Assembly: GCA_037893245.1 (NCBI GenBank) | Contig: JBAIAA010000741.1 | Span: 186,001-250,000 of the forward strand | From: Crossaster papposus | Taxonomy: Eukaryota; Echinodermata; Asteroidea; Velatida; Solasteridae | Length of the DNA: 64,000 bases | Direction: 5' to 3' | Part shown: positions 1 to 64,000 of the stretch, one piece after another | Layout: each line of letters opens with the position of its first letter | Numbering within the stretch: the stretch's first letter is position 1 | The notes under the pieces: generated by a model | Told to the model about the DNA's origin: nothing | Seen by the model: the letters and a program-made list of their open reading frames with translations, nothing else | Database searches by the model: none | Made by a program: the position numbers and the translations under genes

Positions 1-1
1 G

Positions 2-829
2 CCCAGCGTTGATGAGTGGGTAGCAGGCCATCAGACACGGTTACAACACGCCTGGGGTTTAGCTGGTGCACGAGCAGAAGCAGAGGCACTTGCCCGCAAT
101 CGTCGTTGCAATGCTAAGGCTGGGAAGACGGATCTTCCCATGGGCAGGAGGGTGTTTCTACGCAACCGGGGTGTACAAGGCCGAAACAAGATACAAGACA
201 TGTGGCTGCCTACTCCATATAAAGTAGTTGGCAGACCGGACCCCAATGGGAATGTCTATGTAGTCCAGCCAGCAGATGGGTTTGGACCCAAGCGGGTAGA
301 GCACCGGTCCAATATTTTGGATGGGCGTCAACTTGAGGTTCCACGTGTGGGTCATGAAGACATGCAGGATAAACCTGTTGACAAGGCCCAGACCAAACAA
401 TCCAGTAAGACTAGTGATGGACCAGAGGTTCATGAAGAACACAACGATGATTCCTCGGAAGGAGAGACGGAATTTATCACGTTTCAACCTCGAGAAGAAC
501 CAGTCCAAGAAACTAACTCTGAAAACGGTACAATGGAGAGCGAGGAGGACAGGGACCAGCCTATCTTGCGTCGGTCGACAAGAGCAACGGCAGGTCACCA
601 CCCAAACCCCCATAACCTCCCGCGGTCTACACTGATTGACCAGAATGTGGTAGAGGACCGTAGGGCAGATGTGGGTTACTCTTCTCCAAACTTCGAGAGT
701 TTGAGTAGAGCCATAGCAGGGCTTGGGAGTAGTCTGGGAAAGGTTCTTCAAGACACTTGGCTACATTCTCAAGTGAATGTAGTTGCCGCGGACGGCAACG
801 TTCAACTTGGGAGGAATGTAACCGAGTGA
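2..829 (+). CDS. Ty3/Gypsy-type retrotransposon polyprotein, integrase C-terminal part (5' partial)
   Basis: An open frame runs from base 2 to a TGA at 827-829 without interruption (275 codons), so the 5' part lies outside the window. The first 45 residues are helical and rich in Ala and Arg, as in the C-terminal integrase region. Then comes a small-domain motif with WLPTPYKVV and VYVVQP, like the GPY/F or chromo-like module after retrotransposon integrases, which helps bind DNA or chromatin. The last 110 residues are acidic and low in complexity and contain RRSTRATAGHHPNPHNLPRS, a tail often seen in Gypsy polyproteins of aquatic animals. No protease, RT or integrase catalytic core is in view. 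The call rests on recognised tail motifs, not on a search. The frame is unbroken, so the copy may be fairly young. Confidence 0.72.
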   Translation, partial: PSVDEWVAGHQTRLQHAWGLAGARAEAEALARNRRCNAKAGKTDLPMGRRVFLRNRGVQGRNKIQDMWLPTPYKVVGRPDPNGNVYVVQPADGFGPKRVEHRSNILDGRQLEVPRVGHEDMQDKPVDKAQTKQSSKTSDGPEVHEEHNDDSSEGETEFITFQPREEPVQETNSENGTMESEEDRDQPILRRSTRATAGHHPNPHNLPRSTLIDQNVVEDRRADVGYSSPNFESLSRAIAGLGSSLGKVLQDTWLHSQVNVVAADGNVQLGRNVTE

Positions 830-3618
830 ATATAGGCCCTTTTATTTTATATAGTTTCTTTTGATTTTCTATATTCCTTTTGTAGTTAGCCACTTTTGTG
901 TATTTTACATCTCATTTACGATGATACTAACCTTTAAGATTTTCCTGTTTATTTTATACTAACATTTAAGGTTCCCCTTAATTCAAAGCTTGCTGCCAGA
1001 GCCATCAATCTTACCACAGTTAGAGCGCTATTAAATCTCAGGGTCTCACCCAAATCTTGTGTGTTACTCGAATTCGTGCGGTTTGGACTCTTAACATCGG
1101 CTTTGATCGATCATGGTCTGATGACGTGGATGGGTACTGGCCTTACTAGGGTTATTGCCCTCACGAAAAAGTTGAGTGGTTGTTCGAGACAGGGCTGGGC
1201 ACTTTGTGTTGGGACCTGCTCCGTGCTAGTCGTGCCAGTTGGCAGCTGCAATCTTCTGCATTATAAAGCTTGCGCTGGACTTGTTCAGGTTCTCCTCTAG
1301 CCGACTTAGCAGGTAAAATTATTCTTTTCTTTTATACTTGTAATTTTATTAGGCATTATTAGTTTATACTTTTAGTTCTTTTAATTGTGTGATTTCGAAA
1401 TATTGCGGATAAAGTGATATTTCTCTCATGTTGGATTTATGTCATTGTTCCTTGAATCTTTGATGACAAAAGATAAAGTAAATTTAATCCCAGTCTGATT
1501 GCAAGGATGTTTTCTCAATGGAAAATATCGTGTTATTCTTAAAGTGAAAGTTAAGTACAGCGCACATACAACGCGTGTTGAGTTACGGACTGCTGATGAA
1601 ACTGTAAATTCTTTTCGTGTTTATATAATTCAACATACGGCATATACATACATGTGCATGTAATCGTTTTTGCCTCTTGGTCTTATGCTAGTAAAATATC
1701 ATTTAATATTGTATTTAACTTTGGATTTTATAATTGTTTAGTAATGTAAAGACCATAAGGTTCTGTTTAAACATTTTTGTAGTGAATTGGCTAAATAAGA
1801 AAATCAACGTAAAGTTGTTCTATTTCAGTCAAAGGCCACTGGAGTAAATTGTATTGTTGATCTTTTGACCTTATAATAGGGTGAAACAACAGCTGGATTG
1901 TGCCAAGATTAACTGGGTCTAGCCATGCAGTTGGCCTTGGTGCCACTGGGTCTGGAAGAACCATTATAGCCTCATATTACTAGGTTGGATGGGGTATGTA
2001 CTGACTGATGGTCAGTTTGTGGTTTTGTTTTATTTTTATCCTGAATTATATGCCTGATCCATGGGCTGTGGTACAAGATCTGTTCACAAGCAAAATACTT
2101 TAACTTTTATAACAGTAGTTGTTTTTCTTGAAGTTGAAGATTTGGCCATTGACAAATTATTATTTGTTACTCGCTTTCTAGAAACAAGGGATCTGGTATA
2201 TCAAGCCGCGATTTGCATTGATGATATATTTTAACACCGACTGGCCAGTAAATGACTTACAAATGTTAAAATGTATTTTAAAGTTATTACAGGTTTTATT
2301 TTGCATATCTTAATTGTAATTATTTTGTTTATTTCTTATGTTATTGACAGGGTTTTTGTTTTAACCGTGTCCTATTAAAGTACATGCCACTGCATCCTGG
2401 TTTCTGTGTGCCTTGATCCTTGATGGTTAAAAATATGGCTCACACATCAACTGAATATTTGTAGAAAAACAAATTCACATTTCATTAAACAAAATACAAT
2501 AAACAAGAGCGACCCTATAGTTTGCAGAAGTAATTCATAATTAAAAAAAAAATAATTTATGGAATGAGGATGCGACAAAACTTCTGAATCTGCTTGCATT
2601 TTGGAAACTTTGTCAATATACATAGTCGGCTCTCTAAATAATACAACAAATTATGGTTATATCAAGCACTGCAGTGAATAGGACCAAATTATAATGGTTC
2701 TAATTACAGCGAGCACTTTGCATGTAGGTCTGGAGGTTTGTATTTCATGTACACATGTAAAATGACGTACCGGTATGTACATTTCCTTCGCAGTTCGCCA
2801 CCACTATTCGTGTTTAACTTCAAGTTATATCATAAATTCATAATACACGCCTAAACAGTTTTGAAACTGCATGCAATAAACGATTATATGTCTGTTTATC
2901 AACAATTATTATTGCTAAAACAGTCATACAAATTATAAAACCCGTTTTTACCAACCTTGTTCGGCTCATCGTAGATGATGTAATTATTAAAGGAAGGATA
3001 CCACAAATGATTTGACTGTAGTCAGAGCCAAGTTGTTCGCATGTTGTTTCCGCCTTGACTTCACTCGCATGCACTGATTTGTGTACATATCATGGAGCTA
3101 TAAAAAGGAAATAGCTCCATGGTTGTATGAAGGTGCCCACACTGTCTGTGCCGTTCTGGATGAACGAACAATTCACAAAACAGGTGAATATTTGTTATTG
3201 TGAGCAGACCATTGTTCACTGTAGAGGGGGGTCGTAAGTTCATATATTTTGCTCTAGCGCGACAGCAACAGCTTATTATTTTGTTTAGTTGGAACCATTT
3301 TAAGGATTTAAAAAAAATGCTAAATGCTATTCTCACCGGTTTGCAAGGTCACTTTTTTTCCCGCATTTTTTAACATCAATATAGTTGTATATTCTTCTTG
3401 ACTAAACTTTTGCGACCATCAGGCTAAACGATTCTCCATGTACCGTACTTGTTTAAATGGAATATACTTCATTGGCTTTGTTGTTATTTTCAGAAATGGA
3501 TGGATTTTGGGGTTGGTGATAATAATATTACACCGACTTGTTTGAATATCATTTATAGTTGTTTGAAAACAACCACTTAAATCAAATGAATCATGTCCCA
3601 ATTTGCATACAGGTACAT
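830..3618. other. Intergenic; possible 3' UTR/LTR of the Gypsy element, then no recognised gene
   Basis: Directly after the Gypsy stop codon the DNA is AT-rich. Around 1000-1320 there is a more GC-balanced stretch with a TATA-like TTATAAAG near 1260. It could belong to a 3' LTR, but I see no clear TG...CA ends, polypurine tract or second LTR copy to prove it. From about 1400 to 3600 I find no exon, RNA gene or convincing repeat. Confidence 0.3.
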
Positions 3619-4382
3619 GGGGTCGTATGAATAAAAACTAGCAAATGCTATGTACAAGCAAAAAGTAAAAGCATTTACTCCGAAGTAAAAGCATTAAGGA
3701 AAAGCAAATGCTTAAATTCGTATGAATAAAATAAAGTTTTACTGTTTAACATTTACTGGCTGAAATAGCAGTAAATGCTTTTTACTTGCAATTGATTTCA
3801 CAGCCGAATGGTTTATAACAATAGAGTCTGTATTGTGTGTACGATAAACACCCACGCATAGACGCTCGTACGCTGACAGTGGTGTTTGAATGAAATCGGA
3901 ACCTCAAGTTGCTGCTTCGTAGTCATGATGCCTTTTTTTCTGTCTCAGCAATATTGCAAGAAATTATCGGCCATCTACGTCTCATTTCCTTCCACAAAAT
4001 CAGTACAACTGCTTGTATTTTAATCCTAGACAATCCATCTTCCATGTTCATACCTTTTCCTGCCAAACCACATATACAAAAGCTCCTCTTTTTAATATTA
4101 GTATTTGCTTCTCTTTTTTCAAGGTAAAGCCCCGACCCAACCTTGAAAAATTACGAGTAAATACTGCAAATCTGAAGCATTTACTGAATTTAATTCATAC
4201 CAAATGGAGCAAATACTAGTATTCTAGCAAATGCTGGAAATTAAAAAGTAAATACTTTTAGTCTTTAGCAAATACTTTCCAGTAAAACCCTTTGCTTCAT
4301 TTTTATTCATACAGATTCCAGTAAATGCTTGAAAATTGGTAGTACATGTAAAAGCAAATGCTAGTTTTTATGCATAAGGCCC
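3619..4382. mobile_element. MITE-like element with about 30-bp terminal inverted repeats
   Basis: The left end GGGTCGTATGAATAAAAACT matches the reverse complement of the right end (GGGCCTTATGCATAAAAACT) with few differences, and both continue into AGCAAATGCT or AGCATTTGCT. Inside, short words such as AGCAAATGCT, AGTAAATGCT and AAAGCATTTAC recur on both strands, so the element could fold extensively. It is 764 bp long and has no coding capacity. A target-site duplication is not clear. The superfamily cannot be assigned. Confidence 0.7.
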
Positions 4383-6271
4383 ATGATGTCCGAAAAAATC
4401 ATCATATTATGTACATGTTGAACGTTTTGAGCACTACTAATGACTGAGCAAAGACTTCAGATCAGCTACAGTACTAGTGCATTGCTCAGTTTTATTTGGG
4501 TCACGTTCCTGTCAGTGTCGCCCTCGACCACCATGCTACGATTCAAATCAAAGGCTATATATACGTACTCCGACCATAGAGAAAGGTAGTCCGCTAGTAG
4601 CGCCAGATAATGTCCAAATGTTAAAAAAGCGACTAAGAGAAAGGAACAGTTAATGAGTTATGCTCCGACTCACTTTTCAATGCTCTTGCCCGTGGCATTT
4701 ATATGTGGAGAAGCGAGAGTTATCGCCTCACTCCTTCAAAATGGTAATTGGGAAGATGCGAAATCAGCTTACCAAGACCCGCATTAAAAATAATAGGAGA
4801 CAAGATGGTCGCTACTCGAGGAAATAAACTTCATGTCAGATTTGGCACCGTGACAAACGAAGAATAGCGTGACCATGTGGTCGGATTGCATGCAACATGG
4901 AGGTAGAATTGTGCAGTGATGGTGGGTGGTTCCTTCCAAGGCACTTGGGGCTGAGGTCAGAAAGGGGCGGAGCTTTTCTTCGTACGGCGTGAGTTTATGG
5001 CGTGAGTTGCAACCAGCTATATAGGTGACGTCAACAATCAAGATTGCGCCACGATATCACTATCAGCACCGGAGTTACTAAGGAAATGGATGACATCTAG
5101 TTCTCCACTCAACCTGCCTCCTCCACCGCCGAGTTTGTCAATGAGGGTGTGGCTTCCTGTCTGCGGTGCGGAAAGCATCAAGGAGCTCAAATCAACAACA
5201 ACAACAACAATTAACAACAACAACACCACAAGGCAATACCAGCTGAACAGCAGCAGGCTCCCAATTAAGATAAAGACAAGATTCAAAAGATATGTCTGCA
5301 TCTATACTCCTAAGTATATGAATCGGCTAGTGGAAGCCCTGGAATAATCTTCGAGTTGTAGCCTATACACTTCAACAATCACCTACAATTTTATTCCGGG
5401 GTTCTTATATGAAGACAATTTACTTACAATTTTACGTGAGTTTTTCCTCTGAAAAAAATAGAAGGTGACCGAGATGTTCATTGAATAATGCAGCTAGGAA
5501 AAGCGAATGTTTTCGTTCTTTATTAATTGTAAGTGTGATAGATGGAAACGGGCTCTTCAAGTCTTGAGATGGAATTCATGTTTTTGTTCCTTTATGATCA
5601 TCAGTGGCTGCATGGCAGCTGTGCGCAGCCATCGCTGTGAACAAACTTTCTCAACAACAGAAGGCTTTAATTTGCGCTTTCCTGTCACTGGCTACTTCAA
5701 GACTGAACCATTTGACCACAGAATGTGTGTTATAGGCAACTATCAAGGGATTGATTAAAAGGGGCAATAAACAAGAGTAACTAAAAACCTAAGGGATAAT
5801 GAGTTAGGGGCAGTGGGTATGGTCATAATGGTGATTACTTTAGCAGAGGAATGGAATGTGGTTGACCCTGTGAGGACCAAGAGAAGGATTTTCTCACAGT
5901 GGCTCTAGTAATAGGTTTTATGGTTTTATGTACATGTACATAAAAATAAAGAAAATATCGATTTATACATGGAATTTTAATAAATTGATCCAAAATATGT
6001 TAAAAAGCTATCCTGTCGACAGGAAATTGTAAAATGTTCAAAAACACTAACATACAGTTTATCACTTAAATTTAAAATAAAGATTAAAGGTTGCTAAACA
6101 ATATTATTGAAATATTTCACCGGTTAATACGTGACGGAAAATGTATAGGCTTTATAGAGCCAATGTATTTGTGACGTCAGACGTATAGCACTAAACGCTA
6201 ATACACAATCGTACGTGACCGGCAGTTGCGCGCGCTGGCTGGGCGGAGCTTACCGCTATATTGACTGGCCT
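4383..6271. other. Intergenic, no supported gene
   Basis: The stretch contains a short AAC microsatellite (about 5191-5230), a CRE-like TGACGTCA near 5027, and open frames of up to 87 codons. One of these frames reads through proline, threonine and asparagine runs. None shows splice context or a recognisable domain, so I call no gene. Confidence 0.4.
5191..5230. repeat. AAC trinucleotide microsatellite
   Basis: A run of CAACAACAACAACAACAA with one AATT interruption, followed by more AAC units. It is a simple repeat. Confidence 0.85.
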
Positions 6272-6511
6272 GGGGCCAAATTCATAGAGCTGCTAAGCAC
6301 AAACATTTGCTTAGCACAAACAAGTCTTGCTCATTAAAAACAGGTTACCAGCCAAGTACGTTTGTTTTCATGCTAAGCAAAAAAACCAGCTGATTATCAA
6401 TCAAAAACAATAAAGATCACTGAAAATTTGGTCTGTAACCTTGTTTTTGCCAAGGACAAATTTTCATGCTAAGCACCTTTTTGTGCTTAGCAGCTCTATA
6501 AAATTGGCCCC
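6272..6511. mobile_element. 240-bp MITE with about 29-bp terminal inverted repeats
   Basis: The left end GGGGCCAAATTCATAGAGCT continues into GCTAAGCAC. The right end is its near-exact reverse complement (GTGCTTAGC AGCTCTATAAAATTGGCCCC). GCTTAGCA or TGCTAAGC words recur inside on both strands. The element has no coding capacity. The ends and size fit a non-autonomous DNA transposon; the superfamily is unassigned. Confidence 0.8.
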
Positions 6512-7868
6512 TGGCTGCGTGGTACGGTGTGCGTGATTGGGTAACAAAGATTACGTAACAAAGCCCTATAGGCTTCACATGCACGCGTTTTGTGGTTTTG
6601 GGGGTTTGACAAACTGCCTATTAATGCTTACTGCGTGTTTAAAATATCTATATAGCTGCCAACTAGTTGGCATTCTTAGCGAGGTTTTATGCATACAAAA
6701 TTAGTTAGTAACCACGTCCAAGCAGAAATTAACTACGGATTTAGCAGGCTGGCAAGGCCTAGTTGGCTGCTAAGTTCGCAGGCTTTTATATCGGCCCTGC
6801 TGGCTGGTTTTAAACACTTTTCCAGCGTTACGTGAAATGTTGACGCCGGTGAAATATGGTCGCTAATTGTCGTTTTATTGGTTAATTGAAACCCCCCGGA
6901 CCTACCACGCGAGCGAGGATACTTCGAGTCTCGAGTAGCTATATAGAGGGATGTTTCACAAAACACGAGGTACTTAATTGTTTAACAAAAACATTTGGAA
7001 ACTTATATTTTTGACTTGCTTAGACGTATTTTACCTAAAAAGTATGAATAAGGGAATGAATATGTCGGCAAATGCCTAAATGGTCAAGATTTAAATTTGT
7101 ATAATCATATCATGCATGATTTTAATACACATGCAAATATATAATAACAAAATAATTACAAAAATACCATTTTATCTTTGTATATCACCCTTTTTATTCT
7201 CTGCAAATGAATCCAAAGACCGCAACGGGTCATTATGTTTATGAGCTATATAATTTATAATATTTATAATACATCACGAATTGATTTTCCCTTACGTTTT
7301 ACAATTATTGGAAATAGTGTTTGCATGTTATGAGAAATTTATATTAGGTACAAAAGGCATCAATATTTTTTTGGAAGACGGAAAGTATAATAGTCCATGT
7401 AGGGAAGGTTTTTATGACAATCAAGACTAGATACATTTTTATTTAATAATATTTATATCTTGATTAATATACATGTATTTTGATCATGTAACTAGTATAA
7501 CAGACTTTAATGAAACATTGACTCGGTTCTCTCTTTGCAAAATAACTGCATGTATTTGAAAATCTGATGTAGGTAATTTTAAAGCGTTTTCCATTTTCTA
7601 CAGTAAAAACAAACAACTGAGACGTATGGGCTCCGAGCACAATAAACCTCAGCGGAAAGAACAGAAAACTTGTTGGAGTAAATATGGACGCCATCTTACC
7701 CGACTTCAATGTATTAAGTGTCTGGTTCCCGCCATAATATTCATCATTCAAAACAGAATCGGATAAACAGACAAAGCAATCTCTCTGGTATACGAGTATG
7801 AACGAGGAACACAGTGCATACTAGCAGTACCAGCGAAATTGTATTCGTACCTCGCATCTATCTATCTA
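6512..7868. other. Intergenic, AT-rich left flank of the Helitron array
   Basis: No exon or RNA gene is recognised. The last bases before the array are a short TCTA/TATC microsatellite (about 7855-7870). The host base next to the first Helitron unit is A at 7868. Confidence 0.5.
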
Positions 7869-9770
7869 TCTATACTATAAAAGATGTAAAATGCGCCATC
7901 TTGTCCCTGGGCGCAGCCATCTTGAAAATCTTGGAACACAGGGCCGCGCCATCTTGGCCCGTGGTTGGCGCCATGTTGGCTTTTGGTCGGGCGACGAGTC
8001 GCCGCGCGCGTGTGCGGCCGGCGTCGGTGCGGCGGGGTGCCGGACCGTTCGCGACGGGGAATCCCCCGGGGAATCCCCCGGGGAATAAGATTTTAAAAAA
8101 AATCGTATTCGTCCGTGGTGAGATTTAAAAGAAACGGACGTTACCGATAAACGCGTAATCGCTTTTCGATTGCATGTCGATGTCTGCGGGCCTTTTTGCG
8201 TGAACTATTGCGTTAATTTTGCATTGTCCTTGCCCGGAGTTCGGGCCGAAGCCTTCCCGAAATCGTACTACCGTAACTCGGTTGCCGAATTGTTGGCTGT
8301 TTGCGATTAAGCGGCGGCTGCATGCGTTACGCGAAGCCTTCGCAAATTCATTGTATCCGCCTTGCTCGCGCGGTGGCCGAGTTGGTGCCGAGTTTGTTAT
8401 TCGCCATTGGGCGGCCCCGTCACGTGTTATTTGAGCTGGTGCCCCGATTTATACTTCCTTGGTTATTGCGGAGTAAACATAGTACCAGTTGAGCGCGGGC
8501 TTCGTTTTCGGGTCAAATTCGTGCGCGTCGACCGCGTTTCAGTCACAGCTTGGGAACGTTAAAAAATGATTTATTCCTTTCGTGTTGCCTTTTGGGCAAA
8601 TTTCTTTGCTTCACATTGTCGATACTTAAATATTACAACATTATCTGTCTCAAAACACTCCGAAACATATCGCTATTGCCTCAATTTCAACTTTGATCGC
8701 GCAAAAATGTCGCGAAATTGTATGGCGATGGTGGATATGAATATGCAATTTAGAAACGTGAATGCATTACGTCTGTTGAGGGCGCACTGTCAGATGGCCG
8801 GAAATTTACCTACAGCAACTGACCAATCAGAAGGGAGGAAATGTGTGTTCACAATAGTCGATGTTAAATTGTGGTATTTAGTCCAACAATTCACTTTTTT
8901 GACCATGATATGTAATTATTCAAACGATTCCTCGATTGAATTTTGATTTTTGGGCAATAGTGAGACAAAAATCGCATTACATTTTATTCGTATTCAAATG
9001 TTGACATTATTCATAAAAATTTGCTGTGACTTTTTCGTGGACAAAAAAGCGAACTATAAAACTAACAACGGCAATAGCTAAGTTTGTAGTAAGTGTTCAG
9101 TAGGTAATATCTAATAGGAATAGGTTATTATTGTATGTATGTATGTGTAATGTGTAATTGCAATGTGTAATAAGTTAATGTGGTATTACGTAATCTGTAC
9201 ACGCAGTAAATATGTACATAATTAGAGTGTTCAACAGTAGATTTTTTTATCTTGCCAATGTGCTCTGAATGTTGTACGAATGTTATTTCACAACGTTTCT
9301 TTGTAACGTTCAAAGGACGTCAAGAGAACTCCACACATTTACGTTCCCGAAACGTTTTTTCCAAACGTTCCGGAAACATTACCGTAACGTTGTAAGAACG
9401 TTCATGGAACGTTTTTTTGGTTAGCTGGGATGGTATTCTACGGAGCCCCTAAAGGGACATATGACGAATAAAAATCACCGTTACGAAATAATTTGAGTAT
9501 TTTATTTCGTGCACTCAAAATAACTTATTTCGTGAGCTCGAAATGTTGTCGTGGCCACGAAATGACTTCGTGCGCTCCAAGAATATCTGTTCGTGAGCTC
9601 GAAATAATTTCGTGCGCTCGAAATACTTTCTAGCTGGTACTCTACTCGCTAAGTTTCGCGATTTGTTTGTCATACAATTCATTATGTTTTTAAGACGTCA
9701 ACAAGGTGTATCTATAAGTTACGATTTCACCCAGCTAGCAGGTGCCGCGCGAAGCGCGGCATCCTGCTAG
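7869..9770 (+). mobile_element. Helitron unit 1 (diverged, 1902 bp)
   Basis: The first unit has the canonical TCTATACTATAAAAGATG start and the CTAG hairpin end. The 5' 930 bp and the 3' 340 bp match the other units. Bases from about 8800 to 9425 are unlike any other unit. They include AACGTTC-rich palindromic sequence near 9290-9415 that may be part of another inserted element. It is the most diverged copy, as expected for an edge unit of an array. Confidence 0.85.
9290..9425. repeat. AACGTT-rich palindromic stretch inside Helitron unit 1
   Basis: GAAACGTTTTTT, CAAACGTTCC, GTAACGTTG, GAACGTTC and GGAACGTTTTTT occur within about 130 bp. The words are mutually complementary. The stretch is absent from every other unit, so it arrived in unit 1 alone. 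It looks like the end of a DNA transposon, but I could not define the other end. Confidence 0.5.
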
Positions 9771-11474
9771 TCTATACTATAAAAGATGTTAAATTCGCCA
9801 TCTTGTCCCTGGGCGCCGCCATCTTGGAACGCAGGGCCGCGCCATCTTGGAAACACAGGGCCGCGCCATCTTGGCGCGTGGTTGGCGCCATGTTGGCTTT
9901 TGGTCGGGCGACTTGTCGCCGCGCGCGTGTGCCGCCGGCGTCGGTGCGGCGGGGTGCCGGACCGTTCGCGACGGGGAATCCCCGGGGAATCCCCCGGGGA
10001 ATAAGATTTTAAAAAAATCGTATTCGTCCGTGGTGAGATTTAAAAGAAACGGACGTTACCGATAAACGCGTAATCGCTTTTCGATTGCCTGTCGATGTCT
10101 GCGGGCCTTTTTGCGCGAACTATTGCGTTATTTTTGCATTGTCCTTGACCGGAGTTCGGGCCGAAGCCTTCCCGAAATCGTACTGCCGTAACTCGGTTGC
10201 CGAATTGTTGGCCGTTTGCGATTAAGCGGCGGCTACATGCGTTACGCGAAGCCTTCGCAAATTAATTGTATCCGCCTTGCTTGCGCGGTGGCCGAGTTGG
10301 TGCCGAGTTTGTTGTTCGCGATTGGGCGGCCCGTCCCGTGTTATTTGACCTTTATACTCCATTGGTTATTGCGGAGTTTGAGCGCCAGCTTCGTTTTCGG
10401 CTTTGAATTTCGTGCGCGTCGACCACATTGCAGTCACAGGCTTGGAACGTTAAAAAATGATTTATTCCTTTCGTGTTGCCTTTTGGGCAAATTTCGTTGC
10501 TTCACATTGTCGATACTTAAATATTACAACATTATCTGTCTCAAAACACTCCGAAACATATCGCTATTGCCTCAATTTCAACTTTGATCGTGCAAAAATG
10601 TCGCGAAATTGTATGGCGATGGTGGATATGAATATGCAATTTAGAAACGTGACTACGTTTCGGCGTCGACCATTTTGTAGTCACAGTTTTGGAACGTAAA
10701 AACAATGATTTATTCCTTTCGTGTTGCCTTCTGGCAAAATTTCTTCCTTTCACATTGTCAATACTTAAATATTACAACATTATCTCTCTAAAAACACTCC
10801 GAAACGTATCGCTATTGCCTCAATTTTAACTTTTATCGTTGAAAAATGTCGCGAAATTGTAAGGCCTATCGTGGATATGAATATTCAATTTAGAAACGGG
10901 ACTGCCTTACGTCAGTTGAGGGCGCACTGTCAGACGGCCGGTCTGTTGGTTTTTTTCAATCGTAACGACGTAAATCAGAAACCCCGAAGTGGTTCGTATT
11001 GTTTCCCGTACGATTCATGTTAAAAAATCACGAGACGCAGGCAGCATGCAAGCAAAGATGAACTGCCTATTGAGTATTATTAGTTCGGAAGTCGGGAAGT
11101 ATTTTTACAAAGATTGTTTGTTATTCAGAGTCGATGGTATTCTACGGAGCCCCTAAAGGGACATATGACGAATACAAATCACCGTTACGAAATAATTTGA
11201 GTATTTTATTTCGTGCACTCAAAATAACTTATTTCGTGAGCTCGAAATGTTGTCGTGGCCACGAAATGACTTCGTGCGCTCCAAGAATATCTGTTCGTGA
11301 GCTCGAAATAATTTCGTGCGCTCGAAATACTTTCTAGCTGGTACTCTACTCGCTAAGTTTCGCGATTTGTTTGTCATACAATCCATTGTGTTTTTAAGAC
11401 GTCAACAAGGTGTATCTATAAGTTACGATTTCACCCAGCTAGCAGGTGCCGCGCGAAGCGCGGCATCCTGCTAG
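9771..11474 (+). mobile_element. Helitron unit 2 (long class, 1704 bp)
   Basis: A full unit with both termini. The module beginning TTTATTCCTTTCGTGTTGCC is present twice (about 10459 and 10708). The spacer between the two modules lacks the CTTCGGCTTTGCCTCCGAAT stretch found in other long units, which explains its slightly shorter length. Confidence 0.88.
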
Positions 11475-12925
11475 TCTATACTATAAAAGATGACAAATGC
11501 GCCATCTTGTCCCTGGGCGCCGCCATCTTGGAACGCAGGGCCGCGCCATCTTGGAAACACAGGGCCGCGCCATCTTGGCGCGTGGTTGGCGCCATGTTGG
11601 ATTTTGGTCGGGCGACTCGTCGCCGCGCGCGTGTGCGGCCGGCGTCGGTGCGGCGGGGTGCCGGATCGTTCGCGACGGGGAATCCCCCGGGGAATAAGAT
11701 TTGAAAGTGAGATTTAAAAGAAACGGACGTTACCGATAAACGCGTAATCGCTTTTCGATTGCCTGTCGATGTCTGCGGGCCTTTTTGCGTGAACTATTGC
11801 GTTATTTTTGCATTGTCCTTGCCCGGAGTTCGGGCCGAAGCCTTCCCGAAATCGTACTACCGTAACTCTGTTGCCGAATTGTTGGCTGTTTGCGATTAAG
11901 CGGCGGCTACATGCGTTACGCGAAGCCTTCGCAAATTGATTGTATCCGCCTTGCTTGCGCGGTGGCCGAGTTGGTGCCGAGTTTGTTTTTTCGCGATTGG
12001 GCGGCCCCGTCACGTGTTATTTGAGCTGGTGCCCCGATTTATACTTCCTTGGTTATTGCGGAGTAAACATAGTACCAGTTGAGCGCCGGCTTCGAATTCG
12101 TGCGCGTCTACCACGTTTCAGTCACAGCTTGGGAACGTTAAAAAACGATTTATTCCTTTCGTGTTGTCTTTTGGGCAAATTTCTTTACTTCACATTGTCG
12201 ATACTTAAATATTACAACATTATGTGTCTGAAAACACTCCGAAACATATCGCTATTGCCTCAATTTCAACTTTGATCGTTCAAAAATGTCGCGAAATTGT
12301 AGGGCGATGGTGGATATGAATATGCAAATTAGAAACGTGACTGCATTACGTCATTTGAGGGCGCACTGTCAGATGGCCGGCCTGTTGGGTTTTTTAATCG
12401 GGATTTTCACGATGATGTAAACTCAGAAATCCCGAAGTGGTTCGTATTGTTTCCCGTACGATTCCTGTTAAAAAGTAACGAGACGCAGGCAGCATGCAAG
12501 CGAAGATGGACTGCCTATTGAGTATTATTAGTTCGAAAGTCGGGAAGTATTTTTACAAAGATTGTTTGTTATTCAGACTCGATGGTATTCTACGGAGCCC
12601 CTAAAGGGACATATGACGAATAAAAATCACCGTTACGCAATAATTTGAGTATTTTATTTCGTGCACTCAAAATAACTTATTTCGTGAGCTCGAAATGTTG
12701 TCGTGGCCACGAAATGACTTCTTGCGCTCCAAGAATATCTGTTCGTGAGCTCGAAATAGTTTCGTGCGCTCGAAATACTTTCTAGCTGGTACTCTACTCG
12801 CTAAGTTTCGCGATTTGTTTGTCATACAATCCATTATGTTTTTAAGACGTCAACAAGGTGTATCTATATTAAGTTACGATTTCACGCAGCTAGCAGGTGC
12901 CGCGCGAAGCGCGGCATCCTGCTAG
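11475..12925 (+). mobile_element. Helitron unit 3 (short class, 1451 bp)
   Basis: A full unit with one copy of the internal module. A stretch of roughly 20 bp that is present in most other units (around the TCGTATTCGTCC motif) is missing near 11703. Confidence 0.88.
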
Positions 12926-14657
12926 TCTATACTATAAAAGATGTTAAATTCGCCATCTTGTCCCTGGGCGCCGCCATCTTGGAACGCAGGGCCGCGCCAT
13001 CTTGGAAACACAGGGCCGCGCCATCTTGGCGCGTGGTTGGCGCCATGTTGGCTTTTGGTCGGGCGACTTGTCGCCGCGCGCGTGTGCCGCCGGCGTCGGT
13101 GCGGCGGGGTGCCGGACCGTTCGCGACGGGGAATCCCCCAGGGAATCCCCCGGGGAATAAGATTTTAAAAAAATCGTATTCGTCCGTGGTGAGATTTAAA
13201 AGAAACGGACGTTACCGATAAACGCGTAATCGCTTTTCGATTGCCTGTCGATGTCTGCGGGCCTTTTTGCGCGAACTATTGCGTTATTTTTGCATTGTCC
13301 TTGACCGGAGTTCGGGCCGAAGCCTTCCCGAAATCGTACTGCCGTAACTCGGTTGCCGAATTGTTGGCCGTTTGCGATTAAGCGGCGGCTACATGCGTTA
13401 CGCGAAGCCTTCGCAAATTAATTGTATCCGCCTTGCTTGCGCGGTGGCCGAGTTGGTGCCGAGTTTGTTGTTCGCGATTGGGCGGCCCGTCCCGTGTTAT
13501 TTGACCTTTATACTCCATTGGTTATTGCGGAGTTTGAGCGCCAGCTTCGTTTTCGGCTTTGAATTTCGTGCACGTCGACCACATTGCAGTCACAGGCTTG
13601 GAACGTTAAAAAATGATTCATTCCTTTCGTGTTGCCTTTTGGGCAAATTTCGTTGCTTCACATTGTCGATACTTAAATATTACAACATTATCTGTCTCAA
13701 AACACTCCGAAACATATCGCTATTGCCTCAATTTCAACTTTGATCGTGCAAAAATGTCGCGAAATTGTATGGCGATGGTGGATATGAATATGCAATTTAG
13801 AAACGTGACTACGTTTCGGCTTCGGCTTTGCCTCCGAATTCCTGCGCGTCGACCATTTTGTAGTCACAGTTTTGGAACGTAAAAAAAATGATTTATTCCT
13901 TTCGTGTTGCCTTTTGGGCAAATTTCTTTGCTTCACATTGTCGATACTTAAATATTACAACATTATCTGTCTCAAAACACTCCGAAACATATCGCTATTG
14001 CCTCAATTTCAACTTTGATCGTGCAAAAATGTCGCGAAATTGTAAGGCCTATCGTGGATATGAATATTCAATTTAGAAACGGGACTGCCTTACGTCAGTT
14101 GAGGGCGCACTGTCAGACGGCCGGTCTGTTGGGTTTTTTCAATCGTAACGACGTAAATCAGAAACCCCGAAGTGGTTCGTATTGTTTCCCGTACGATTCA
14201 TTTTAAAAAATCACGAGACGCAGGCAGCATGCAAGCAAAGATGAACTGCCTATTGAGTATTATTAGTTCGGAAGTCGGGAAGTATTTTTACAAAGATTGT
14301 TTGTTATTCAGAGTCGATGGTATTCTACGGAGCCCCTAAAGGGACATATGACGAATACAAATCACCGTTACGAAATAATTTGAGTATTTTATTTCGTGCA
14401 CTCAAAATAACTTATTTCGTGAGCTCGAAATGTTGTCGTGGCCACGAAATGACTTCGTGCGCTCCAAGAATATCTGTTCGTGAGCTCGAAATAATTTCGT
14501 GCGCTCGAAATACTTTCTAGCTGGTACTCTACTCGAAAATTTTCGCGATTTGTTTGTCATACAATCCATTGTGTTTTTAAGACGTCAACAAGGTGTATCT
14601 ATAAGTTACGATTTCACCCAGCTAGCAGGTGCCGCGCGAAGCGCGGCATCCTGCTAG
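12926..14657 (+). mobile_element. Helitron unit 4 (long class, 1732 bp)
   Basis: A full unit with two internal modules (about 13614 and 13889). The second module keeps the TTTTGGGCAAATTTC version, where units 8-11 carry TTCTGGCAAAATTTC. This unit therefore records an earlier, less diverged state of the module duplication. Confidence 0.88.
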
Positions 14658-16134
14658 TCTATACTATAAAAGATGACAAATGCGCCATCTTGTCCCTGGG
14701 CGCCGCCATCTTGGAACGCAGGGCCGCGCCATCTTGGAACACAGGGCCGCGCCATCTTGGCGCGTGGTTGGCGCCATGTTGGCTTTTGGTCGGGCGACTC
14801 GTCGCCGCGCGTGCGTGCCGCCGGCGTGGGTGCGGCGGGGTGCCGGATCGTTCGCGACGGGGAATCCCCCGGGGAATAAGATTTAACAAAAAATCGTATT
14901 CGTCCGAAGTGAGATTTAAAAGAAACGGACGTTACCGATAAACGCGTAATCGCTTTTCGATTGCCTGTCGATGTCTGCGGGCCTTTTTGCGTGAACTATT
15001 GCGTTTTTTTTGCATTGTCCTTGCCCGGAGTTCGGGCCGAAGCCTTCCCGAAATCGTACTACCCAACTCGGTTGCCAAATTGTTGGCTGTTTGCGATTAA
15101 GCGGCGGCTACATGCGTTACACGAAGCCTTCGCAAATTAATTGTATCCGCCTTGCTCGCGCGGTGGCCGAGTTGGTGCCGAGTTTGTTATTCGCCATTGG
15201 GCGGCCCCGTCACGTGTTATTTGAGCTGGTGCCCCGATTTATACTTCCTTGGTTTACTGCGGAGTAACATAGTACCAGTTGAGCTCCGGCTTCGTTTTCG
15301 GGTTCGAATTCGTGCGCGTCTACCACGTTTCAGTCACAGGTTGGGAAGGTTAACAAATGATTTATTCCTTTCGTGTTGCTTTTTGGGCAAATGTCTTTGC
15401 TTCACATCGTCGATACTTAAATATTACAACATTATCTGTCTCAAAACACTCCGAAACATATCGCTATTGCCTCAATTTCAACTTTGATCGCGCAAAAATG
15501 TCGCGAAATTGTATGGCGATGGTGGATATGAATATGCAAATTTATAAACGTGACTGCATTACGTCAGCTGAGGGCGCACTGTCAGATGGCCGGCCTGTTG
15601 GGTTTTTTAATCACGATTTTCACGATGATGTAAATCAGAAATCCCGAAGTGGTTCGTATTGTTTCCCGTACGATTCCTGTTAAAAAATCACGAGACGCAG
15701 GCAGCATGCAAGCGAAGATGGACTGCCTATTGAGTATTATTAGTTCGGAAGTCGGGAAGTATTTTTACAAAAATTGTTTGTTATTCAGAGTCGATGGTAT
15801 TCTACGGAGCCCCTAAAGGGACATATGACGAATACAAATCACCGTTACGAAATAATTTGAGTATTTTATTTCGTGCACTCAAAATAACTTATTTCGTAAG
15901 CTCGAAATGTTGTCGTGGCCACGAAATGACTTCTTGCGCTCCAAGAATATCTGTTCGTGAGCTCGAAATAATTTCGTGCGCTCGAAATACTTTCTAGCTG
16001 GTACTCTACTCCCTAAGTTTCGCGATTTGTTTGTCATACAATCCATTATGTTTTGAAGACGTCAACAAGGTGTATCTATAAGTTACGATTTCACCCAGCT
16101 AGCAGGTGCCGCGCGAAGCGCGGCATCCTGCTAG
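14658..16134 (+). mobile_element. Helitron unit 5 (short class, 1477 bp)
   Basis: A full unit with one internal module. The 5' CCATCTTG-rich region has the four-motif form with a shortened spacer (GGAACACAGGG). Confidence 0.88.
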
Positions 16135-18050
16135 TCTATACTATAAAAGATGTTAAATGCGCCATCTTGTCCCTGGGCGCAGCCATCTTGGAAACGCAGG
16201 GCGCCGCCATCTTGGCGCGTGGTTGGCGCCATCTTGGCTTTTGGTCGGGCGACTCGTCGCCGCGCGCGTGTGCCGCCGGCGTCGGTGCGGCGGGGTGCCG
16301 GACCGTTCGCGACGGGGAATCCCCCGGGGAATCCCCCGGGGAATAAGATTTAAAAAAAAATCGTATTCGTCCCGTGGTGAGATTTAAAAGAAACGGACGT
16401 TACCGATAAACGCGTAATCGCTTTTCGATTGCCTGTCGATGTCTGTGGGCCTTTTTGCGTGAACTATTGCGTTATTTTTGCATTGTCCTTGCCCGGAGTT
16501 CGGGCCGAAGCCTTCCCGAAATCGTACTACCGTAACTCGGTTGCCGAATTGTTGGCTGTTTGCGATTAAGCGGCGGATGCATGCGTTACGCGAAGCCTTC
16601 GCAAATTGATTGTATCCGCCTTGCTTGCGCGGTGGCCGAGTTGGTGCCGAGTTTGTTTTTCGCGATTGGGCGGCCCCGTCACGTGTTATTTGAGCTGGTG
16701 CCCCGATTTATACTTCCTTGGTTCACTGCGGAGTAAACATAGTACCAGTTGAGCTCCGGCTTCGTTTTCGGGTTCGAATTCGTGCGCGTCTACCACGTTT
16801 CAGTCACAGCTTGGGAACGTTAAAAAATGATTTATTCCTTTCGTGTTGCCTTTTGTGAAAATTTCTTTACTTCACATTGTCGATACTTAAATATTACAAC
16901 ATTATGTGTCTAAAAACACTCCGAAACATATCGCTATTGCCTCAATTTCAACTTTGATCCCGCAAAAATGTCGCGAAATTGTAGGGCGATGGTGGATATG
17001 AATATGCAAATTACAAACGTGACTGCATTACGTCAGTTGAGGGCGCACTGTCAGATGGCCGGCCTGTTGGTTTTTTTAATCAGGATTTTCACGATGATGT
17101 AAACTCAGAAATCCCGAAGTGGTTCGTATTGTTTCCCGTACGATTCCTGTTAAAAAATAACGAGACGCAGGCAGCATGCAAGCGAAGATGGACTGCCTAT
17201 TGAGTATTATTAGTTCGAAAGTCGGGAAGTATTTTTACAAAGATTGTTTGTTATTCAGACTCGATGGTATTCTACGGAGCCCCTAAAGGGACATAGGCCT
17301 ATGACGAATAAAAATCACCGTTACGAAATAATTTGAGTATTTTATTTCGTGCACTCAAAATAACTTATTTCGTGAGCTCGAAATGTTGTCGTGGCCACGA
17401 AATGACTTCTTGCGCTCCAAGAATATCTGTTCGTGAGCTCGAAATAATTTCGTGCGCTCGAAATACTTTCTAGCTGGTACTCTACTCGTTAAGTTTCGCG
17501 ATTTGTTTGTCATACAATCCATTATGTTTTTAAGACGTCAACAAGGGGTGCGTTCCACTTACGCGAACTGTTTGCGCGAACGTTCGCCAACGTTTTGAGT
17601 TGGCGTTAGGGGGAGTGGAACGATATTTTAAAAACTACGTTTTCAAAATGGCGGCGCCCGGTGAAAGTGACATCGTTTGGTTCGCTGCTTTTTGTCCAAC
17701 TCATTATTTTTCTTTAAAAGATCCCTGTGACTGCTCAAAACAATCCACCGTTTATAACGAAAAGTATAAAACGTAAATAAAAACCGTGAAAAGAACCCTG
17801 CCGTCTGCTAACCGCTTCGCCATCATTAAAATACGTCACTGGCCAACAGCGAACAGCTCGGAATGTCGTTCGCCGTTTTCGCTAACGTTGGCCAACATAA
17901 TTGGCGCACATTGCGTTCCACTCACGCGAACAACGCTAACGTTGGCCAACGTTGGCAACGTTCGCTGGAGTGGAACGCACCCCAGGTGTATCTATAAGTT
18001 ACGATTTCACCCAGCTAGCAGGTGCCGCGCGAAGCGCGGCATCCTGCTAG
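16135..18050 (+). mobile_element. Helitron unit 6 (short class interrupted by a 439-bp insertion)
   Basis: Without the insertion at 17545-17983 the unit is 1477 bp, the same length as unit 5. Its CCATCTTG region is shorter than in the other units. The insertion splits the 3' part just before the conserved GTGTATCTATAAGTTACG. Confidence 0.88.
17545..17983. mobile_element. MITE-like insertion inside Helitron unit 6
   Basis: The neighbouring units read CAACAAGGTGTATC without a break. Here 439 bp begin with GGGGTGCGTTCCACT and end with AGTGGAACGCACCCC, a perfect 15-bp terminal inverted repeat. A second copy of the TGCGTTCCACTCACGCGAAC motif lies inside near 17910, and CCAACGTTGGC palindromes fill the right part. 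It has no coding capacity. The target duplication is at most 1-2 bp. It shows that the array was already in place when this element jumped. Confidence 0.85.
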
Positions 18051-19504
18051 TCTATACTATAAAAGATGACAAATGCGCCATCTTGTCCCTGGGCGCCGCC
18101 ATCTTGGAACGCAGGGCCGCGCCATCTTGGAACACAGGGCCGCGCCATCTTGGCGCGTGGTTGGCGCCATGTTGGCTTTTGGTCGGGCGACTCGTCGCCG
18201 CGCGTGTGTGCCGCCGGCGTCGGTGCGGCGGGGTGCCGGATCGTTCGCGACGGGGAATCCCCCGGGGAATAAGATTTAAAAAAAAATCGTATTCGTCCGA
18301 AGTGAGATTTAAAAGAAACGGACGTTACCGATAAACGCGTAATCGCTTTTCGATTGCCTGTCGATGTCTGTGGGCCTTTTTGCGTGAACTATTGCGTTAT
18401 TTTTGCATTGTCCTTGCCCGGAGTTCGGGCCGAAGCCTTCCCGAAATCGTACTACCGTAACTCGGTTACCGAATTGTTGGCTGTTTGCGATTAAGCGGCG
18501 GCTACATGCGTTACGCGAAGCCTTCGCAAATTGATTGTATCCGCCTTGCTCGCGCGGTGGCCGAGTTGGTGCCGAGTTTGTTATTCGCCATTGGGCGGCC
18601 CCGTCACGTGTTATTTGAGCTTTATACTCCCTTGGTTATTGCGGAGTTTGAGCGCCAGCTTCGTTTTCGGCTTCGAATTTCGTGCGCGTCGACCACATTG
18701 CAGTCACAGGCTTGGAACGTTAAAAAATGATTTATTCCTTTCGTGTTGCCTTTTGGGCAAATTTCTTTGCTTTACATTGTCGATACTTAAATATTACAAC
18801 ATTATCTGTCTCAAAACACTCCGAAACATATCGCTATTGCCTCAATTTCAACTTTGATCGTGCAAAAATGTCGCGAAATTGTATAGCGATGGTTGATATG
18901 AATATGCAATTTAGAAACGTGACTGCATTACGTCAGTTGAGGGCGCACTGTCAGATGGCCGGCCTGTTGGGTTTTTTAATCAGGATTTTCACGATGATGT
19001 AAACTCAGAAATCCCGAAGTGGTTCGTATTGTTTCCCGTACGATTCCTGTTAAAAAATCACGAGACGCAGGCAGCATGCAAGCAAAGATGAACTGCCTAT
19101 TGAGTATTATTAGTTCGGAAGTCGGGAAGTATTTTTACAAAGATTGTTTGTTTTTCAGAGTCGATGGTATTCTACGGAGCCCCTAAAGGGACATATGACG
19201 AATAAAAATCACCGTTACGAAATAATTTGAGTATTTTATTTCGTGCACTCAAAATAACTTATTTCGTGAGCTCGAAATGTTTTCGTGGCCACGAAATGAC
19301 TTCTTGCGCTCCAAGAATATCTGTTCGTGAGCTCGAAATAATTTCGTGCGCTCGAAATACTTTCTAGCTGGTACTCTACTCGCTAAGTTTCGCGATTTGT
19401 TTGTCATACAATCCATTGTGTTTTTAAGACGTCAACAAGGTGTATCTATAAGTTACGATTTCACCCAGCTAGCAGGTGCCGCGCGAAGCGCGGCATCCTG
19501 CTAG
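18051..19504 (+). mobile_element. Helitron unit 7 (short class, 1454 bp)
   Basis: A full unit with one internal module. The middle part (TATACTCCCTTGGTTATTGC, then GAGTTTGAGCGCC) is of the type otherwise seen in long units, so it is a hybrid of the two sequence classes. Confidence 0.88.
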
Positions 19505-21245
19505 TCTATACTATAAAAGATGTTAAATGCGCCATCTTGTCCCTGGGCGCCGCCATCTTGGAACGCAGGGCCGCGCCATCTTGGAAACACAGGGCCGCGC
19601 CATCTTGGCGCGTGGTTGGCGCCATGTTGGCTTTTGGTCGGGCGACTTGTCGCCGCGCGCGTGTGCCGCCGGCGTCGGTGCGGCGGGGTGCCGGACCGTT
19701 CGCGACGGGGAATCCCCCGGGGAATCCCCCGGGGAATAAGATTTTTAAAAAATCGTATTCGTCCGTGGTGAGATTTAAAAGAAACGGACGTTACCGATAA
19801 ACGCGTAATCGCTTTTCGATTGCCTGTCGATGTCTGCGGGCCTTTTTGCGCGAACTATTGCGTTATTTTTGCATTGTCCTTGACCGGAGTTCGGGCCGAA
19901 GCCTTCCCGAAATCGTACTGCCGTAACTCGGTTGCCGAATTGTTGGCCGTTTGCGATTAAGCGGCGGCTACATGCGTTACGCGAAGCCTTCGCAAATTAA
20001 TTGTATCCGCCTTGCTTGCGCGGTGGCCGAGTTGGTGCCGAGTTTGTTGTTCGCGATTGGGCGGCCCGTCCCGTGTTATTTGACCTTTATACTCCATTGG
20101 TTATTGCGGAGTTTGAGCGCCAGCTTCGTTTTCGGCTTTGAATTTCGTGCGCGTCGACCACATTGCAGTCACAGGCTTGGAACGTAAAAAAATGATTTAT
20201 TCCTTTCGTGTTGCCTTTTGGGCAAATTTCGTTGCTTCACATTGTCGATACTTAAATATTACAACATTATCTGTCTCAAAACACTCCGAAACATATCGCT
20301 ATTGCCTCAATTTCAACTTTGATCGTGCAAAAATGTCGCGAAATTGTATGGCGATGGTGGATATGAATATGCAATTTAGAAACGTGACTACGTTTCGGCT
20401 TCGGCTTTGCCTCCGAATTCTTGCGCGTCGACCATTTTGTAGTCACAGTTTTGGAACGTAAAAACAATGATTTATTCCTTTCGTGTTGCCTTCTGGCAAA
20501 ATTTCTTCCTTTCACATTGTCAATACTTAAATATTACAACATTATCTCTCTAAAAACACTCCGAAACGTATCGCTATTGCCTCAATTTTAACTTTTATCG
20601 TTGAAAAATGTCGCGAAATTGTAAGGCCTATCGTGGATATGAATATTCAATTTAGAAACGGGACTGCCTTACGTCAGTTGAGGGCGCACTGTCAGATGGC
20701 CGGTCTGTTGGTTTTTTTAATCAGGATTTTCACGATGATGTAAACTCAGAAATCCCGAAGTGGTTCGTATTGTTTCCCGTACGATTCCTGTTAAAAGATC
20801 ACGAGACGCAGGCAGCATGCAAGCGAAGATGGACTGCCTATTGAGTATTATTAGTTCGGAAGTCGGGAAGTATTTTTACAAATATTGTTTGTTATTCAGA
20901 GTCGATGGTATTCTATGGAGCCCCTAAAGGGACATATGACGAATAAAAATCACCGTTACGAAATAATTTGAGTATTTTATTTCGTGCACTCAAAATAACT
21001 TATTTCGTGAGCTCGAAATGTTGTCGTGGCCACGAAATGACTTCGTGCGCTCCAAGAATATCTGTTCGTGAGCTCGAAATAATTTCGTGCGCTCGAAATA
21101 CTTTCTAGCTGGTACTCTACTCGCTAAGTTTCGCGATTTGTTTGTCATACAATCCATTATGTTTTTAAGACGTCAACAAGGTGTATCTATAAGTTACGAT
21201 TTCACCCAGCTAGCAGGTGCCGCGCGAAGCGCGGCATCCTGCTAG
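19505..21245 (+). mobile_element. Helitron unit 8 (long class, 1741 bp)
   Basis: A full unit with two internal modules. It shares with unit 9 the total length and the rare variant ATTCTATGGAGCC (others read ATTCTACGGAGCC), so the two 3' halves are close sisters. Confidence 0.88.
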
Positions 21246-22986
21246 TCTATACTATAAAAGATGACAAATGCGCCATCTTGTCCCTGGGCGCCGCCATCTT
21301 GGAACGCAGGGCGCCGCCATCTTGGAAACACAGGGCCGCGCCATCTTGGCGCGTGGTTGGCGCCATGTTGGCTTTTGGTCGGGCTACTTGTCGCCGCGCG
21401 CGTGTGCCGCCGGCGTCGGTGCGGCGGGGTGCCGGACCGTTCGCGACGGGGAATCCCCCGGGGAATCCCCCGGGGAATAAGATTTAAAAAAAATCGTATT
21501 CGTCCGTGGTGAGATTTAAAAGAAACGGACGTTACCGATAAACGCGTAATCGCTTTTCGATTGCCTGTCGATGTCTGCGGGCCTTTTTGCGCGAACTATT
21601 GCGTTATTTTTGCATTGTCCTTGACCGGAGTTCGGGCCGAAGCCTTCCCGAAATCGTACTGCCGTAACTCGGTTGCCGAATTGTTGGCCGTTTGCGATTA
21701 AGCGGCGGCTACATGCGTTACGCGAAGCCTTCGCAAATTAATTGTATCCGCCTTGCTTGCGCGGTGGCCGAGTTGGTGCCGAGTTTGTTGTTCGCGATTG
21801 GGCGGCCCGTCCCGTGTTATTTGACCTTTATACTCCATTGGTTATTGCGGAGTTTGAGCGCCAGCTTCGTTTTCGGCTTTGAATTTCGTGCGCGTCGACC
21901 ACATTGCAGTCACAGGCTTGGAACGTTAAAAAATGATTTATTCCTTTCGTGTTGCCTTTTGGGCAAATTTCGTTGCTTCACATTGTCGATACTTAAATAT
22001 TACAACATTATCTGTCTCAAAACACTCCGAAACATATCGCTATTGCCTCAATTTCAACTTTGATCGTGCAAAAATGTCGCGAAATTGTATGGCGATGGTG
22101 GATATGAATATGCAATTTAGAAACGTGACTACGTTTCGGCTTCGGCTTTGCCTCCGAATTCTTGCGCGTCGACCATTTTGTAGTCACAGTTTTGGAACGT
22201 AAAAACAATGATTTATTCCTTTCGTGTTGCCTTCTGGCAAAATTTCTTCCTTTCACATTGTCAATACTTAAATATTACAACATTATCTCTCTAAAAACAC
22301 TCCGAAACGTATCGCTATTGCCTCAATTTTAACTTTTATCGTTGAAAAATGTCGCGAAATTGTAAGGCCTATCGTGGATATGAATATTCAATTTAGAAAC
22401 GGGACTGCCTTACGTCAGTTGAGGGCGCACTGTCAGATGGCCGGTCTGTTGGTTTTTTTAATCAGGATTTTCACGATGATGTAAACTCAGAAATCCCGAA
22501 GTGGTTCGTATTGTTTCCCGTACGATTCCTGTTAAAAAATCACGAGACGCAGGCAGCATGCAAGCGAAGATGGACTGCCTATTGAGTATTATTAGTTCGG
22601 AAGTCGGGAAGTATTTTTACAAATATTGTTTGTTATTCAGAGTCGATGGTATTCTATGGAGCCCCTAAAGGGACATATGACGAATAAAAATCACCGTTAC
22701 GAAATAATTTGAGTATTTTATTTCGTGCACTCAAAATAACTTATTTCGTGAGCTCGAAATGTTGTCGTGGCCACGAAATGACTTCGTGCGCTCCAAGAAT
22801 ATCTGTTCGTGAGCTCGAAATAATTTCGTGCGCTCGAAATACTTTCTAGCTGGTACTCTACTCGCTAAGTTTCGCGATTTGTTTGTCATACAATCCATTA
22901 TGTTTTTAAGACGTCAACAAGGTGTATCTATAAGTTACGATTTCACCCAGCTAGCAGGTGCCGCGCGAAGCGCGGCATCCTGCTAG
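21246..22986 (+). mobile_element. Helitron unit 9 (long class, 1741 bp)
   Basis: A full unit. Its 5' part shares with unit 11 the variants GCAGGGCGCCGCCATCTTGG and TCGGGCTACTTGTCGCC, which are absent from unit 10 in between. Its 3' part groups with unit 8. Confidence 0.88.
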
Positions 22987-24718
22987 TCTATACTATAAAA
23001 GATGTTAAATGCGCCATCTTGTCCCTGGGCGCCGCCATCTTGGAACGCAGGGCCGCGCCATCTTGGGAACACAGGGCCGCGCCATCTTGGCGCGTGGTTG
23101 GCGCCATGTTGGCTTTTGGTCGGGCGACTTGTCGCCGCGCACGTGTGCCGCCGGCGTCGGTGCGGCGGGGTGCCGGACCGTTCGCGACGGGGAATCCCCC
23201 GGGGAATCCCCCGGGGAATAAGATTTAAAAAAAATCGTATTCGTCCGTGGTGAGATTTAAAAGAAACGGACGTTACCGATAAACGCGTAATCGCTTTTCG
23301 ATTGCCTGTCGATGTCTGCGGGCCTTTTTGCGCGAACTATTGCGTTATTTTTGCATTGTCCTTGACCGGAGTTCGGGCCGAAGCCTTCCCGAAATCGTAC
23401 TGCCGTAACTCGGTTGCCGAATTGTTGGCCGTTTGCGATTAAGCGGCGGCTACATGCGTTACGCGAAGCCTTCGCAAATTAATTGTATCCGCCTTGCTTG
23501 CGCGGTGGCCGAGTTGGTGCCGAGTTTGTTGTTCGCGATTGGGCGGCCCGTCCCGTGTTATTTGACCTTTATACTCCATTGGTTATTGCGGAGTTTGAGC
23601 GCCAGCTTCGTTTTCGGCTTTGAATTTCGTGCGTGTCGACCACATTGCAGTCACAGGCTTGGAACGTTAAAAAATGATTTATTCCTTTCGTGTTGCCTTT
23701 TGGGCAAATTTCGTTGCTTCACATTGTCGATACTTAAATATTACAACATTATCTGTCTCAAAACACTCCGAAACATATCGCTATTGCCTCAATTTCAACT
23801 TTGATCGTGCAAAAATGTCGCGAAATTGTATGGCGATGGTGGATATGAATATGCAATTTAGAAACGTGACTACGTTTCGGCTTCGGCTTTGCCTCCGAAT
23901 TCCTGCGCGTCGACCATTTTGTAGTCACAGTTTTGGAACGTAAAAACAATGATTTATTCCTTTCGTGTTGCCTTCTGGCAAAATTTCTTCCTTTCACATT
24001 GTCAATACTTAAATATTACAACATTATCTCTCTAAAAACACTCCGAAACGTATCGCTATTGCCTCAATTTTAACTTTTATCGTTGAAAAATGTCGCGAAA
24101 TTGTAAGGCCTATCGTGGATATGAATATTCAATTTAGAAACGGGACTGCCTTACGTCAGTTGAGGGCGCACTGTCAGACGGCCGGTCTGTTGGTTTTTTT
24201 CAATCGTAACGACGTAAATCAGAAACCCCGAAGTGGTTCGTATTGTTTCCCGTACGATTCATGTTAAAAAATCACGAGACGCAGGCAGCATGCAAGCAAA
24301 GATGAACTGCCTATTGAGTATTATTAGTTCGGAAGTCGGGAAGTATTTTTACAAAGATTGTTTGTTATTCAGAGTCGATGGTATTCTACGGAGCCCCTAA
24401 AGGGACATATGACGAATACAAATCACCGTTACGAAATAATTTGAGTATTTTATTTCGTGCACTCAAAATAACTTATTTCGTGAGCTCGAAATGTTGTCGT
24501 GGCCACGAAATGACTTCGTGCGCTCCAAGAATATCTGTTCGTGAGCTCGAAATAATTTCGTGCGCTCGAAATACTTTCTAGCTGGTACTCTACTCGCTAA
24601 GTTTCGCGATTTGTTTGTCATACAATCCATTGTGTTTTTAAGACGTCAACAAGGTGTATCTATAAGTTACGATTTCACCCAGCTAGCAGGTGCCGCGCGA
24701 AGCGCGGCATCCTGCTAG
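22987..24718 (+). mobile_element. Helitron unit 10 (long class, 1732 bp)
   Basis: A full unit with two internal modules and an intact CTAG hairpin end. It is followed directly by the 63-bp mini-derivative. Confidence 0.88.
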
Positions 24719-24781
24719 TCTATATTAAGTTACGATTTCACCCAGCTAGCAGGTGCCGCGCGAAGCGCGGCATCCTGCTAG
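24719..24781 (+). mobile_element. 63-bp Helitron mini-derivative (5' TCTATA joined to the 3' end)
   Basis: The element consists of TCTATA followed directly by TTAAGTTACGATTTCACCC and the complete 36-nt terminal hairpin with CTAG. In other units (12 and 26.4 kb) TATCTATATTAAGTTACG precedes the hairpin. The derivative therefore looks like a deletion or template switch at the TCTATA word that occurs at both the 5' end and near the 3' end. Confidence 0.85.
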
Positions 24782-26516
24782 TCTATACTATAAAAGATGA
24801 CAAATGCGCCATCTTGTCCCTGGGCGCCGCCATCTTGGAACGCAGGGCGCCGCCATCTTGGAAACACAGGGCCGCGCCATCTTGGCGCGTGGTTGGCGCC
24901 ATGTTGGCTTTTGGTCGGGCTACTTGTCGCCGCGCGCGTGTGCCGCCGGCGTCGGTGCGGCGGGGTGCCGGACCGTTCGCGACGGGGAATCCCCCGGGGA
25001 ATCCCCCGGGGAATAAGATTTAAAAAAAATCGTATTCGTCCGTGGTGAGATTTAAAAGAAACGGACGTTACCGATAAACGCGTAATCGCTTTTCGATTGC
25101 CTGTCGATGTCTGCGGGCCTTTTTGCGCGAACTATTGCGTTATTTTTGCATTGTCCTTGACCGGAGTTCGGGCCGAAGCCTTCCCGAAATCGTACTGCCG
25201 TAACTCGGTTGCCGAATTGTTGGCCGTTTGCGATTAAGCGGCGGCTACATGCGTTACGCGAAGCCTTCGCAAATTAATTGTATCCGCCTTGCTTGCGCGG
25301 TGGCCGAGTTGGTGCCGAGTTTGTTGTTCGCGATTGGGCGGCCCGTCCCGTGTTATTTGACCTTTATACTCCATTGGTTATTGCGGAGTTTGAGCGCCAG
25401 CTTCGTTTTCGGCTTTGAATTTCGTGCGCGTCGACCACATTGCAGTCACAGGCTTGGAACGTTAAAAAATGATTTATTCCTTTCGTGTTGCCTTTTGGGC
25501 AAATTTCGTTGCTTCACATTGTCGATACTTAAATATTACAACATTATCTGTCTCAAAACACTCCGAAACATATCGCTATTGCCTCAATTTCAACTTTGAT
25601 CGTGCAAAAATGTCGCGAAATTGTATGGCGATGGTGGATATGAATATGCAATTTAGAAACGTGACTACGTTTCGGCTTCGGCTTTGCCTCCGAATTCCTG
25701 CGCGTCGACCATTTTGTAGTCACAGTTTTGGAACGTAAAAACAATGATTTATTCCTTTCGTGTTGCCTTCTGGCAAAATTTCTTCCTTTCACATTGTCAA
25801 TACTTAAATATTACAACATTATCTCTCTAAAAACACTCCGAAACGTATCGCTATTGCCTCAATTTCAACTTTTATCGTTGAAAAATGTCGCGAAATTGTA
25901 AGGCCTATCGTGGATATGAATATTCAATTTAGAAACGGGACTGCCTTACGTCAGTTGAGGGCGCACTGTCAGACGGCCGGTCTGTTGGTTTTTTTCAATC
26001 GTAACGACGTAAATCAGAAACCCCGAAGTGGTTCGTATTGTTTCCCGTACGATTCATGTTAAAAAATCACGAGACGCAGGCAGCATGCAAGCGAAGATGG
26101 ACTGCCTATTGAGTATTATTAGTTCGGAAGTCAAGAAGTATTTTTACAAAGATTGTTTGTTATTCAGAGTCGATGGTCTTCTACGGAGCCCCTAAAGGGA
26201 CATATGACGAATACAAATCACCGTTACGAAATAATTTGAGTATTTTATTTCGTGCACTCAAAATAACTTATTTCGTGAGCTCGAAATGTTGTCGTGGCCA
26301 CGAAATGACTTCTTGCGCTCCAAGAATATCTGTTCGTGAACTCGAAATAATTTCGTGCGCTCGAAATACTTTCTAGCTGGTACTCTACTCGCTAAGTTTC
26401 GCGATTTGTTTGTCATACAATCCATTATGTTTTTAAGACGTCAACAAGGTGTATCTATATTAAGTTACGATTTCACCCAGCTAGCAGGTGCCGCGCGAAG
26501 CGCGGCATCCTGCTAG
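24782..26516 (+). mobile_element. Helitron unit 11 (long class, 1735 bp)
   Basis: A full unit with two modules. Its 5' part is a sister of unit 9. Near its 3' end it carries TATCTATATTAAGTTACG, the sequence variant that also forms the 63-bp derivative. Confidence 0.88.
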
Positions 26517-28267
26517 TCTATTATACTATAAAAGATGACAAATGCGCCATCTTGTCCCTGGGCGCCGCCATCTTGGAACGCAGGGCCGCGCCATCTTGGA
26601 AACACAGGGCCGCGCCATCTTGGCGCGTGGTTGGCGCCATCTTGGCTTTTGGTCGGGCGACTCGTCGCCGCGCGCGTGTGCGGCCGGCGTCGGTGCGGCG
26701 GGGTGCCGGACCGTTCGCGACGGGGAATCCCCCGGGGAATCCCCCGGGGAATAAGATTTAAAAAAAATCGTATTCGTCCGTGGTGAGATTTAAAAGAAAC
26801 GGACGTTACCGATAAACGCGTAATCGCTTTTCGATTGCCTGTCGATGTCTGCGGGCCTTTTTGCGCGAACTATTGCGTTATTTTTGCATTGTCCTTGACC
26901 GGAGTTCGGGCCGAAGCCTTCCCGAAATCGTACTGCCGTAACTCGGTTGCCGAATTGTTGGCCGTTTGCGATTAAGCGGCGGCTACATGCGTTACGCGAA
27001 GCCTTCGCAAATTAATTGTATCCGCCTTGCTTGCGCGGTGGCCGAGTTGGTGCCGAGTTTGTTGTTCGCGATTGGGCGGCCCGTCCCGTGTTATTTGACC
27101 TTTATACTCCATTGGTTATTGCGGAGTTTGAGCGCCAGCTTCGTTTTCGGCTTTGAATTTCGTGCGCGTCGACCACATTGCAGTCACAGGCTTGGAACGT
27201 TAAAAAATGATTTATTCCTTTCGTGTTGCCTTTTGGGCAAATTTCGTTGCTTCACATTGTCGATACTTAAATATTACAACATTATCTGTCTCAAAACACT
27301 CCGAAACATATCGCTATTGCCTCAATTTCAACTTTGATCGTGCAAAAATGTCGCGAAATTATATGGCGATGGTGGATATGAATATGCAATTTAGAAACGT
27401 GACTACGTTTCGGCTTCGGCTTTGCCTCCGAATTCCTGCGCGTCGACCATTTTGTAGTCACAGTTTTGGAACGTAAAAACAATGATTTATTCCTTTCGTG
27501 TTGCCTTCTGGCAAAATTTCTTCCTTTCACATTGTCAATACTTAAATATTACAACATTATCTCTCTAAAAACACTCCGAAACGTATCGCTATTGCCTCAA
27601 TTTCAACTTTGATCCCGCAAAAATGTCGCGAAATTGTATGGCGATGGTGGATATGAATATGCAAATTACAAACGTGACTGCATTACGTCAGTTGAGGGCG
27701 TACTGTCAGACGGCCGGTCTGTTGGGTTTTTTAATCATGATTTTCACGATGATGTAAAACAGAAATCCCGAAGTGGTTCGTTCGTATTGTTTCCCGTACG
27801 ATTCCTGTTAAAAATCACGAGACGCAGGCAGCATGCAAGCGAAGATGGACTGCCTATTGAGTATTATTAGTTCGGAAGTCGGGAAGTATTTTTACAAAGA
27901 TTGTGTTTGTTATTAATTCAGAGTCGATGGTATTCTACGGAACCCCTAAAGGGACATATGACGAATAAAAATCACCGTTACGAAATCATTTGAGGATTTT
28001 ATTTCGTGCACTCAAAATAACTTATTTCGTGAGCTCGAAATGTTGTCGTCGCCACGAAATGACTTCGTGCGCTCCAAGAATATCTGTTCGTGAGCTCGAA
28101 ATAATTTCGTGCGCTCGAAATACTTTCTAGCTGGTACTCTACTCGCTAAGTTTCGCGATTTGTTTGTCATACAATCCATTATGTTTTTAAGACGTCAACA
28201 AGGTGTATCTATAAGTTACGATTTCACCCAGCTAGCAGGTGCCGCGCGAAGCGCGGCATCCTGCTAG
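26517..28267 (+). mobile_element. Helitron unit 12 (long class, mosaic, 1751 bp)
   Basis: The unit starts TCTATTATACTATAAAAG, with three extra bases in the 5' terminus. Its second internal module switches midway to short-class sequence (GATCCCGCAAAAATG and GCAAATTACAAACGTG, as in unit 6), which indicates recombination or conversion between classes. Confidence 0.87.
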
Positions 28268-30000
28268 TCTATACTATAAAAGATGTTAAATTCGCCATCT
28301 TGTCCCTGGGCGCCGCCATCTTGGAACGCAGGGCCGCGCCATCTTGGAAACACAGGGCCGCGCCATCTTGGCGCGTGGTTGGCGCCATGTTGGCTTTTGG
28401 TCGGGCGACTTGTCGCCGCGCGCGTGTGCCGCCGGCGTCGGTGCGGCGGGGTGCCGGACCGTTCGCGACGGGGAATCCCCCGGGGAATCCCCCGGGGAAT
28501 AAGATTTTAAAAAAATCGTATTCGTCCGTGGTGAGATTTAAAAGAAACGGACGTTACCGATAAACGCGTAATCGCTTTTCGATTGCCTGTCGATGTCTGC
28601 GGGCCTTTTTGCGCGAACTATTGCGTTATTTTTGCATTGTCCTTGACCGGAGTTCGGGCCGAAGCCTTCCCGAAATCGTACTGCCGTAACTCGGTTGCCG
28701 AATTGTTGGCCGTTTGCGATTAAGCGGCGGCTACATGCGTTACGCGAAGCCTTCGCAAATTAATTGTATCCGCCTTGCTTGCGCGGTGGCCGAGTTGGTG
28801 CCGAGTTTGTTATTCGCCATTGGGCGGCCCCGTCACGTGTTATTTGAGCTTTATACTCCCTTGGTTATTGCAGAGTTTGAGCGCCAGCTTCGTTTTCGGC
28901 TGCGAATTTCGTGCGCGTCGACCACATTGCAGTCACAGGCTTGGAACGTTAAAAAATGATTTATTCCTTTCGTGTTGCCTTTTGGGCAAATTTCTTTGCT
29001 TCACATTGTCGATACTTAAATATTACAACATTATCTGTCTCAAAACACTCCGAAACATATCGCTATTGCCTCAATTTCAACTTTGATCGGGCAAAAATGT
29101 CGCGAAATTGTATGGCGATGGTGGATATGAATATGCAATTTAGAAACGTGACTACGTTTCGGCTTCGGCTTTGCCTCCGAATTCCTGCGCGTCGACCATT
29201 TTGTAGTCACAGTTTTGGAACGTAAAAACAATGATTTATTCCTTTCGTGTTGCCTTCTGGCAAAATTTCTTCCTTTCACATTGTCAATACTTAAATATTA
29301 CAACATTATCTCTCTAAAAACACTCCGAAACGTATCGCTATTGCCTCAATTTTAACTTTTATCGTTGAAAAATGTCGCGAAATTGTAAGGCCTATCGTGG
29401 ATATGAATATTCAATTTAGAAACGGGACTGCCTTACGTCAGTTGAGGGCGCACTGTCAGACGGCCGGTCTGTTGGTTTTTTTCAATCGTAACGACGTAAA
29501 TCAGAAACCCCGAAGTGGTTCGTATTGTTTCCCGTACGATTCATGTTAAAAAATCACGAGACGCAGGCAGCATGCAAGCAAAGATGAACTGCCTATTGAG
29601 TATTATTAGTTCGGAAGTCGGGAAGTATTTTTACAAAGATTGTTTGTTATTCAGAGTCGATGGTATTCTACGGAGCCCCTAAAGGGACATATGACGAATA
29701 CAAATCACCGTTACGAAATAATTTGAGTATTTTATTTCGTGCACTCAAAATAACTTATTTCGTGAGCTCGAAATGTTGTCGTGGCCACGAAATGACTTCG
29801 TGCGCTCCAAGAATATCTGTTCGTGAGCTCGAAATAATTTCGTGCGCTCGAAATACTTTCTAGCTGGTACTCTACTCGCTAAGTTTCGCGATTTGTTTGT
29901 CATACAATCCATTGTGTTTTTAAGACGTCAACAAGGTGTATCTATAAGTTACGATTTCACCCAGCTAGCAGGTGCCGCGCGAAGCGCGGCATCCTGCTAG
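28268..30000 (+). mobile_element. Helitron unit 13 (long class, 1733 bp, array end)
   Basis: The last unit. Its CTAG end is followed by host T at 30001. The middle part (TATTCGCCATTGGGCGG, CCGTCACGTG) resembles unit 7, while its two-module 3' part matches units 10 and 11. Confidence 0.88.
29965..30000 (+). other. Helitron 3' terminal hairpin (representative of 14 copies)
   Basis: The terminus folds as CTAGCAGGTGCCGCGC, loop GAA, GCGCGGCATCCTGCTAG: a 16-bp stem with one bulged T. The terminal CTAG is itself the base of the stem. The same 36 nt end every unit (9770, 11474, 12925, 14657, 16134, 18050, 19504, 21245, 22986, 24718, 24781, 26516, 28267). In known Helitrons such a hairpin marks the end of transposition. 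Confidence 0.9.
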
Positions 30001-30976
30001 TTATTATGAAGTATACGGTTGCTAGTAGTCTGGTTCCCAGACTAAAAAGATCGACTATTCCTGAAGAATTATTAGGGGCTTTTTCCAAACCCCTGGCTTC
30101 GGCTCCGGCTCCACGGAAGCCCATTGCTAAAGTGTGTGAACAAAGCCTGAGACGAAAACAAAGCTGTGGTTTGGAAAACTGTCTTAGCTTTGTCCGGTAG
30201 CCGCATTATGTCACTTGAACCAAACTGGACAAATTCATCCAGTTTCTGAAAATGTCCGAAGTTTTCCCGAACACATTATATTGACGGTCGGTACAATTAT
30301 CGTTAACGTTCGCAATGTTCGAGTGTTTCCGGGTACTTGTTAAGTGGTTGTGGGTTAACAAAACGTCCATCTTTCCGACTCTCTTATCTGGTTTGCATAA
30401 ATAAAACTCACATTGGCAAAAATTAACGCCAAACAAAATGCCCAATATCAATTTAATATTTAAAGCCAATGCAGGCATTGTGCTTTTTTTGCATCGTCTA
30501 AAAATAGCTACGCTGCCTGCAGTGCGTCTTGATCTATTTTTTGTCGCAGGCGGCTAGCTGACCTACAATTTAGCATATGAAGCACGATAATGTGGCAGAG
30601 AAAATCCCCCCTCTTTTGTGTTGACCATTGTGTAATTCCCGGAATCCCAGGAATTCCTTTTAGGTTTCAAGGGGGGATGGGTTAGGTTACAATAGTGTTG
30701 AGTGCGTAAAAAGTATAGGGATAAGAGGGGGGGGGGGGGGGGTACCCCTCTGCCACATATCGTGCTGGGTATATTGTTGAAGGCAATTATGTGCCTGCAG
30801 CCTGCCCCCTAATTAACATTTAAATTGGAAATTGGTTAACAGAAAAATGTTTGGTAATAAATAAAAAAATGTAAAACAAAACAAATTCCTCGTCACCGCA
30901 GCTAATTCTTAGTTAAATCAGATTTCGGGTGTGGTTAGCTTGTGGTCGTTTCCACGGCGACTGTTGACCTGTCGAC
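30001..30976. other. Gap between the Helitron array and the tetraspanin stop codon
   Basis: No coding exon is seen. The stretch holds an inverted CTGGTTCCCAG-type repeat near 30020, a run of 16 G (30727-30742) and AT-rich DNA that must include the tetraspanin 3' UTR. I found no obvious AATAAA on the minus strand close to the stop codon. Confidence 0.5.
30727..30742. repeat. Poly-G tract (16 nt)
   Basis: A homopolymer of G, one of six runs of at least 14 G or C in the window. The length of such runs is often unreliable in assemblies. Confidence 0.8.
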
Positions 30977-33900
30977 TTAACCTTTCCGGATGGAGCAACA
31001 CAGAATGAAGGACAGGATGATGCCCAGGACCTTGATTATATTTAAAAGAAGAAGTAAATGCCAATTCACAAAATGGACAGTATATATTTATGTACCTATC
31101 CTAAACGTGCAATACCAACCAAACTACTGTTTAAAAGATTACTCGGTGTAATAAGTTATTAGAGAGGTTTGGCAGGCCGTGCGCGTTTCCTGTGAACGTC
31201 AACAACGCGTCAGTTTGACCTGCCCATACCGGACGCGCCAAAATGTATTGCGCGTTTGCGTTGACTTGCGCGTTTGCGTTGACTTTCGCGTTATTGTATA
31301 GGTGCTGCTAAATCTGCCTGAATTCTACTTCCTGTGAAATTATTCCTTCTGGTATGCTGTCATTTTAAAGAAAATACTAATATTAGATACAAACCTGTAG
31401 CAGCCCGATGATCGTCAAACATGTATCATAGAATCAAGGGGGGGGGGGGGGGGGGGGCGTATAGGGGAAGAGGTTATAGGAAATACAATGTTATGAAAAA
31501 TAATAAAGGTGCAATATTTTCATGAGTTAAAAGATAAAATGTTCCATTTAACGAGGGGAAAGCCGAGTTGAATGGAACATTCCATTTTTCAACGAATGAA
31601 AATATTCTCACCATTGCACGAATGTAAAGTAGATCTTTGTCATTTTGATTGAATGGCCGGTAAAGAAAAATAAAATAAAACTGTTGTATATAGAAACTGA
31701 ATGCATGGTGAGTTGAACCAAAAACGCACGGTAATGGCGTTAGCCTTGCAATGGTTTGACTAACAAATGCCGCGTGACTTACAATCCTCCAATCAAATGG
31801 CAAGGACTGATCTACTTGGGTGAAAAGCCTCTACAGTATAGGCCTAGGTAATTTTACCTGAAACATTCCCACACCAATAAGAATCCCCGCCACAGCTCCC
31901 ACGTGACTGCGTATCTCGCCAATTAGGGCATCTTTGCATCCCTTCGAGAAAAAAAAGAAAATCACCATTTCACACCATAGAATAAAGGGGCAACTGCACA
32001 ATGATATTGGTCGTCATGGCAACTCGATCTGCGGTCAAATCCAGTCTAAACCTCGAGTTACCAGACCAAAACTATTATGCTGTGCACAAGTTTACAAATT
32101 CACATTCACGGTATCCCTAATTACTTTAGCTAGGCATACAGTACACCCATTCCAAGTTTTATGAATAAAGACAAAAAATGACTGACTGCATGTGCTCACC
32201 TTTTGAAACTTGATAACGTCAGCTTCCCTGCCGCAGCCCGTAAAATGCTGGCCCACGCAGCAGGAATCGGGCGTCTCGCCTGGCTGGCTCATACGGGGGT
32301 GAAAGCGGATCCAGTCGGTAGCATTGTTGACGCCACAACAGGACAACTATTGGACAGAACGCATATAGTTAGTACCATGGAGGAATATTCCTCCATGTTA
32401 GTACGCAGTGGCTCATACATGTATTATTCGACTTGTTTCAGTAGCTGAGCTGCACTGCACAAAGGACCTAGCGTGCAGCTGCCTTACAGACTGTGCTCTA
32501 CGGCATAACACAGCTGGCCACAGCATTTCGGACTGACCGCGGCTATTGCAGGTTATTATTATTATCAAATTTCTGACAAAGTCAAGGGTTGTGGACAAAA
32601 CTGTAACAGTTCAACTCAAACCACTCCCCGGATAAAAATTTAAAGGCTATATAACTAAATAACTATAATTAATATAACTAAATTATAAACCTAAAATGTA
32701 AAAGTAAAATGGGATAGTCTGAAAATATAAAAGAACTATATAACGATATACCAATATAACTAAATAACAAACAGATAATAAAACAAACAAACAAACGCCC
32801 CACCAGGCAAACAATGAACAACAACCGACAAATACATGTATTAAACTAATGTAGATTAACATTTAAAATGAATTTCTCAGTGAAACATATTCAAAGAACG
32901 AACATAAAATGGTAAGATAAACTTGAAAAATAAAACCCTACTAATGCACAAAAATGTGTTAAAATAGAATACAAATAAAAGTAAAATTGCATATTAAAAA
33001 ACCTTAAAAATTAGAAAGTTAAAACATTAAAAAGGGAACTTTTGAACACTTTCAAAGATGCATTTTGGATGACGTGTTCGGGCAGACTATTCCACTCATT
33101 TGCTGTACGGAGGAAGTACGAGTACTTAAAACAATCAGTTCTGGCAAAAGGAATGTTTAGTTTTAGGCTATTATCCTTTCTCCCAATTCTAGATGCTGGG
33201 TGAAACTTTTTGAGGGAATTAATGTCGATACAACCCTTAACAATTTTATAACACATAACCAAACGAAAGAATTTTCTTCTAGTTGGGAGATCAGTCCAGC
33301 CTAACTGATTTAATAGAGTGTCATAGTGTGAATGCCAGTCTCTGCAGGTAAATCTAACACTCTGGTTTTGTACACGTTCTACAACAGAGGAGTGGTTTAG
33401 CCTGTATGGGTCCCAGGCTATGCAACAGTAATCTAGTCGTGATCGGATAAGAGAAATGCAGAGCCTCTTTAAAATATTGGCTGAACAACTACCAAAATTT
33501 CGTTTGATAAGTCCTAACGTTTTATTGGACTTGGTATAAATATCATTGCAGTGATCGTTCCAGTTTAATTTGTCATTTATCATGACTCCCAGATATCTTT
33601 CACATTTACTGGCGGATAATATATTATTTCCAATACAATACAAATGCTGGCTAGTATGGTGCTTTCTTGACATTCTCATGACCTTACACTTGTCAATATT
33701 AAAATTCAATTTCCATTGATCTGACCATTTACATAGTGAATGCAAGTCAGATTGTAAAATCTCAATGTCGCTATTGGCGGCAATGGGCCTATATAAAACA
33801 CAATCATCTGCATATAAACGAATAGTGGAGTGAATATTCTCAGAGATATCATTAATAAAACACAAAAATAATATTGGTCCGAGAATAGTACCTTGCGGTA

Positions 33901-36900
33901 CACCTGATTTTACCTTAGACCATAACGAACAATTTCCGTTCATGGACACTCTCTGTTCTCTGTCTCTGAGAAAATTCATAATCCATTTAATATTTGGGAC
34001 ACCAACACCGTAAGTAATAAGTTTGTTATGCAGAAGGTCGTGACAAACTCTGTCGAAAGCTTTAGCAAAATCTAAGAATATAATATCAACACTATGCCCA
34101 GCATCTAAGTAGCTGCTCCAGTCGTGTATAGCATCAATTAGTTGCGTATCACAATAGCGGTCAATGGTTTTGATATGAGTGGATAGGCATGCGTACAACT
34201 TTATGCATACAAAACCCGCGATCTATTACGAAGTAGACTTGCATATGCCCCCACCTGATTCCCCCCCCCCCCCCCCCCCCCCCAAATTGATTCACTCACC
34301 GAGGTTTGCATTCGATCCCAGGCCGACGTCAGGCCGTTCTGGCCCGCCGTGCCGTAGAGCGGCAGACCCCTCTGGCTCAGGTCCTTCTCGATAAACGCTT
34401 CCACCTCCTTCCTGTTAGCGAAGCCGAGCCCGCCTGCTATCAGCTCCGCGGTCAAGATGCCCACCATTATGATGAAATACTGCCGGTGGGATAAAATTAC
34501 CCTTTTCAGACTGTGAAAATCGGACCCATTTCCCCTATTTTATATTGGTTTAACCCTTTCACGTGACCGGTCACTCCCTTCACTTAGGCATGCGCAATAC
34601 CAATGAGCCCGAATTCGATCGAGTCTGAAATTCACGCAACACGTACTGTACTAGCCAGAAAGATCGGTTCAGAATGGCCGTGTCTTTGAACGACAGAGGG
34701 CGGTTTAGGCCTAATTAAGCCAGAGCCGTAGATAGAGAGAGTTGCGACAACTACGGATTAGAAGCCATTTTGTTTCCGCGTAACGCGACGCCGCGCGCGC
34801 TATCCTTGTTTTTTTTACTACAGCCACGTACATACACTCGCTGCATGCGTATTACGCACGAATCGGCTGAACAATCGTCATTGAAAAATTGCTCATTCAT
34901 AGTGACACAAACCTAGCCAATTAACAAATAAAACGGTTTCAGGCTACAAGAGTAATCATTGGAAAGTTTAACGGTCGTAATTGTAAGTCATTTTCGAAAG
35001 GAAGAACTATTTTACCTAAGAAGCTGAAGCATTGATTTCGCGTTTTGTATTATTTTGTTTTCTTCAAGAATTGTTTTTTTTGTAATGCCAAGAATGAAGT
35101 ATATTAGGTATTGAAATGCCAGGCCAAACAGAAATATATTTAGTCACAACAAACAAAAGTAGTCAAAAGTACGACCCAGCTTGGATATTTAAATTTCTTA
35201 GATATTTAATTTTCAGAAAATGTCTTTAAACACAAAGAGGCAAAAAGTCAATTTTTAGTGTTCTTTAAAGGTAGTATAGGCCCTACACCATTGGTAATTG
35301 CTTGAATTATCATGAATGAGTGGATTTAGTGGGGTTATATTTCATAGTAAATATCGTTTAACTGACCTGTCTGAAGTTTTACAATCATGGTTGCTGAGAA
35401 AAACAAGAAAAACGACTTTCGTTTTCATCCGGAATCGGGCAGTTTTTCTTATGTTGTTTTTGTTTTTGCGCGATCGCCGTCCGGCGATAATGAATTTTGG
35501 TTTATACAATTCAATTTTTCGGAACAATTACAGGATATTTAGGGCAATCGTTTTGCTGGATGCCTACAATCAATATTTACTTTCAAATAAGTAAGATATT
35601 TCTTAATAATTCGGTAGTAAATTTGTTCGATATCTGCAAATGGACATCCTACCTTTAAAAGTGTCATTCAGTCTGGATTTATTTGTAAGTAGGTTAACAC
35701 GTAAAGGAGACCAATGGAATACAGTTAAAATCCATTTGTTCTAGTACAGAAAACTTAAGTAAATGTTGCTCAGGTGACACATTCATTTTGTAATACAGCT
35801 TGTTTGGAATGAACACACAAGTTTTTTACAAATCAAAGCTCATTATACAGCCACTCAAGTCAAAGCAGTTCATTTTTATCTGGCTAGGCCAACGATATTT
35901 GTTTATTGTTCAACCTTTTAGGGCAAGTGTTCCTGACAAATCCTAATCCGTGAATAGCAGCAATTGATTTGAACCAGTAACATCAGTGTACTTCAAGTAC
36001 ATGTACCAGCAGCGTAACTTGCGTTGAATTTGTTAAACCTAGAAATTCTAAATTTTAGACCACTGTACAAGCGGACCTGCTGCATGAAGGCAGTGTCAGC
36101 CCAAACTGCTTTGCATGAGTAACCAAAAAGTTAATAAAACTAACACAACAAAAGTAAAGGTACACGACTATACACGATACACACGACTTTTATACCTTTT
36201 TCTATATTAAGACCCTATCTAGATGAGATTATTAACAAATAATTTTGGTTAATAGAAAAAGGTATAAAAGTCGTGTATAGCGTAGACTTGATGACAAGTC
36301 GTTAGATAGTCGGGTTCATCCGTGTATTTCAGTCGAAATTCATCGGCACGACTGGTTTAAGACTAGTAACGTGCCGAGTTGCGACAGATCACAAGTCGTT
36401 AGATAGTCGGGTTCATCCGTGTATTTCAGTCGAAATTCATCGTCACGGCTGGTTCAGACTAGTAACGTGCCGAGTTGCGACAGATCTAACTTCGAACTCT
36501 GCAAATTGGGTACGAGGCAACCGCAACCTCCCCCGTATATATACCGAGTGGACCGCTATTACCGACTTGGCACCAAGTCTATGTATAGCGCCACTGTGTA
36601 CTGCAGAAGAGAGCAAACTTACCCGAATGATAAATTATGCTAACATCGGGTATAACCGTTCTGTCTGCTGAGCATGCGCAACTGAAACATACAGACTTGT
36701 TATACTCACTGCAGTCAGCATGCATCCGTTCTCCTGGTAAGCCCCACAGCAGCCCAAGAAAGACACGACCATGATGATCCCACCGATAACCATAGTCAGG
36801 GTAGTCATATTTAGGAATGAAAAACTGGGAAGAAGGGAAGCAAAGGGACCTTCACGGCTGTACAAGTGGGCACCTATGGCTAGCACCGCCACGCCAGCAA

Positions 36901-37895
36901 TCTGTCAAGAAACCATAGGCGAGCGGTAGTGACTAGTTCTTCAGTTTGATGTCTTCTTCCCATGCTCAAATTCCAGAGATTTATAGTCAGGTCCTCACAT
37001 GAACAATGAATCGACAACAAGGAAAGCACAAGTCAATCCAAGCAAATCATAAGCCATTCATAAGAAATTATACGTCGATCACAAGTTAATAATAAGTCAA
37101 CCACAAGCAAATCATAGGCCACTCACAAGGAAACCATAAGCCATTCACAAGGAAATCATAGGTCATTTAGAAGCAAATCATAAGCCATTCACAGGAAAAT
37201 AGTAATTCACAAGCAAACTATAAATCGTTTCACAAGCAATTTTACAAATCTTACGTCGATCACAAGTAAAACATAGGTCATCACAAGTCATCAACAGTAA
37301 ATTCAAAGCAATTTCTTAGTCGATCATAAGCAAATTATAATACATGTAGTTATAGTCCCAAGATAACCGCGTCATTCATAAGTAAATCATTTTATCAAGT
37401 ACCAGTAAAACATGCCATCGTAATCCACAAATCACAAGTCATCCGATCACAAGTCCTTTTACAGGCATGGTAACCTAGACATTAAGTTTCTCCTTGTATC
37501 TTGTTACGTTTCGTTTCCATTCACCAATTGCCTCTATTCTCACGAAATTAAGTCAGTCACAAGACGTCAGCCAGTCTTAAGTTAAGGGACAGGCAATTCT
37601 ATCGAGCCAAGACAAATTGTTAAGTTCCTGCCAAGTTGTGATCGGTGGCTATGATTAAGATACTGAATACAACTCTGTGTAATGTTTACACAAAAAGGCA
37701 CCCGACAATATAATTCATTATAGCATGTCATTTGCTTAACTATCAATAATCCATACAATCATTATCACAACCAAACAAACCTTAAATAACTATAATGTTA
37801 CCGTTAAAACCCAAGACTTAATGTATACATGTACTTACGAAAAACAGCAAATTGAATACGAAGAGAAGGCATTTTGCGCAGTCTCTCACCCCCAT
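30977..37895 (-). CDS. Tetraspanin (complete, six exons, 237 aa)
   Basis: Exons: 37895-37839, 36901-36710, 34479-34300, 32346-32200, 31941-31858 and 31030-30977. All introns are GT-AG and phase 0, and the joined frame has no stop (714 nt). Tetraspanins are four-pass membrane proteins that organise receptors and integrins in the plasma membrane. The N-terminus MGVRDCAKCLLF leads into TM1 (about 9-28). Next come a short first loop with an NMT sequon, TM2 ending LGCCGAY, TM3 from YFIIMVGIL, and the large loop with CCG, PDSCC and two further Cys. That makes six loop cysteines, with an NAT sequon beside CCG. TM4 is followed by a short CC-containing tail (CCSIRKG). Membrane-proximal Cys residues are likely palmitoylation sites. 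The family is certain, but I cannot name the ortholog. The start codon gives the usual short cytosolic N-terminus. Confidence 0.93.
31438..31457. repeat. Poly-G tract (20 nt) in the last tetraspanin intron
   Basis: An uninterrupted G homopolymer. Confidence 0.8.
31480..31640. repeat. Inverted-repeat element related to 38380-38520
   Basis: GGTGCAATATTTTCAT faces ATGAAAATATTCTCACCATTGCAC, and AATGTTCCATTTAA faces TTGAATGGAACATT. The same pattern (GTGCAATGGT, AATGTTCCATT, GTGGAACATTTC, CCATTGCA, CACGAATGT) is seen near 38380-38520. It is probably one short interspersed foldback family; the borders are not exact. Confidence 0.5.
32630..33010 (-). mobile_element. Likely 3' UTR and tail of the LINE
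   Basis: This AT-rich stretch follows the RT stop codon on the minus strand and ends in degenerate TATAACTAAATAACT-type repeats. LINEs of this group often end in short tandem repeats. The exact 3' border is not certain. Confidence 0.45.
33011..34198 (-). mobile_element. 5'-truncated LINE reverse transcriptase (Jockey/CR1-like group), intact frame
   Basis: An unbroken 395-codon minus-strand frame lies within tetraspanin intron 3, in the same orientation as the gene. It carries reverse-transcriptase blocks: FLDFAKAFD (about 41-49), SGVPQGTILGPILF (98-111), the active site YADD (129-132) and, further on, a thumb-like RLDYCCIAWDP motif. The order and wording fit non-LTR elements of the Jockey/CR1/L2 group. 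The fingers region and the endonuclease are missing. The copy begins close to 34200, so it is a typical 5'-truncated insertion. The 3' tail runs to about 32630 through A/T-rich repeats of ATAACTAAA type. The lack of stops or frameshifts suggests recent insertion. The exact clade needs a tree. Confidence 0.85.
34261..34283. repeat. Poly-C tract (23 nt) next to tetraspanin exon 3
   Basis: An uninterrupted C homopolymer, 16 bp beyond the 5' splice site of exon 3 on the minus strand, where it reads as poly-G. G-runs just after a donor can act as splice enhancers. That role is inference. Confidence 0.8.
35265..35658. mobile_element. TTAA-flanked MITE, family A (394 bp)
   Basis: It begins TTAAAGGTAGTATA (then GGCCCTACACCATTGG) and ends CATCCTACCTTTAA. 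The inner sequence (TATCGTTTAACTGACCTGTC, TACAATCATGG) recurs at 42.2, 46.3-46.7 and 50.4 kb. Both ends carry TTAA, the target of piggyBac-type elements. It has no coding capacity. Confidence 0.8.
36178..36284. repeat. Near-perfect inverted repeat in tetraspanin intron 2
   Basis: ACACGACTTTTATACCTTTT on the left is matched by its reverse complement AAAAGGTATAAAAGTCGTGT on the right. The pairing extends through TTCTAT/ATAGAA, with about 35 nt between the arms. It could form a stable hairpin in the pre-mRNA. Confidence 0.8.
36293..36487. repeat. Tandem duplication of about 97 bp
   Basis: The block from AAGTCGTTAGATAGTCGGGT to TGCCGAGTTGCGACAGAT occurs twice in a row with a few differences (CGGCACGACTGGTTTAAG versus CGTCACGGCTGGTTCAG). 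It directly follows the inverted repeat at 36178-36284. Confidence 0.88.
36995..37460. repeat. Degenerate short tandem repeat in tetraspanin intron 1
   Basis: Imperfect copies of a roughly 20-25 bp unit, of the type ACAAGCAAATCATAAGCCATTC, alternate with CGATCACAAGT-type units through most of the intron. Confidence 0.75.
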
Positions 37896-38379
37896 GATCT
37901 TGGAAGAAAAAAACCACCACAGCTTTCCAAAGCTTGCTGATGGGCGTTCTTTTAACCTGTTTAGAAGAAAACGTGCACCGACTTTATCTTGCTCCGAAGC
38001 GTATTATCGTCTCCCTGAAATTTCTGTTTCCTTCTTATGCTATATCGGTACCATGCTGTTTTTAGCTAACGGAAGGCGTCACATATGTTCCAAGTAATCG
38101 CATTTTTGTGTTGGGGATAGCTAGCGGTACATAATTACATTTTCCAGTTTTACTTTGATTTGTGTATATGTCAGCCGGGAAAAAAAAGAACACACAGTCC
38201 GTTTGTTTTATTACAATGAGTTATAAAACAAAAATAGAATATTCCAATATCTCGTGTCGTTAATGCTACATGATTTCTTTGTTACTTCAGGGTATTATTA
38301 TTCCCAAATGTTCGCCCTCCTTTCGCCTTATAGGCCTATGCGCCCCGTTAAAGTGGGAAAATATTGACGCCTGAATGTT

Positions 38380-38520
38380 TGTATGTGCAATGGTAAGACT
38401 AATTATATGAGGCGACAGATGGAATGTTCCATTCTAGAATGCGAAGCCAAGTGGAACATTTCATCTGTCACCAAATGACATTATTCTTTCCATTGCAGCA
38501 GCACGAATGTGAAACATTCA
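38380..38520. repeat. Inverted-repeat element related to 31480-31640
   Basis: It shares GTGCAATGGT, GGAATGTTCCATT, GTGGAACATTTC and CCATTGCA in the same order as the copy in tetraspanin intron 5. Left and right halves are complementary. Confidence 0.5.
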
Positions 38521-39308
38521 TACTTTCCTCGTCAATGGTCAGAACACGACCAATGGGAATGGTGTGACCGTTCAATACAAGTTAGACCTTCACATTTTTG
38601 TGGTGCGGCAGCGCTGTGTTGGAGCGAATAATTCAATAAAACGTGGTCAGAGATCCGCCAATCAGAGGACGAGAAATTATTCAGGCGTTGCATAATAATA
38701 TGTGAAGTATTTTGTATATTTTTTTCGAAAATAATTAACCAACAAAACTATTTAAAACGTTGAAGAAGGAATCTGCTACCCAAGGACTAAGCCCTCGTCA
38801 TGATCGAAGCTGTTTAAAACCCCGGCCCCCGGTTTTCGGGTTATAATTCAACCTGCTTTATATACCCCAATACCCCTATCAAAAGGATTACGTTTCGAAC
38901 GTCAAAATCTTGTTGAATTAATTTAAAAGTGAAATGTGCATCAACATTCTTTAACGAAACGAAACCATACGACAACCGCACTTGATTGCAGACGGCAATT
39001 CATAATTTCCGCAATTTATATCCAAATCAAAATGAAGTTATTGCACTTTTTAGGGCTAAATTACAAGAATATTAAGTACCCACCTCTGCTTTCCTAAACA
39101 ACTCACGGAATGAAGCACCTCAGCCCGAACTTCTCAAGTTCAGCTACTCGATAATGTACAAGATGGTGCAAATAGCCTTCGAAGTTACGCCAGACTTACG
39201 TAGCCTACTTGTTGCATTCATCTAAAAGTGATTTCTCTTGTAACGCAAACTTGAGTTATACACCCTTCAAGCGATGACAGCTCGTCTCCTTCCTTCACAC
39301 TGAACCCA

Positions 39309-39441
39309 AGGCCGTGTCCGAATTATTTGGCTGCGGCTTGAAATTACGCACGAGTATATGGTAGCGGCTGCAGCCACATCTCATAGACTCGTGCGTAACA
39401 TCATACCAAGCCGCAGCCACGCCCACGGTCGGACAGGGCCC
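39309..39441. mobile_element. Short foldback element (about 130 bp)
   Basis: The left arm GGCCGTGTCCGAATTATTTG, then GCTGCGGCTTG and TTACGCACGAGT, is matched in reverse by ACTCGTGCGTAA, CAAGCCGCAGC and CGGTCGGACAGGGCC. The two arms fill almost the entire element. It has no coding capacity. Confidence 0.75.
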
Positions 39442-40978
39442 AAGCTGAACGGTATGATTTGATAGGTTAGACTAAGACAACGGCATTTAAGTCTCGATAA
39501 ATAATTGGTTGCTGATCTGCAGTCTGTGTAGACGCAAAACGCCAGGTCAGAGGTCATAACAGTAGGAAGTTGTCTTTATGGGCCAGTTGAATTCTGACTC
39601 ACAAAGTGGGATGGCTGGGTGGGGATCTCAAATGGGACGACTTATGCATCATCTGTCTTAAAAAGCAGCCGTCATATTATATCCGGTCTGGTCCGACTAG
39701 CTAGAAAAGCTTGTTCAATCTTGCCCGGATGACGAATTGTTTCGTCATTTTGAACGGCTTGGGAAAAGTTAGGTATAATTAGTTTTGGTCCAACACCACA
39801 CTTGCCAACTAAATTGGGGCGGTACGAAAATCATTTTTGAGCCAAGACTACACGACAAGTTAAAGGAGTAGCAAATCAAAGAACGAAAACAATCCGCAAG
39901 GCAAAATAATTATCTGATGTTCTTTCAGAATAATATTTAAGGCAATGAACAAAATACTACATGTACGCTGTAGTAATAAATAAAAACAGATTTACACAAC
40001 ACTACTCTAAAAGGTGAATGTGTAAAAAAAAAAGTACTTTTCCTAAGAATAACATCGAAAACATAACCATGGAATAATATAAATAATTGTCCACGATATA
40101 AAATCACAACATCTTTGTCCCCACTATTGTGGTAACAATGCCATTTCAATTTCATTTTTTTCAATACCAAAAACTCAATTGTTTTTCCCTATTTTAGCAC
40201 TACACCTCACAAGAAACACGTGCTAATGGACCTCATTACCGATTTAATTTACAGTGCATTTAATATGACTTGTAACTATGGCGTTACATTTGTATACAGA
40301 AATTAATTATTTGAAAATGGTATTTTTCTTTTCTGGGTATGATTGAAAATTAATATAATTTCCTGGACATGGAAATTTGAGGGGAAGAGGGGGAGGAACT
40401 GGCCATCATGCGACACTAGGGGGCGCTGTTCACAATACAAATTTATGAAATTTACATGAAAAGAGACCAAAGGTTTAGCTTTTTTACTGTTCTCCGTTGT
40501 TCAAATCTATTTAATACATTTGGACTAAAGGAAAATTACAAGATCCCTCAAAATCGGCATGATCTAATAAGCCATCGCCCCATGGTTGTAAAGTGAGGGA
40601 TACATGTACATGTACTTGTGTATCCCCGGCCCCCCTCCTCTACCCTACAAGATTTGTGCCCATGGACTATAAAAAGCAGTATACCTTTTGCTTTCTTGCA
40701 ACTAACCAACAAGTAACCAACCAAATTACTCGATGTAAAGATGTTAAAACCCTAACCCTGCTGAACCCAACAATTTACAAGCCTCAGTTAAAGTCTGTTG
40801 GCTCCTGCAGACAACAGAACATCAAGGCAAATTAGGATTCTGTTGGATGCCAATAGTTATATATTTTCAGGTACTCATCAACAACTTGGCAAGATGAGTT
40901 GAGTGTGACTTAATTAATTTGAGCAGGACACTCATTTGGGTCTCTGTTAGAACCTGTTGGATTTAGCAGGGTATAGTC

Positions 40979-41374
40979 TTAAAGGGATCGTATACGTTTG
41001 GTAATTACTCCAAAAATTAATGGCAATAAAAACCTACTTGGTAAGAAGTACAGCAGCTTTGGATAGTATAATGCATTTTTAGAAACTTTTCACTTCGAAG
41101 TACTGCGGTTATGAAAAAAGATATCACTTTTTATCCCAAAAAATTGAATCTGAGAAGCGTTACTGCAGTGACGTTTCTCAGACTGTGTATTCCAATGCAG
41201 ATTATTCTTCCTGCGTGGACATAACCACTCCAGATTTTCGAGAATATCTCAAAATCGCTACCACCTTTTGAAATAAAATTTTTACAGGTTAGTTTTATGG
41301 TATATATCTATAACTATATAGGATTGAAACAAACAATGGGTTCCAATTACCAAACGTGTACGATCCCTTTAAAG
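40979..41374. mobile_element. TTAA-flanked MITE, family B (about 395 bp)
   Basis: It starts TTAAAGGGATCGTATACGTT, then TGGTAATT, and ends AATTACCAAACGTGTACGATCCCTTTAA. The terminal inverted repeats are about 26 bp with one mismatch. The TTAA ends and the AGGGATCG/AGGTAG similarity suggest a distant relative of family A. It has no coding capacity. Confidence 0.82.
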
Positions 41375-41966
41375 AACTACTAAGGGATTAGGGTTAATAA
41401 TGACTCTAAACTCCCTGTAAAATTATTTCTTCTGGCATGCTGTCGTTTTGAAGAGTAAAATAAAAGAAGTAAAAAGAAATGCGTCTCTGAGATTCATTTT
41501 TGGCAAATTTCCATTAGTAGTCTGAATTTAAATCTTTGAATATTATTTTTCTCGGAATATACACTGAGCATGTACAGAGCTATAACTTGGTCAGTTCAGT
41601 TTTTCTCTATGGTCTTTAATTGTATCTGCATTCACTGTTAGCGGTTTATTTAGCCTTCGCATTTGTCTCATCAGAGAGTTCCCCCCCCTCCCATCCCCCC
41701 TTAACATTACAAATCTTGAGTGTTTTTGTAAAGACCCAGTGGTCACTGCAAACTACACAACACCCATTAATTGAAAGAAAATTTTATTCGGGCACCTCAC
41801 CTATCACTTTTTGTTGCCTTGACTGAATAACTGGATAGAGAAATTTGCTCAAATCAAATAATCGTTATCCAGTTTGAGAAAAAAATAATACGATAACCGA
41901 ATTTTGAAATCTCAGATTTTCCGCACCACTACTAAAAACAACCACCTTTTTATTATTTTTTTCCCT

Positions 41967-41972
41967 TTATTT
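41967..41972 (-). terminator. Likely EIF3J polyadenylation signal
   Basis: The sequence reads AATAAA on the minus strand, 88 bp after the EIF3J stop codon. It is the first such hexamer I see downstream. Confidence 0.65.
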
Positions 41973-42059
41973 TTAGAAAAAAAATTACAAATACACTGTA
42001 CATAATAAATCTATATTGCCGTACGTTCTCGTGACGAGAAAATACCTGTAGAGTGAACA

Positions 42060-45000
42060 TCAAATAAAATCATCCATGTCGTCATATCCGACGTCACCAT
42101 ACGCGTCGTCGAGTCCTTTGCCTGATTTTCCACTTCCCACTAAGGCCGCTTTTTTACCCTTTTTCTTCGACTTGGCACCCTGGAACGACAAAATATAGAA
42201 TGTAGTTTAAAGGTAGTATACACCATTGGTAATTGTTTGAATTTTCATGAATGGATGGCTTTCGGGGGTTGTATTTTATAGTAAATATCGTTTAACTGAC
42301 CTGTCCGAAGTTTTACAGTCATTAATGCCGAGAAAAGCACGAAAAACAGCATTTGTTTTCATCTGGCGTCAAGCAGTTATTCTTATGTTATTTTTGTTTT
42401 TTCGTGATCGCCAGACGGCGATCGCGAACTGTTTGTTATAAAATTATATTTTTCGTAATAATTACAGGATTTCTTGCGCAATCATTTTGCTGGATGCCTA
42501 GAATCATTATTTACTTTCAAATGAGTAACATATTTCTTAATATTACGGTAATAAATATTTTTGGTAGGATACACCAATTTCTTTTGCCGTAATTTGATGT
42601 AATGGATAGGTTAGGGGGGTTTATATTTTATAGTAAATATTGTGACTCTGACTTGTTTCAAGTTTTGTGTTCATAGATGCTTAAAAAAAGCAAGAAAGAA
42701 AGGCTGCTCTAGTAGTCTGGTTCCTTGACTTCCTTCAGATGAAACATAGTCATGTGTAGACATCAAATTATCAGGTTAGGAAACCAGACTAGTTAGCTTC
42801 CACCTATTCACAGATGCGTAATCGTGTCGCAAATAAATCGGGGGCAGTGTTTGAAAATAGTCAGGTTTTTCCTAAGATTGCCGGCGGCAATCGTTGGAAA
42901 TTGATAACAAATTCCACTTGAAAACAACAGCACACCAAGTGCCGTGATTTCACAGGATGATTGTTATTGACCGTTATTCACTTCTAAAGTGGGCGGAACC
43001 CAAAGGCTCGGTCTATTTAAATGTAGACAAACCAACGGTGGGCGGGGCTTGTGGCTCAATTCCGATACACCGTCCAATGCGGGTGTGGTTTTTACCTTTT
43101 GCACTTTCGCCTTCTCGTTCGCTATCGCCGTTAGACTTAATCCTAGTCGTTTCACTTGTTCTACTTCCACTGCCAAATCAAAGCAACCACAAATGGAATA
43201 GCCAGTTATTACAGATCACCCAGTCAGTCTAGTGCCATGACTTATGGAAAGGAATGTGTAAGAACTCAGACTCGGTACCAGACATTGCTTTTGAGACAGT
43301 CTTGTTCTATGTGTCAGTTGATTTTCTTGCATTCCAAAGTGCCACTACCCCAGGTTTGAAAACTCTTGTGTATCATCTTAAGACACTTGTTAAACAGTAT
43401 CCAGCTTTTGAACAGACCCCGGTGATAAAGTAGTTAAAAAAGCAGAATAAACAAAAATAAAAAAATAACAGGACAAAATTAGGACAACAGTAGGACTTGT
43501 GTAGGCTTTCAGGAGTAGTTTTCATTGATACTCGCCCATGTCCACAGCATCATAAGCCCCATGTGGCATGTTCTGGACTCACAACACTTGTGCTCCATCC
43601 TCAACTAAGCTCTTGTAAGTACAGTTGCAGTACTCCTGCACCTAGGCTCTTCATTGTTTGATTTACATATATGACGATGTGTAAAACTGTTATAAACATA
43701 TTAAATGAGTTGTGGGACCAAAAAAGTAGAAGTAGGAAATAGTAGAAAAATATAAGCAAGGTGACCACACAAATTTAAAAAAAAGTAGGAACACTATAGA
43801 GCAAGGTAACCAAAAACCTAGGAAAAGGTGGGAAAACTAGGAGCAAGGTGACCAAAAACCTAGGAAAACCTAGGGTGTGTAAACATCCTTATTAAAATTG
43901 CTGGATTGAGAACTCGTTCTTAACTTACAACTTAAGCTGCATCCCTGGAACACGCTGTCCAGCATGTCTACATAGTGCGGCGATTTCTCAAGTTGTTCTA
44001 GCTTTTCTTTGAGGAGTTTGGCAAACTCCTCAAATTCCTCCTCAGTCGTGGGCTGCATGGCGTCTATCCTGCCTTTGACGTCTTCCGTTACGCCTGTTTG
44101 ATAGATGTAGCAACAAAAAAAGAAAAGAAATTAAGTTATCATCGGATCGCGAGTGTCGCCTTTTCCCACGATCAATCCACTTATGTTTTTTATTCTTCCA
44201 AATGACCTTAAATGACCCCTACATGACCTTTGACCTCAGTAATCTGAAACATGGGAAAGAGTTTCATACACGAGCACCACGTTTTTACAACATTCCAAAA
44301 AACGATGTGAAAAGTCATCCTTTCTTAAGACGACCTCAGGTTTGGGCAACCTAATTGTTGTCTCATTCTTTATTTAGTAATTATTTGGTTTTTCATTATC
44401 AGAGTTCAGGCGTAACAAACGGTAAATGCCAGCAAAAAGTATTTGAATATTATATACTAGGCACTGAGAACTTTCAGTGGATATTTTTATTTAATTTTTT
44501 TGACTCATGGAAGTTGCGTTTAGCTACTTTAGCAGCTTTTGCGCTTCAAGTCTTCCTTTATTCACCTCAGGCCTGGACCAAGTCCCCCCCAAAAAAAAAA
44601 CCCCCAAAAACCCAACCAAATCTGCCAAAATAGAGGATGGATTTGGATGAATTTGGAAAGGTTGAATGCTTCTCATAGTGTGGTGTCGTGTTTTTACCGA
44701 ACGCTTCCTTTGCAAGTTCGAGGTCGGAATCTTCTTGTAGTTTCTGTTGTTTTAATTTCTCTGCCATCTGCTCCTCGAGACTCAACTCGACCGTTTGCTC
44801 CTGTAAACAAAGATGACTGAACTGGTGAAGAATGTCTGGATGCCAAGAGATGATTGATCCAAGTGTCGATCGATCAAATGATTAATAAATTGATCAATAT
44901 TAGAGCGTGGGCAACTCCCACAGTTTTGGAATTAATTCCAAGTTAATTTCCCCAAAGAGAAAATAAAGTTTCAGAACCTAACTTGCAACTCGATGTGCTT

Positions 45001-47221
45001 GAATATGATCCCATGGCGAGAATGTGGCATGAAAAGAAATAAAGCACCCTGTTCTTTGTCTTTTTAATGGCGGTTAACATTGTTGGGTAGGCACCGCGTT
45101 AGGGGGACAGGCTCTTTTGTTTGGAAAAGACAGACCGAGTAGTGGGGACATTTTCGAGTCCCCATAGCGCGTTGGGTGTTCAGTAAATGTAGAACAAGGT
45201 AAAATGTTAGGGTATAATGAAAGAAAATGTAGAAGAGGACAAATTAGGGTGATGCTGAAATTTTAGAATTGTTGAGTGTTCTGAGTTTGAGATTAGAGAG
45301 ATTTCAGTTTACACACAAACCCTATGGGTTGTCCCCATAACGCTATGTACCAAAAGAATATGTGTACCTGTGTCTTTTTCTTCGCGTCAAGCTCTTTTTT
45401 CCTCTTCTCTTCTTTGGCTTTCAGGGTTGCTTCTAAACTCTTCTTTTTTTTTACTTGTACAGCTTTACCTGTTAAAAATATTATTACAATTTTTACATTT
45501 TACCACAACAAGCAATCAATGTAGCGGCACAGTCACACATATATTTCTGACATTTTTATGACGTCTATAGAATAGATAGCCCTTTTTTCACACTAGACAA
45601 ATCTCAAGGTTAACGCAGGGTTAAAAACATGCAGTGTTTCTCACTCAAAATATGTCAACCCGCCGTCAACCCCTGAGATTGATTTCAACCCGGGTTGAAA
45701 ACAATCCTGCTCCAGACCAGGGTTGTGATTTTCAACCCGAGTTGAATCACTCGCCCTGGATAGTAGTAACTGATCAAAATATTAAAGCTCGGTTTGCACG
45801 AAGCAAGTGTTAAACGACACAGAGTTGAACCACAGGGTTGAACAATTACAAACTGAACCTGGGGCTTGCCCGGGGTTGAGTTAAACCCGGGGTTGAGTTA
45901 AACCCGGGGTTGAGTTAAACCCGGGGTTGAGTTCAACCCGGGGTTGAGTTCAACCCGGGGTTGAGTTCAACCCCGGGTCGAGTTCAACCCGGCTTGAGTT
46001 CAACCCGGCTGTAGTGTGTAAGGGGCTTAGTTTTGCCAAATTGTACTTTTACAAATTGTACAATGAATTACTTTGTGTCACACAATGCACTGAAAGTGAA
46101 ACCCTGGAAAAGAAACCGCTCAAAGCAAATACCTTCTTGTGGTTCAGCATCTTCTTTCTTTTCCTCGTCCGACTCATCCCATGCACCCTTGTGAAATAAT
46201 CGAGATAAGATTTGAAGACATTTTACATACATCATGGTCTTTCTAGTAACATCGTAACATCTAGTTACCTAGTTAACGGTAGAATACACCATTATCAAGA
46301 ATGGGTGGATTTGGGGGTTGTATTTTATAGAAAAATATCGTTTAAAGGTAGGACTAGGATACACCATTTGCAGATATCGAAAAAAAATTAGTACCGTATT
46401 ATTAAGAAATATCTTACTCATCTGAAGGTAAATAATGATTCTTCTAGGCATCCAACAAAATGATTGCGCTAGATATCCTGTAATTATTCTGAAAAATAGA
46501 ATTCTATAAAGAAAAATTCGCGCTCGCCGGACGGCGATCGCAAAAAACACAAATAACATAAGAATAACTGCTCGACGCCGGTTGAAAACAAACGCTGTTT
46601 TTCGTGCTTTGCTCGGAATCCATGACTGTAAAACTTCGGACAGGTCAGTTAAACGATATTTACTATAACATACAACCCCCCAAATCCACTCATTTATTAT
46701 AATTCAAGCAATTACCGGCCATTCAATGGTGTATCCATAGAGCAAGGTGTATCCTAGTCTGTAGTCATGCTAGTTCCTCCCCTTAAATGACCGGTCCGGT
46801 AATCATGGATGCCGTTCTTGTTGTTTAAATTTACAAGCAGGAAGTTGAGGAACACATTACAAATGCACAACACCGTCACCCAACTGATCACAAACTGACT
46901 AACCGACCGACCATGGCCCAGCCCGGCCCGACCGACTAACGTTATGGACTGATCCCCGGCCACCAGCCGGTCGACCGGCCAACAAACTCGACCAACCTTG
47001 ACTTCCTCCTCGGCGTCCTCTCCCTCCCATCTGTCGCTCGCTGCCGGCTGAGAAAAGCCTTGCTTAGGGTCAAAATCCTCGGAATCTGTCACAATTAAAA
47101 CAAACACAACTACTCCATTACTTCTGATCTGAAAAATAGAAGAAAGGCTGAAAACAAAGCACAGAATCAGCGATGCAATTGAATATTTTTTGCGCACATG
47201 TCACTCACCCCAATCCGCCAT
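42060..47221 (-). CDS. EIF3J: Eukaryotic translation initiation factor 3 subunit J (complete, eight exons, 239 aa)
   Basis: Exons: 47221-47209, 47085-46997, 46187-46133, 45468-45368, 44800-44698, 44093-43929, 43169-43096 and 42179-42060. All splice sites are GT-AG and the joined frame is 720 nt. EIF3J binds the 40S decoding centre and aids eIF3 loading and ribosome recycling. The order of blocks matches animal EIF3J (about 258 aa in human): acidic N-terminus MADWDSEDFDP with DRWEGEDAEEE, a second acidic patch WDESDEEKKED, a Lys/Glu-rich coiled-coil stretch, SLEEQMAEKLKQQKLQEDSD followed by LELAKEAFG, the compact helical domain (EEFEEFAKLLKEKL), a basic KSKKKGKK patch, and an acidic tail ending MDDFI. 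Exon 1 carries only 13 coding bases. The call is based on the match along the whole protein. Confidence 0.95.
42207..42700. mobile_element. TTAA-flanked MITE family A, one copy plus an adjoining partial copy
   Basis: TTAAAGGTAGTATACACCAT starts at 42207, and the shared interior follows (TATCGTTTAACTGACCTGTC). Near 42563 a fresh GGTAGGATACACCA begins a second, degenerate head with GGGGGGTTTATATTTTATAG, which fades out by about 42700. The elements lie in the last EIF3J intron, about 30 bp from exon 8. Confidence 0.72.
42707..42798. repeat. Short inverted-repeat element
   Basis: CTAGTAGTCTGGTTCC on the left faces GGAAACCAGACTAG on the right, across about 60 bp. A similar CTAGTAGTCTGGTTCC lies at 30022-30037, right of the Helitron array, so this is an interspersed family. 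Confidence 0.6.
45580..46026. mobile_element. MITE-like element containing a CCCGGGGTTGAGTT minisatellite
   Basis: The left end AGCCCTTTTTTCACACTAG matches the reverse complement of the right end (CTGTAGTGTGTAAGGGGCT) imperfectly. Inside are many GGGTTGA/TCAACCC words on both strands. The right third is a tandem repeat of an 18-bp unit, itself almost palindromic. The element lies in EIF3J intron 3. Confidence 0.7.
45872..46010. repeat. 18-bp minisatellite (about eight units)
   Basis: The unit is ACCCGGGGTTGAGTTAA or ...GAGTTCA, repeated head to tail. Each unit contains the self-complementary words CCCGGG and TTGA/TCAA, so single strands can fold on themselves. Confidence 0.85.
46273..46739. 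mobile_element. Nested pair of TTAA MITE family A copies
   Basis: A plus-oriented head (TTAACGGTAGAATACACCAT at 46273) runs to AAATATCGTTTAA. A second copy in reverse orientation then starts at that TTAA (46342) and ends near ATGGTGTATCCATAG. The family consensus contains TTAA at exactly this point (TATCGTTTAACTGACC), so the second copy seems to have inserted into the TTAA of the first. The rest of the first copy is not seen after it. Confidence 0.72.
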
Positions 47222-47248
47222 ATTGATTGTTGAGCAATAATATCACAC

Positions 47249-47264
47249 TGCATTCTGGGAAATT
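47249..47264 (-). promoter_or_regulatory. ZNF143/SBS-like motif upstream of EIF3J
   Basis: The minus strand reads AATTTCCCAGAATGCA, about 28-43 bp upstream of the EIF3J start codon. It contains TTCCCAGAATGC, the core of the SBS element bound by ZNF143 (Staf) in many animal housekeeping promoters. The position fits a core-promoter role. Binding is inferred, not shown. Confidence 0.6.
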
Positions 47265-47540
47265 CAGCGAACTTTTCGGATGGCGCTGTCTGTAGCCGTT
47301 TTCTAAACTCCAGCTTATAGGCTCATTTGGATCTATTACCATTGCCAAACTGCTTTACGAATACGAAGCCAATTGGGATGGAAACGGCTTTGGTTGAAGT
47401 CGCGGAAAAGTACTGTAATAAAGCCAAATTAAGTTAGAATACACAAATAAACCACAATTATTGAATAATCATAATGCGTAATAAGTTGTCATCCTGATTT
47501 CGTGGCCGCAATTTTAAGTGAAATACGTTGTGGTTCCATA

Positions 47541-47826
47541 CGTACAGCGGGCGCAAAGTTGGGTACGTCGGAAACAAAAGAGAAAGATAAAACGGGCGCA
47601 AGTCGTACGTCATTGGAAATAAAAAGAGAAGTATAAAACGGGCGCAGGTGGAGTACGACGGGCGCAAAGTCGGGTACATTGGAAATAAAAAGAGAAGTAT
47701 TAAACGGGCGCAGGTGGACGTACGACGGGCGCAGGTCGGGTACATTGGAAATAAAAAGAGAAGTATTATTAATCGGGCGCAGGTGATGAGTTACATGTGT
47801 ACACGAGTCGGGCACATTGGAAATAA
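47541..47826. repeat. Minisatellite of about 60-65 bp units upstream of EIF3J
   Basis: Four to five imperfect units share GGGCGCAGGTCGGGTACATT and GGAAATAAAAAGAGAAGTAT. The array lies about 320-600 bp upstream of the EIF3J start codon. Confidence 0.85.
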
Positions 47827-47953
47827 ACATTGGGGGTGGGGGGTGTTACAGTGGCGGATCTAGGTTTTAACTAAGGGGGAAGGGGGGAAGGGGGCATTAA
47901 ACCCGTAAATCATGCCCCACCCCCCAAAAAAGTTCACTAGGCAGCCCAAGAAA

Positions 47954-47967
47954 GGGGGGGGGGGGGG
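47954..47967. repeat. Poly-G tract (14 nt)
   Basis: A G homopolymer within a G-rich stretch. Confidence 0.75.
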
Positions 47968-48625
47968 AGGGTTACCTCCCTCCCCATCCCCCTCCGTGTT
48001 AAACAGGCGCAGTGGAGTAACCAGTTTTACATGTACATGTTTTTTATTCTTTTCATTATATTACACACAAAATGCCAACATTGCCAGATTATGACAAACT
48101 GAGAAATAGGCAACGACAAAAAGGACAGATTTAATACGATCGATTTTATTACAGCATTACAAGGTTTTTTTAAAAGAAATTCCATGCAATAAATATAAGC
48201 TCGAACGGTTACTTTCAGAACACATAAGGTTCTTACGCAATCTTTGATGGCATTGCCAACTTTTTTGGCATAAAATATTAAAACATATGCACCGCTCCAT
48301 AGTACGTACGCCAATGGGAAAAGAACAAAACACGGCCAAATAACCGACACCAGGCATCACCTATGCGAATGTACATGGCAGCACAGGCTTCAATTGGTCA
48401 AAAACTTCACTTGGTCCACGAACCATACAGCCGTAAAGAACGTGATCCAATATGTAGATTAGACGCCTTGCGGCGCTCTACGATCTTTGATTGCAAAGCT
48501 GTGATTTTGCATGGAAACAATATCATATGCGCAAAGATAGAATATAACCAACAAGATATATGACCGAGCGACTCCCCCCCTTAGTCCCCCATACCTATAC
48601 ACTCCTAGGGTGTCAGGTCAACTCG

Positions 48626-48793
48626 CCCCCTGACCGACTCGCCCCTTACCTACTCGCCCCTTTCCAACTCGCCCCCTGACCGACTCGCCCCCTGACCGAC
48701 TCGCCCCTTACTAACTCGCCCCCTGACCGACTCGCCCCCTGGCCGACTCGCCTCCTGACCGACTCGCCCCCTGACCGACTCGCCCCCTGGTTT
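48626..48793. repeat. Left-arm 15-16 bp minisatellite of foldback element 1
   Basis: About ten to eleven copies of CTGACCGACTCGCCCC, with 15-bp variants of TTACCAACTCGCCCC type. Confidence 0.88.
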
Positions 48794-49057
48794 GATTTAC
48801 ATGTATTTTTAATTCTATAATTTGTATCATTTGCCCTCGTAGAACAACTGAAAAGACGATGTGGGTAAACTTTTTCCTTGGTTATTCTCTTGCATAGGCC
48901 CTAATCTCGATTATTTTTATCTAAGTTTTAGAAAATACCTTTTGATGTTCGTTTCGGTGGTGGAAATTAAAGACAAAGTATTAGGCCTAAATCCTCGAGG
49001 CCAAAAAAGTTAAACTCATAACAATTTATTTATACATTTATATATTTAAAGAAAATT

Positions 49058-49071
49058 GGGGGGGGGGGGGG
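49058..49071. repeat. Poly-G tract (14 nt)
   Basis: A G homopolymer inside the core of foldback element 1. Confidence 0.7.
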
Positions 49072-49949
49072 AAATAATAATGTTTGGTTCTTGTTTTTAT
49101 GAGGTTTTTTTCGGAGCGCGGGGGGACAAGTTGATCGCATAATTTGATGCGATTTTGTTTACTGCTTTCCAACCCAATAGGGCTTTTCAAGGAAGCTATA
49201 GGGAATATGTCAATCACTCCACCATTCTTTGTTACGAAAACCATGGAGGTATAGGAAAACCTCCATGCGAAAACCAACGCTCTTAAAAACTGTCGGCTCC
49301 CTCTGCAGTCCGCCAAACTAAACGGGGTGAAAGATGGTGACCAACCAAGATCAAAGAGCTGACAGTGAATACAATAAAGTCGCTAATTTGACCAATGAGG
49401 TTGCTACTTTTGGAGAAGGGGGACTGTTTTTGGTATTTTGTATGTCCGATGGTGTTAAATGTGATTTTCACATTTTATAAGACGTTTGGTATGTCGTGTT
49501 AGACCTGAGAATATTCAGAACATAAAAAGCACGAAGTTTTTAAAGACACATCCATAAACCGTTTTTATGCATGCTTTAGAGTGGGTTTTTGCGGGGCACG
49601 CGAACGATTTGCGAAGGATGTGAATGCCAAAAAAATGGCAAATTCAACATTCGTATTTTTAAGTTTCCAATAGTTCGCCAAACAAACATGTTCGCCAAAC
49701 AAACATGCGCGGGGGTTCGGAATCGTCGTCATTTATAGTGTTCGCGGGAGTCCAGTCCAGTCCATCACATTGTAGATTTCTCCTTAATTATAATTTGAAT
49801 CATTTCTTTGTAGGCCTATGCCTAATGTAAATAAATTTTTGCTTCCTCTGATCAGTCCGCAAAGTTGAGAGTTCGTTTTTATGCCTCAATATGACGAATG
49901 TTATGGTAACGAATATACATCGATCGTACAAGGTCCATAAATCAAACGA

Positions 49950-50116
49950 GGGGGCGAGTCGGTCAGGGGGCGAGTCGGTCAGGAGGCAAGTCGGCCAGGG
50001 GGCGAGTCGGTCAGGGGGCGAGTTAGTAAGGGGCGAGTCGGTCAGGGGGCGAGTCGGTCAGGGGGCGAGTTGGTAAGGGGCGAGTAGGTAAGAGGCGAGT
50101 CGGTCAGGGGGCGAGT
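49950..50116. repeat. Right-arm 15-16 bp minisatellite of foldback element 1
   Basis: About ten to eleven copies of GGGGCGAGTCGGTCAG, the reverse complement of the left-arm unit, with matching 15-bp variants (GGGGCGAGTTAGTAA). Confidence 0.88.
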
Positions 50117-50403
50117 TGACCTACAATCACTCCTAGTAAGAATAGGTTTTTGCGTGATTATTTTTACAGAAAATGTGCTGTAAATTTAAGGTCGGGTAAA
50201 CTTGTTTGGATAAGGCACTGTGCATTTCTGACAAATTCATCTTTTCTGGAAACTGCATCTCGCGCACTTTCAACTTAAGCGATAAAATCCATTCAATTTG
50301 CTAATTCTGTTTTCAATATGCACAAATTACACCACTTGTACATATCAACCAGACTTGTAAGATTCCAAGTATCGTCTACATTTCAATAATGACATGTCAA
50401 TGA

Positions 50404-50755
50404 TAAAAGGTAGGATACACCATTGGTAATTGCTTGAATTATCATGAATGGGTGGATTTGGGGGGTTGTATTTTATAGTAAATATCGTTTAACTGACCTG
50501 TCCGAAGTTTTACAATCATGGATACTGAGAAAAGCAAAAAAAAACAGCATAGTTTTCTACCGGCGTTGGGCAGTGGTTCTTTTGTTGTTTTTGTCGTTTT
50601 CGCCAAAGATTTTTTTTGAACAATTACAGGATATCTAGCGCAATCATTTTGCTGCATGTCTACAATCATTATTTACTTTAAATAAGCAAGATATTTCCTA
50701 ATAATTTGGTAGTAATTTTTTTTGGATATCTGAAAATGGTGTATTCTACCTTTAA
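50404..50755. mobile_element. TTAA MITE family A (about 350 bp)
   Basis: It starts AAAAGGTAGGATACACCATT and ends AATGGTGTATTCTACCTTTAA. The interior contains the shared TATCGTTTAACTGACCTGTC. The right end is intact with TTAA. The left flank reads ATAA. Confidence 0.82.
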
Positions 50756-50768
50756 CACTGTACACCTC

Positions 50769-50774
50769 TTTATT
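50769..50774 (-). terminator. Likely TARS polyadenylation signal
   Basis: AATAAA on the minus strand (context GCTAATAAAGAGG), 353 bp after the TARS stop codon. The MITE copy at 50404-50755 begins just beyond it. Confidence 0.5.
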
Positions 50775-51126
50775 AGCCAGACAAATTCCTGTGTTGAAAG
50801 TACAAAGTTTGAAAGTGTATTAAAGTATTTTAAATGTTTTATGCTATTATTAATTAAAACACCCAATTCTTTCACTGTTATGTAATGCGGCTGTAGACAT
50901 TAACACTTGTACCAGTTCAGAAGTTTGTTTTGGTATTTTGGAGAAGTTAGTAATTCTAAATAGTATTGAAATACAATGATCGACAGCTGTTTACATGCAG
51001 TGTTTCTGGTTTGGTTGGTTCTAACATATTTTACAGCAATGGTTATTACACATTTGTATAACATGCGCTGTTTCTGGCTTGGTTTTAACATCTGTACTGC
51101 TGTTTCATGTATGATTGCGTGAAGGA

Positions 51127-54100
51127 TTAAAATGCGTCTTCGCTGTCGAGAGCCCGTGTGTTCTTGAGTTCCTGAAAGCGGGCTATCACAGCGTCTAGGC
51201 TGTGTTCACCGTGCACTTTGTTATCCCGAGTGCGGACGTTGACCGTCTTGTTGGTCTGTTCCTTCTCACCAACCACTACAGTTTAAAAAAGAAAAGACAA
51301 CATTGTATGTAGTATAAGAAATTTAAGGCAAAATTAGATAGTAAAACAAATAACAGAATGATTTGGGGTTTGATTAATTCTAAAGTTTAAAATTTGGGCA
51401 TTTCCAAAAGTTTGGGAAACAAGTGATCCTCGGATCGCGAGTGTCACTTTTTCATGCAGTTGATCCCCGTGCTTTGTGTGTATAACCAGTTCACGTCGAA
51501 TGATGTATATACAATTTTTTTCTGGAATTATAACAGATAAACATGTCACGAGCAAGGCCGGGAATATCTGTCAGCGGTCGGCTTGCACCGAGCGAGGCTG
51601 GGGATATCAGTGTGTGCTACCCACGGATGCCGGCCTAAACCCGTCTCGGTTCGAGGTTTGTGAAAACAATCCCACGCCTGGGGCTGTCAAAATAATCCCG
51701 GCGCGAACTGGTTAAGCATTCTAATCATCTATATTTTTCAAAGTAAAGTTGGCAGAGCGCAGGTCCGGTATTCCGAAGGTCACAGGTTCAAGTCCTGCTT
51801 TGCCAATTACTTTGTTCACTTTATGCAAATTTACCTAGTGAGTTTCCCTTGTGATTTATTTGTGCATCTATATTTGTGTTCTTTCTTACCAAAGATGAAG
51901 TTGAACTGCGCCAGCTGAGCATTGCGGATTTTCTTGTTCAGTGTGTCGCCGTCATCTACGTCCAGCTCACAGCAGAATCCCGCCTGGAAGATGCCATTCT
52001 TGACATGGTTGGCGTAGTTGTTGAAGACATGTCCGACTGGGATCACAATGGCTTGACGAGGCGATAACCAGAATGGCCTGCATGCCAAGGTCAAACAAAA
52101 ACATCTTGCAGATCTTTCGAAAGTGTATACGAATATATTAACCCTATTCAGGCCGAGATGGGGAGGGGGGGGGGGGGGGGGGGGTTTCTCAGAGATGCAC
52201 ATTTGGATATTTCTGCAAATAGTGCGAGCAAGTTATAAAGACGCTCGGCGCCAGCGTTGGCGCTACTATGAATTGGTCAGTTCAGTGCGTGACACTCGAG
52301 TAGCTGCAATCCACTGGCTGAGACGGCGCCCTGAACGTAGAATGTGTTTCAAATTCAAATTTTGAATTAAAATCAAAGTCTTGGAATATTGTTTTCTTGA
52401 TTTATGCATCATTCACAGAGCTAAACCTTTACAAGGTTAGTTGTCAAGCACCGCAACTGACAAATGGTCTATTGTCCCTTCAATCCTTCCTTTGTTTGTT
52501 CTTCTCCCATCCCATCCCTGCCTGCTTCCATGTACCCCTCATGTTTGTTTCTTGTAGTCATTTTGTCTCTGAAGAAGATCTTGTTAAGATGACAAATTTA
52601 TTTCATTTATAATTGTTTTCTAGGTTGGTTTACCGTCGGTCAATTCATATCAAAATTTGAATAACATTATTAGCATTTAGCGATGTAAATTTTATTAGTG
52701 GCCTGAAATTGGCCAGATATTAATTTTGAGCAGAGCTTACCATTTTCCGCCGTAGTTTTCAGTCAAGATGGCAATCATTCTCTCCACAGAGCCCAGGATT
52801 GCGCGATGGATCATCACTGGCTTCTTCTCTATCCCCTCAGCACTGTGGGAAAAAAACAAGAAAATATTGTGTTATTACATCCACCAAGGATGTTATGTTT
52901 CTGCCGGCGTGCGTTTGTCCGTTTGTTGGTCGGGCTGTCTGGGTTTTTTGCAGGATTACAGAAAACCTACTAAGTGGGTAGATATCTTATGGGTCATGGA
53001 TGATTCCATCACATTTTCAGATTGATCTGGACCCAGATCAGGAATCTGGATCACTTTGAATGACTTTAATGTTGGGAGATAGGGCGTTTTGCGGTCAATT
53101 GAGTGATTGAGTGAGTGAGTTTTTAGTTTAACGCCGTACCAGCATCAATGGCCATATTCACGGCGGGAACAAATTTCATTCAACAATTTTTTATTTCATT
53201 CAACAATTAATGTGAAGAAGTTACAGTTTTAGAGGTGGGAGGAAAACCCCAGAAGAATATCCTGGGGAAAAACCCACGGAGTCAGGCAGGGACGCGGTCA
53301 ATTGAAGGCGCTGTACTAGACAACTGGTAACGTGGGGCACATTTTTGCAGTTGGGGCGGAGGTTCGCGCTCTGTTGGAGTGCTTTTTTTCTAGTTTATTT
53401 ATTTCTGGTAATGGTTGTCAGAATTCTTTTAAATTGTTTGTGTCCGACTTTAGATTGGAAAACTTGCGATGGACTTGTATGGACTTACGGAATCTTGTTC
53501 ATGGACTTGACCTCGACACTAAACAAATCTTTGATTGGGAGATTAATTTTGGTGGATTTTTGAAGGATGGGGGCATAATTATTTGGACTTTTAATTTTTT
53601 TTTTTCACCTGGAGTATTTGAGGTTAAAGCGGATAGGAAGCTGGAAGTCTAGCTGGATAGTAGCACACTGATGAGAACGTCTCAGAGCATCGCGAATGTC
53701 GATATCAATCTAATAGATCACATGGCGTTAGAAATACATTTCATTCAACCTTAAAGGGAAACTCCACCCATAGTTTATAATGGCATAATGTTAAAGAGTG
53801 TCAATTGCCATTGTGACTTGATTTTTATTTTTTATTTTTTTGAAGAAAAATAAAGGCAGTTTTTACCCCAATGATGTACTGTGATTTCACACGATACTTG
53901 AGACCGTTATTCACTTTACAGTCAAATAAGGTATTTCATAATAAACTGGTGGTTTGGTTTTATGATGTTCGTAAAATTAATGTCACCTTAACCAGTTCGC
54001 GCTAGAGGACGTATATAAACGCAAAGTTTTCCCCAGATTCAAAACGAATGATGCATAAACACGCCACGAGCAAGGCCGGAAATGTCTGTCAGCAGCGAGC

Positions 54101-55564
54101 ATGACCGGAAATGCGTGGGTGTGCTTCCCGGTACTATCGGCCTGAACCCGCCTCTGATCAAGTTTTGTTAAAAATAATCTCGCACCTCGACTCGGTGTTG
54201 TTAAAATAATCCTGGTGCGAACTGGTTAAGGTTTTTATTTGATAAATGATGGATAGTTGATGAATGTTCTTAAAAAATTTTGAGGTTTGTTCCCAATTCC
54301 TTTTTACTTTTTTAATTTAAACAAAAACACACGATTTACACATAGAAATTTAGCGACCGGTCGTAGGTTTTCAGCTGGTCAAGTTCCTACCTTCGGCCCA
54401 TAGAATGCGCCATCCTCTGGGTTCAACTTCCAGTCTTTAGTGAACTCGCTTAGTGTGGCTGCCAGTTGCTGGAATTATAACAAACAAAAAATAATACAAA
54501 AATCACCAAAACAAAACAAACCAAGCTTTTTTGAAAACATATCTTCACTGGCTTGTTGTAACTTTTAATTTGTTTAATCAGGAAGTAATTCCTAACAAAA
54601 ATTGGAAATGTTTCCCAGTCCCTGATTCATTCTTTTCAACATTTGTACACCAGTTGACCTTTATTGAGAGGATATACAAAGGAAAAAGCAGCGTCAGGTT
54701 GCAACATTTTGTTCAAAAGAAATACTCCTTTTTAAAAATCATTTTTAGTTTATTTTTCTTTTAGTTTTACCTTTTCGGCATTGTCCCAGACTTCAATTTC
54801 TCCAAGATATTTCTTGGGCCGGGTGGAGAGAGCCAATTTGTAGGTGAAGCCCAAGGTGTCGTAAACGGCCTTCATGAACTCTAGGCAACCTTTAATCTCC
54901 TGCTGGATCTATAAAGTAGTTAAACAAAAATGTTTACCTGATGCGAAGCAGAAAAGTCTTCAAAAGTTTAATGGATGGTAAAATAAATGTGAGAAATTTC
55001 ATCTTGAATAAAGCTCTTAAACCAAAATATTAACAAAATACAGAACCAACAACATAAGGCTGGATAGCTCAGTTGAAAGAGCACCTGAACGGAAATCCGG
55101 AGATTGCGGGTTTAAACCAAGCTTCAGTTTCATTCCTCCTTCCCCCCCCAAATAAAGCAATTTATTTTGTTTTGGTTCTATTTACCATTTCCTGGGTGCA
55201 AAATATATGCGCATCATCCTGCTGAAAGCGTCGGACTCGAGTCAGTCCAGTGAGGGCGCCAGATAGCTCGTTGCGATGCAGGACACCAAAGTCAGCCATG
55301 CGCAGCGGCAGCTCACGCCACGATCGTGGGCGGTGATCAAAGATAAGACTGGACAAATGTTAAAGTTTGCATAAGAACTTGGTAAGACTTTTCACATTTT
55401 TATCGGGTTTAAACAAAAAAAAAAATTATGCATTGGGGACAATTTATTTCCTATCTTTAAAATTTATTTGTTTACAACATCAATCAAACAATGACGAACT
55501 GATATATAAGGATTTATTAGCTGTTTCGGCCTTTCAGCCGAAACAGCTTTTGTTTTCGTTAAAG

Positions 55565-55600
<36 letters not shown>

Positions 55601-58600
55601 TTTGTCATTTTTCCCCATAGGATTTGTACACGTTTTTTCTGCCAATACACTTTGACACTTTGGTAAATCCGATCGACTTGAAACTTAGCATACACTCAGA
55701 CAACCACCCAAGGACGGTCCTAGAAGAAATTCGTCGCGATTCCGTCATTCAAGGTCACGTGACGTCATTTTAAAGGTACAATTTTCCCCATAGGTTTTGT
55801 ACACGTTTTTCTTCAAACTATTGACTTTGACACTTTAATGAATCCGTTCGACTTAAGACTTAGCATACACCTAGAACACCACCCACAGATGGTCCTGGAC
55901 GAAATTCGGCACGATTTGCGTTATTCAAGGTCACGTGACGTGACGTTAAAGGTGTACATTTTTTTCCCATAGGGTTTGTACACGTTTGTCTTCAGACTAT
56001 TGACTTTGACACTTTCGTACATTTGATCGACTCGACACTTAGCACACATCTCGACCACCATCCCCAGGAGGGCCAAGGGGGAAATTGTCACAATGACATC
56101 ATCGTGGGTCATGTGACGTCACATTAAAGGTGTAGTTTTAAGGACCCTCTATCTTTGGAAATACAGGCCCGATTGGGGTCAAACTTTGTATGCAAGTATT
56201 CCAGGATGTGTTACAGACGAAAATTAAGATGACATCATGATGACATCATCGGGTGTCATGTGACGTCACATTAAAGGTGCAAATTTCCCCATAGGATTTG
56301 TACACGTTTTTTCCAACTAATATATCTTTGGCAATTGTGTAAATCCATCGACGTCAGACTTGGCACACACATAGACCATCATCAGATACACATATAGAAA
56401 GTAATGTTAGACACCCGAAACAGCTCTGTGTTTGTCCACAAACACATGTCTAGTTTATTTATTATTTTGTTTAAAATCATCTCTGACTATACAATTGTTG
56501 ACTGTTGTGATGTGGGATATGACGCATAGCGGCCCCATGTTATACCTCTGTCTTGGGTTCACAGCTCAATGAGCTAACTGACAGCAGCAAGGTGATATTC
56601 CTCTCAAACACCGAGTGAGTGAGTGAGTGAGTTTAGGGTTTAACGCCGTGCCAGCATCAGTGGCCATATTCACGGCGGGAATATTTACAAATATAAGACA
56701 ATAGGTACTATTTAGTAATAAAAAACAATCAAGTGAACTGTGTAGAATATAAAAACTTGGAGTCGGAAGGAACAATTATCACAAAGGAAAAAGATGAGAA
56801 CGTTTTAAAAGAATGAAAGAGCTATTGTATAGGAGTGTAACAATAGACTGATTCTAGGCAGTTTTCCAGGAGAATCCCGTGGAAGGCGGGCCACGAAAGA
56901 TCCCCCAGACACACGGCACCCTGTCTGAATGGGTCCCGCAAGGCCGGCCGTTTCCCTTGCAGTTTAAGGGCCCGGGCCCCGCCGGTATTTTCACAGGTCC
57001 ACACACCTCCGGGTGATGAGGGGACAAATGCACCGAGTGTCTGGTCAATCCTCCATGACCAGTTCCCTCAAACACCAATAGCACATATGTGTTATCACAC
57101 AGGGAGTGGGATATGCATCGTTATACACCGGGCATATGATCGGTAAAAAAAAAAAAAAAATACAGTATCCAAGACAATGGCATAACATTAACAATACTAA
57201 TTTTACGTTTGGAGTATTGTTTTCATGTATCAGAGTTAAGAAAATACCCAAATACTGGCCAAATGGAAAGACAAAAATGTTGGCCCATATTTCGATTCTG
57301 GGCTTCTCAGGTGTTCCCTTTAAAGCCTTTTTTTGAGAGGGGTAAAACGAACTGTGGACGTGTGCAAGTCCACAATCCGTAACCTGCATCTTGCATCCTG
57401 TGGATGTCTTTAGTTAAGGTATGCAAGGTTCGTGCACATACACCTAAAGCTAAGAAGGGGGTATTTTATTAGTCCACCAGGAAAAATACATCTTACAATT
57501 GTACTGTACATGAACAATAATAACTAAGACGTAGGAAAGAAATTGATCGCTTCACTTAGTACAAAGCTCTTACCAGTGACCGGGGCAATTCATTGGCTTC
57601 AATGCAAACGTCTCCTTTTCCACCTCAAATGAAAACATGTTTTCCTGCAAATAAACGAAAGAAAAACAAACATATTTGTATAGATTGGTTTCATTCAGCG
57701 GACATTTTAAGGTAACAAAACAAACATAAACCCCAACCATGGCTGCCGCGCAAATCACGAGACCAAATTTTATAAAGCTTTTACACAATTGCCACCCACC
57801 TCCCACCCGGAATCCACCAAAATAGGGGGATGGATTTTGATGGATTTGGGAATAATAAATTAACTTACGTCGTAGTGTTGCCAATGGCCGGAGATTTTCC
57901 AGAGTCGGCTGTTGTACATGTTGGGACTAACGACTTCTTGAAAGCCACGCTTACGATACTCACTCTGTCCAGAGAATACAAGATAATAATCAATAAGAGA
58001 TTAATTACTACCGATAATCAAATCGTCAAAATCAATAGTAATTCCTTGCTATTGTTAAAGATATTTTACAATACTAGGGCTATGCATCGGGATTAAGTAC
58101 CCGGGTACTAAACCGATGATGTCAGGAACCGGTTCGGAAAGAATGTAGTATCCTGACGCCACTTAAGCAGTTGTGTACAAACTCTAAGGAGAGCCGAGAC
58201 AATGTTGCAAGTATTTGGTAAAAAAATAGAAATGTTTCTCAGTCCCAGATTTATATCTTCTTTAGATTCATGTAGATTCCTCAGTTTCGTGAATTATCCA
58301 GATTTATGCAGATTCTCCATATTCATGCCGATTTTCGAGATTCATCTTCATGTAGATTCTCTAGATTTGTGCAGATTCTCTAGATTCATGCAGATTCTCT
58401 AGATTCATGCAGATTCTCTAGATTCATGCAGATTCATGCAGATGTATGTAGATTCATGTAGATTCATGTAGATTCATGTAGATTTATGTAGATTCATGTA
58501 GATTCATGTCGATTTATGTTCTGTGGTTGTCCAACTAACCTTAAGGTAGTCTATGAGAGCGTTGTAGATGTGAGCTCCTTTGGGTTGGAAGAAGCAGCTG

Positions 58601-61600
58601 CCGGGACTCAGGTCATGAAAGAAGAACAACTCTTGATCCTGCAACAACGAGCGTTTACGATAAACAGGAGAACAGTTTTAAACATAGGTAGAGTACCACT
58701 TGCAGCAGACCAAACAGTAACAACCAAATTATTGTGTAAAAACCTTACTTGTTTTAAGAAACATATCAAGAAATCCAATTGGCTCACTGATAAAAGTTAG
58801 GTCAGCGACCATGTCAAAGTTCAATTATTGGAGCATCTGTTAGCGACTAGTCGCTGAGGCTTCAGCGATAACTATAAACTGTGTTTAAGATGATCGCGTG
58901 TCAATTGTTCAGTCGCGCGACTGATTTTAAAACCAGGTTTTACGGCTTACAGGAAAATAAGGTTAATATCATTCAAAGTTTCTAAGATAATCCTTTCAGA
59001 ATAACAACATTTTCCCTCTTTTACCCGTCCTAGTTTGCGATGGTCTCTCTTGGCAGCCTCCGCCTGGAAGTGCTGCCATTCTTTGAGCTGTTTGGTGTCT
59101 GGGAATGAAATGCCGTAGATCCGTTGGAGGGACTCGGCCTCTGCGTTCCCGGCCCAGTAGGTCGCGGAGTTCTGTTGGAATGCAAATCACGTCTAGGTTA
59201 CGATGCAGTTCCTTCACCGATATCACAGTGGTTTAATAATACAATTTACTTTTTGTGGTTTTATTTTAACATACCAGTGCACAATGACCATATTGCTAAG
59301 AGAAAAAATGTGGTTGGCCAGTTTTAACTAGTTCGCACCGGATGACGAATATAAACACAAAGTTTTCCCCAGATTCAAATTGGATGACGCATAAACACGC
59401 CACGAGCAAGGCCGGAAATGTCTGTCAGCAGCGAGCAAGGCCGGAAATGCGTGGGTGTGCTTCCCGGTACTGGCGGCCTGAACCTGCTTCAGATCGAGTT
59501 TCGTTAAAAATAATCCCACTCGTCGGCTCGGTGATGTTAAAATAATCCTGATTAAACAAGTATGTTTTAAACTGGTTCATGTGCTCAGACGCATTAATGC
59601 CGGAGCCGAAGGCGAAGACATTAACAATACTCCGGCCCATGAGCCGGTTGTAAACATACTTGTTTAATACCGGCCAACCCCATTTTATTCACATTCATAA
59701 ATACCTTTCGGTTAAAAAGTCAAAACAAGTTTTTAAAAAGTCAGCGATTTTGTTTAACAATTTTACCTACGGTGTGAGCAACACCCCTCTAGCTATATTA
59801 ATGGTATGTGCCTCAAACACGTGCCCTTATATGGAGATAGACGCGTGCATGATAGACGCCTTATATGGCATTGGGATTAGTAATATACAGACTCATTGGT
59901 TGTATTGCACGTGCTGTGAGAGGTTTCAACCAATGAAAGGGTCATGCACAAGATTTCATAAGACTGAGAGTCCAAATTTAATGCGAAACCGAAAAAGCAT
60001 TTAAAATAGGCTGTGACATTTATGAATGTACATTCCACACCATAGGAAATTAGTTTTTAAAACATTTAACAAAAAAAGTTAGGAAGTACTAGATTTTGGA
60101 GGTACCCACCTTGACTATGTCGATGGCTTTGACCTTGCCAGTGTGTCGGACATGAGGACCACGACATAAGTCAATCAGAGGGCCACATCTGTAACAAACA
60201 AATGTACGTGGACATTCAAAATTCTCAATTAAATTCTATTCATTTCACTAGCAATGTTTATTTCTGACTTTTTCACAAGCACGTCAAGTCAACCTCTTGA
60301 CTTGCTTGGAAGTTGCTATGACCGCTGCCTGCTGATCCGTACAGAATGCTGTTTTTAGCAGTGCTACACCGTAGAACATGGCCTGTGTGACAGCTGCACA
60401 CTTGGGATCATTGTGCAGTGAAGCTGTTGTGCAGTCTAGGCCGCATCGTAAGTCCGACGCCTCATAAGTCCGAATTTCGGAATTATGAGTCGTCGGTTTT
60501 TTGAGGCACTGGCCTCATACACTCGGGCTCATAGGACCGACGCCCCAACAGTCCAACGCCTCATAAGTTCGACGTCGGACAAATAAGGCGTCGGACAAAT
60601 AAGGCGTCGGACTGTTGGGGCGTCGGAGCTATAGACTATTATAAGAAAAGGTTCATTTGTCCGACAAGGCAAAAACGAGTTTTACCAAAGCTTGTTACGG
60701 GCGATGTGAGCAAGGTTGTCCACTTACGAACGTGAGAGGGCGCACTGTGCAAAGCACGAATTAGGGGTGCAGACCACCATAACCCTGTAAACTGCACGCG
60801 AGCTCGTTAATCATTATTTTGTGATCCCACCGATGATTCGGTGTATAAAGCGATTCGGTGTCTAAATGTGAGATAGATTGTAGAAATATAGCTGGAGATC
60901 AAGTATATGGAACTTTTTCGAGCGTAATGCTTGTATTCATGACTGTCGGACTTACTAGGCGTTGGACTTACGAGGCGTTGGACTTACGAGGCGTTGGACT
61001 TACGAGGCGTTGGACTTACGAGGCGTTGGACTTACGAGGCGTTGGACTTACGAGGCGTTGGACTTACGAGGCGTTGGACTTACGAGGCGTTGGACTTACG
61101 AGGCGTTGGACTTACGAGGCGTCGGACCTATGAGCCTTATTTGGTATTTTGTCGGACTAATAAGGCGTCGGACTTACGAGCAGACCCCGTGCAGTAATGC
61201 GTATAATCTGGTGCGGTGACGAATTCATACCAGCCTCAAGGGAATCAGTTCATGTTGATATAAACACCCCTATACTTAGGACAAAATGCAAGATGCAATT
61301 CTACAAACCTATTGAAAATAACGATTTTACCTGTAAACAGTAGTGGTTGCCGTGGTGACCTTCTCATTCAGAATACGCTTCTTGAAAAGATTGTACTGCA
61401 AAAAACGATCAAAGATCACGGTCAAATATAAGGTAAATAAACCTATCTATCCACGTGAAGAATTCCATATCTGGACATTAATGATGTGAATCGGATCGGG
61501 TTGACTTGGCAAAACTGTTCCCAAACATTAAAACTATCTGAATCCGAACGAAAACCGATCTGAATGAACCGACACAACAAAGATTGAAAGAAAAACCTAC

Positions 61601-63229
61601 CAAACCGACAAAAATGAAACCAAACTTGAAAAAAAAATTCAAAAAATTAGGCATCCTAAATATTATTGCGGCAAAGCCCCGACATTCTCAGCATAACAAC
61701 ATCTGTTATCCGGATATAGAATTCTTTCCGTATCCAAAAGTCCATATCATTTAAGTCACGGTCCACCCAAATGACCAATGACACAGTAATATCAGTTATA
61801 TTTCATCCACTATGGACCTTAACCAGTTCGCGCCGGATGACGTATATAAACGCAAAGTTTTCCCCAAATTCAAAAAGATGACGCATAAACACGACAAGTT
61901 CAAGTTTGGAAATGTCTGTCAGCAGCGAGCAAGGCCGGAAATGCGTGGGTGTGCTTTCCGGCACTATCGGCCTGAACACGCTTCGGATCGAGTTTCGTTA
62001 AAAATAATCCCGCCCCTCGGCTCGGTGATGTTAAAATAATCCCGGCGCGAACTGGTTAAAGAAAGTATTCCATATTCGGACGTCATCCAAGTTCTGTGAA
62101 CAAAACCTATGGGCCTCGACAGAAAAGTATTGTCAAGAAAAAACTTTTAAGATTTCTCATTCCCAAACAGTGTTATCCAACTTCAGAACAGTTTTGTGTT
62201 GTAAAGCTAGGGCACCATCAGCATAACAGTTTCTGCTATCCGGATGTGGAATTCTTTCCGACCCCGACTATAACTCAGGGCAGTGTTTTGATTATTCTAC
62301 GGCGCATTTTAGGGATTTCTTACATCAAACATCTTCAGCAGGTCTTCCTTTTTCATCTCCAGTCGGACAAATGGCTGTTTCTCTTTCTGAATCCTCTTGA
62401 CGACCTCTATAAGCGACTTGAAGTCATTGCTAGACACTTGCCTGCAGTAAGATGGACAAATAACACAGTCGACAGTCTGTCAAGGATTTGTTTTCTTAAG
62501 CTTTACATTTTGTTTACAAACCGCACCAATGGGCAAATATTCAACATTTCTTCCCTGGCAATAAAAACCAAGGTTTCTACATGACTACTAAAGGTACTGT
62601 AGCTAAGAAAACCATGAGGACAACGATGAAACCGAGGGTTGCACAGGACTGCTGAAGGACCTCACCCCTCAAGCCCTGACCACCTCACCCCTCAAGCCCT
62701 GCCCACCTCAACCCTCAAACCCTGCCCACATCAACCCTCAAGCCCTGCCCACCTCATGCCCTGCCCACCTCAACCCTCAAGCCCTGCCCACCTCAACCCC
62801 CAAGCCCTGCCCACCTCAACCCCCAAGCCCTGCCCACCTCAACCCCCAAGCCCTGCCCACCTCAACCCCCAAGCCCTGCCCACCTCAACCCCCAAGGCCT
62901 TCCCATCTCAACCCTCAAGGCCTTCCCATCTCAACCCTCAAGCACCTTCCACCTTAACCCTCAAGCACAGAAGCGCCACCCACCTTCCCTCCATGTAGGT
63001 GTCATAGTAGAAGCCGTTCTCGATGGGCGGTCCGTAGCACAGGCACCCCCCGTAATGCCTCTCCATGGCCTCGCCCAGCATGTGGGCACTGGAATGCCAA
63101 AAGACCTGCTTGCCCTCGTCGTCTGTAAACTTGAGTAGCTCCACTTGGCTGTCCGCCTCTAGAGGGCGGTCTAGGTCCCACACGGCGCCGTTTACTTTAG
63201 CCACCACGGAATTGTCAGCCAGTCCCTGG
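51127..63229 (-). CDS. TARS1: Threonyl-tRNA synthetase, cytosolic type (15 exons, 5' end outside the window)
   Basis: Exons: 63229-62984, 62441-62324, 61395-61331, 60188-60110, 59171-59025, 58638-58540, 57964-57869, 57644-57574, 55348-55186, 54908-54771, 54468-54391, 53709-53609, 52842-52741, 52077-51890 and 51275-51127. All borders are GT-AG, and the joined frame is open for 612 codons to a TAA. The enzyme charges tRNA-Thr with threonine in the cytoplasm. The product aligns from about residue 111 of the 723-residue human protein to its C-terminus, so only the N-terminal extension and the start of the TGS domain are missing. The domain order is end of TGS, editing domain, class II catalytic core, anticodon-binding domain. 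I choose TARS1 because the match is strong along its whole length, but TARS2 and TARS3 paralogues cannot be excluded without a tree. Confidence 0.95.
51481..51715. mobile_element. TTAA MITE family C, copy 1 (diverged)
   Basis: The left end is ATAACCAGTTCACGTCGAAT and the right end is CCCGGCGCGAACTGGTTAA. The interior has the shared words CACGAGCAAGGCCGGGAAT, ATCTGTCAGC and AAAATAATCCC. It lies in the last TARS intron. Confidence 0.82.
51742..51805 (+). repeat. tRNA-like sequence (pseudogene or SINE head)
   Basis: The sequence has a match to the pol III A box (TGGCAGAGCGCAGG) and a perfect B box (GGTTCAAGTCC). The ends AGTAAAG and CTTTGCC can pair at six of seven positions like an acceptor stem. 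At 64 nt it is too short for a normal tRNA because most of the D loop is missing, so it is probably a tRNA-derived repeat and not a working gene. Confidence 0.5.
52165..52184. repeat. Poly-G tract (20 nt)
   Basis: A G homopolymer in a TARS intron, close to 52077, the 5' border of the exon that starts there. Confidence 0.8.
52480..52610. repeat. Interspersed repeat D, plus-oriented copy
   Basis: CTCATGTTTGTTTCTTGTAG, then CATTTTGTCTCTGAAGAAGA and TCTTGTTAAGATGA, match in reverse the stretch at 63395-63475 (TCTTGACAAGATCTTCTTCA, GAGGCAAAATGGCTG, ACATGAAACAAACAT). The class is unknown. Confidence 0.6.
53100..53310. repeat. SINE-like or MITE-like interspersed repeat, copy 1
   Basis: GAGTGAGTGAGTTTTTAGTT, then TAACGCCGTACCAGCATCAA and TGGCCATATTCACGGCGGGA, are shared with 56609-56690. 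CGCCGT and ACGGCG can pair. Similar sequences with GTGAGTGAGTTTAGTTTTACGCCG-like starts are common in marine invertebrates, but I do not assign a named family. Confidence 0.6.
53988..54229. mobile_element. TTAA MITE family C, copy 2
   Basis: It starts TTAACCAGTTCGCGCTAGAG and ends CCTGGTGCGAACTGGTTAA. The 12-16 bp terminal inverted repeats are flanked by TTAA on both sides. The length is 242 bp. Confidence 0.85.
55058..55130 (+). repeat. tRNA-like sequence with a near-complete cloverleaf (pseudogene or SINE head)
   Basis: GGCTGGATAGCTCAGTTGAA, then AGAGC, is a perfect tRNA D arm and A box. The acceptor ends GGCTGGA and TTCAGTT can pair at all seven positions if G-T pairs count. The anticodon stem CCTGA/TCCGG has one mismatch. 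The T stem GCGGG/CAAGC has two, and the B box is degenerate (GGGTTTAAACC). Position 33 is C, not T. I judge it a tRNA-derived repeat or decayed tRNA. Confidence 0.5.
55519..56453 (+). mobile_element. Helentron/HINE-like non-autonomous rolling-circle element (about 0.93 kb)
   Basis: The 5' part has AGCTGTTTCGG and the 3' part has CCGAAACAGCT, matching subterminal inverted repeats. Close to the 3' end, TGTGTTTGTCCACAAACACA folds into a perfect 9-bp hairpin, followed after two bases by CTAG (56450-56453) and then host T. Internal tandem units follow. These are features of Helentrons and their non-autonomous HINE derivatives. The exact 5' end is uncertain. No protein is encoded. The element sits in the TARS intron between the exons at 57574 and 55348. 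Confidence 0.65.
55606..56300. repeat. Internal tandem units of the Helentron-like element
   Basis: TTTCCCCATAGGATTTGTAC and ACGTTTTT openings recur near 55611, 55785, 55965 and 56284. The first spacings are about 175-180 bp, while the last unit has extra DNA. Each unit carries CAAGGTCACGTGACGTCA or a close version, so E-box (CACGTG) and CRE-like (TGACGTCA) words are repeated. Confidence 0.75.
56605..56700. repeat. SINE-like or MITE-like interspersed repeat, copy 2
   Basis: GAGTGAGTGAGTGAGTTTAG, then GGTTTAACGCCGTGCCAGCA and GGCCATATTCACGGCGGGAA, match the copy at 53100. Here CGCCGTG and CACGGCG form a 7-bp inverted pair. Confidence 0.62.
58250..58515. repeat. GATTCATGTAG minisatellite (about 11-12 bp unit)
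   Basis: Copies of AGATTCATGTAGATTCATGT and variants (GATTCTCTAGATTCATGCA) run up to about 25 bp from the TARS exon border at 58540. Confidence 0.85.
59324..59550. mobile_element. TTAA MITE family C, copy 3 (right end lost at a nested insertion)
   Basis: It starts TTAACTAGTTCGCACCGGAT and keeps the shared interior to AAAATAATCCTG. There a foldback element (59551-59679) follows and the expected GCGCGAACTGGTTAA end is absent. Confidence 0.8.
59551..59679. mobile_element. 129-bp foldback element nested in MITE C copy 3
   Basis: The left end ATTAAACAAGTATGTTT, then AAACTGGTTCATG, and the right end CATGAGCCGGTT, then AAACATACTTGTTTAAT, are inverted copies over about 30 bp. The outer 17 bp are perfect. 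The middle has CCGGAG and CTCCGG words on opposite strands. It has no coding capacity. Confidence 0.78.
60446..61180. mobile_element. Foldback element 2 with minisatellite inverted arms (TU-like)
   Basis: The left end CGTAAGTCCGACGCCTCATA is matched in reverse by the right end, which reads TAAGGCGTCGGACTTACGAG. GGCGTCGGAC-type words recur in both arms, and the right arm is extended by a clean 16-bp tandem array. The plan is the same as in foldback element 1, but the repeat unit is unrelated. It lies in the TARS intron between the exons at 61331 and 60188. Confidence 0.75.
60943..61128. repeat. 16-bp minisatellite GAGGCGTTGGACTTAC
   Basis: About eleven nearly identical units in the right arm of foldback element 2. 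Translated frames over it give a repeating [16 protein letters not shown]-type peptide, which is an artefact of the repeat and not a gene. Confidence 0.9.
61819..62059. mobile_element. TTAA MITE family C, copy 4 (best preserved)
   Basis: TTAACCAGTTCGCGCCGGAT at the left and CCCGGCGCGAACTGGTTAA at the right form 14-bp perfect terminal inverted repeats flanked by TTAA. The length is 241 bp. The interior has TATATAAACGCAAAGTTTTC, AATGTCTGTCAGCAGCGAGC and AAAAATAATCCCG. Confidence 0.88.
62664..62965. repeat. 23-bp CT-rich minisatellite in a TARS intron
   Basis: Units of AAGCCCTGCCCACCTCAACC plus CCC or TCA repeat about a dozen times and end roughly 20 bp beyond the donor of the exon at 62984. 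On the transcript strand the repeat is G-rich. Confidence 0.88.
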
Positions 63230-63394
63230 CTGAAAATTAAAAAAATTAACAAAGAAAAGAGATTCAGACCCCTTGTTTCTGCACTGGTTCAGAGTTTTTA
63301 GGTTTTGTGTCGTTCATAACAAATAGAAAGTACAAAGACTTGAATCCTAATCAGTTTGTGCAGGGGTTATTTTGTAATCAAAATAAGTTAGGAG

Positions 63395-63475
63395 GGTCAA
63401 ATATTTTGATCTTGACAAGATCTTCTTCAGAGGCAAAATGGCTGTGTACATGAAACAAACATATAAAGGAGGACA
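63395..63475. repeat. Interspersed repeat D, minus-oriented copy
   Basis: The reverse complement matches 52480-52610 in the words CATGTTTGTTTCATGT, CATTTTGCCTCTGAAGAAGA and TCTTGTCAAGAT. It directly adjoins a MITE C copy. Confidence 0.6.
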
Positions 63476-63484
63476 TACTAGGCA

Positions 63485-63646
63485 CGGGACGGGTTCAGGC
63501 CGGCATTTAAGGGTAGCACACCCTGATATTTCAGCCTGTCGTTAACAGATATTTCCGGCCTTGCTCGTGAAATGTTTATCCGTCATCCGTTTTGAATTCG
63601 AGAAAAACTTTGCGTGTACACACGTCCTCTGACATGAACTGGTCAA
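63485..63646. mobile_element. TTAA MITE family C, copy 5 (reverse, truncated)
   Basis: In reverse orientation it ends with GACATGAACTGGTCAA, and it contains ATTTCCGGCCTTGCTCGTG and AAAACTTTGCG. The opposite end with the AATAATCCC block is missing. Confidence 0.7.
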
Positions 63647-63973
63647 GAATATATTCATCAGTCTACATGGCTTTTCTTTTTGGAAATCCACAAGACCAGA
63701 ATGTATCTTTCAGACCCAATATGTAAATTTAGAAATAAATTATACATACAATGCAGAAAGTTTTATATTATAGTTTTAGTATAGATTCAGTAAGGCACTA
63801 CAGTTACAACTTTAAAGGTTACAACTTTAAAGATTCTATACTTTATTAAGTTTCAAACTATTGGGCTGAATTTTTCAAAAAGCAAATGCCCAAAACCTGA
63901 CACCACTGTTTTTTTGTATCTTTTTAATGAAGGTCAATCAATGCAAAAATGATAAAAATACATGCATCTGGGA

Positions 63974-64000
63974 TTAACCAGTTCGTGCTGGGATTATTTT
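63974..64000. mobile_element. TTAA MITE family C, copy 6 (cut by the window edge)
   Basis: TTAACCAGTTCGTGCTGGGA, then TTATTTT, is the reverse-orientation right end of the family (AAAATAATCCCAGCACGAAC). The rest lies outside the window. Confidence 0.65.

Follow-up and report, generated by a model that had tools for sequence, protein, structure and literature searches.

The tandem array of Helitron-like units at positions 7869-30000 (+ strand) of the window, the 64,000-nucleotide stretch of Crossaster papposus DNA analysed here, was likely built mainly by many separate transpositions, each exactly at the 5′ end (TCTATACTAT...) of a resident element. The analysis showed that the units stem from different sources, that X elements also adjoin another element type, that nested scars occur, and that two copies of the locus differ by the exact presence or absence of whole units. 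The array is real, and it is no peculiarity of this locus, tandem junctions being common across the genome. Below, X denotes the Helitron-like family of the array and Y a different Helitron type; C-numbers are contigs and L-numbers are loci.

Termini mapped in the window define 13 full units (U1-U10 and U12-U14) and one 63-bp unit (U11). Fourteen 3′ ends (GCATCCTGCTAG), lying between 9770 and 30000, divide the array into U1 (7869-9770, 1902 bp), U2 (9771-11474, 1704 bp, TTAA-type), U3 (11475-12925, 1451 bp), U4 (12926-14657, 1732 bp), U5 (14658-16134, 1477 bp), U6 (16135-18050, 1916 bp), U7 (18051-19504, 1454 bp, GACA-type), U8 (19505-21245, 1741 bp), U9 (21246-22986, 1741 bp), U10 (22987-24718, 1732 bp), the mini unit U11 (24719-24781, consisting of TCTATA and the last 57 nt with the hairpin), U12 (24782-26516, 1735 bp), U13 (26517-28267, 1751 bp, with the odd 5′ end TCTATTATACT), and U14 (28268-30000, 1733 bp), the full units thus spanning 1451-1916 bp. 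All lie on the + strand in one orientation, with 0 bases between neighbours, in agreement with a sequence-only reading that had described a head-to-tail array with CTAG/TC junctions (the slash marks the point of joining). Eleven of the 13 inner junctions read CTAG/TCTATACTATAAAAG; the remaining two are CTAG/TCTATATTAAG at the mini unit and CTAG/TCTATTATACT, with a 3-bp insertion, at 26517. The left host flank (7831-7868, +) ends in GCATCTATCTATCTA and adjoins TCTATA, the right edge reads CTAG/TTATTATG, and the A/T target is seen at these outer edges only, as had also been claimed. The earlier number of 13 units and a mini-derivative was correct, but the units are not uniform: the full units are 89.4-99.7% identical to one another (gaps ignored), U8 and U9 being 99.5% alike. 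The gene said to lie beside the array found no support among open reading frames of at least 120 aa or among six frames run against Pfam, where the single match was a reverse transcriptase (33011-34198).

The characteristics of the units support their assignment to non-autonomous Helitron-like elements. The 5′ TC and 3′ CTRR termini of canonical Helitrons (Helitron1) are present as TC...CTAG in 13 of 13 full units, one of them with the 3-bp 5′ insertion. Canonical Helitrons also enter between A and T and duplicate no target bases, and the distinct flanks in the window and in L001-L060 agree with this: T was the first base in 19 of 19 right-hand flanks lacking a recognised Helitron end (a count without the CTAG match at L050, which has no hairpin, and without the mini-unit junction), and left-hand neighbours ended in A in 9 of 9, L009 and L054 among these not being host DNA. 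An empty insertion site was not encountered; the locus is occupied in both of its copies. A strong hairpin (29965-30000, +; -20.1 kcal/mol, z -5.9) includes the terminal CTAG itself, whereas the hairpin of canonical Helitrons stands 10-15 nt before the 3′ end. Helentrons (Helitron2) insert between T and T, and the left-hand A in 9 of 9 neighbours speaks against that class, which is also marked by asymmetric terminal inverted repeats (PMC5148889). The CentHel type of concatemer, made of truncated repeats in which numerous 5′ ends go with one 3′ end, does not fit either, each of the 13 full units having its own 5′ and 3′ ends. An autonomous Helitron partner, which the sequence-only reading had proposed to look for, was not found: the genome contains at least 150 scored matches to PF14214 among 273 candidates, and X termini were present within about 1.5 kb at 0 of the 30 loci examined, so that no transposase is tied to the family. 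The strongest Rep domain (C17:878247) shares its strand with a Y 5′ end and lies 5.1 kb downstream of it, which is a lead only.

Counting ends and junctions across the genome, as had been suggested, gave 1119 exact X 3′ ends, 1066 exact X 5′ ends, and 612 exact tandem junctions in 1.02 Gb. A backward-read control pattern had 0 matches in the whole genome, and chance is therefore excluded. A newcomer was located at the first base of about 57% of exact X 5′ ends and of 21% of Y 5′ ends. In the latter case, 24 of the 114 exact Y 5′ ends were adjoined base for base by an X 3′ end, compared to 0.0008 such junctions expected under random A/T insertion; 7 further X-Y junctions were displaced or altered. 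At four loci, the X units preceding Y were of differing types, and the Y copies there differed too; a blastn comparison of four Y copies (first 1.5 kb) with the window had no matches at E 1e-5. Some X-Y junctions may descend from one event, and two on C877 are alike.

The units of the window come from different sources. U1 is 89.4-91.0% identical to its array mates, whereas a 1500-bp stretch of it matches a unit on C55 at 100%. U2 showed 0 substitutions (gaps ignored) over its 3′ 1.5 kb against a unit on C7, relative to which it carries a 28-bp deletion, and the best matches of U7 (98%) are on other contigs. For U10, at least 17 full-length matches printed as 100% were found on 14 other contigs, with 15 of 1578 candidates scored. 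U1 and U10 therefore have relatives on other contigs that are closer than, or equal to, those in the array. Among 32 U10-type copies, the nearest copy was within the same array for 7. The classical criterion for a satellite is that members are more alike within arrays; U10-type divergence was 0.90% within and 0.77% between arrays, that is, no difference with the varied units of the window included. With the window excluded, same-array copies were more alike (0.42%, 20 pairs, vs. 0.61%, 280 pairs), and 0.8% of shuffles gave a value as low as 0.42%. Amplification in place is seen elsewhere, at C549 (in scars), C31, and C55, and near-identical neighbouring copies occur at L026/L027 and L029/L030.

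Contig C275 is probably the other allele of the window locus. It has the same flanks (with GCATCTA in the place of the left flank's terminal GCATCTATCTATCTA) and an array with several units of identical length, and an assembly artefact is therefore an unlikely origin of the array. The comparison is based on pieces of each unit, mainly the 5′ and 3′ ends. U3 (C275 positions 390318-391768), U9 (399052-400792), U12 (400793-402527), and U13 (402528-404278) have the same length on both contigs. No differences were seen in U3 over 203 bp (5′) and 106 bp (3′), in U9 over 214 bp (5′, with U12 matching equally) and 76 bp (3′, with U8 matching equally), in U12 over 208 bp (5′, with U9 matching equally), or in U13 over 213 bp including the same odd 5′ end. 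U4 is absent end to end between U3 and U5 on C275, the adjoining ends of U3 and U5 being intact, and U10 together with U11 is absent end to end between U9 and U12. U2, U7, and U8 were not seen in the C275 pieces examined, and U1 is not at the corresponding position, a U1-type unit being present elsewhere in the C275 array. Three more units lie between U13 and the U14-like unit of 1722 bp that ends the C275 array. Beside the U1-type unit is a 3′ end in which a paired A-T to G-C change keeps the hairpin stem. We infer that U4 and U10+U11 were gained in the window rather than lost on C275; precise excision of U4, U7, U8, and U10 from C275 could also have taken place, and such loss is possible according to the account of somatic excision of maize Hel1158 available in PMC10095026.

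Units common to both contigs (U3, U5, U9, U12, U13) mostly have one 5′ type, and the window-only units U2, U4, U8, and U10 the other, U7 being a window-only exception of the GACA type. A local dimer periodicity read from the alternating 5′ types is thus unsupported; the alternation of TTAA and GACA ends fits with young units entering in front of older ones. Along the array, units further right were not more diverged from the nearest compared foreign copy (Spearman 0.14, p 0.65). Growth solely at the left A/T edge is therefore unsupported, and entry at inner G/T sites must be assumed. Strict left-edge growth, with every newcomer at the host A, was rejected on this lack of an age gradient and on the position of U4 and U10+U11 at inner junctions.

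Nested scars (TCTA/TACT), read as CTAG/TACTATAAAAGATG, occur 25 times in the genome, and both edges were read at C68, C275, and C7. On C275, a Y-type element is located within the 5′ end of the U1-type unit, between TCTA and TATTATAAAAG. On C7, two leftover TCTA accompany two scars, as was predicted before the sequence was examined. As a strict tally of nested insertions, leftover TCTA fits C7, C68, and C275 but fails in the window, where the left flank has three TCTA and the array no TACT scar, and on C17 (L054), with one TCTA and no scar. C83 has 2 TCTA, the leftover copy being preceded by a T where the nine left-hand neighbours above end in A, and one scar in the part examined; on C311, the stretch ahead of the scar is X-like in its last 87-90 bp only.

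These data bear on how the array arose. The sequence-only reading took the inner G/T junctions as an argument against independent insertions, and invoked read-through of the 3′ terminator followed by unequal crossing-over. The argument fails, since entry at the resident's first T gives exactly CTAG/TC. Rolling-circle read-through, in which a skipped terminator yields a head-to-tail concatemer that is inserted once, was also put forward for bats by Pritham and Feschotte (via PMC2267711) and accounts for perfect CTAG/TC junctions with one outer A/T, and finds some parallel in the head-to-tail circles among Helraiser intermediates (mentioned in PMC5876387), in runs of like units at C103, C109, and C373, and in the somewhat greater likeness of same-array copies outside the window. 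It predicts units alike at birth, however, whereas U1 is at most 91% identical to its mates while matching a foreign unit perfectly over 1500 bp; it makes neither X-Y junctions nor TCTA/TACT scars, and the two locus copies differ unit by unit. We consider it quite improbable as the origin of the array. Multiplication of a founding pair by gene conversion or unequal crossing-over is another alternative: the U5/U6 fusion on C275, whose 5′ part is that of U5 and whose 3′ part is that of U6, shows unequal exchange as a second and lesser process, and the four steps of exactly 3202 bp between the C549 scars, the near-identical neighbours U8/U9, L026/L027, and L029/L030, and the within-array likeness outside the window point the same way. 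As the source of most units it is nonetheless unlikely, because it needs homology and copies local units only, and so cannot import U1 or Y or make junctions with Y. A chimera would be expected at U3/U5, yet both ends are intact in the pieces examined, and the likeness of neighbours in the window did not significantly exceed that under shuffling of the units (p 0.106).

Homologous recombination of Helitron circles, joined at CTAG/TC, into resident copies would produce clean tandem junctions and imported foreign units, and circles are known intermediates (PMC5876387; wheat eccDNA, PMC13286980). However, X ends adjoin the first base of Y, which is without a blastn match to the window (four copies, first 1.5 kb); recombination at random positions should leave chimeric units on both sides, while the U3 and U5 ends are intact; and the TCTA/TACT scars would have no explanation. 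This makes it very improbable.

Under insertion at resident 5′ ends, a short non-autonomous Helitron newcomer would land exactly at the 5′ end of an element already in place, where the base to the left is a host A at the outer edge of the array and, at an inner junction, the closing G of the CTAG that belongs to a further element. The newcomer's 5′ TC would join this base and its 3′ CTAG the resident's first T, and such joining would give CTAG/TC inside the array and A/T at the outer edges only. The cause may be that the transposase, which has to begin transposition with a nick at its own 5′ terminus, accepts the same terminus as a target; units are afterwards reshuffled and amplified by unequal homologous exchange, as seen at some loci. 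In a similar way to the homing proposed here, some bacterial elements use copies of their own cleavage site for insertion.

Related arrangements are described in the open PMC literature. For a pair of adjacent Helitrons at maize r1 (Du et al. 2008, PMC2267711), two successive insertions are the preferred explanation of the authors, who mention either order as possible, one of them being entry at the A and T that the host and the resident 5′ end form together. Like the window array, the pair is head-to-tail, with a CTAG/TC (G/T) junction and differing units; it is a single pair of open insertion order, whereas here there are hundreds of junctions, other-type junctions, nested cases, and a second locus copy. 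Perfect head-to-tail junctions are also reported in Myotis bats (Pritham and Feschotte 2007, via PMC2267711 and PMC5876387), where arrays were taken for tandem repeats on the expectation of an A between neighbouring units, an inference that does not hold for the window locus. Maize Helitrons prefer insertion near other Helitrons (Yang and Bennetzen 2009, via PMC12477314), whereas here the 5′ terminus is targeted with base precision. In plant centromeres, CentHel arrays of several to several hundred repeats (Xiong et al. 2016, via PMC12628747) also consist of tandem Helitron units, but these are truncated, and a single 3′ end often goes with a multitude of 5′ ends, unlike the 13 full units of the window. 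Self-insertion near or in 5′ ends was proposed for Fusarium and Metarhizium Helitrons, one case lying 2 bp upstream, and Metarhizium acridum has three copies in tandem (PMC5148889); these elements have asymmetric terminal inverted repeats and are described there as single cases, undecided versus rolling-circle replication. Drosophila transposon dimers are attributed to insertion-site preference, with later expansion to many copies (McGurk and Barbash, via PMC12628747), the example of expansion, hobo, being a DNA transposon rather than a rolling-circle element. In a comparison of termini only, the maize Hel1158 construct (PMC10095026, Table 3) resembles X, with A/TCTATACTAT at the 5′ end, CTAG/T at the 3′ end, and ten identical 5′ bases. 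No work describing on a genome scale how Helitrons target their own 5′ ends was found in this open literature.

The element type is known and its self-targeting is unusual. Head-to-tail Helitron junctions have been brought forward in favour of rolling-circle transposition (PMC5876387); this locus shows that entry at a resident 5′ end can yield a CTAG/TC junction too, so that such use needs care. It seems fairly likely that the family homes to Helitron 5′ ends, the nicked terminus, preceded by a host A or an element's G, being its favourite landing site, and that arrays thereby seed themselves, change fast, and come to differ between homologous copies of a locus. The genome offers hundreds of junctions for studying target choice by HUH transposases, and a route by which a dispersed transposon can turn into a tandem array whose make-up is not the same on two locus copies.

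The array of Helitron-like units (type X) lies at positions 7869-30000 of the window on the + strand and consists of 13 full units and one 63-bp unit with 0 bases between them, which confirms the sequence-only reading of 13 units and a mini-derivative in one orientation with no intervening DNA. Twelve of the 13 full units (numbered consecutively within U1-U14) start with TCTATACTATAAAAG, while U13 has 3 extra bases; the 3' end is a hairpin that includes CTAG, and identities of the units range from 89.4 to 99.7% (gaps ignored). The mini unit, U11, is TCTATA followed by the final 57 nt of a unit; its start resembles an internal TCTATATTAAG of U3 and U12, and it could have arisen through aberrant cutting at the 5' end or by deletion at a short homology. 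Elsewhere in the window, a reverse transcriptase open frame (33011-34198, - strand; PF00078, E 1.1e-21) is perhaps a non-LTR retrotransposon remnant. Two minisatellites (48619-48789 and 49949-50118) share a 16/47-bp unit in opposite orientation, ~1.2 kb apart, a layout as in a fold-back type element; others lie at 60948-61127 (16 bp x 11.2 at 98%) and 62659-62966 (23 bp x 13.7).

The window occupies 186001-250000 of C741, one of 1841 contigs in a 1.02-Gb assembly. When this assembly was searched as a whole, 1119 exact copies of the X 3' end (GCGCGGCATCCTGCTAG), 612 of the tandem junction (GCATCCTGCTAG|TCTATACTATAAAAG), and 1066 of the X 5' end (TCTATACTATAAAAGATG) were found; exact patterns miss diverged copies, and ratios among these counts are approximate because the three patterns differ slightly. 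Backward-read controls of the three patterns gave 0 matches each in the whole assembly. This count, proposed as a check on the basis of the window, shows that the array is no single curiosity. A hand count of the 100 5' ends listed first placed 57 at the canonical junction (CTAG|TC). Permitting 0-30 free bases raised the whole-assembly number of junctions to 715, and among 100 listed from this relaxed search, 87 were canonical and 13 were gapped, truncated, or interrupted by additional sequence. The loci studied below are a sample of the family. Doubled 5' ends (TCTATACTATAA|TCTATACTATAAAAG) were seen at loci L009, L015, and L021 and at C21:1395139 and C97:324766; they resemble the multiple 5' termini described for Fusarium Helitrons.

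The sequence-only reading had taken the G|T inner junctions as evidence against independent insertions. The argument fails, since entry at the resident's first T yields G|T: a newcomer between the host A and that T would produce A|TC...CTAG|TC...CTAG|T, with a single outer A|T pair. Du et al., writing on a maize Helitron pair, give entry at the resident 5' end as one of two possible orders, contrary to the interpretation offered for bats (PMC2267711). Insertion and tandem-repeat origin are indistinguishable from the window alone and distinguishable from the genome.

A second, different Helitron type (Y) provides such a distinction. It has TCTATACTAT in common with X units, four copies match one another for the first 0.3 kb or more, and blastn with the first 1.5 kb of these copies found nothing in the window at E 1e-5. 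In the whole assembly, an X 3' end lies exactly at the first T of 24 of 114 exact Y 5' ends, where ~0.0008 would be expected from random A|T hits (A|T frequency of the window, 1119 insertions); at 7 further X-Y junctions it is displaced by a few bases or meets an altered end. In the four loci examined, the preceding X units differed in type; some of the other junctions may be copies of one event, and two on contig C877 are alike. Entry at position 4 versus position 0 did not differ between targets (Y, 0 versus 24; X, 25 versus 612; Fisher test, p 1.0). At C17:677950, TCTATACTATCATCATC directly follows an X 3' end; the target there may be a third Helitron type. The genome's best Rep-domain match (C17:878247-878786, - strand) lies 5.1 kb downstream of a same-strand Y 5' end and may belong to an autonomous partner.

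Entry at position 4 splits the resident 5' end at TCTA|TACT and leaves a scar, CTAG|TACTATAAAAGATG, of which the whole assembly holds 25 copies. Eight are on contig C549 (G000:C549:106209-131886), where four of the seven steps are exactly 3202 bp, with five scars in a row; the scar-bearing block was therefore later amplified locally, in place. On C68, 1458 bp, one unit's length, separate TCTA from TACTATAAAAG, as seen from both edges. From two scars on C7, two leftover TCTA were predicted for the left edge, and the sequence read afterwards shows two. Contrary to this tally, the window left flank (7857-7868) has three TCTA and 0 scars in the array, C17 one TCTA and no scar, and C83 two TCTA and one scar in the part read.

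A joined-flank query aimed at the empty site instead hit contig C275 with both flanks (99% and 100%), which enclose a 24,504-bp array there; no empty site was found. The C275 locus is either allelic to the window locus or a recent segmental duplicate. Its left flank has one TCTA (C275:387211-387214), versus three in the window. In the pieces read, the order is a 3103-bp private stretch (C275:387215-390317), U3, a U5/U6 fusion with U5 at its beginning and U6 at its end, TCTA, a Y-type element, a U1-type unit, U9, U12, U13, three more units, and a U14-like unit. A 65-bp piece of the private stretch matched neither the window nor sampled Y sequence. U3, U9, U12, and U13 have the same lengths in both arrays, and U13 keeps its odd 5' end; the 5' pieces of U9 and U12 fit both units, which were separated by length, and of U9's last ~0.3 kb the final 28 nt were read. 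At its 3' end, U3 differs from window U3 at 0 positions and from U4 at 5, with a 3-bp gap in addition, and the unit that follows opens like U5 (0/212 differences); U4 is therefore missing there, and the join of U9 and U12 lacks U10 and U11. For U4 and U10, the two arrays would differ through gain in the window array or clean loss on C275; clean somatic excision is reported for maize constructs (PMC10095026). The U1-type unit, which starts TATTATAAAAG, is interrupted by the Y-type element at TCTA|TATTATAAAAG, with both edges seen; from these, the element's length would be 3460 bp and its 3' end a hairpin. Around position 293 of the element, one piece could be matched to Y copies over 25-35 bp, and two deeper pieces matched neither Y (first 1.5 kb) nor the window.

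Units present in the window array and not in the C275 pieces read include U1, U2, and U10, and near-identical copies of these occur elsewhere. U1 is at most 91.0% identical to other full units of its own array and 100% identical over 1500 bp to a unit on contig C55. U7 reaches at most 97.4% within the array, and its best matches, at 98%, are on other contigs. For U10, at least 17 matches that span the full length and are given as 100% identity lie on 14 other contigs (15 of 1578 candidates scored). We started from 43 sequences, comprising 8 units of the window, 30 loci chosen for an identical 97-bp 3' end, and 5 of 30 exact-3'-end loci, and retained as U10-type the 32 that match U10 at 97.5% or more across 1450 bp or more. 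Their mean difference was 0.89% on the same contig (48 pairs) versus 0.77% for others (448 pairs), and 0.90% in the same array (41 pairs) versus 0.77% (455 pairs); the nearest copy was in the own array for 7 of the 32. On these comparisons, the window array is a mixture drawn from a genome-wide pool. With the window excluded, the difference was 0.42% within arrays (20 pairs) versus 0.61% between (280 pairs; 0.8% of shuffles as low), which counts against insertion alone; other arrays therefore show some local copying. The closest U10-type pairs were L029/L030 and L026/L027. L029 and L030 (C31:908484-915677), 4.1 kb apart, have 3' unit parts without difference and share their right flank; the duplication extended into the flank.

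Separate end-to-end insertions at 5' ends have taken place, at outer and inner junctions, and exchange has occurred in addition. The array itself probably arose by repeated insertion at Helitron 5' ends, which replaces the 3' read-through first proposed as its origin; of that proposal, unequal crossing-over is retained as a secondary process, since the U5/U6 fusion on C275 means that unequal exchange also occurs. To begin, the transposase has to nick its own 5' terminus; it would also accept this terminus as a target, and the newcomer's ends would be joined to the nicked strand. In the Helraiser model (PMC5876387), the joined RTS-LTS junction of circles is cleaved, and cutting at G|T is therefore plausible. 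The origin of head-to-tail Helitrons has been disputed since 2007-2008 in the papers cited, and the present case bears directly on it for the Crossaster papposus genome.
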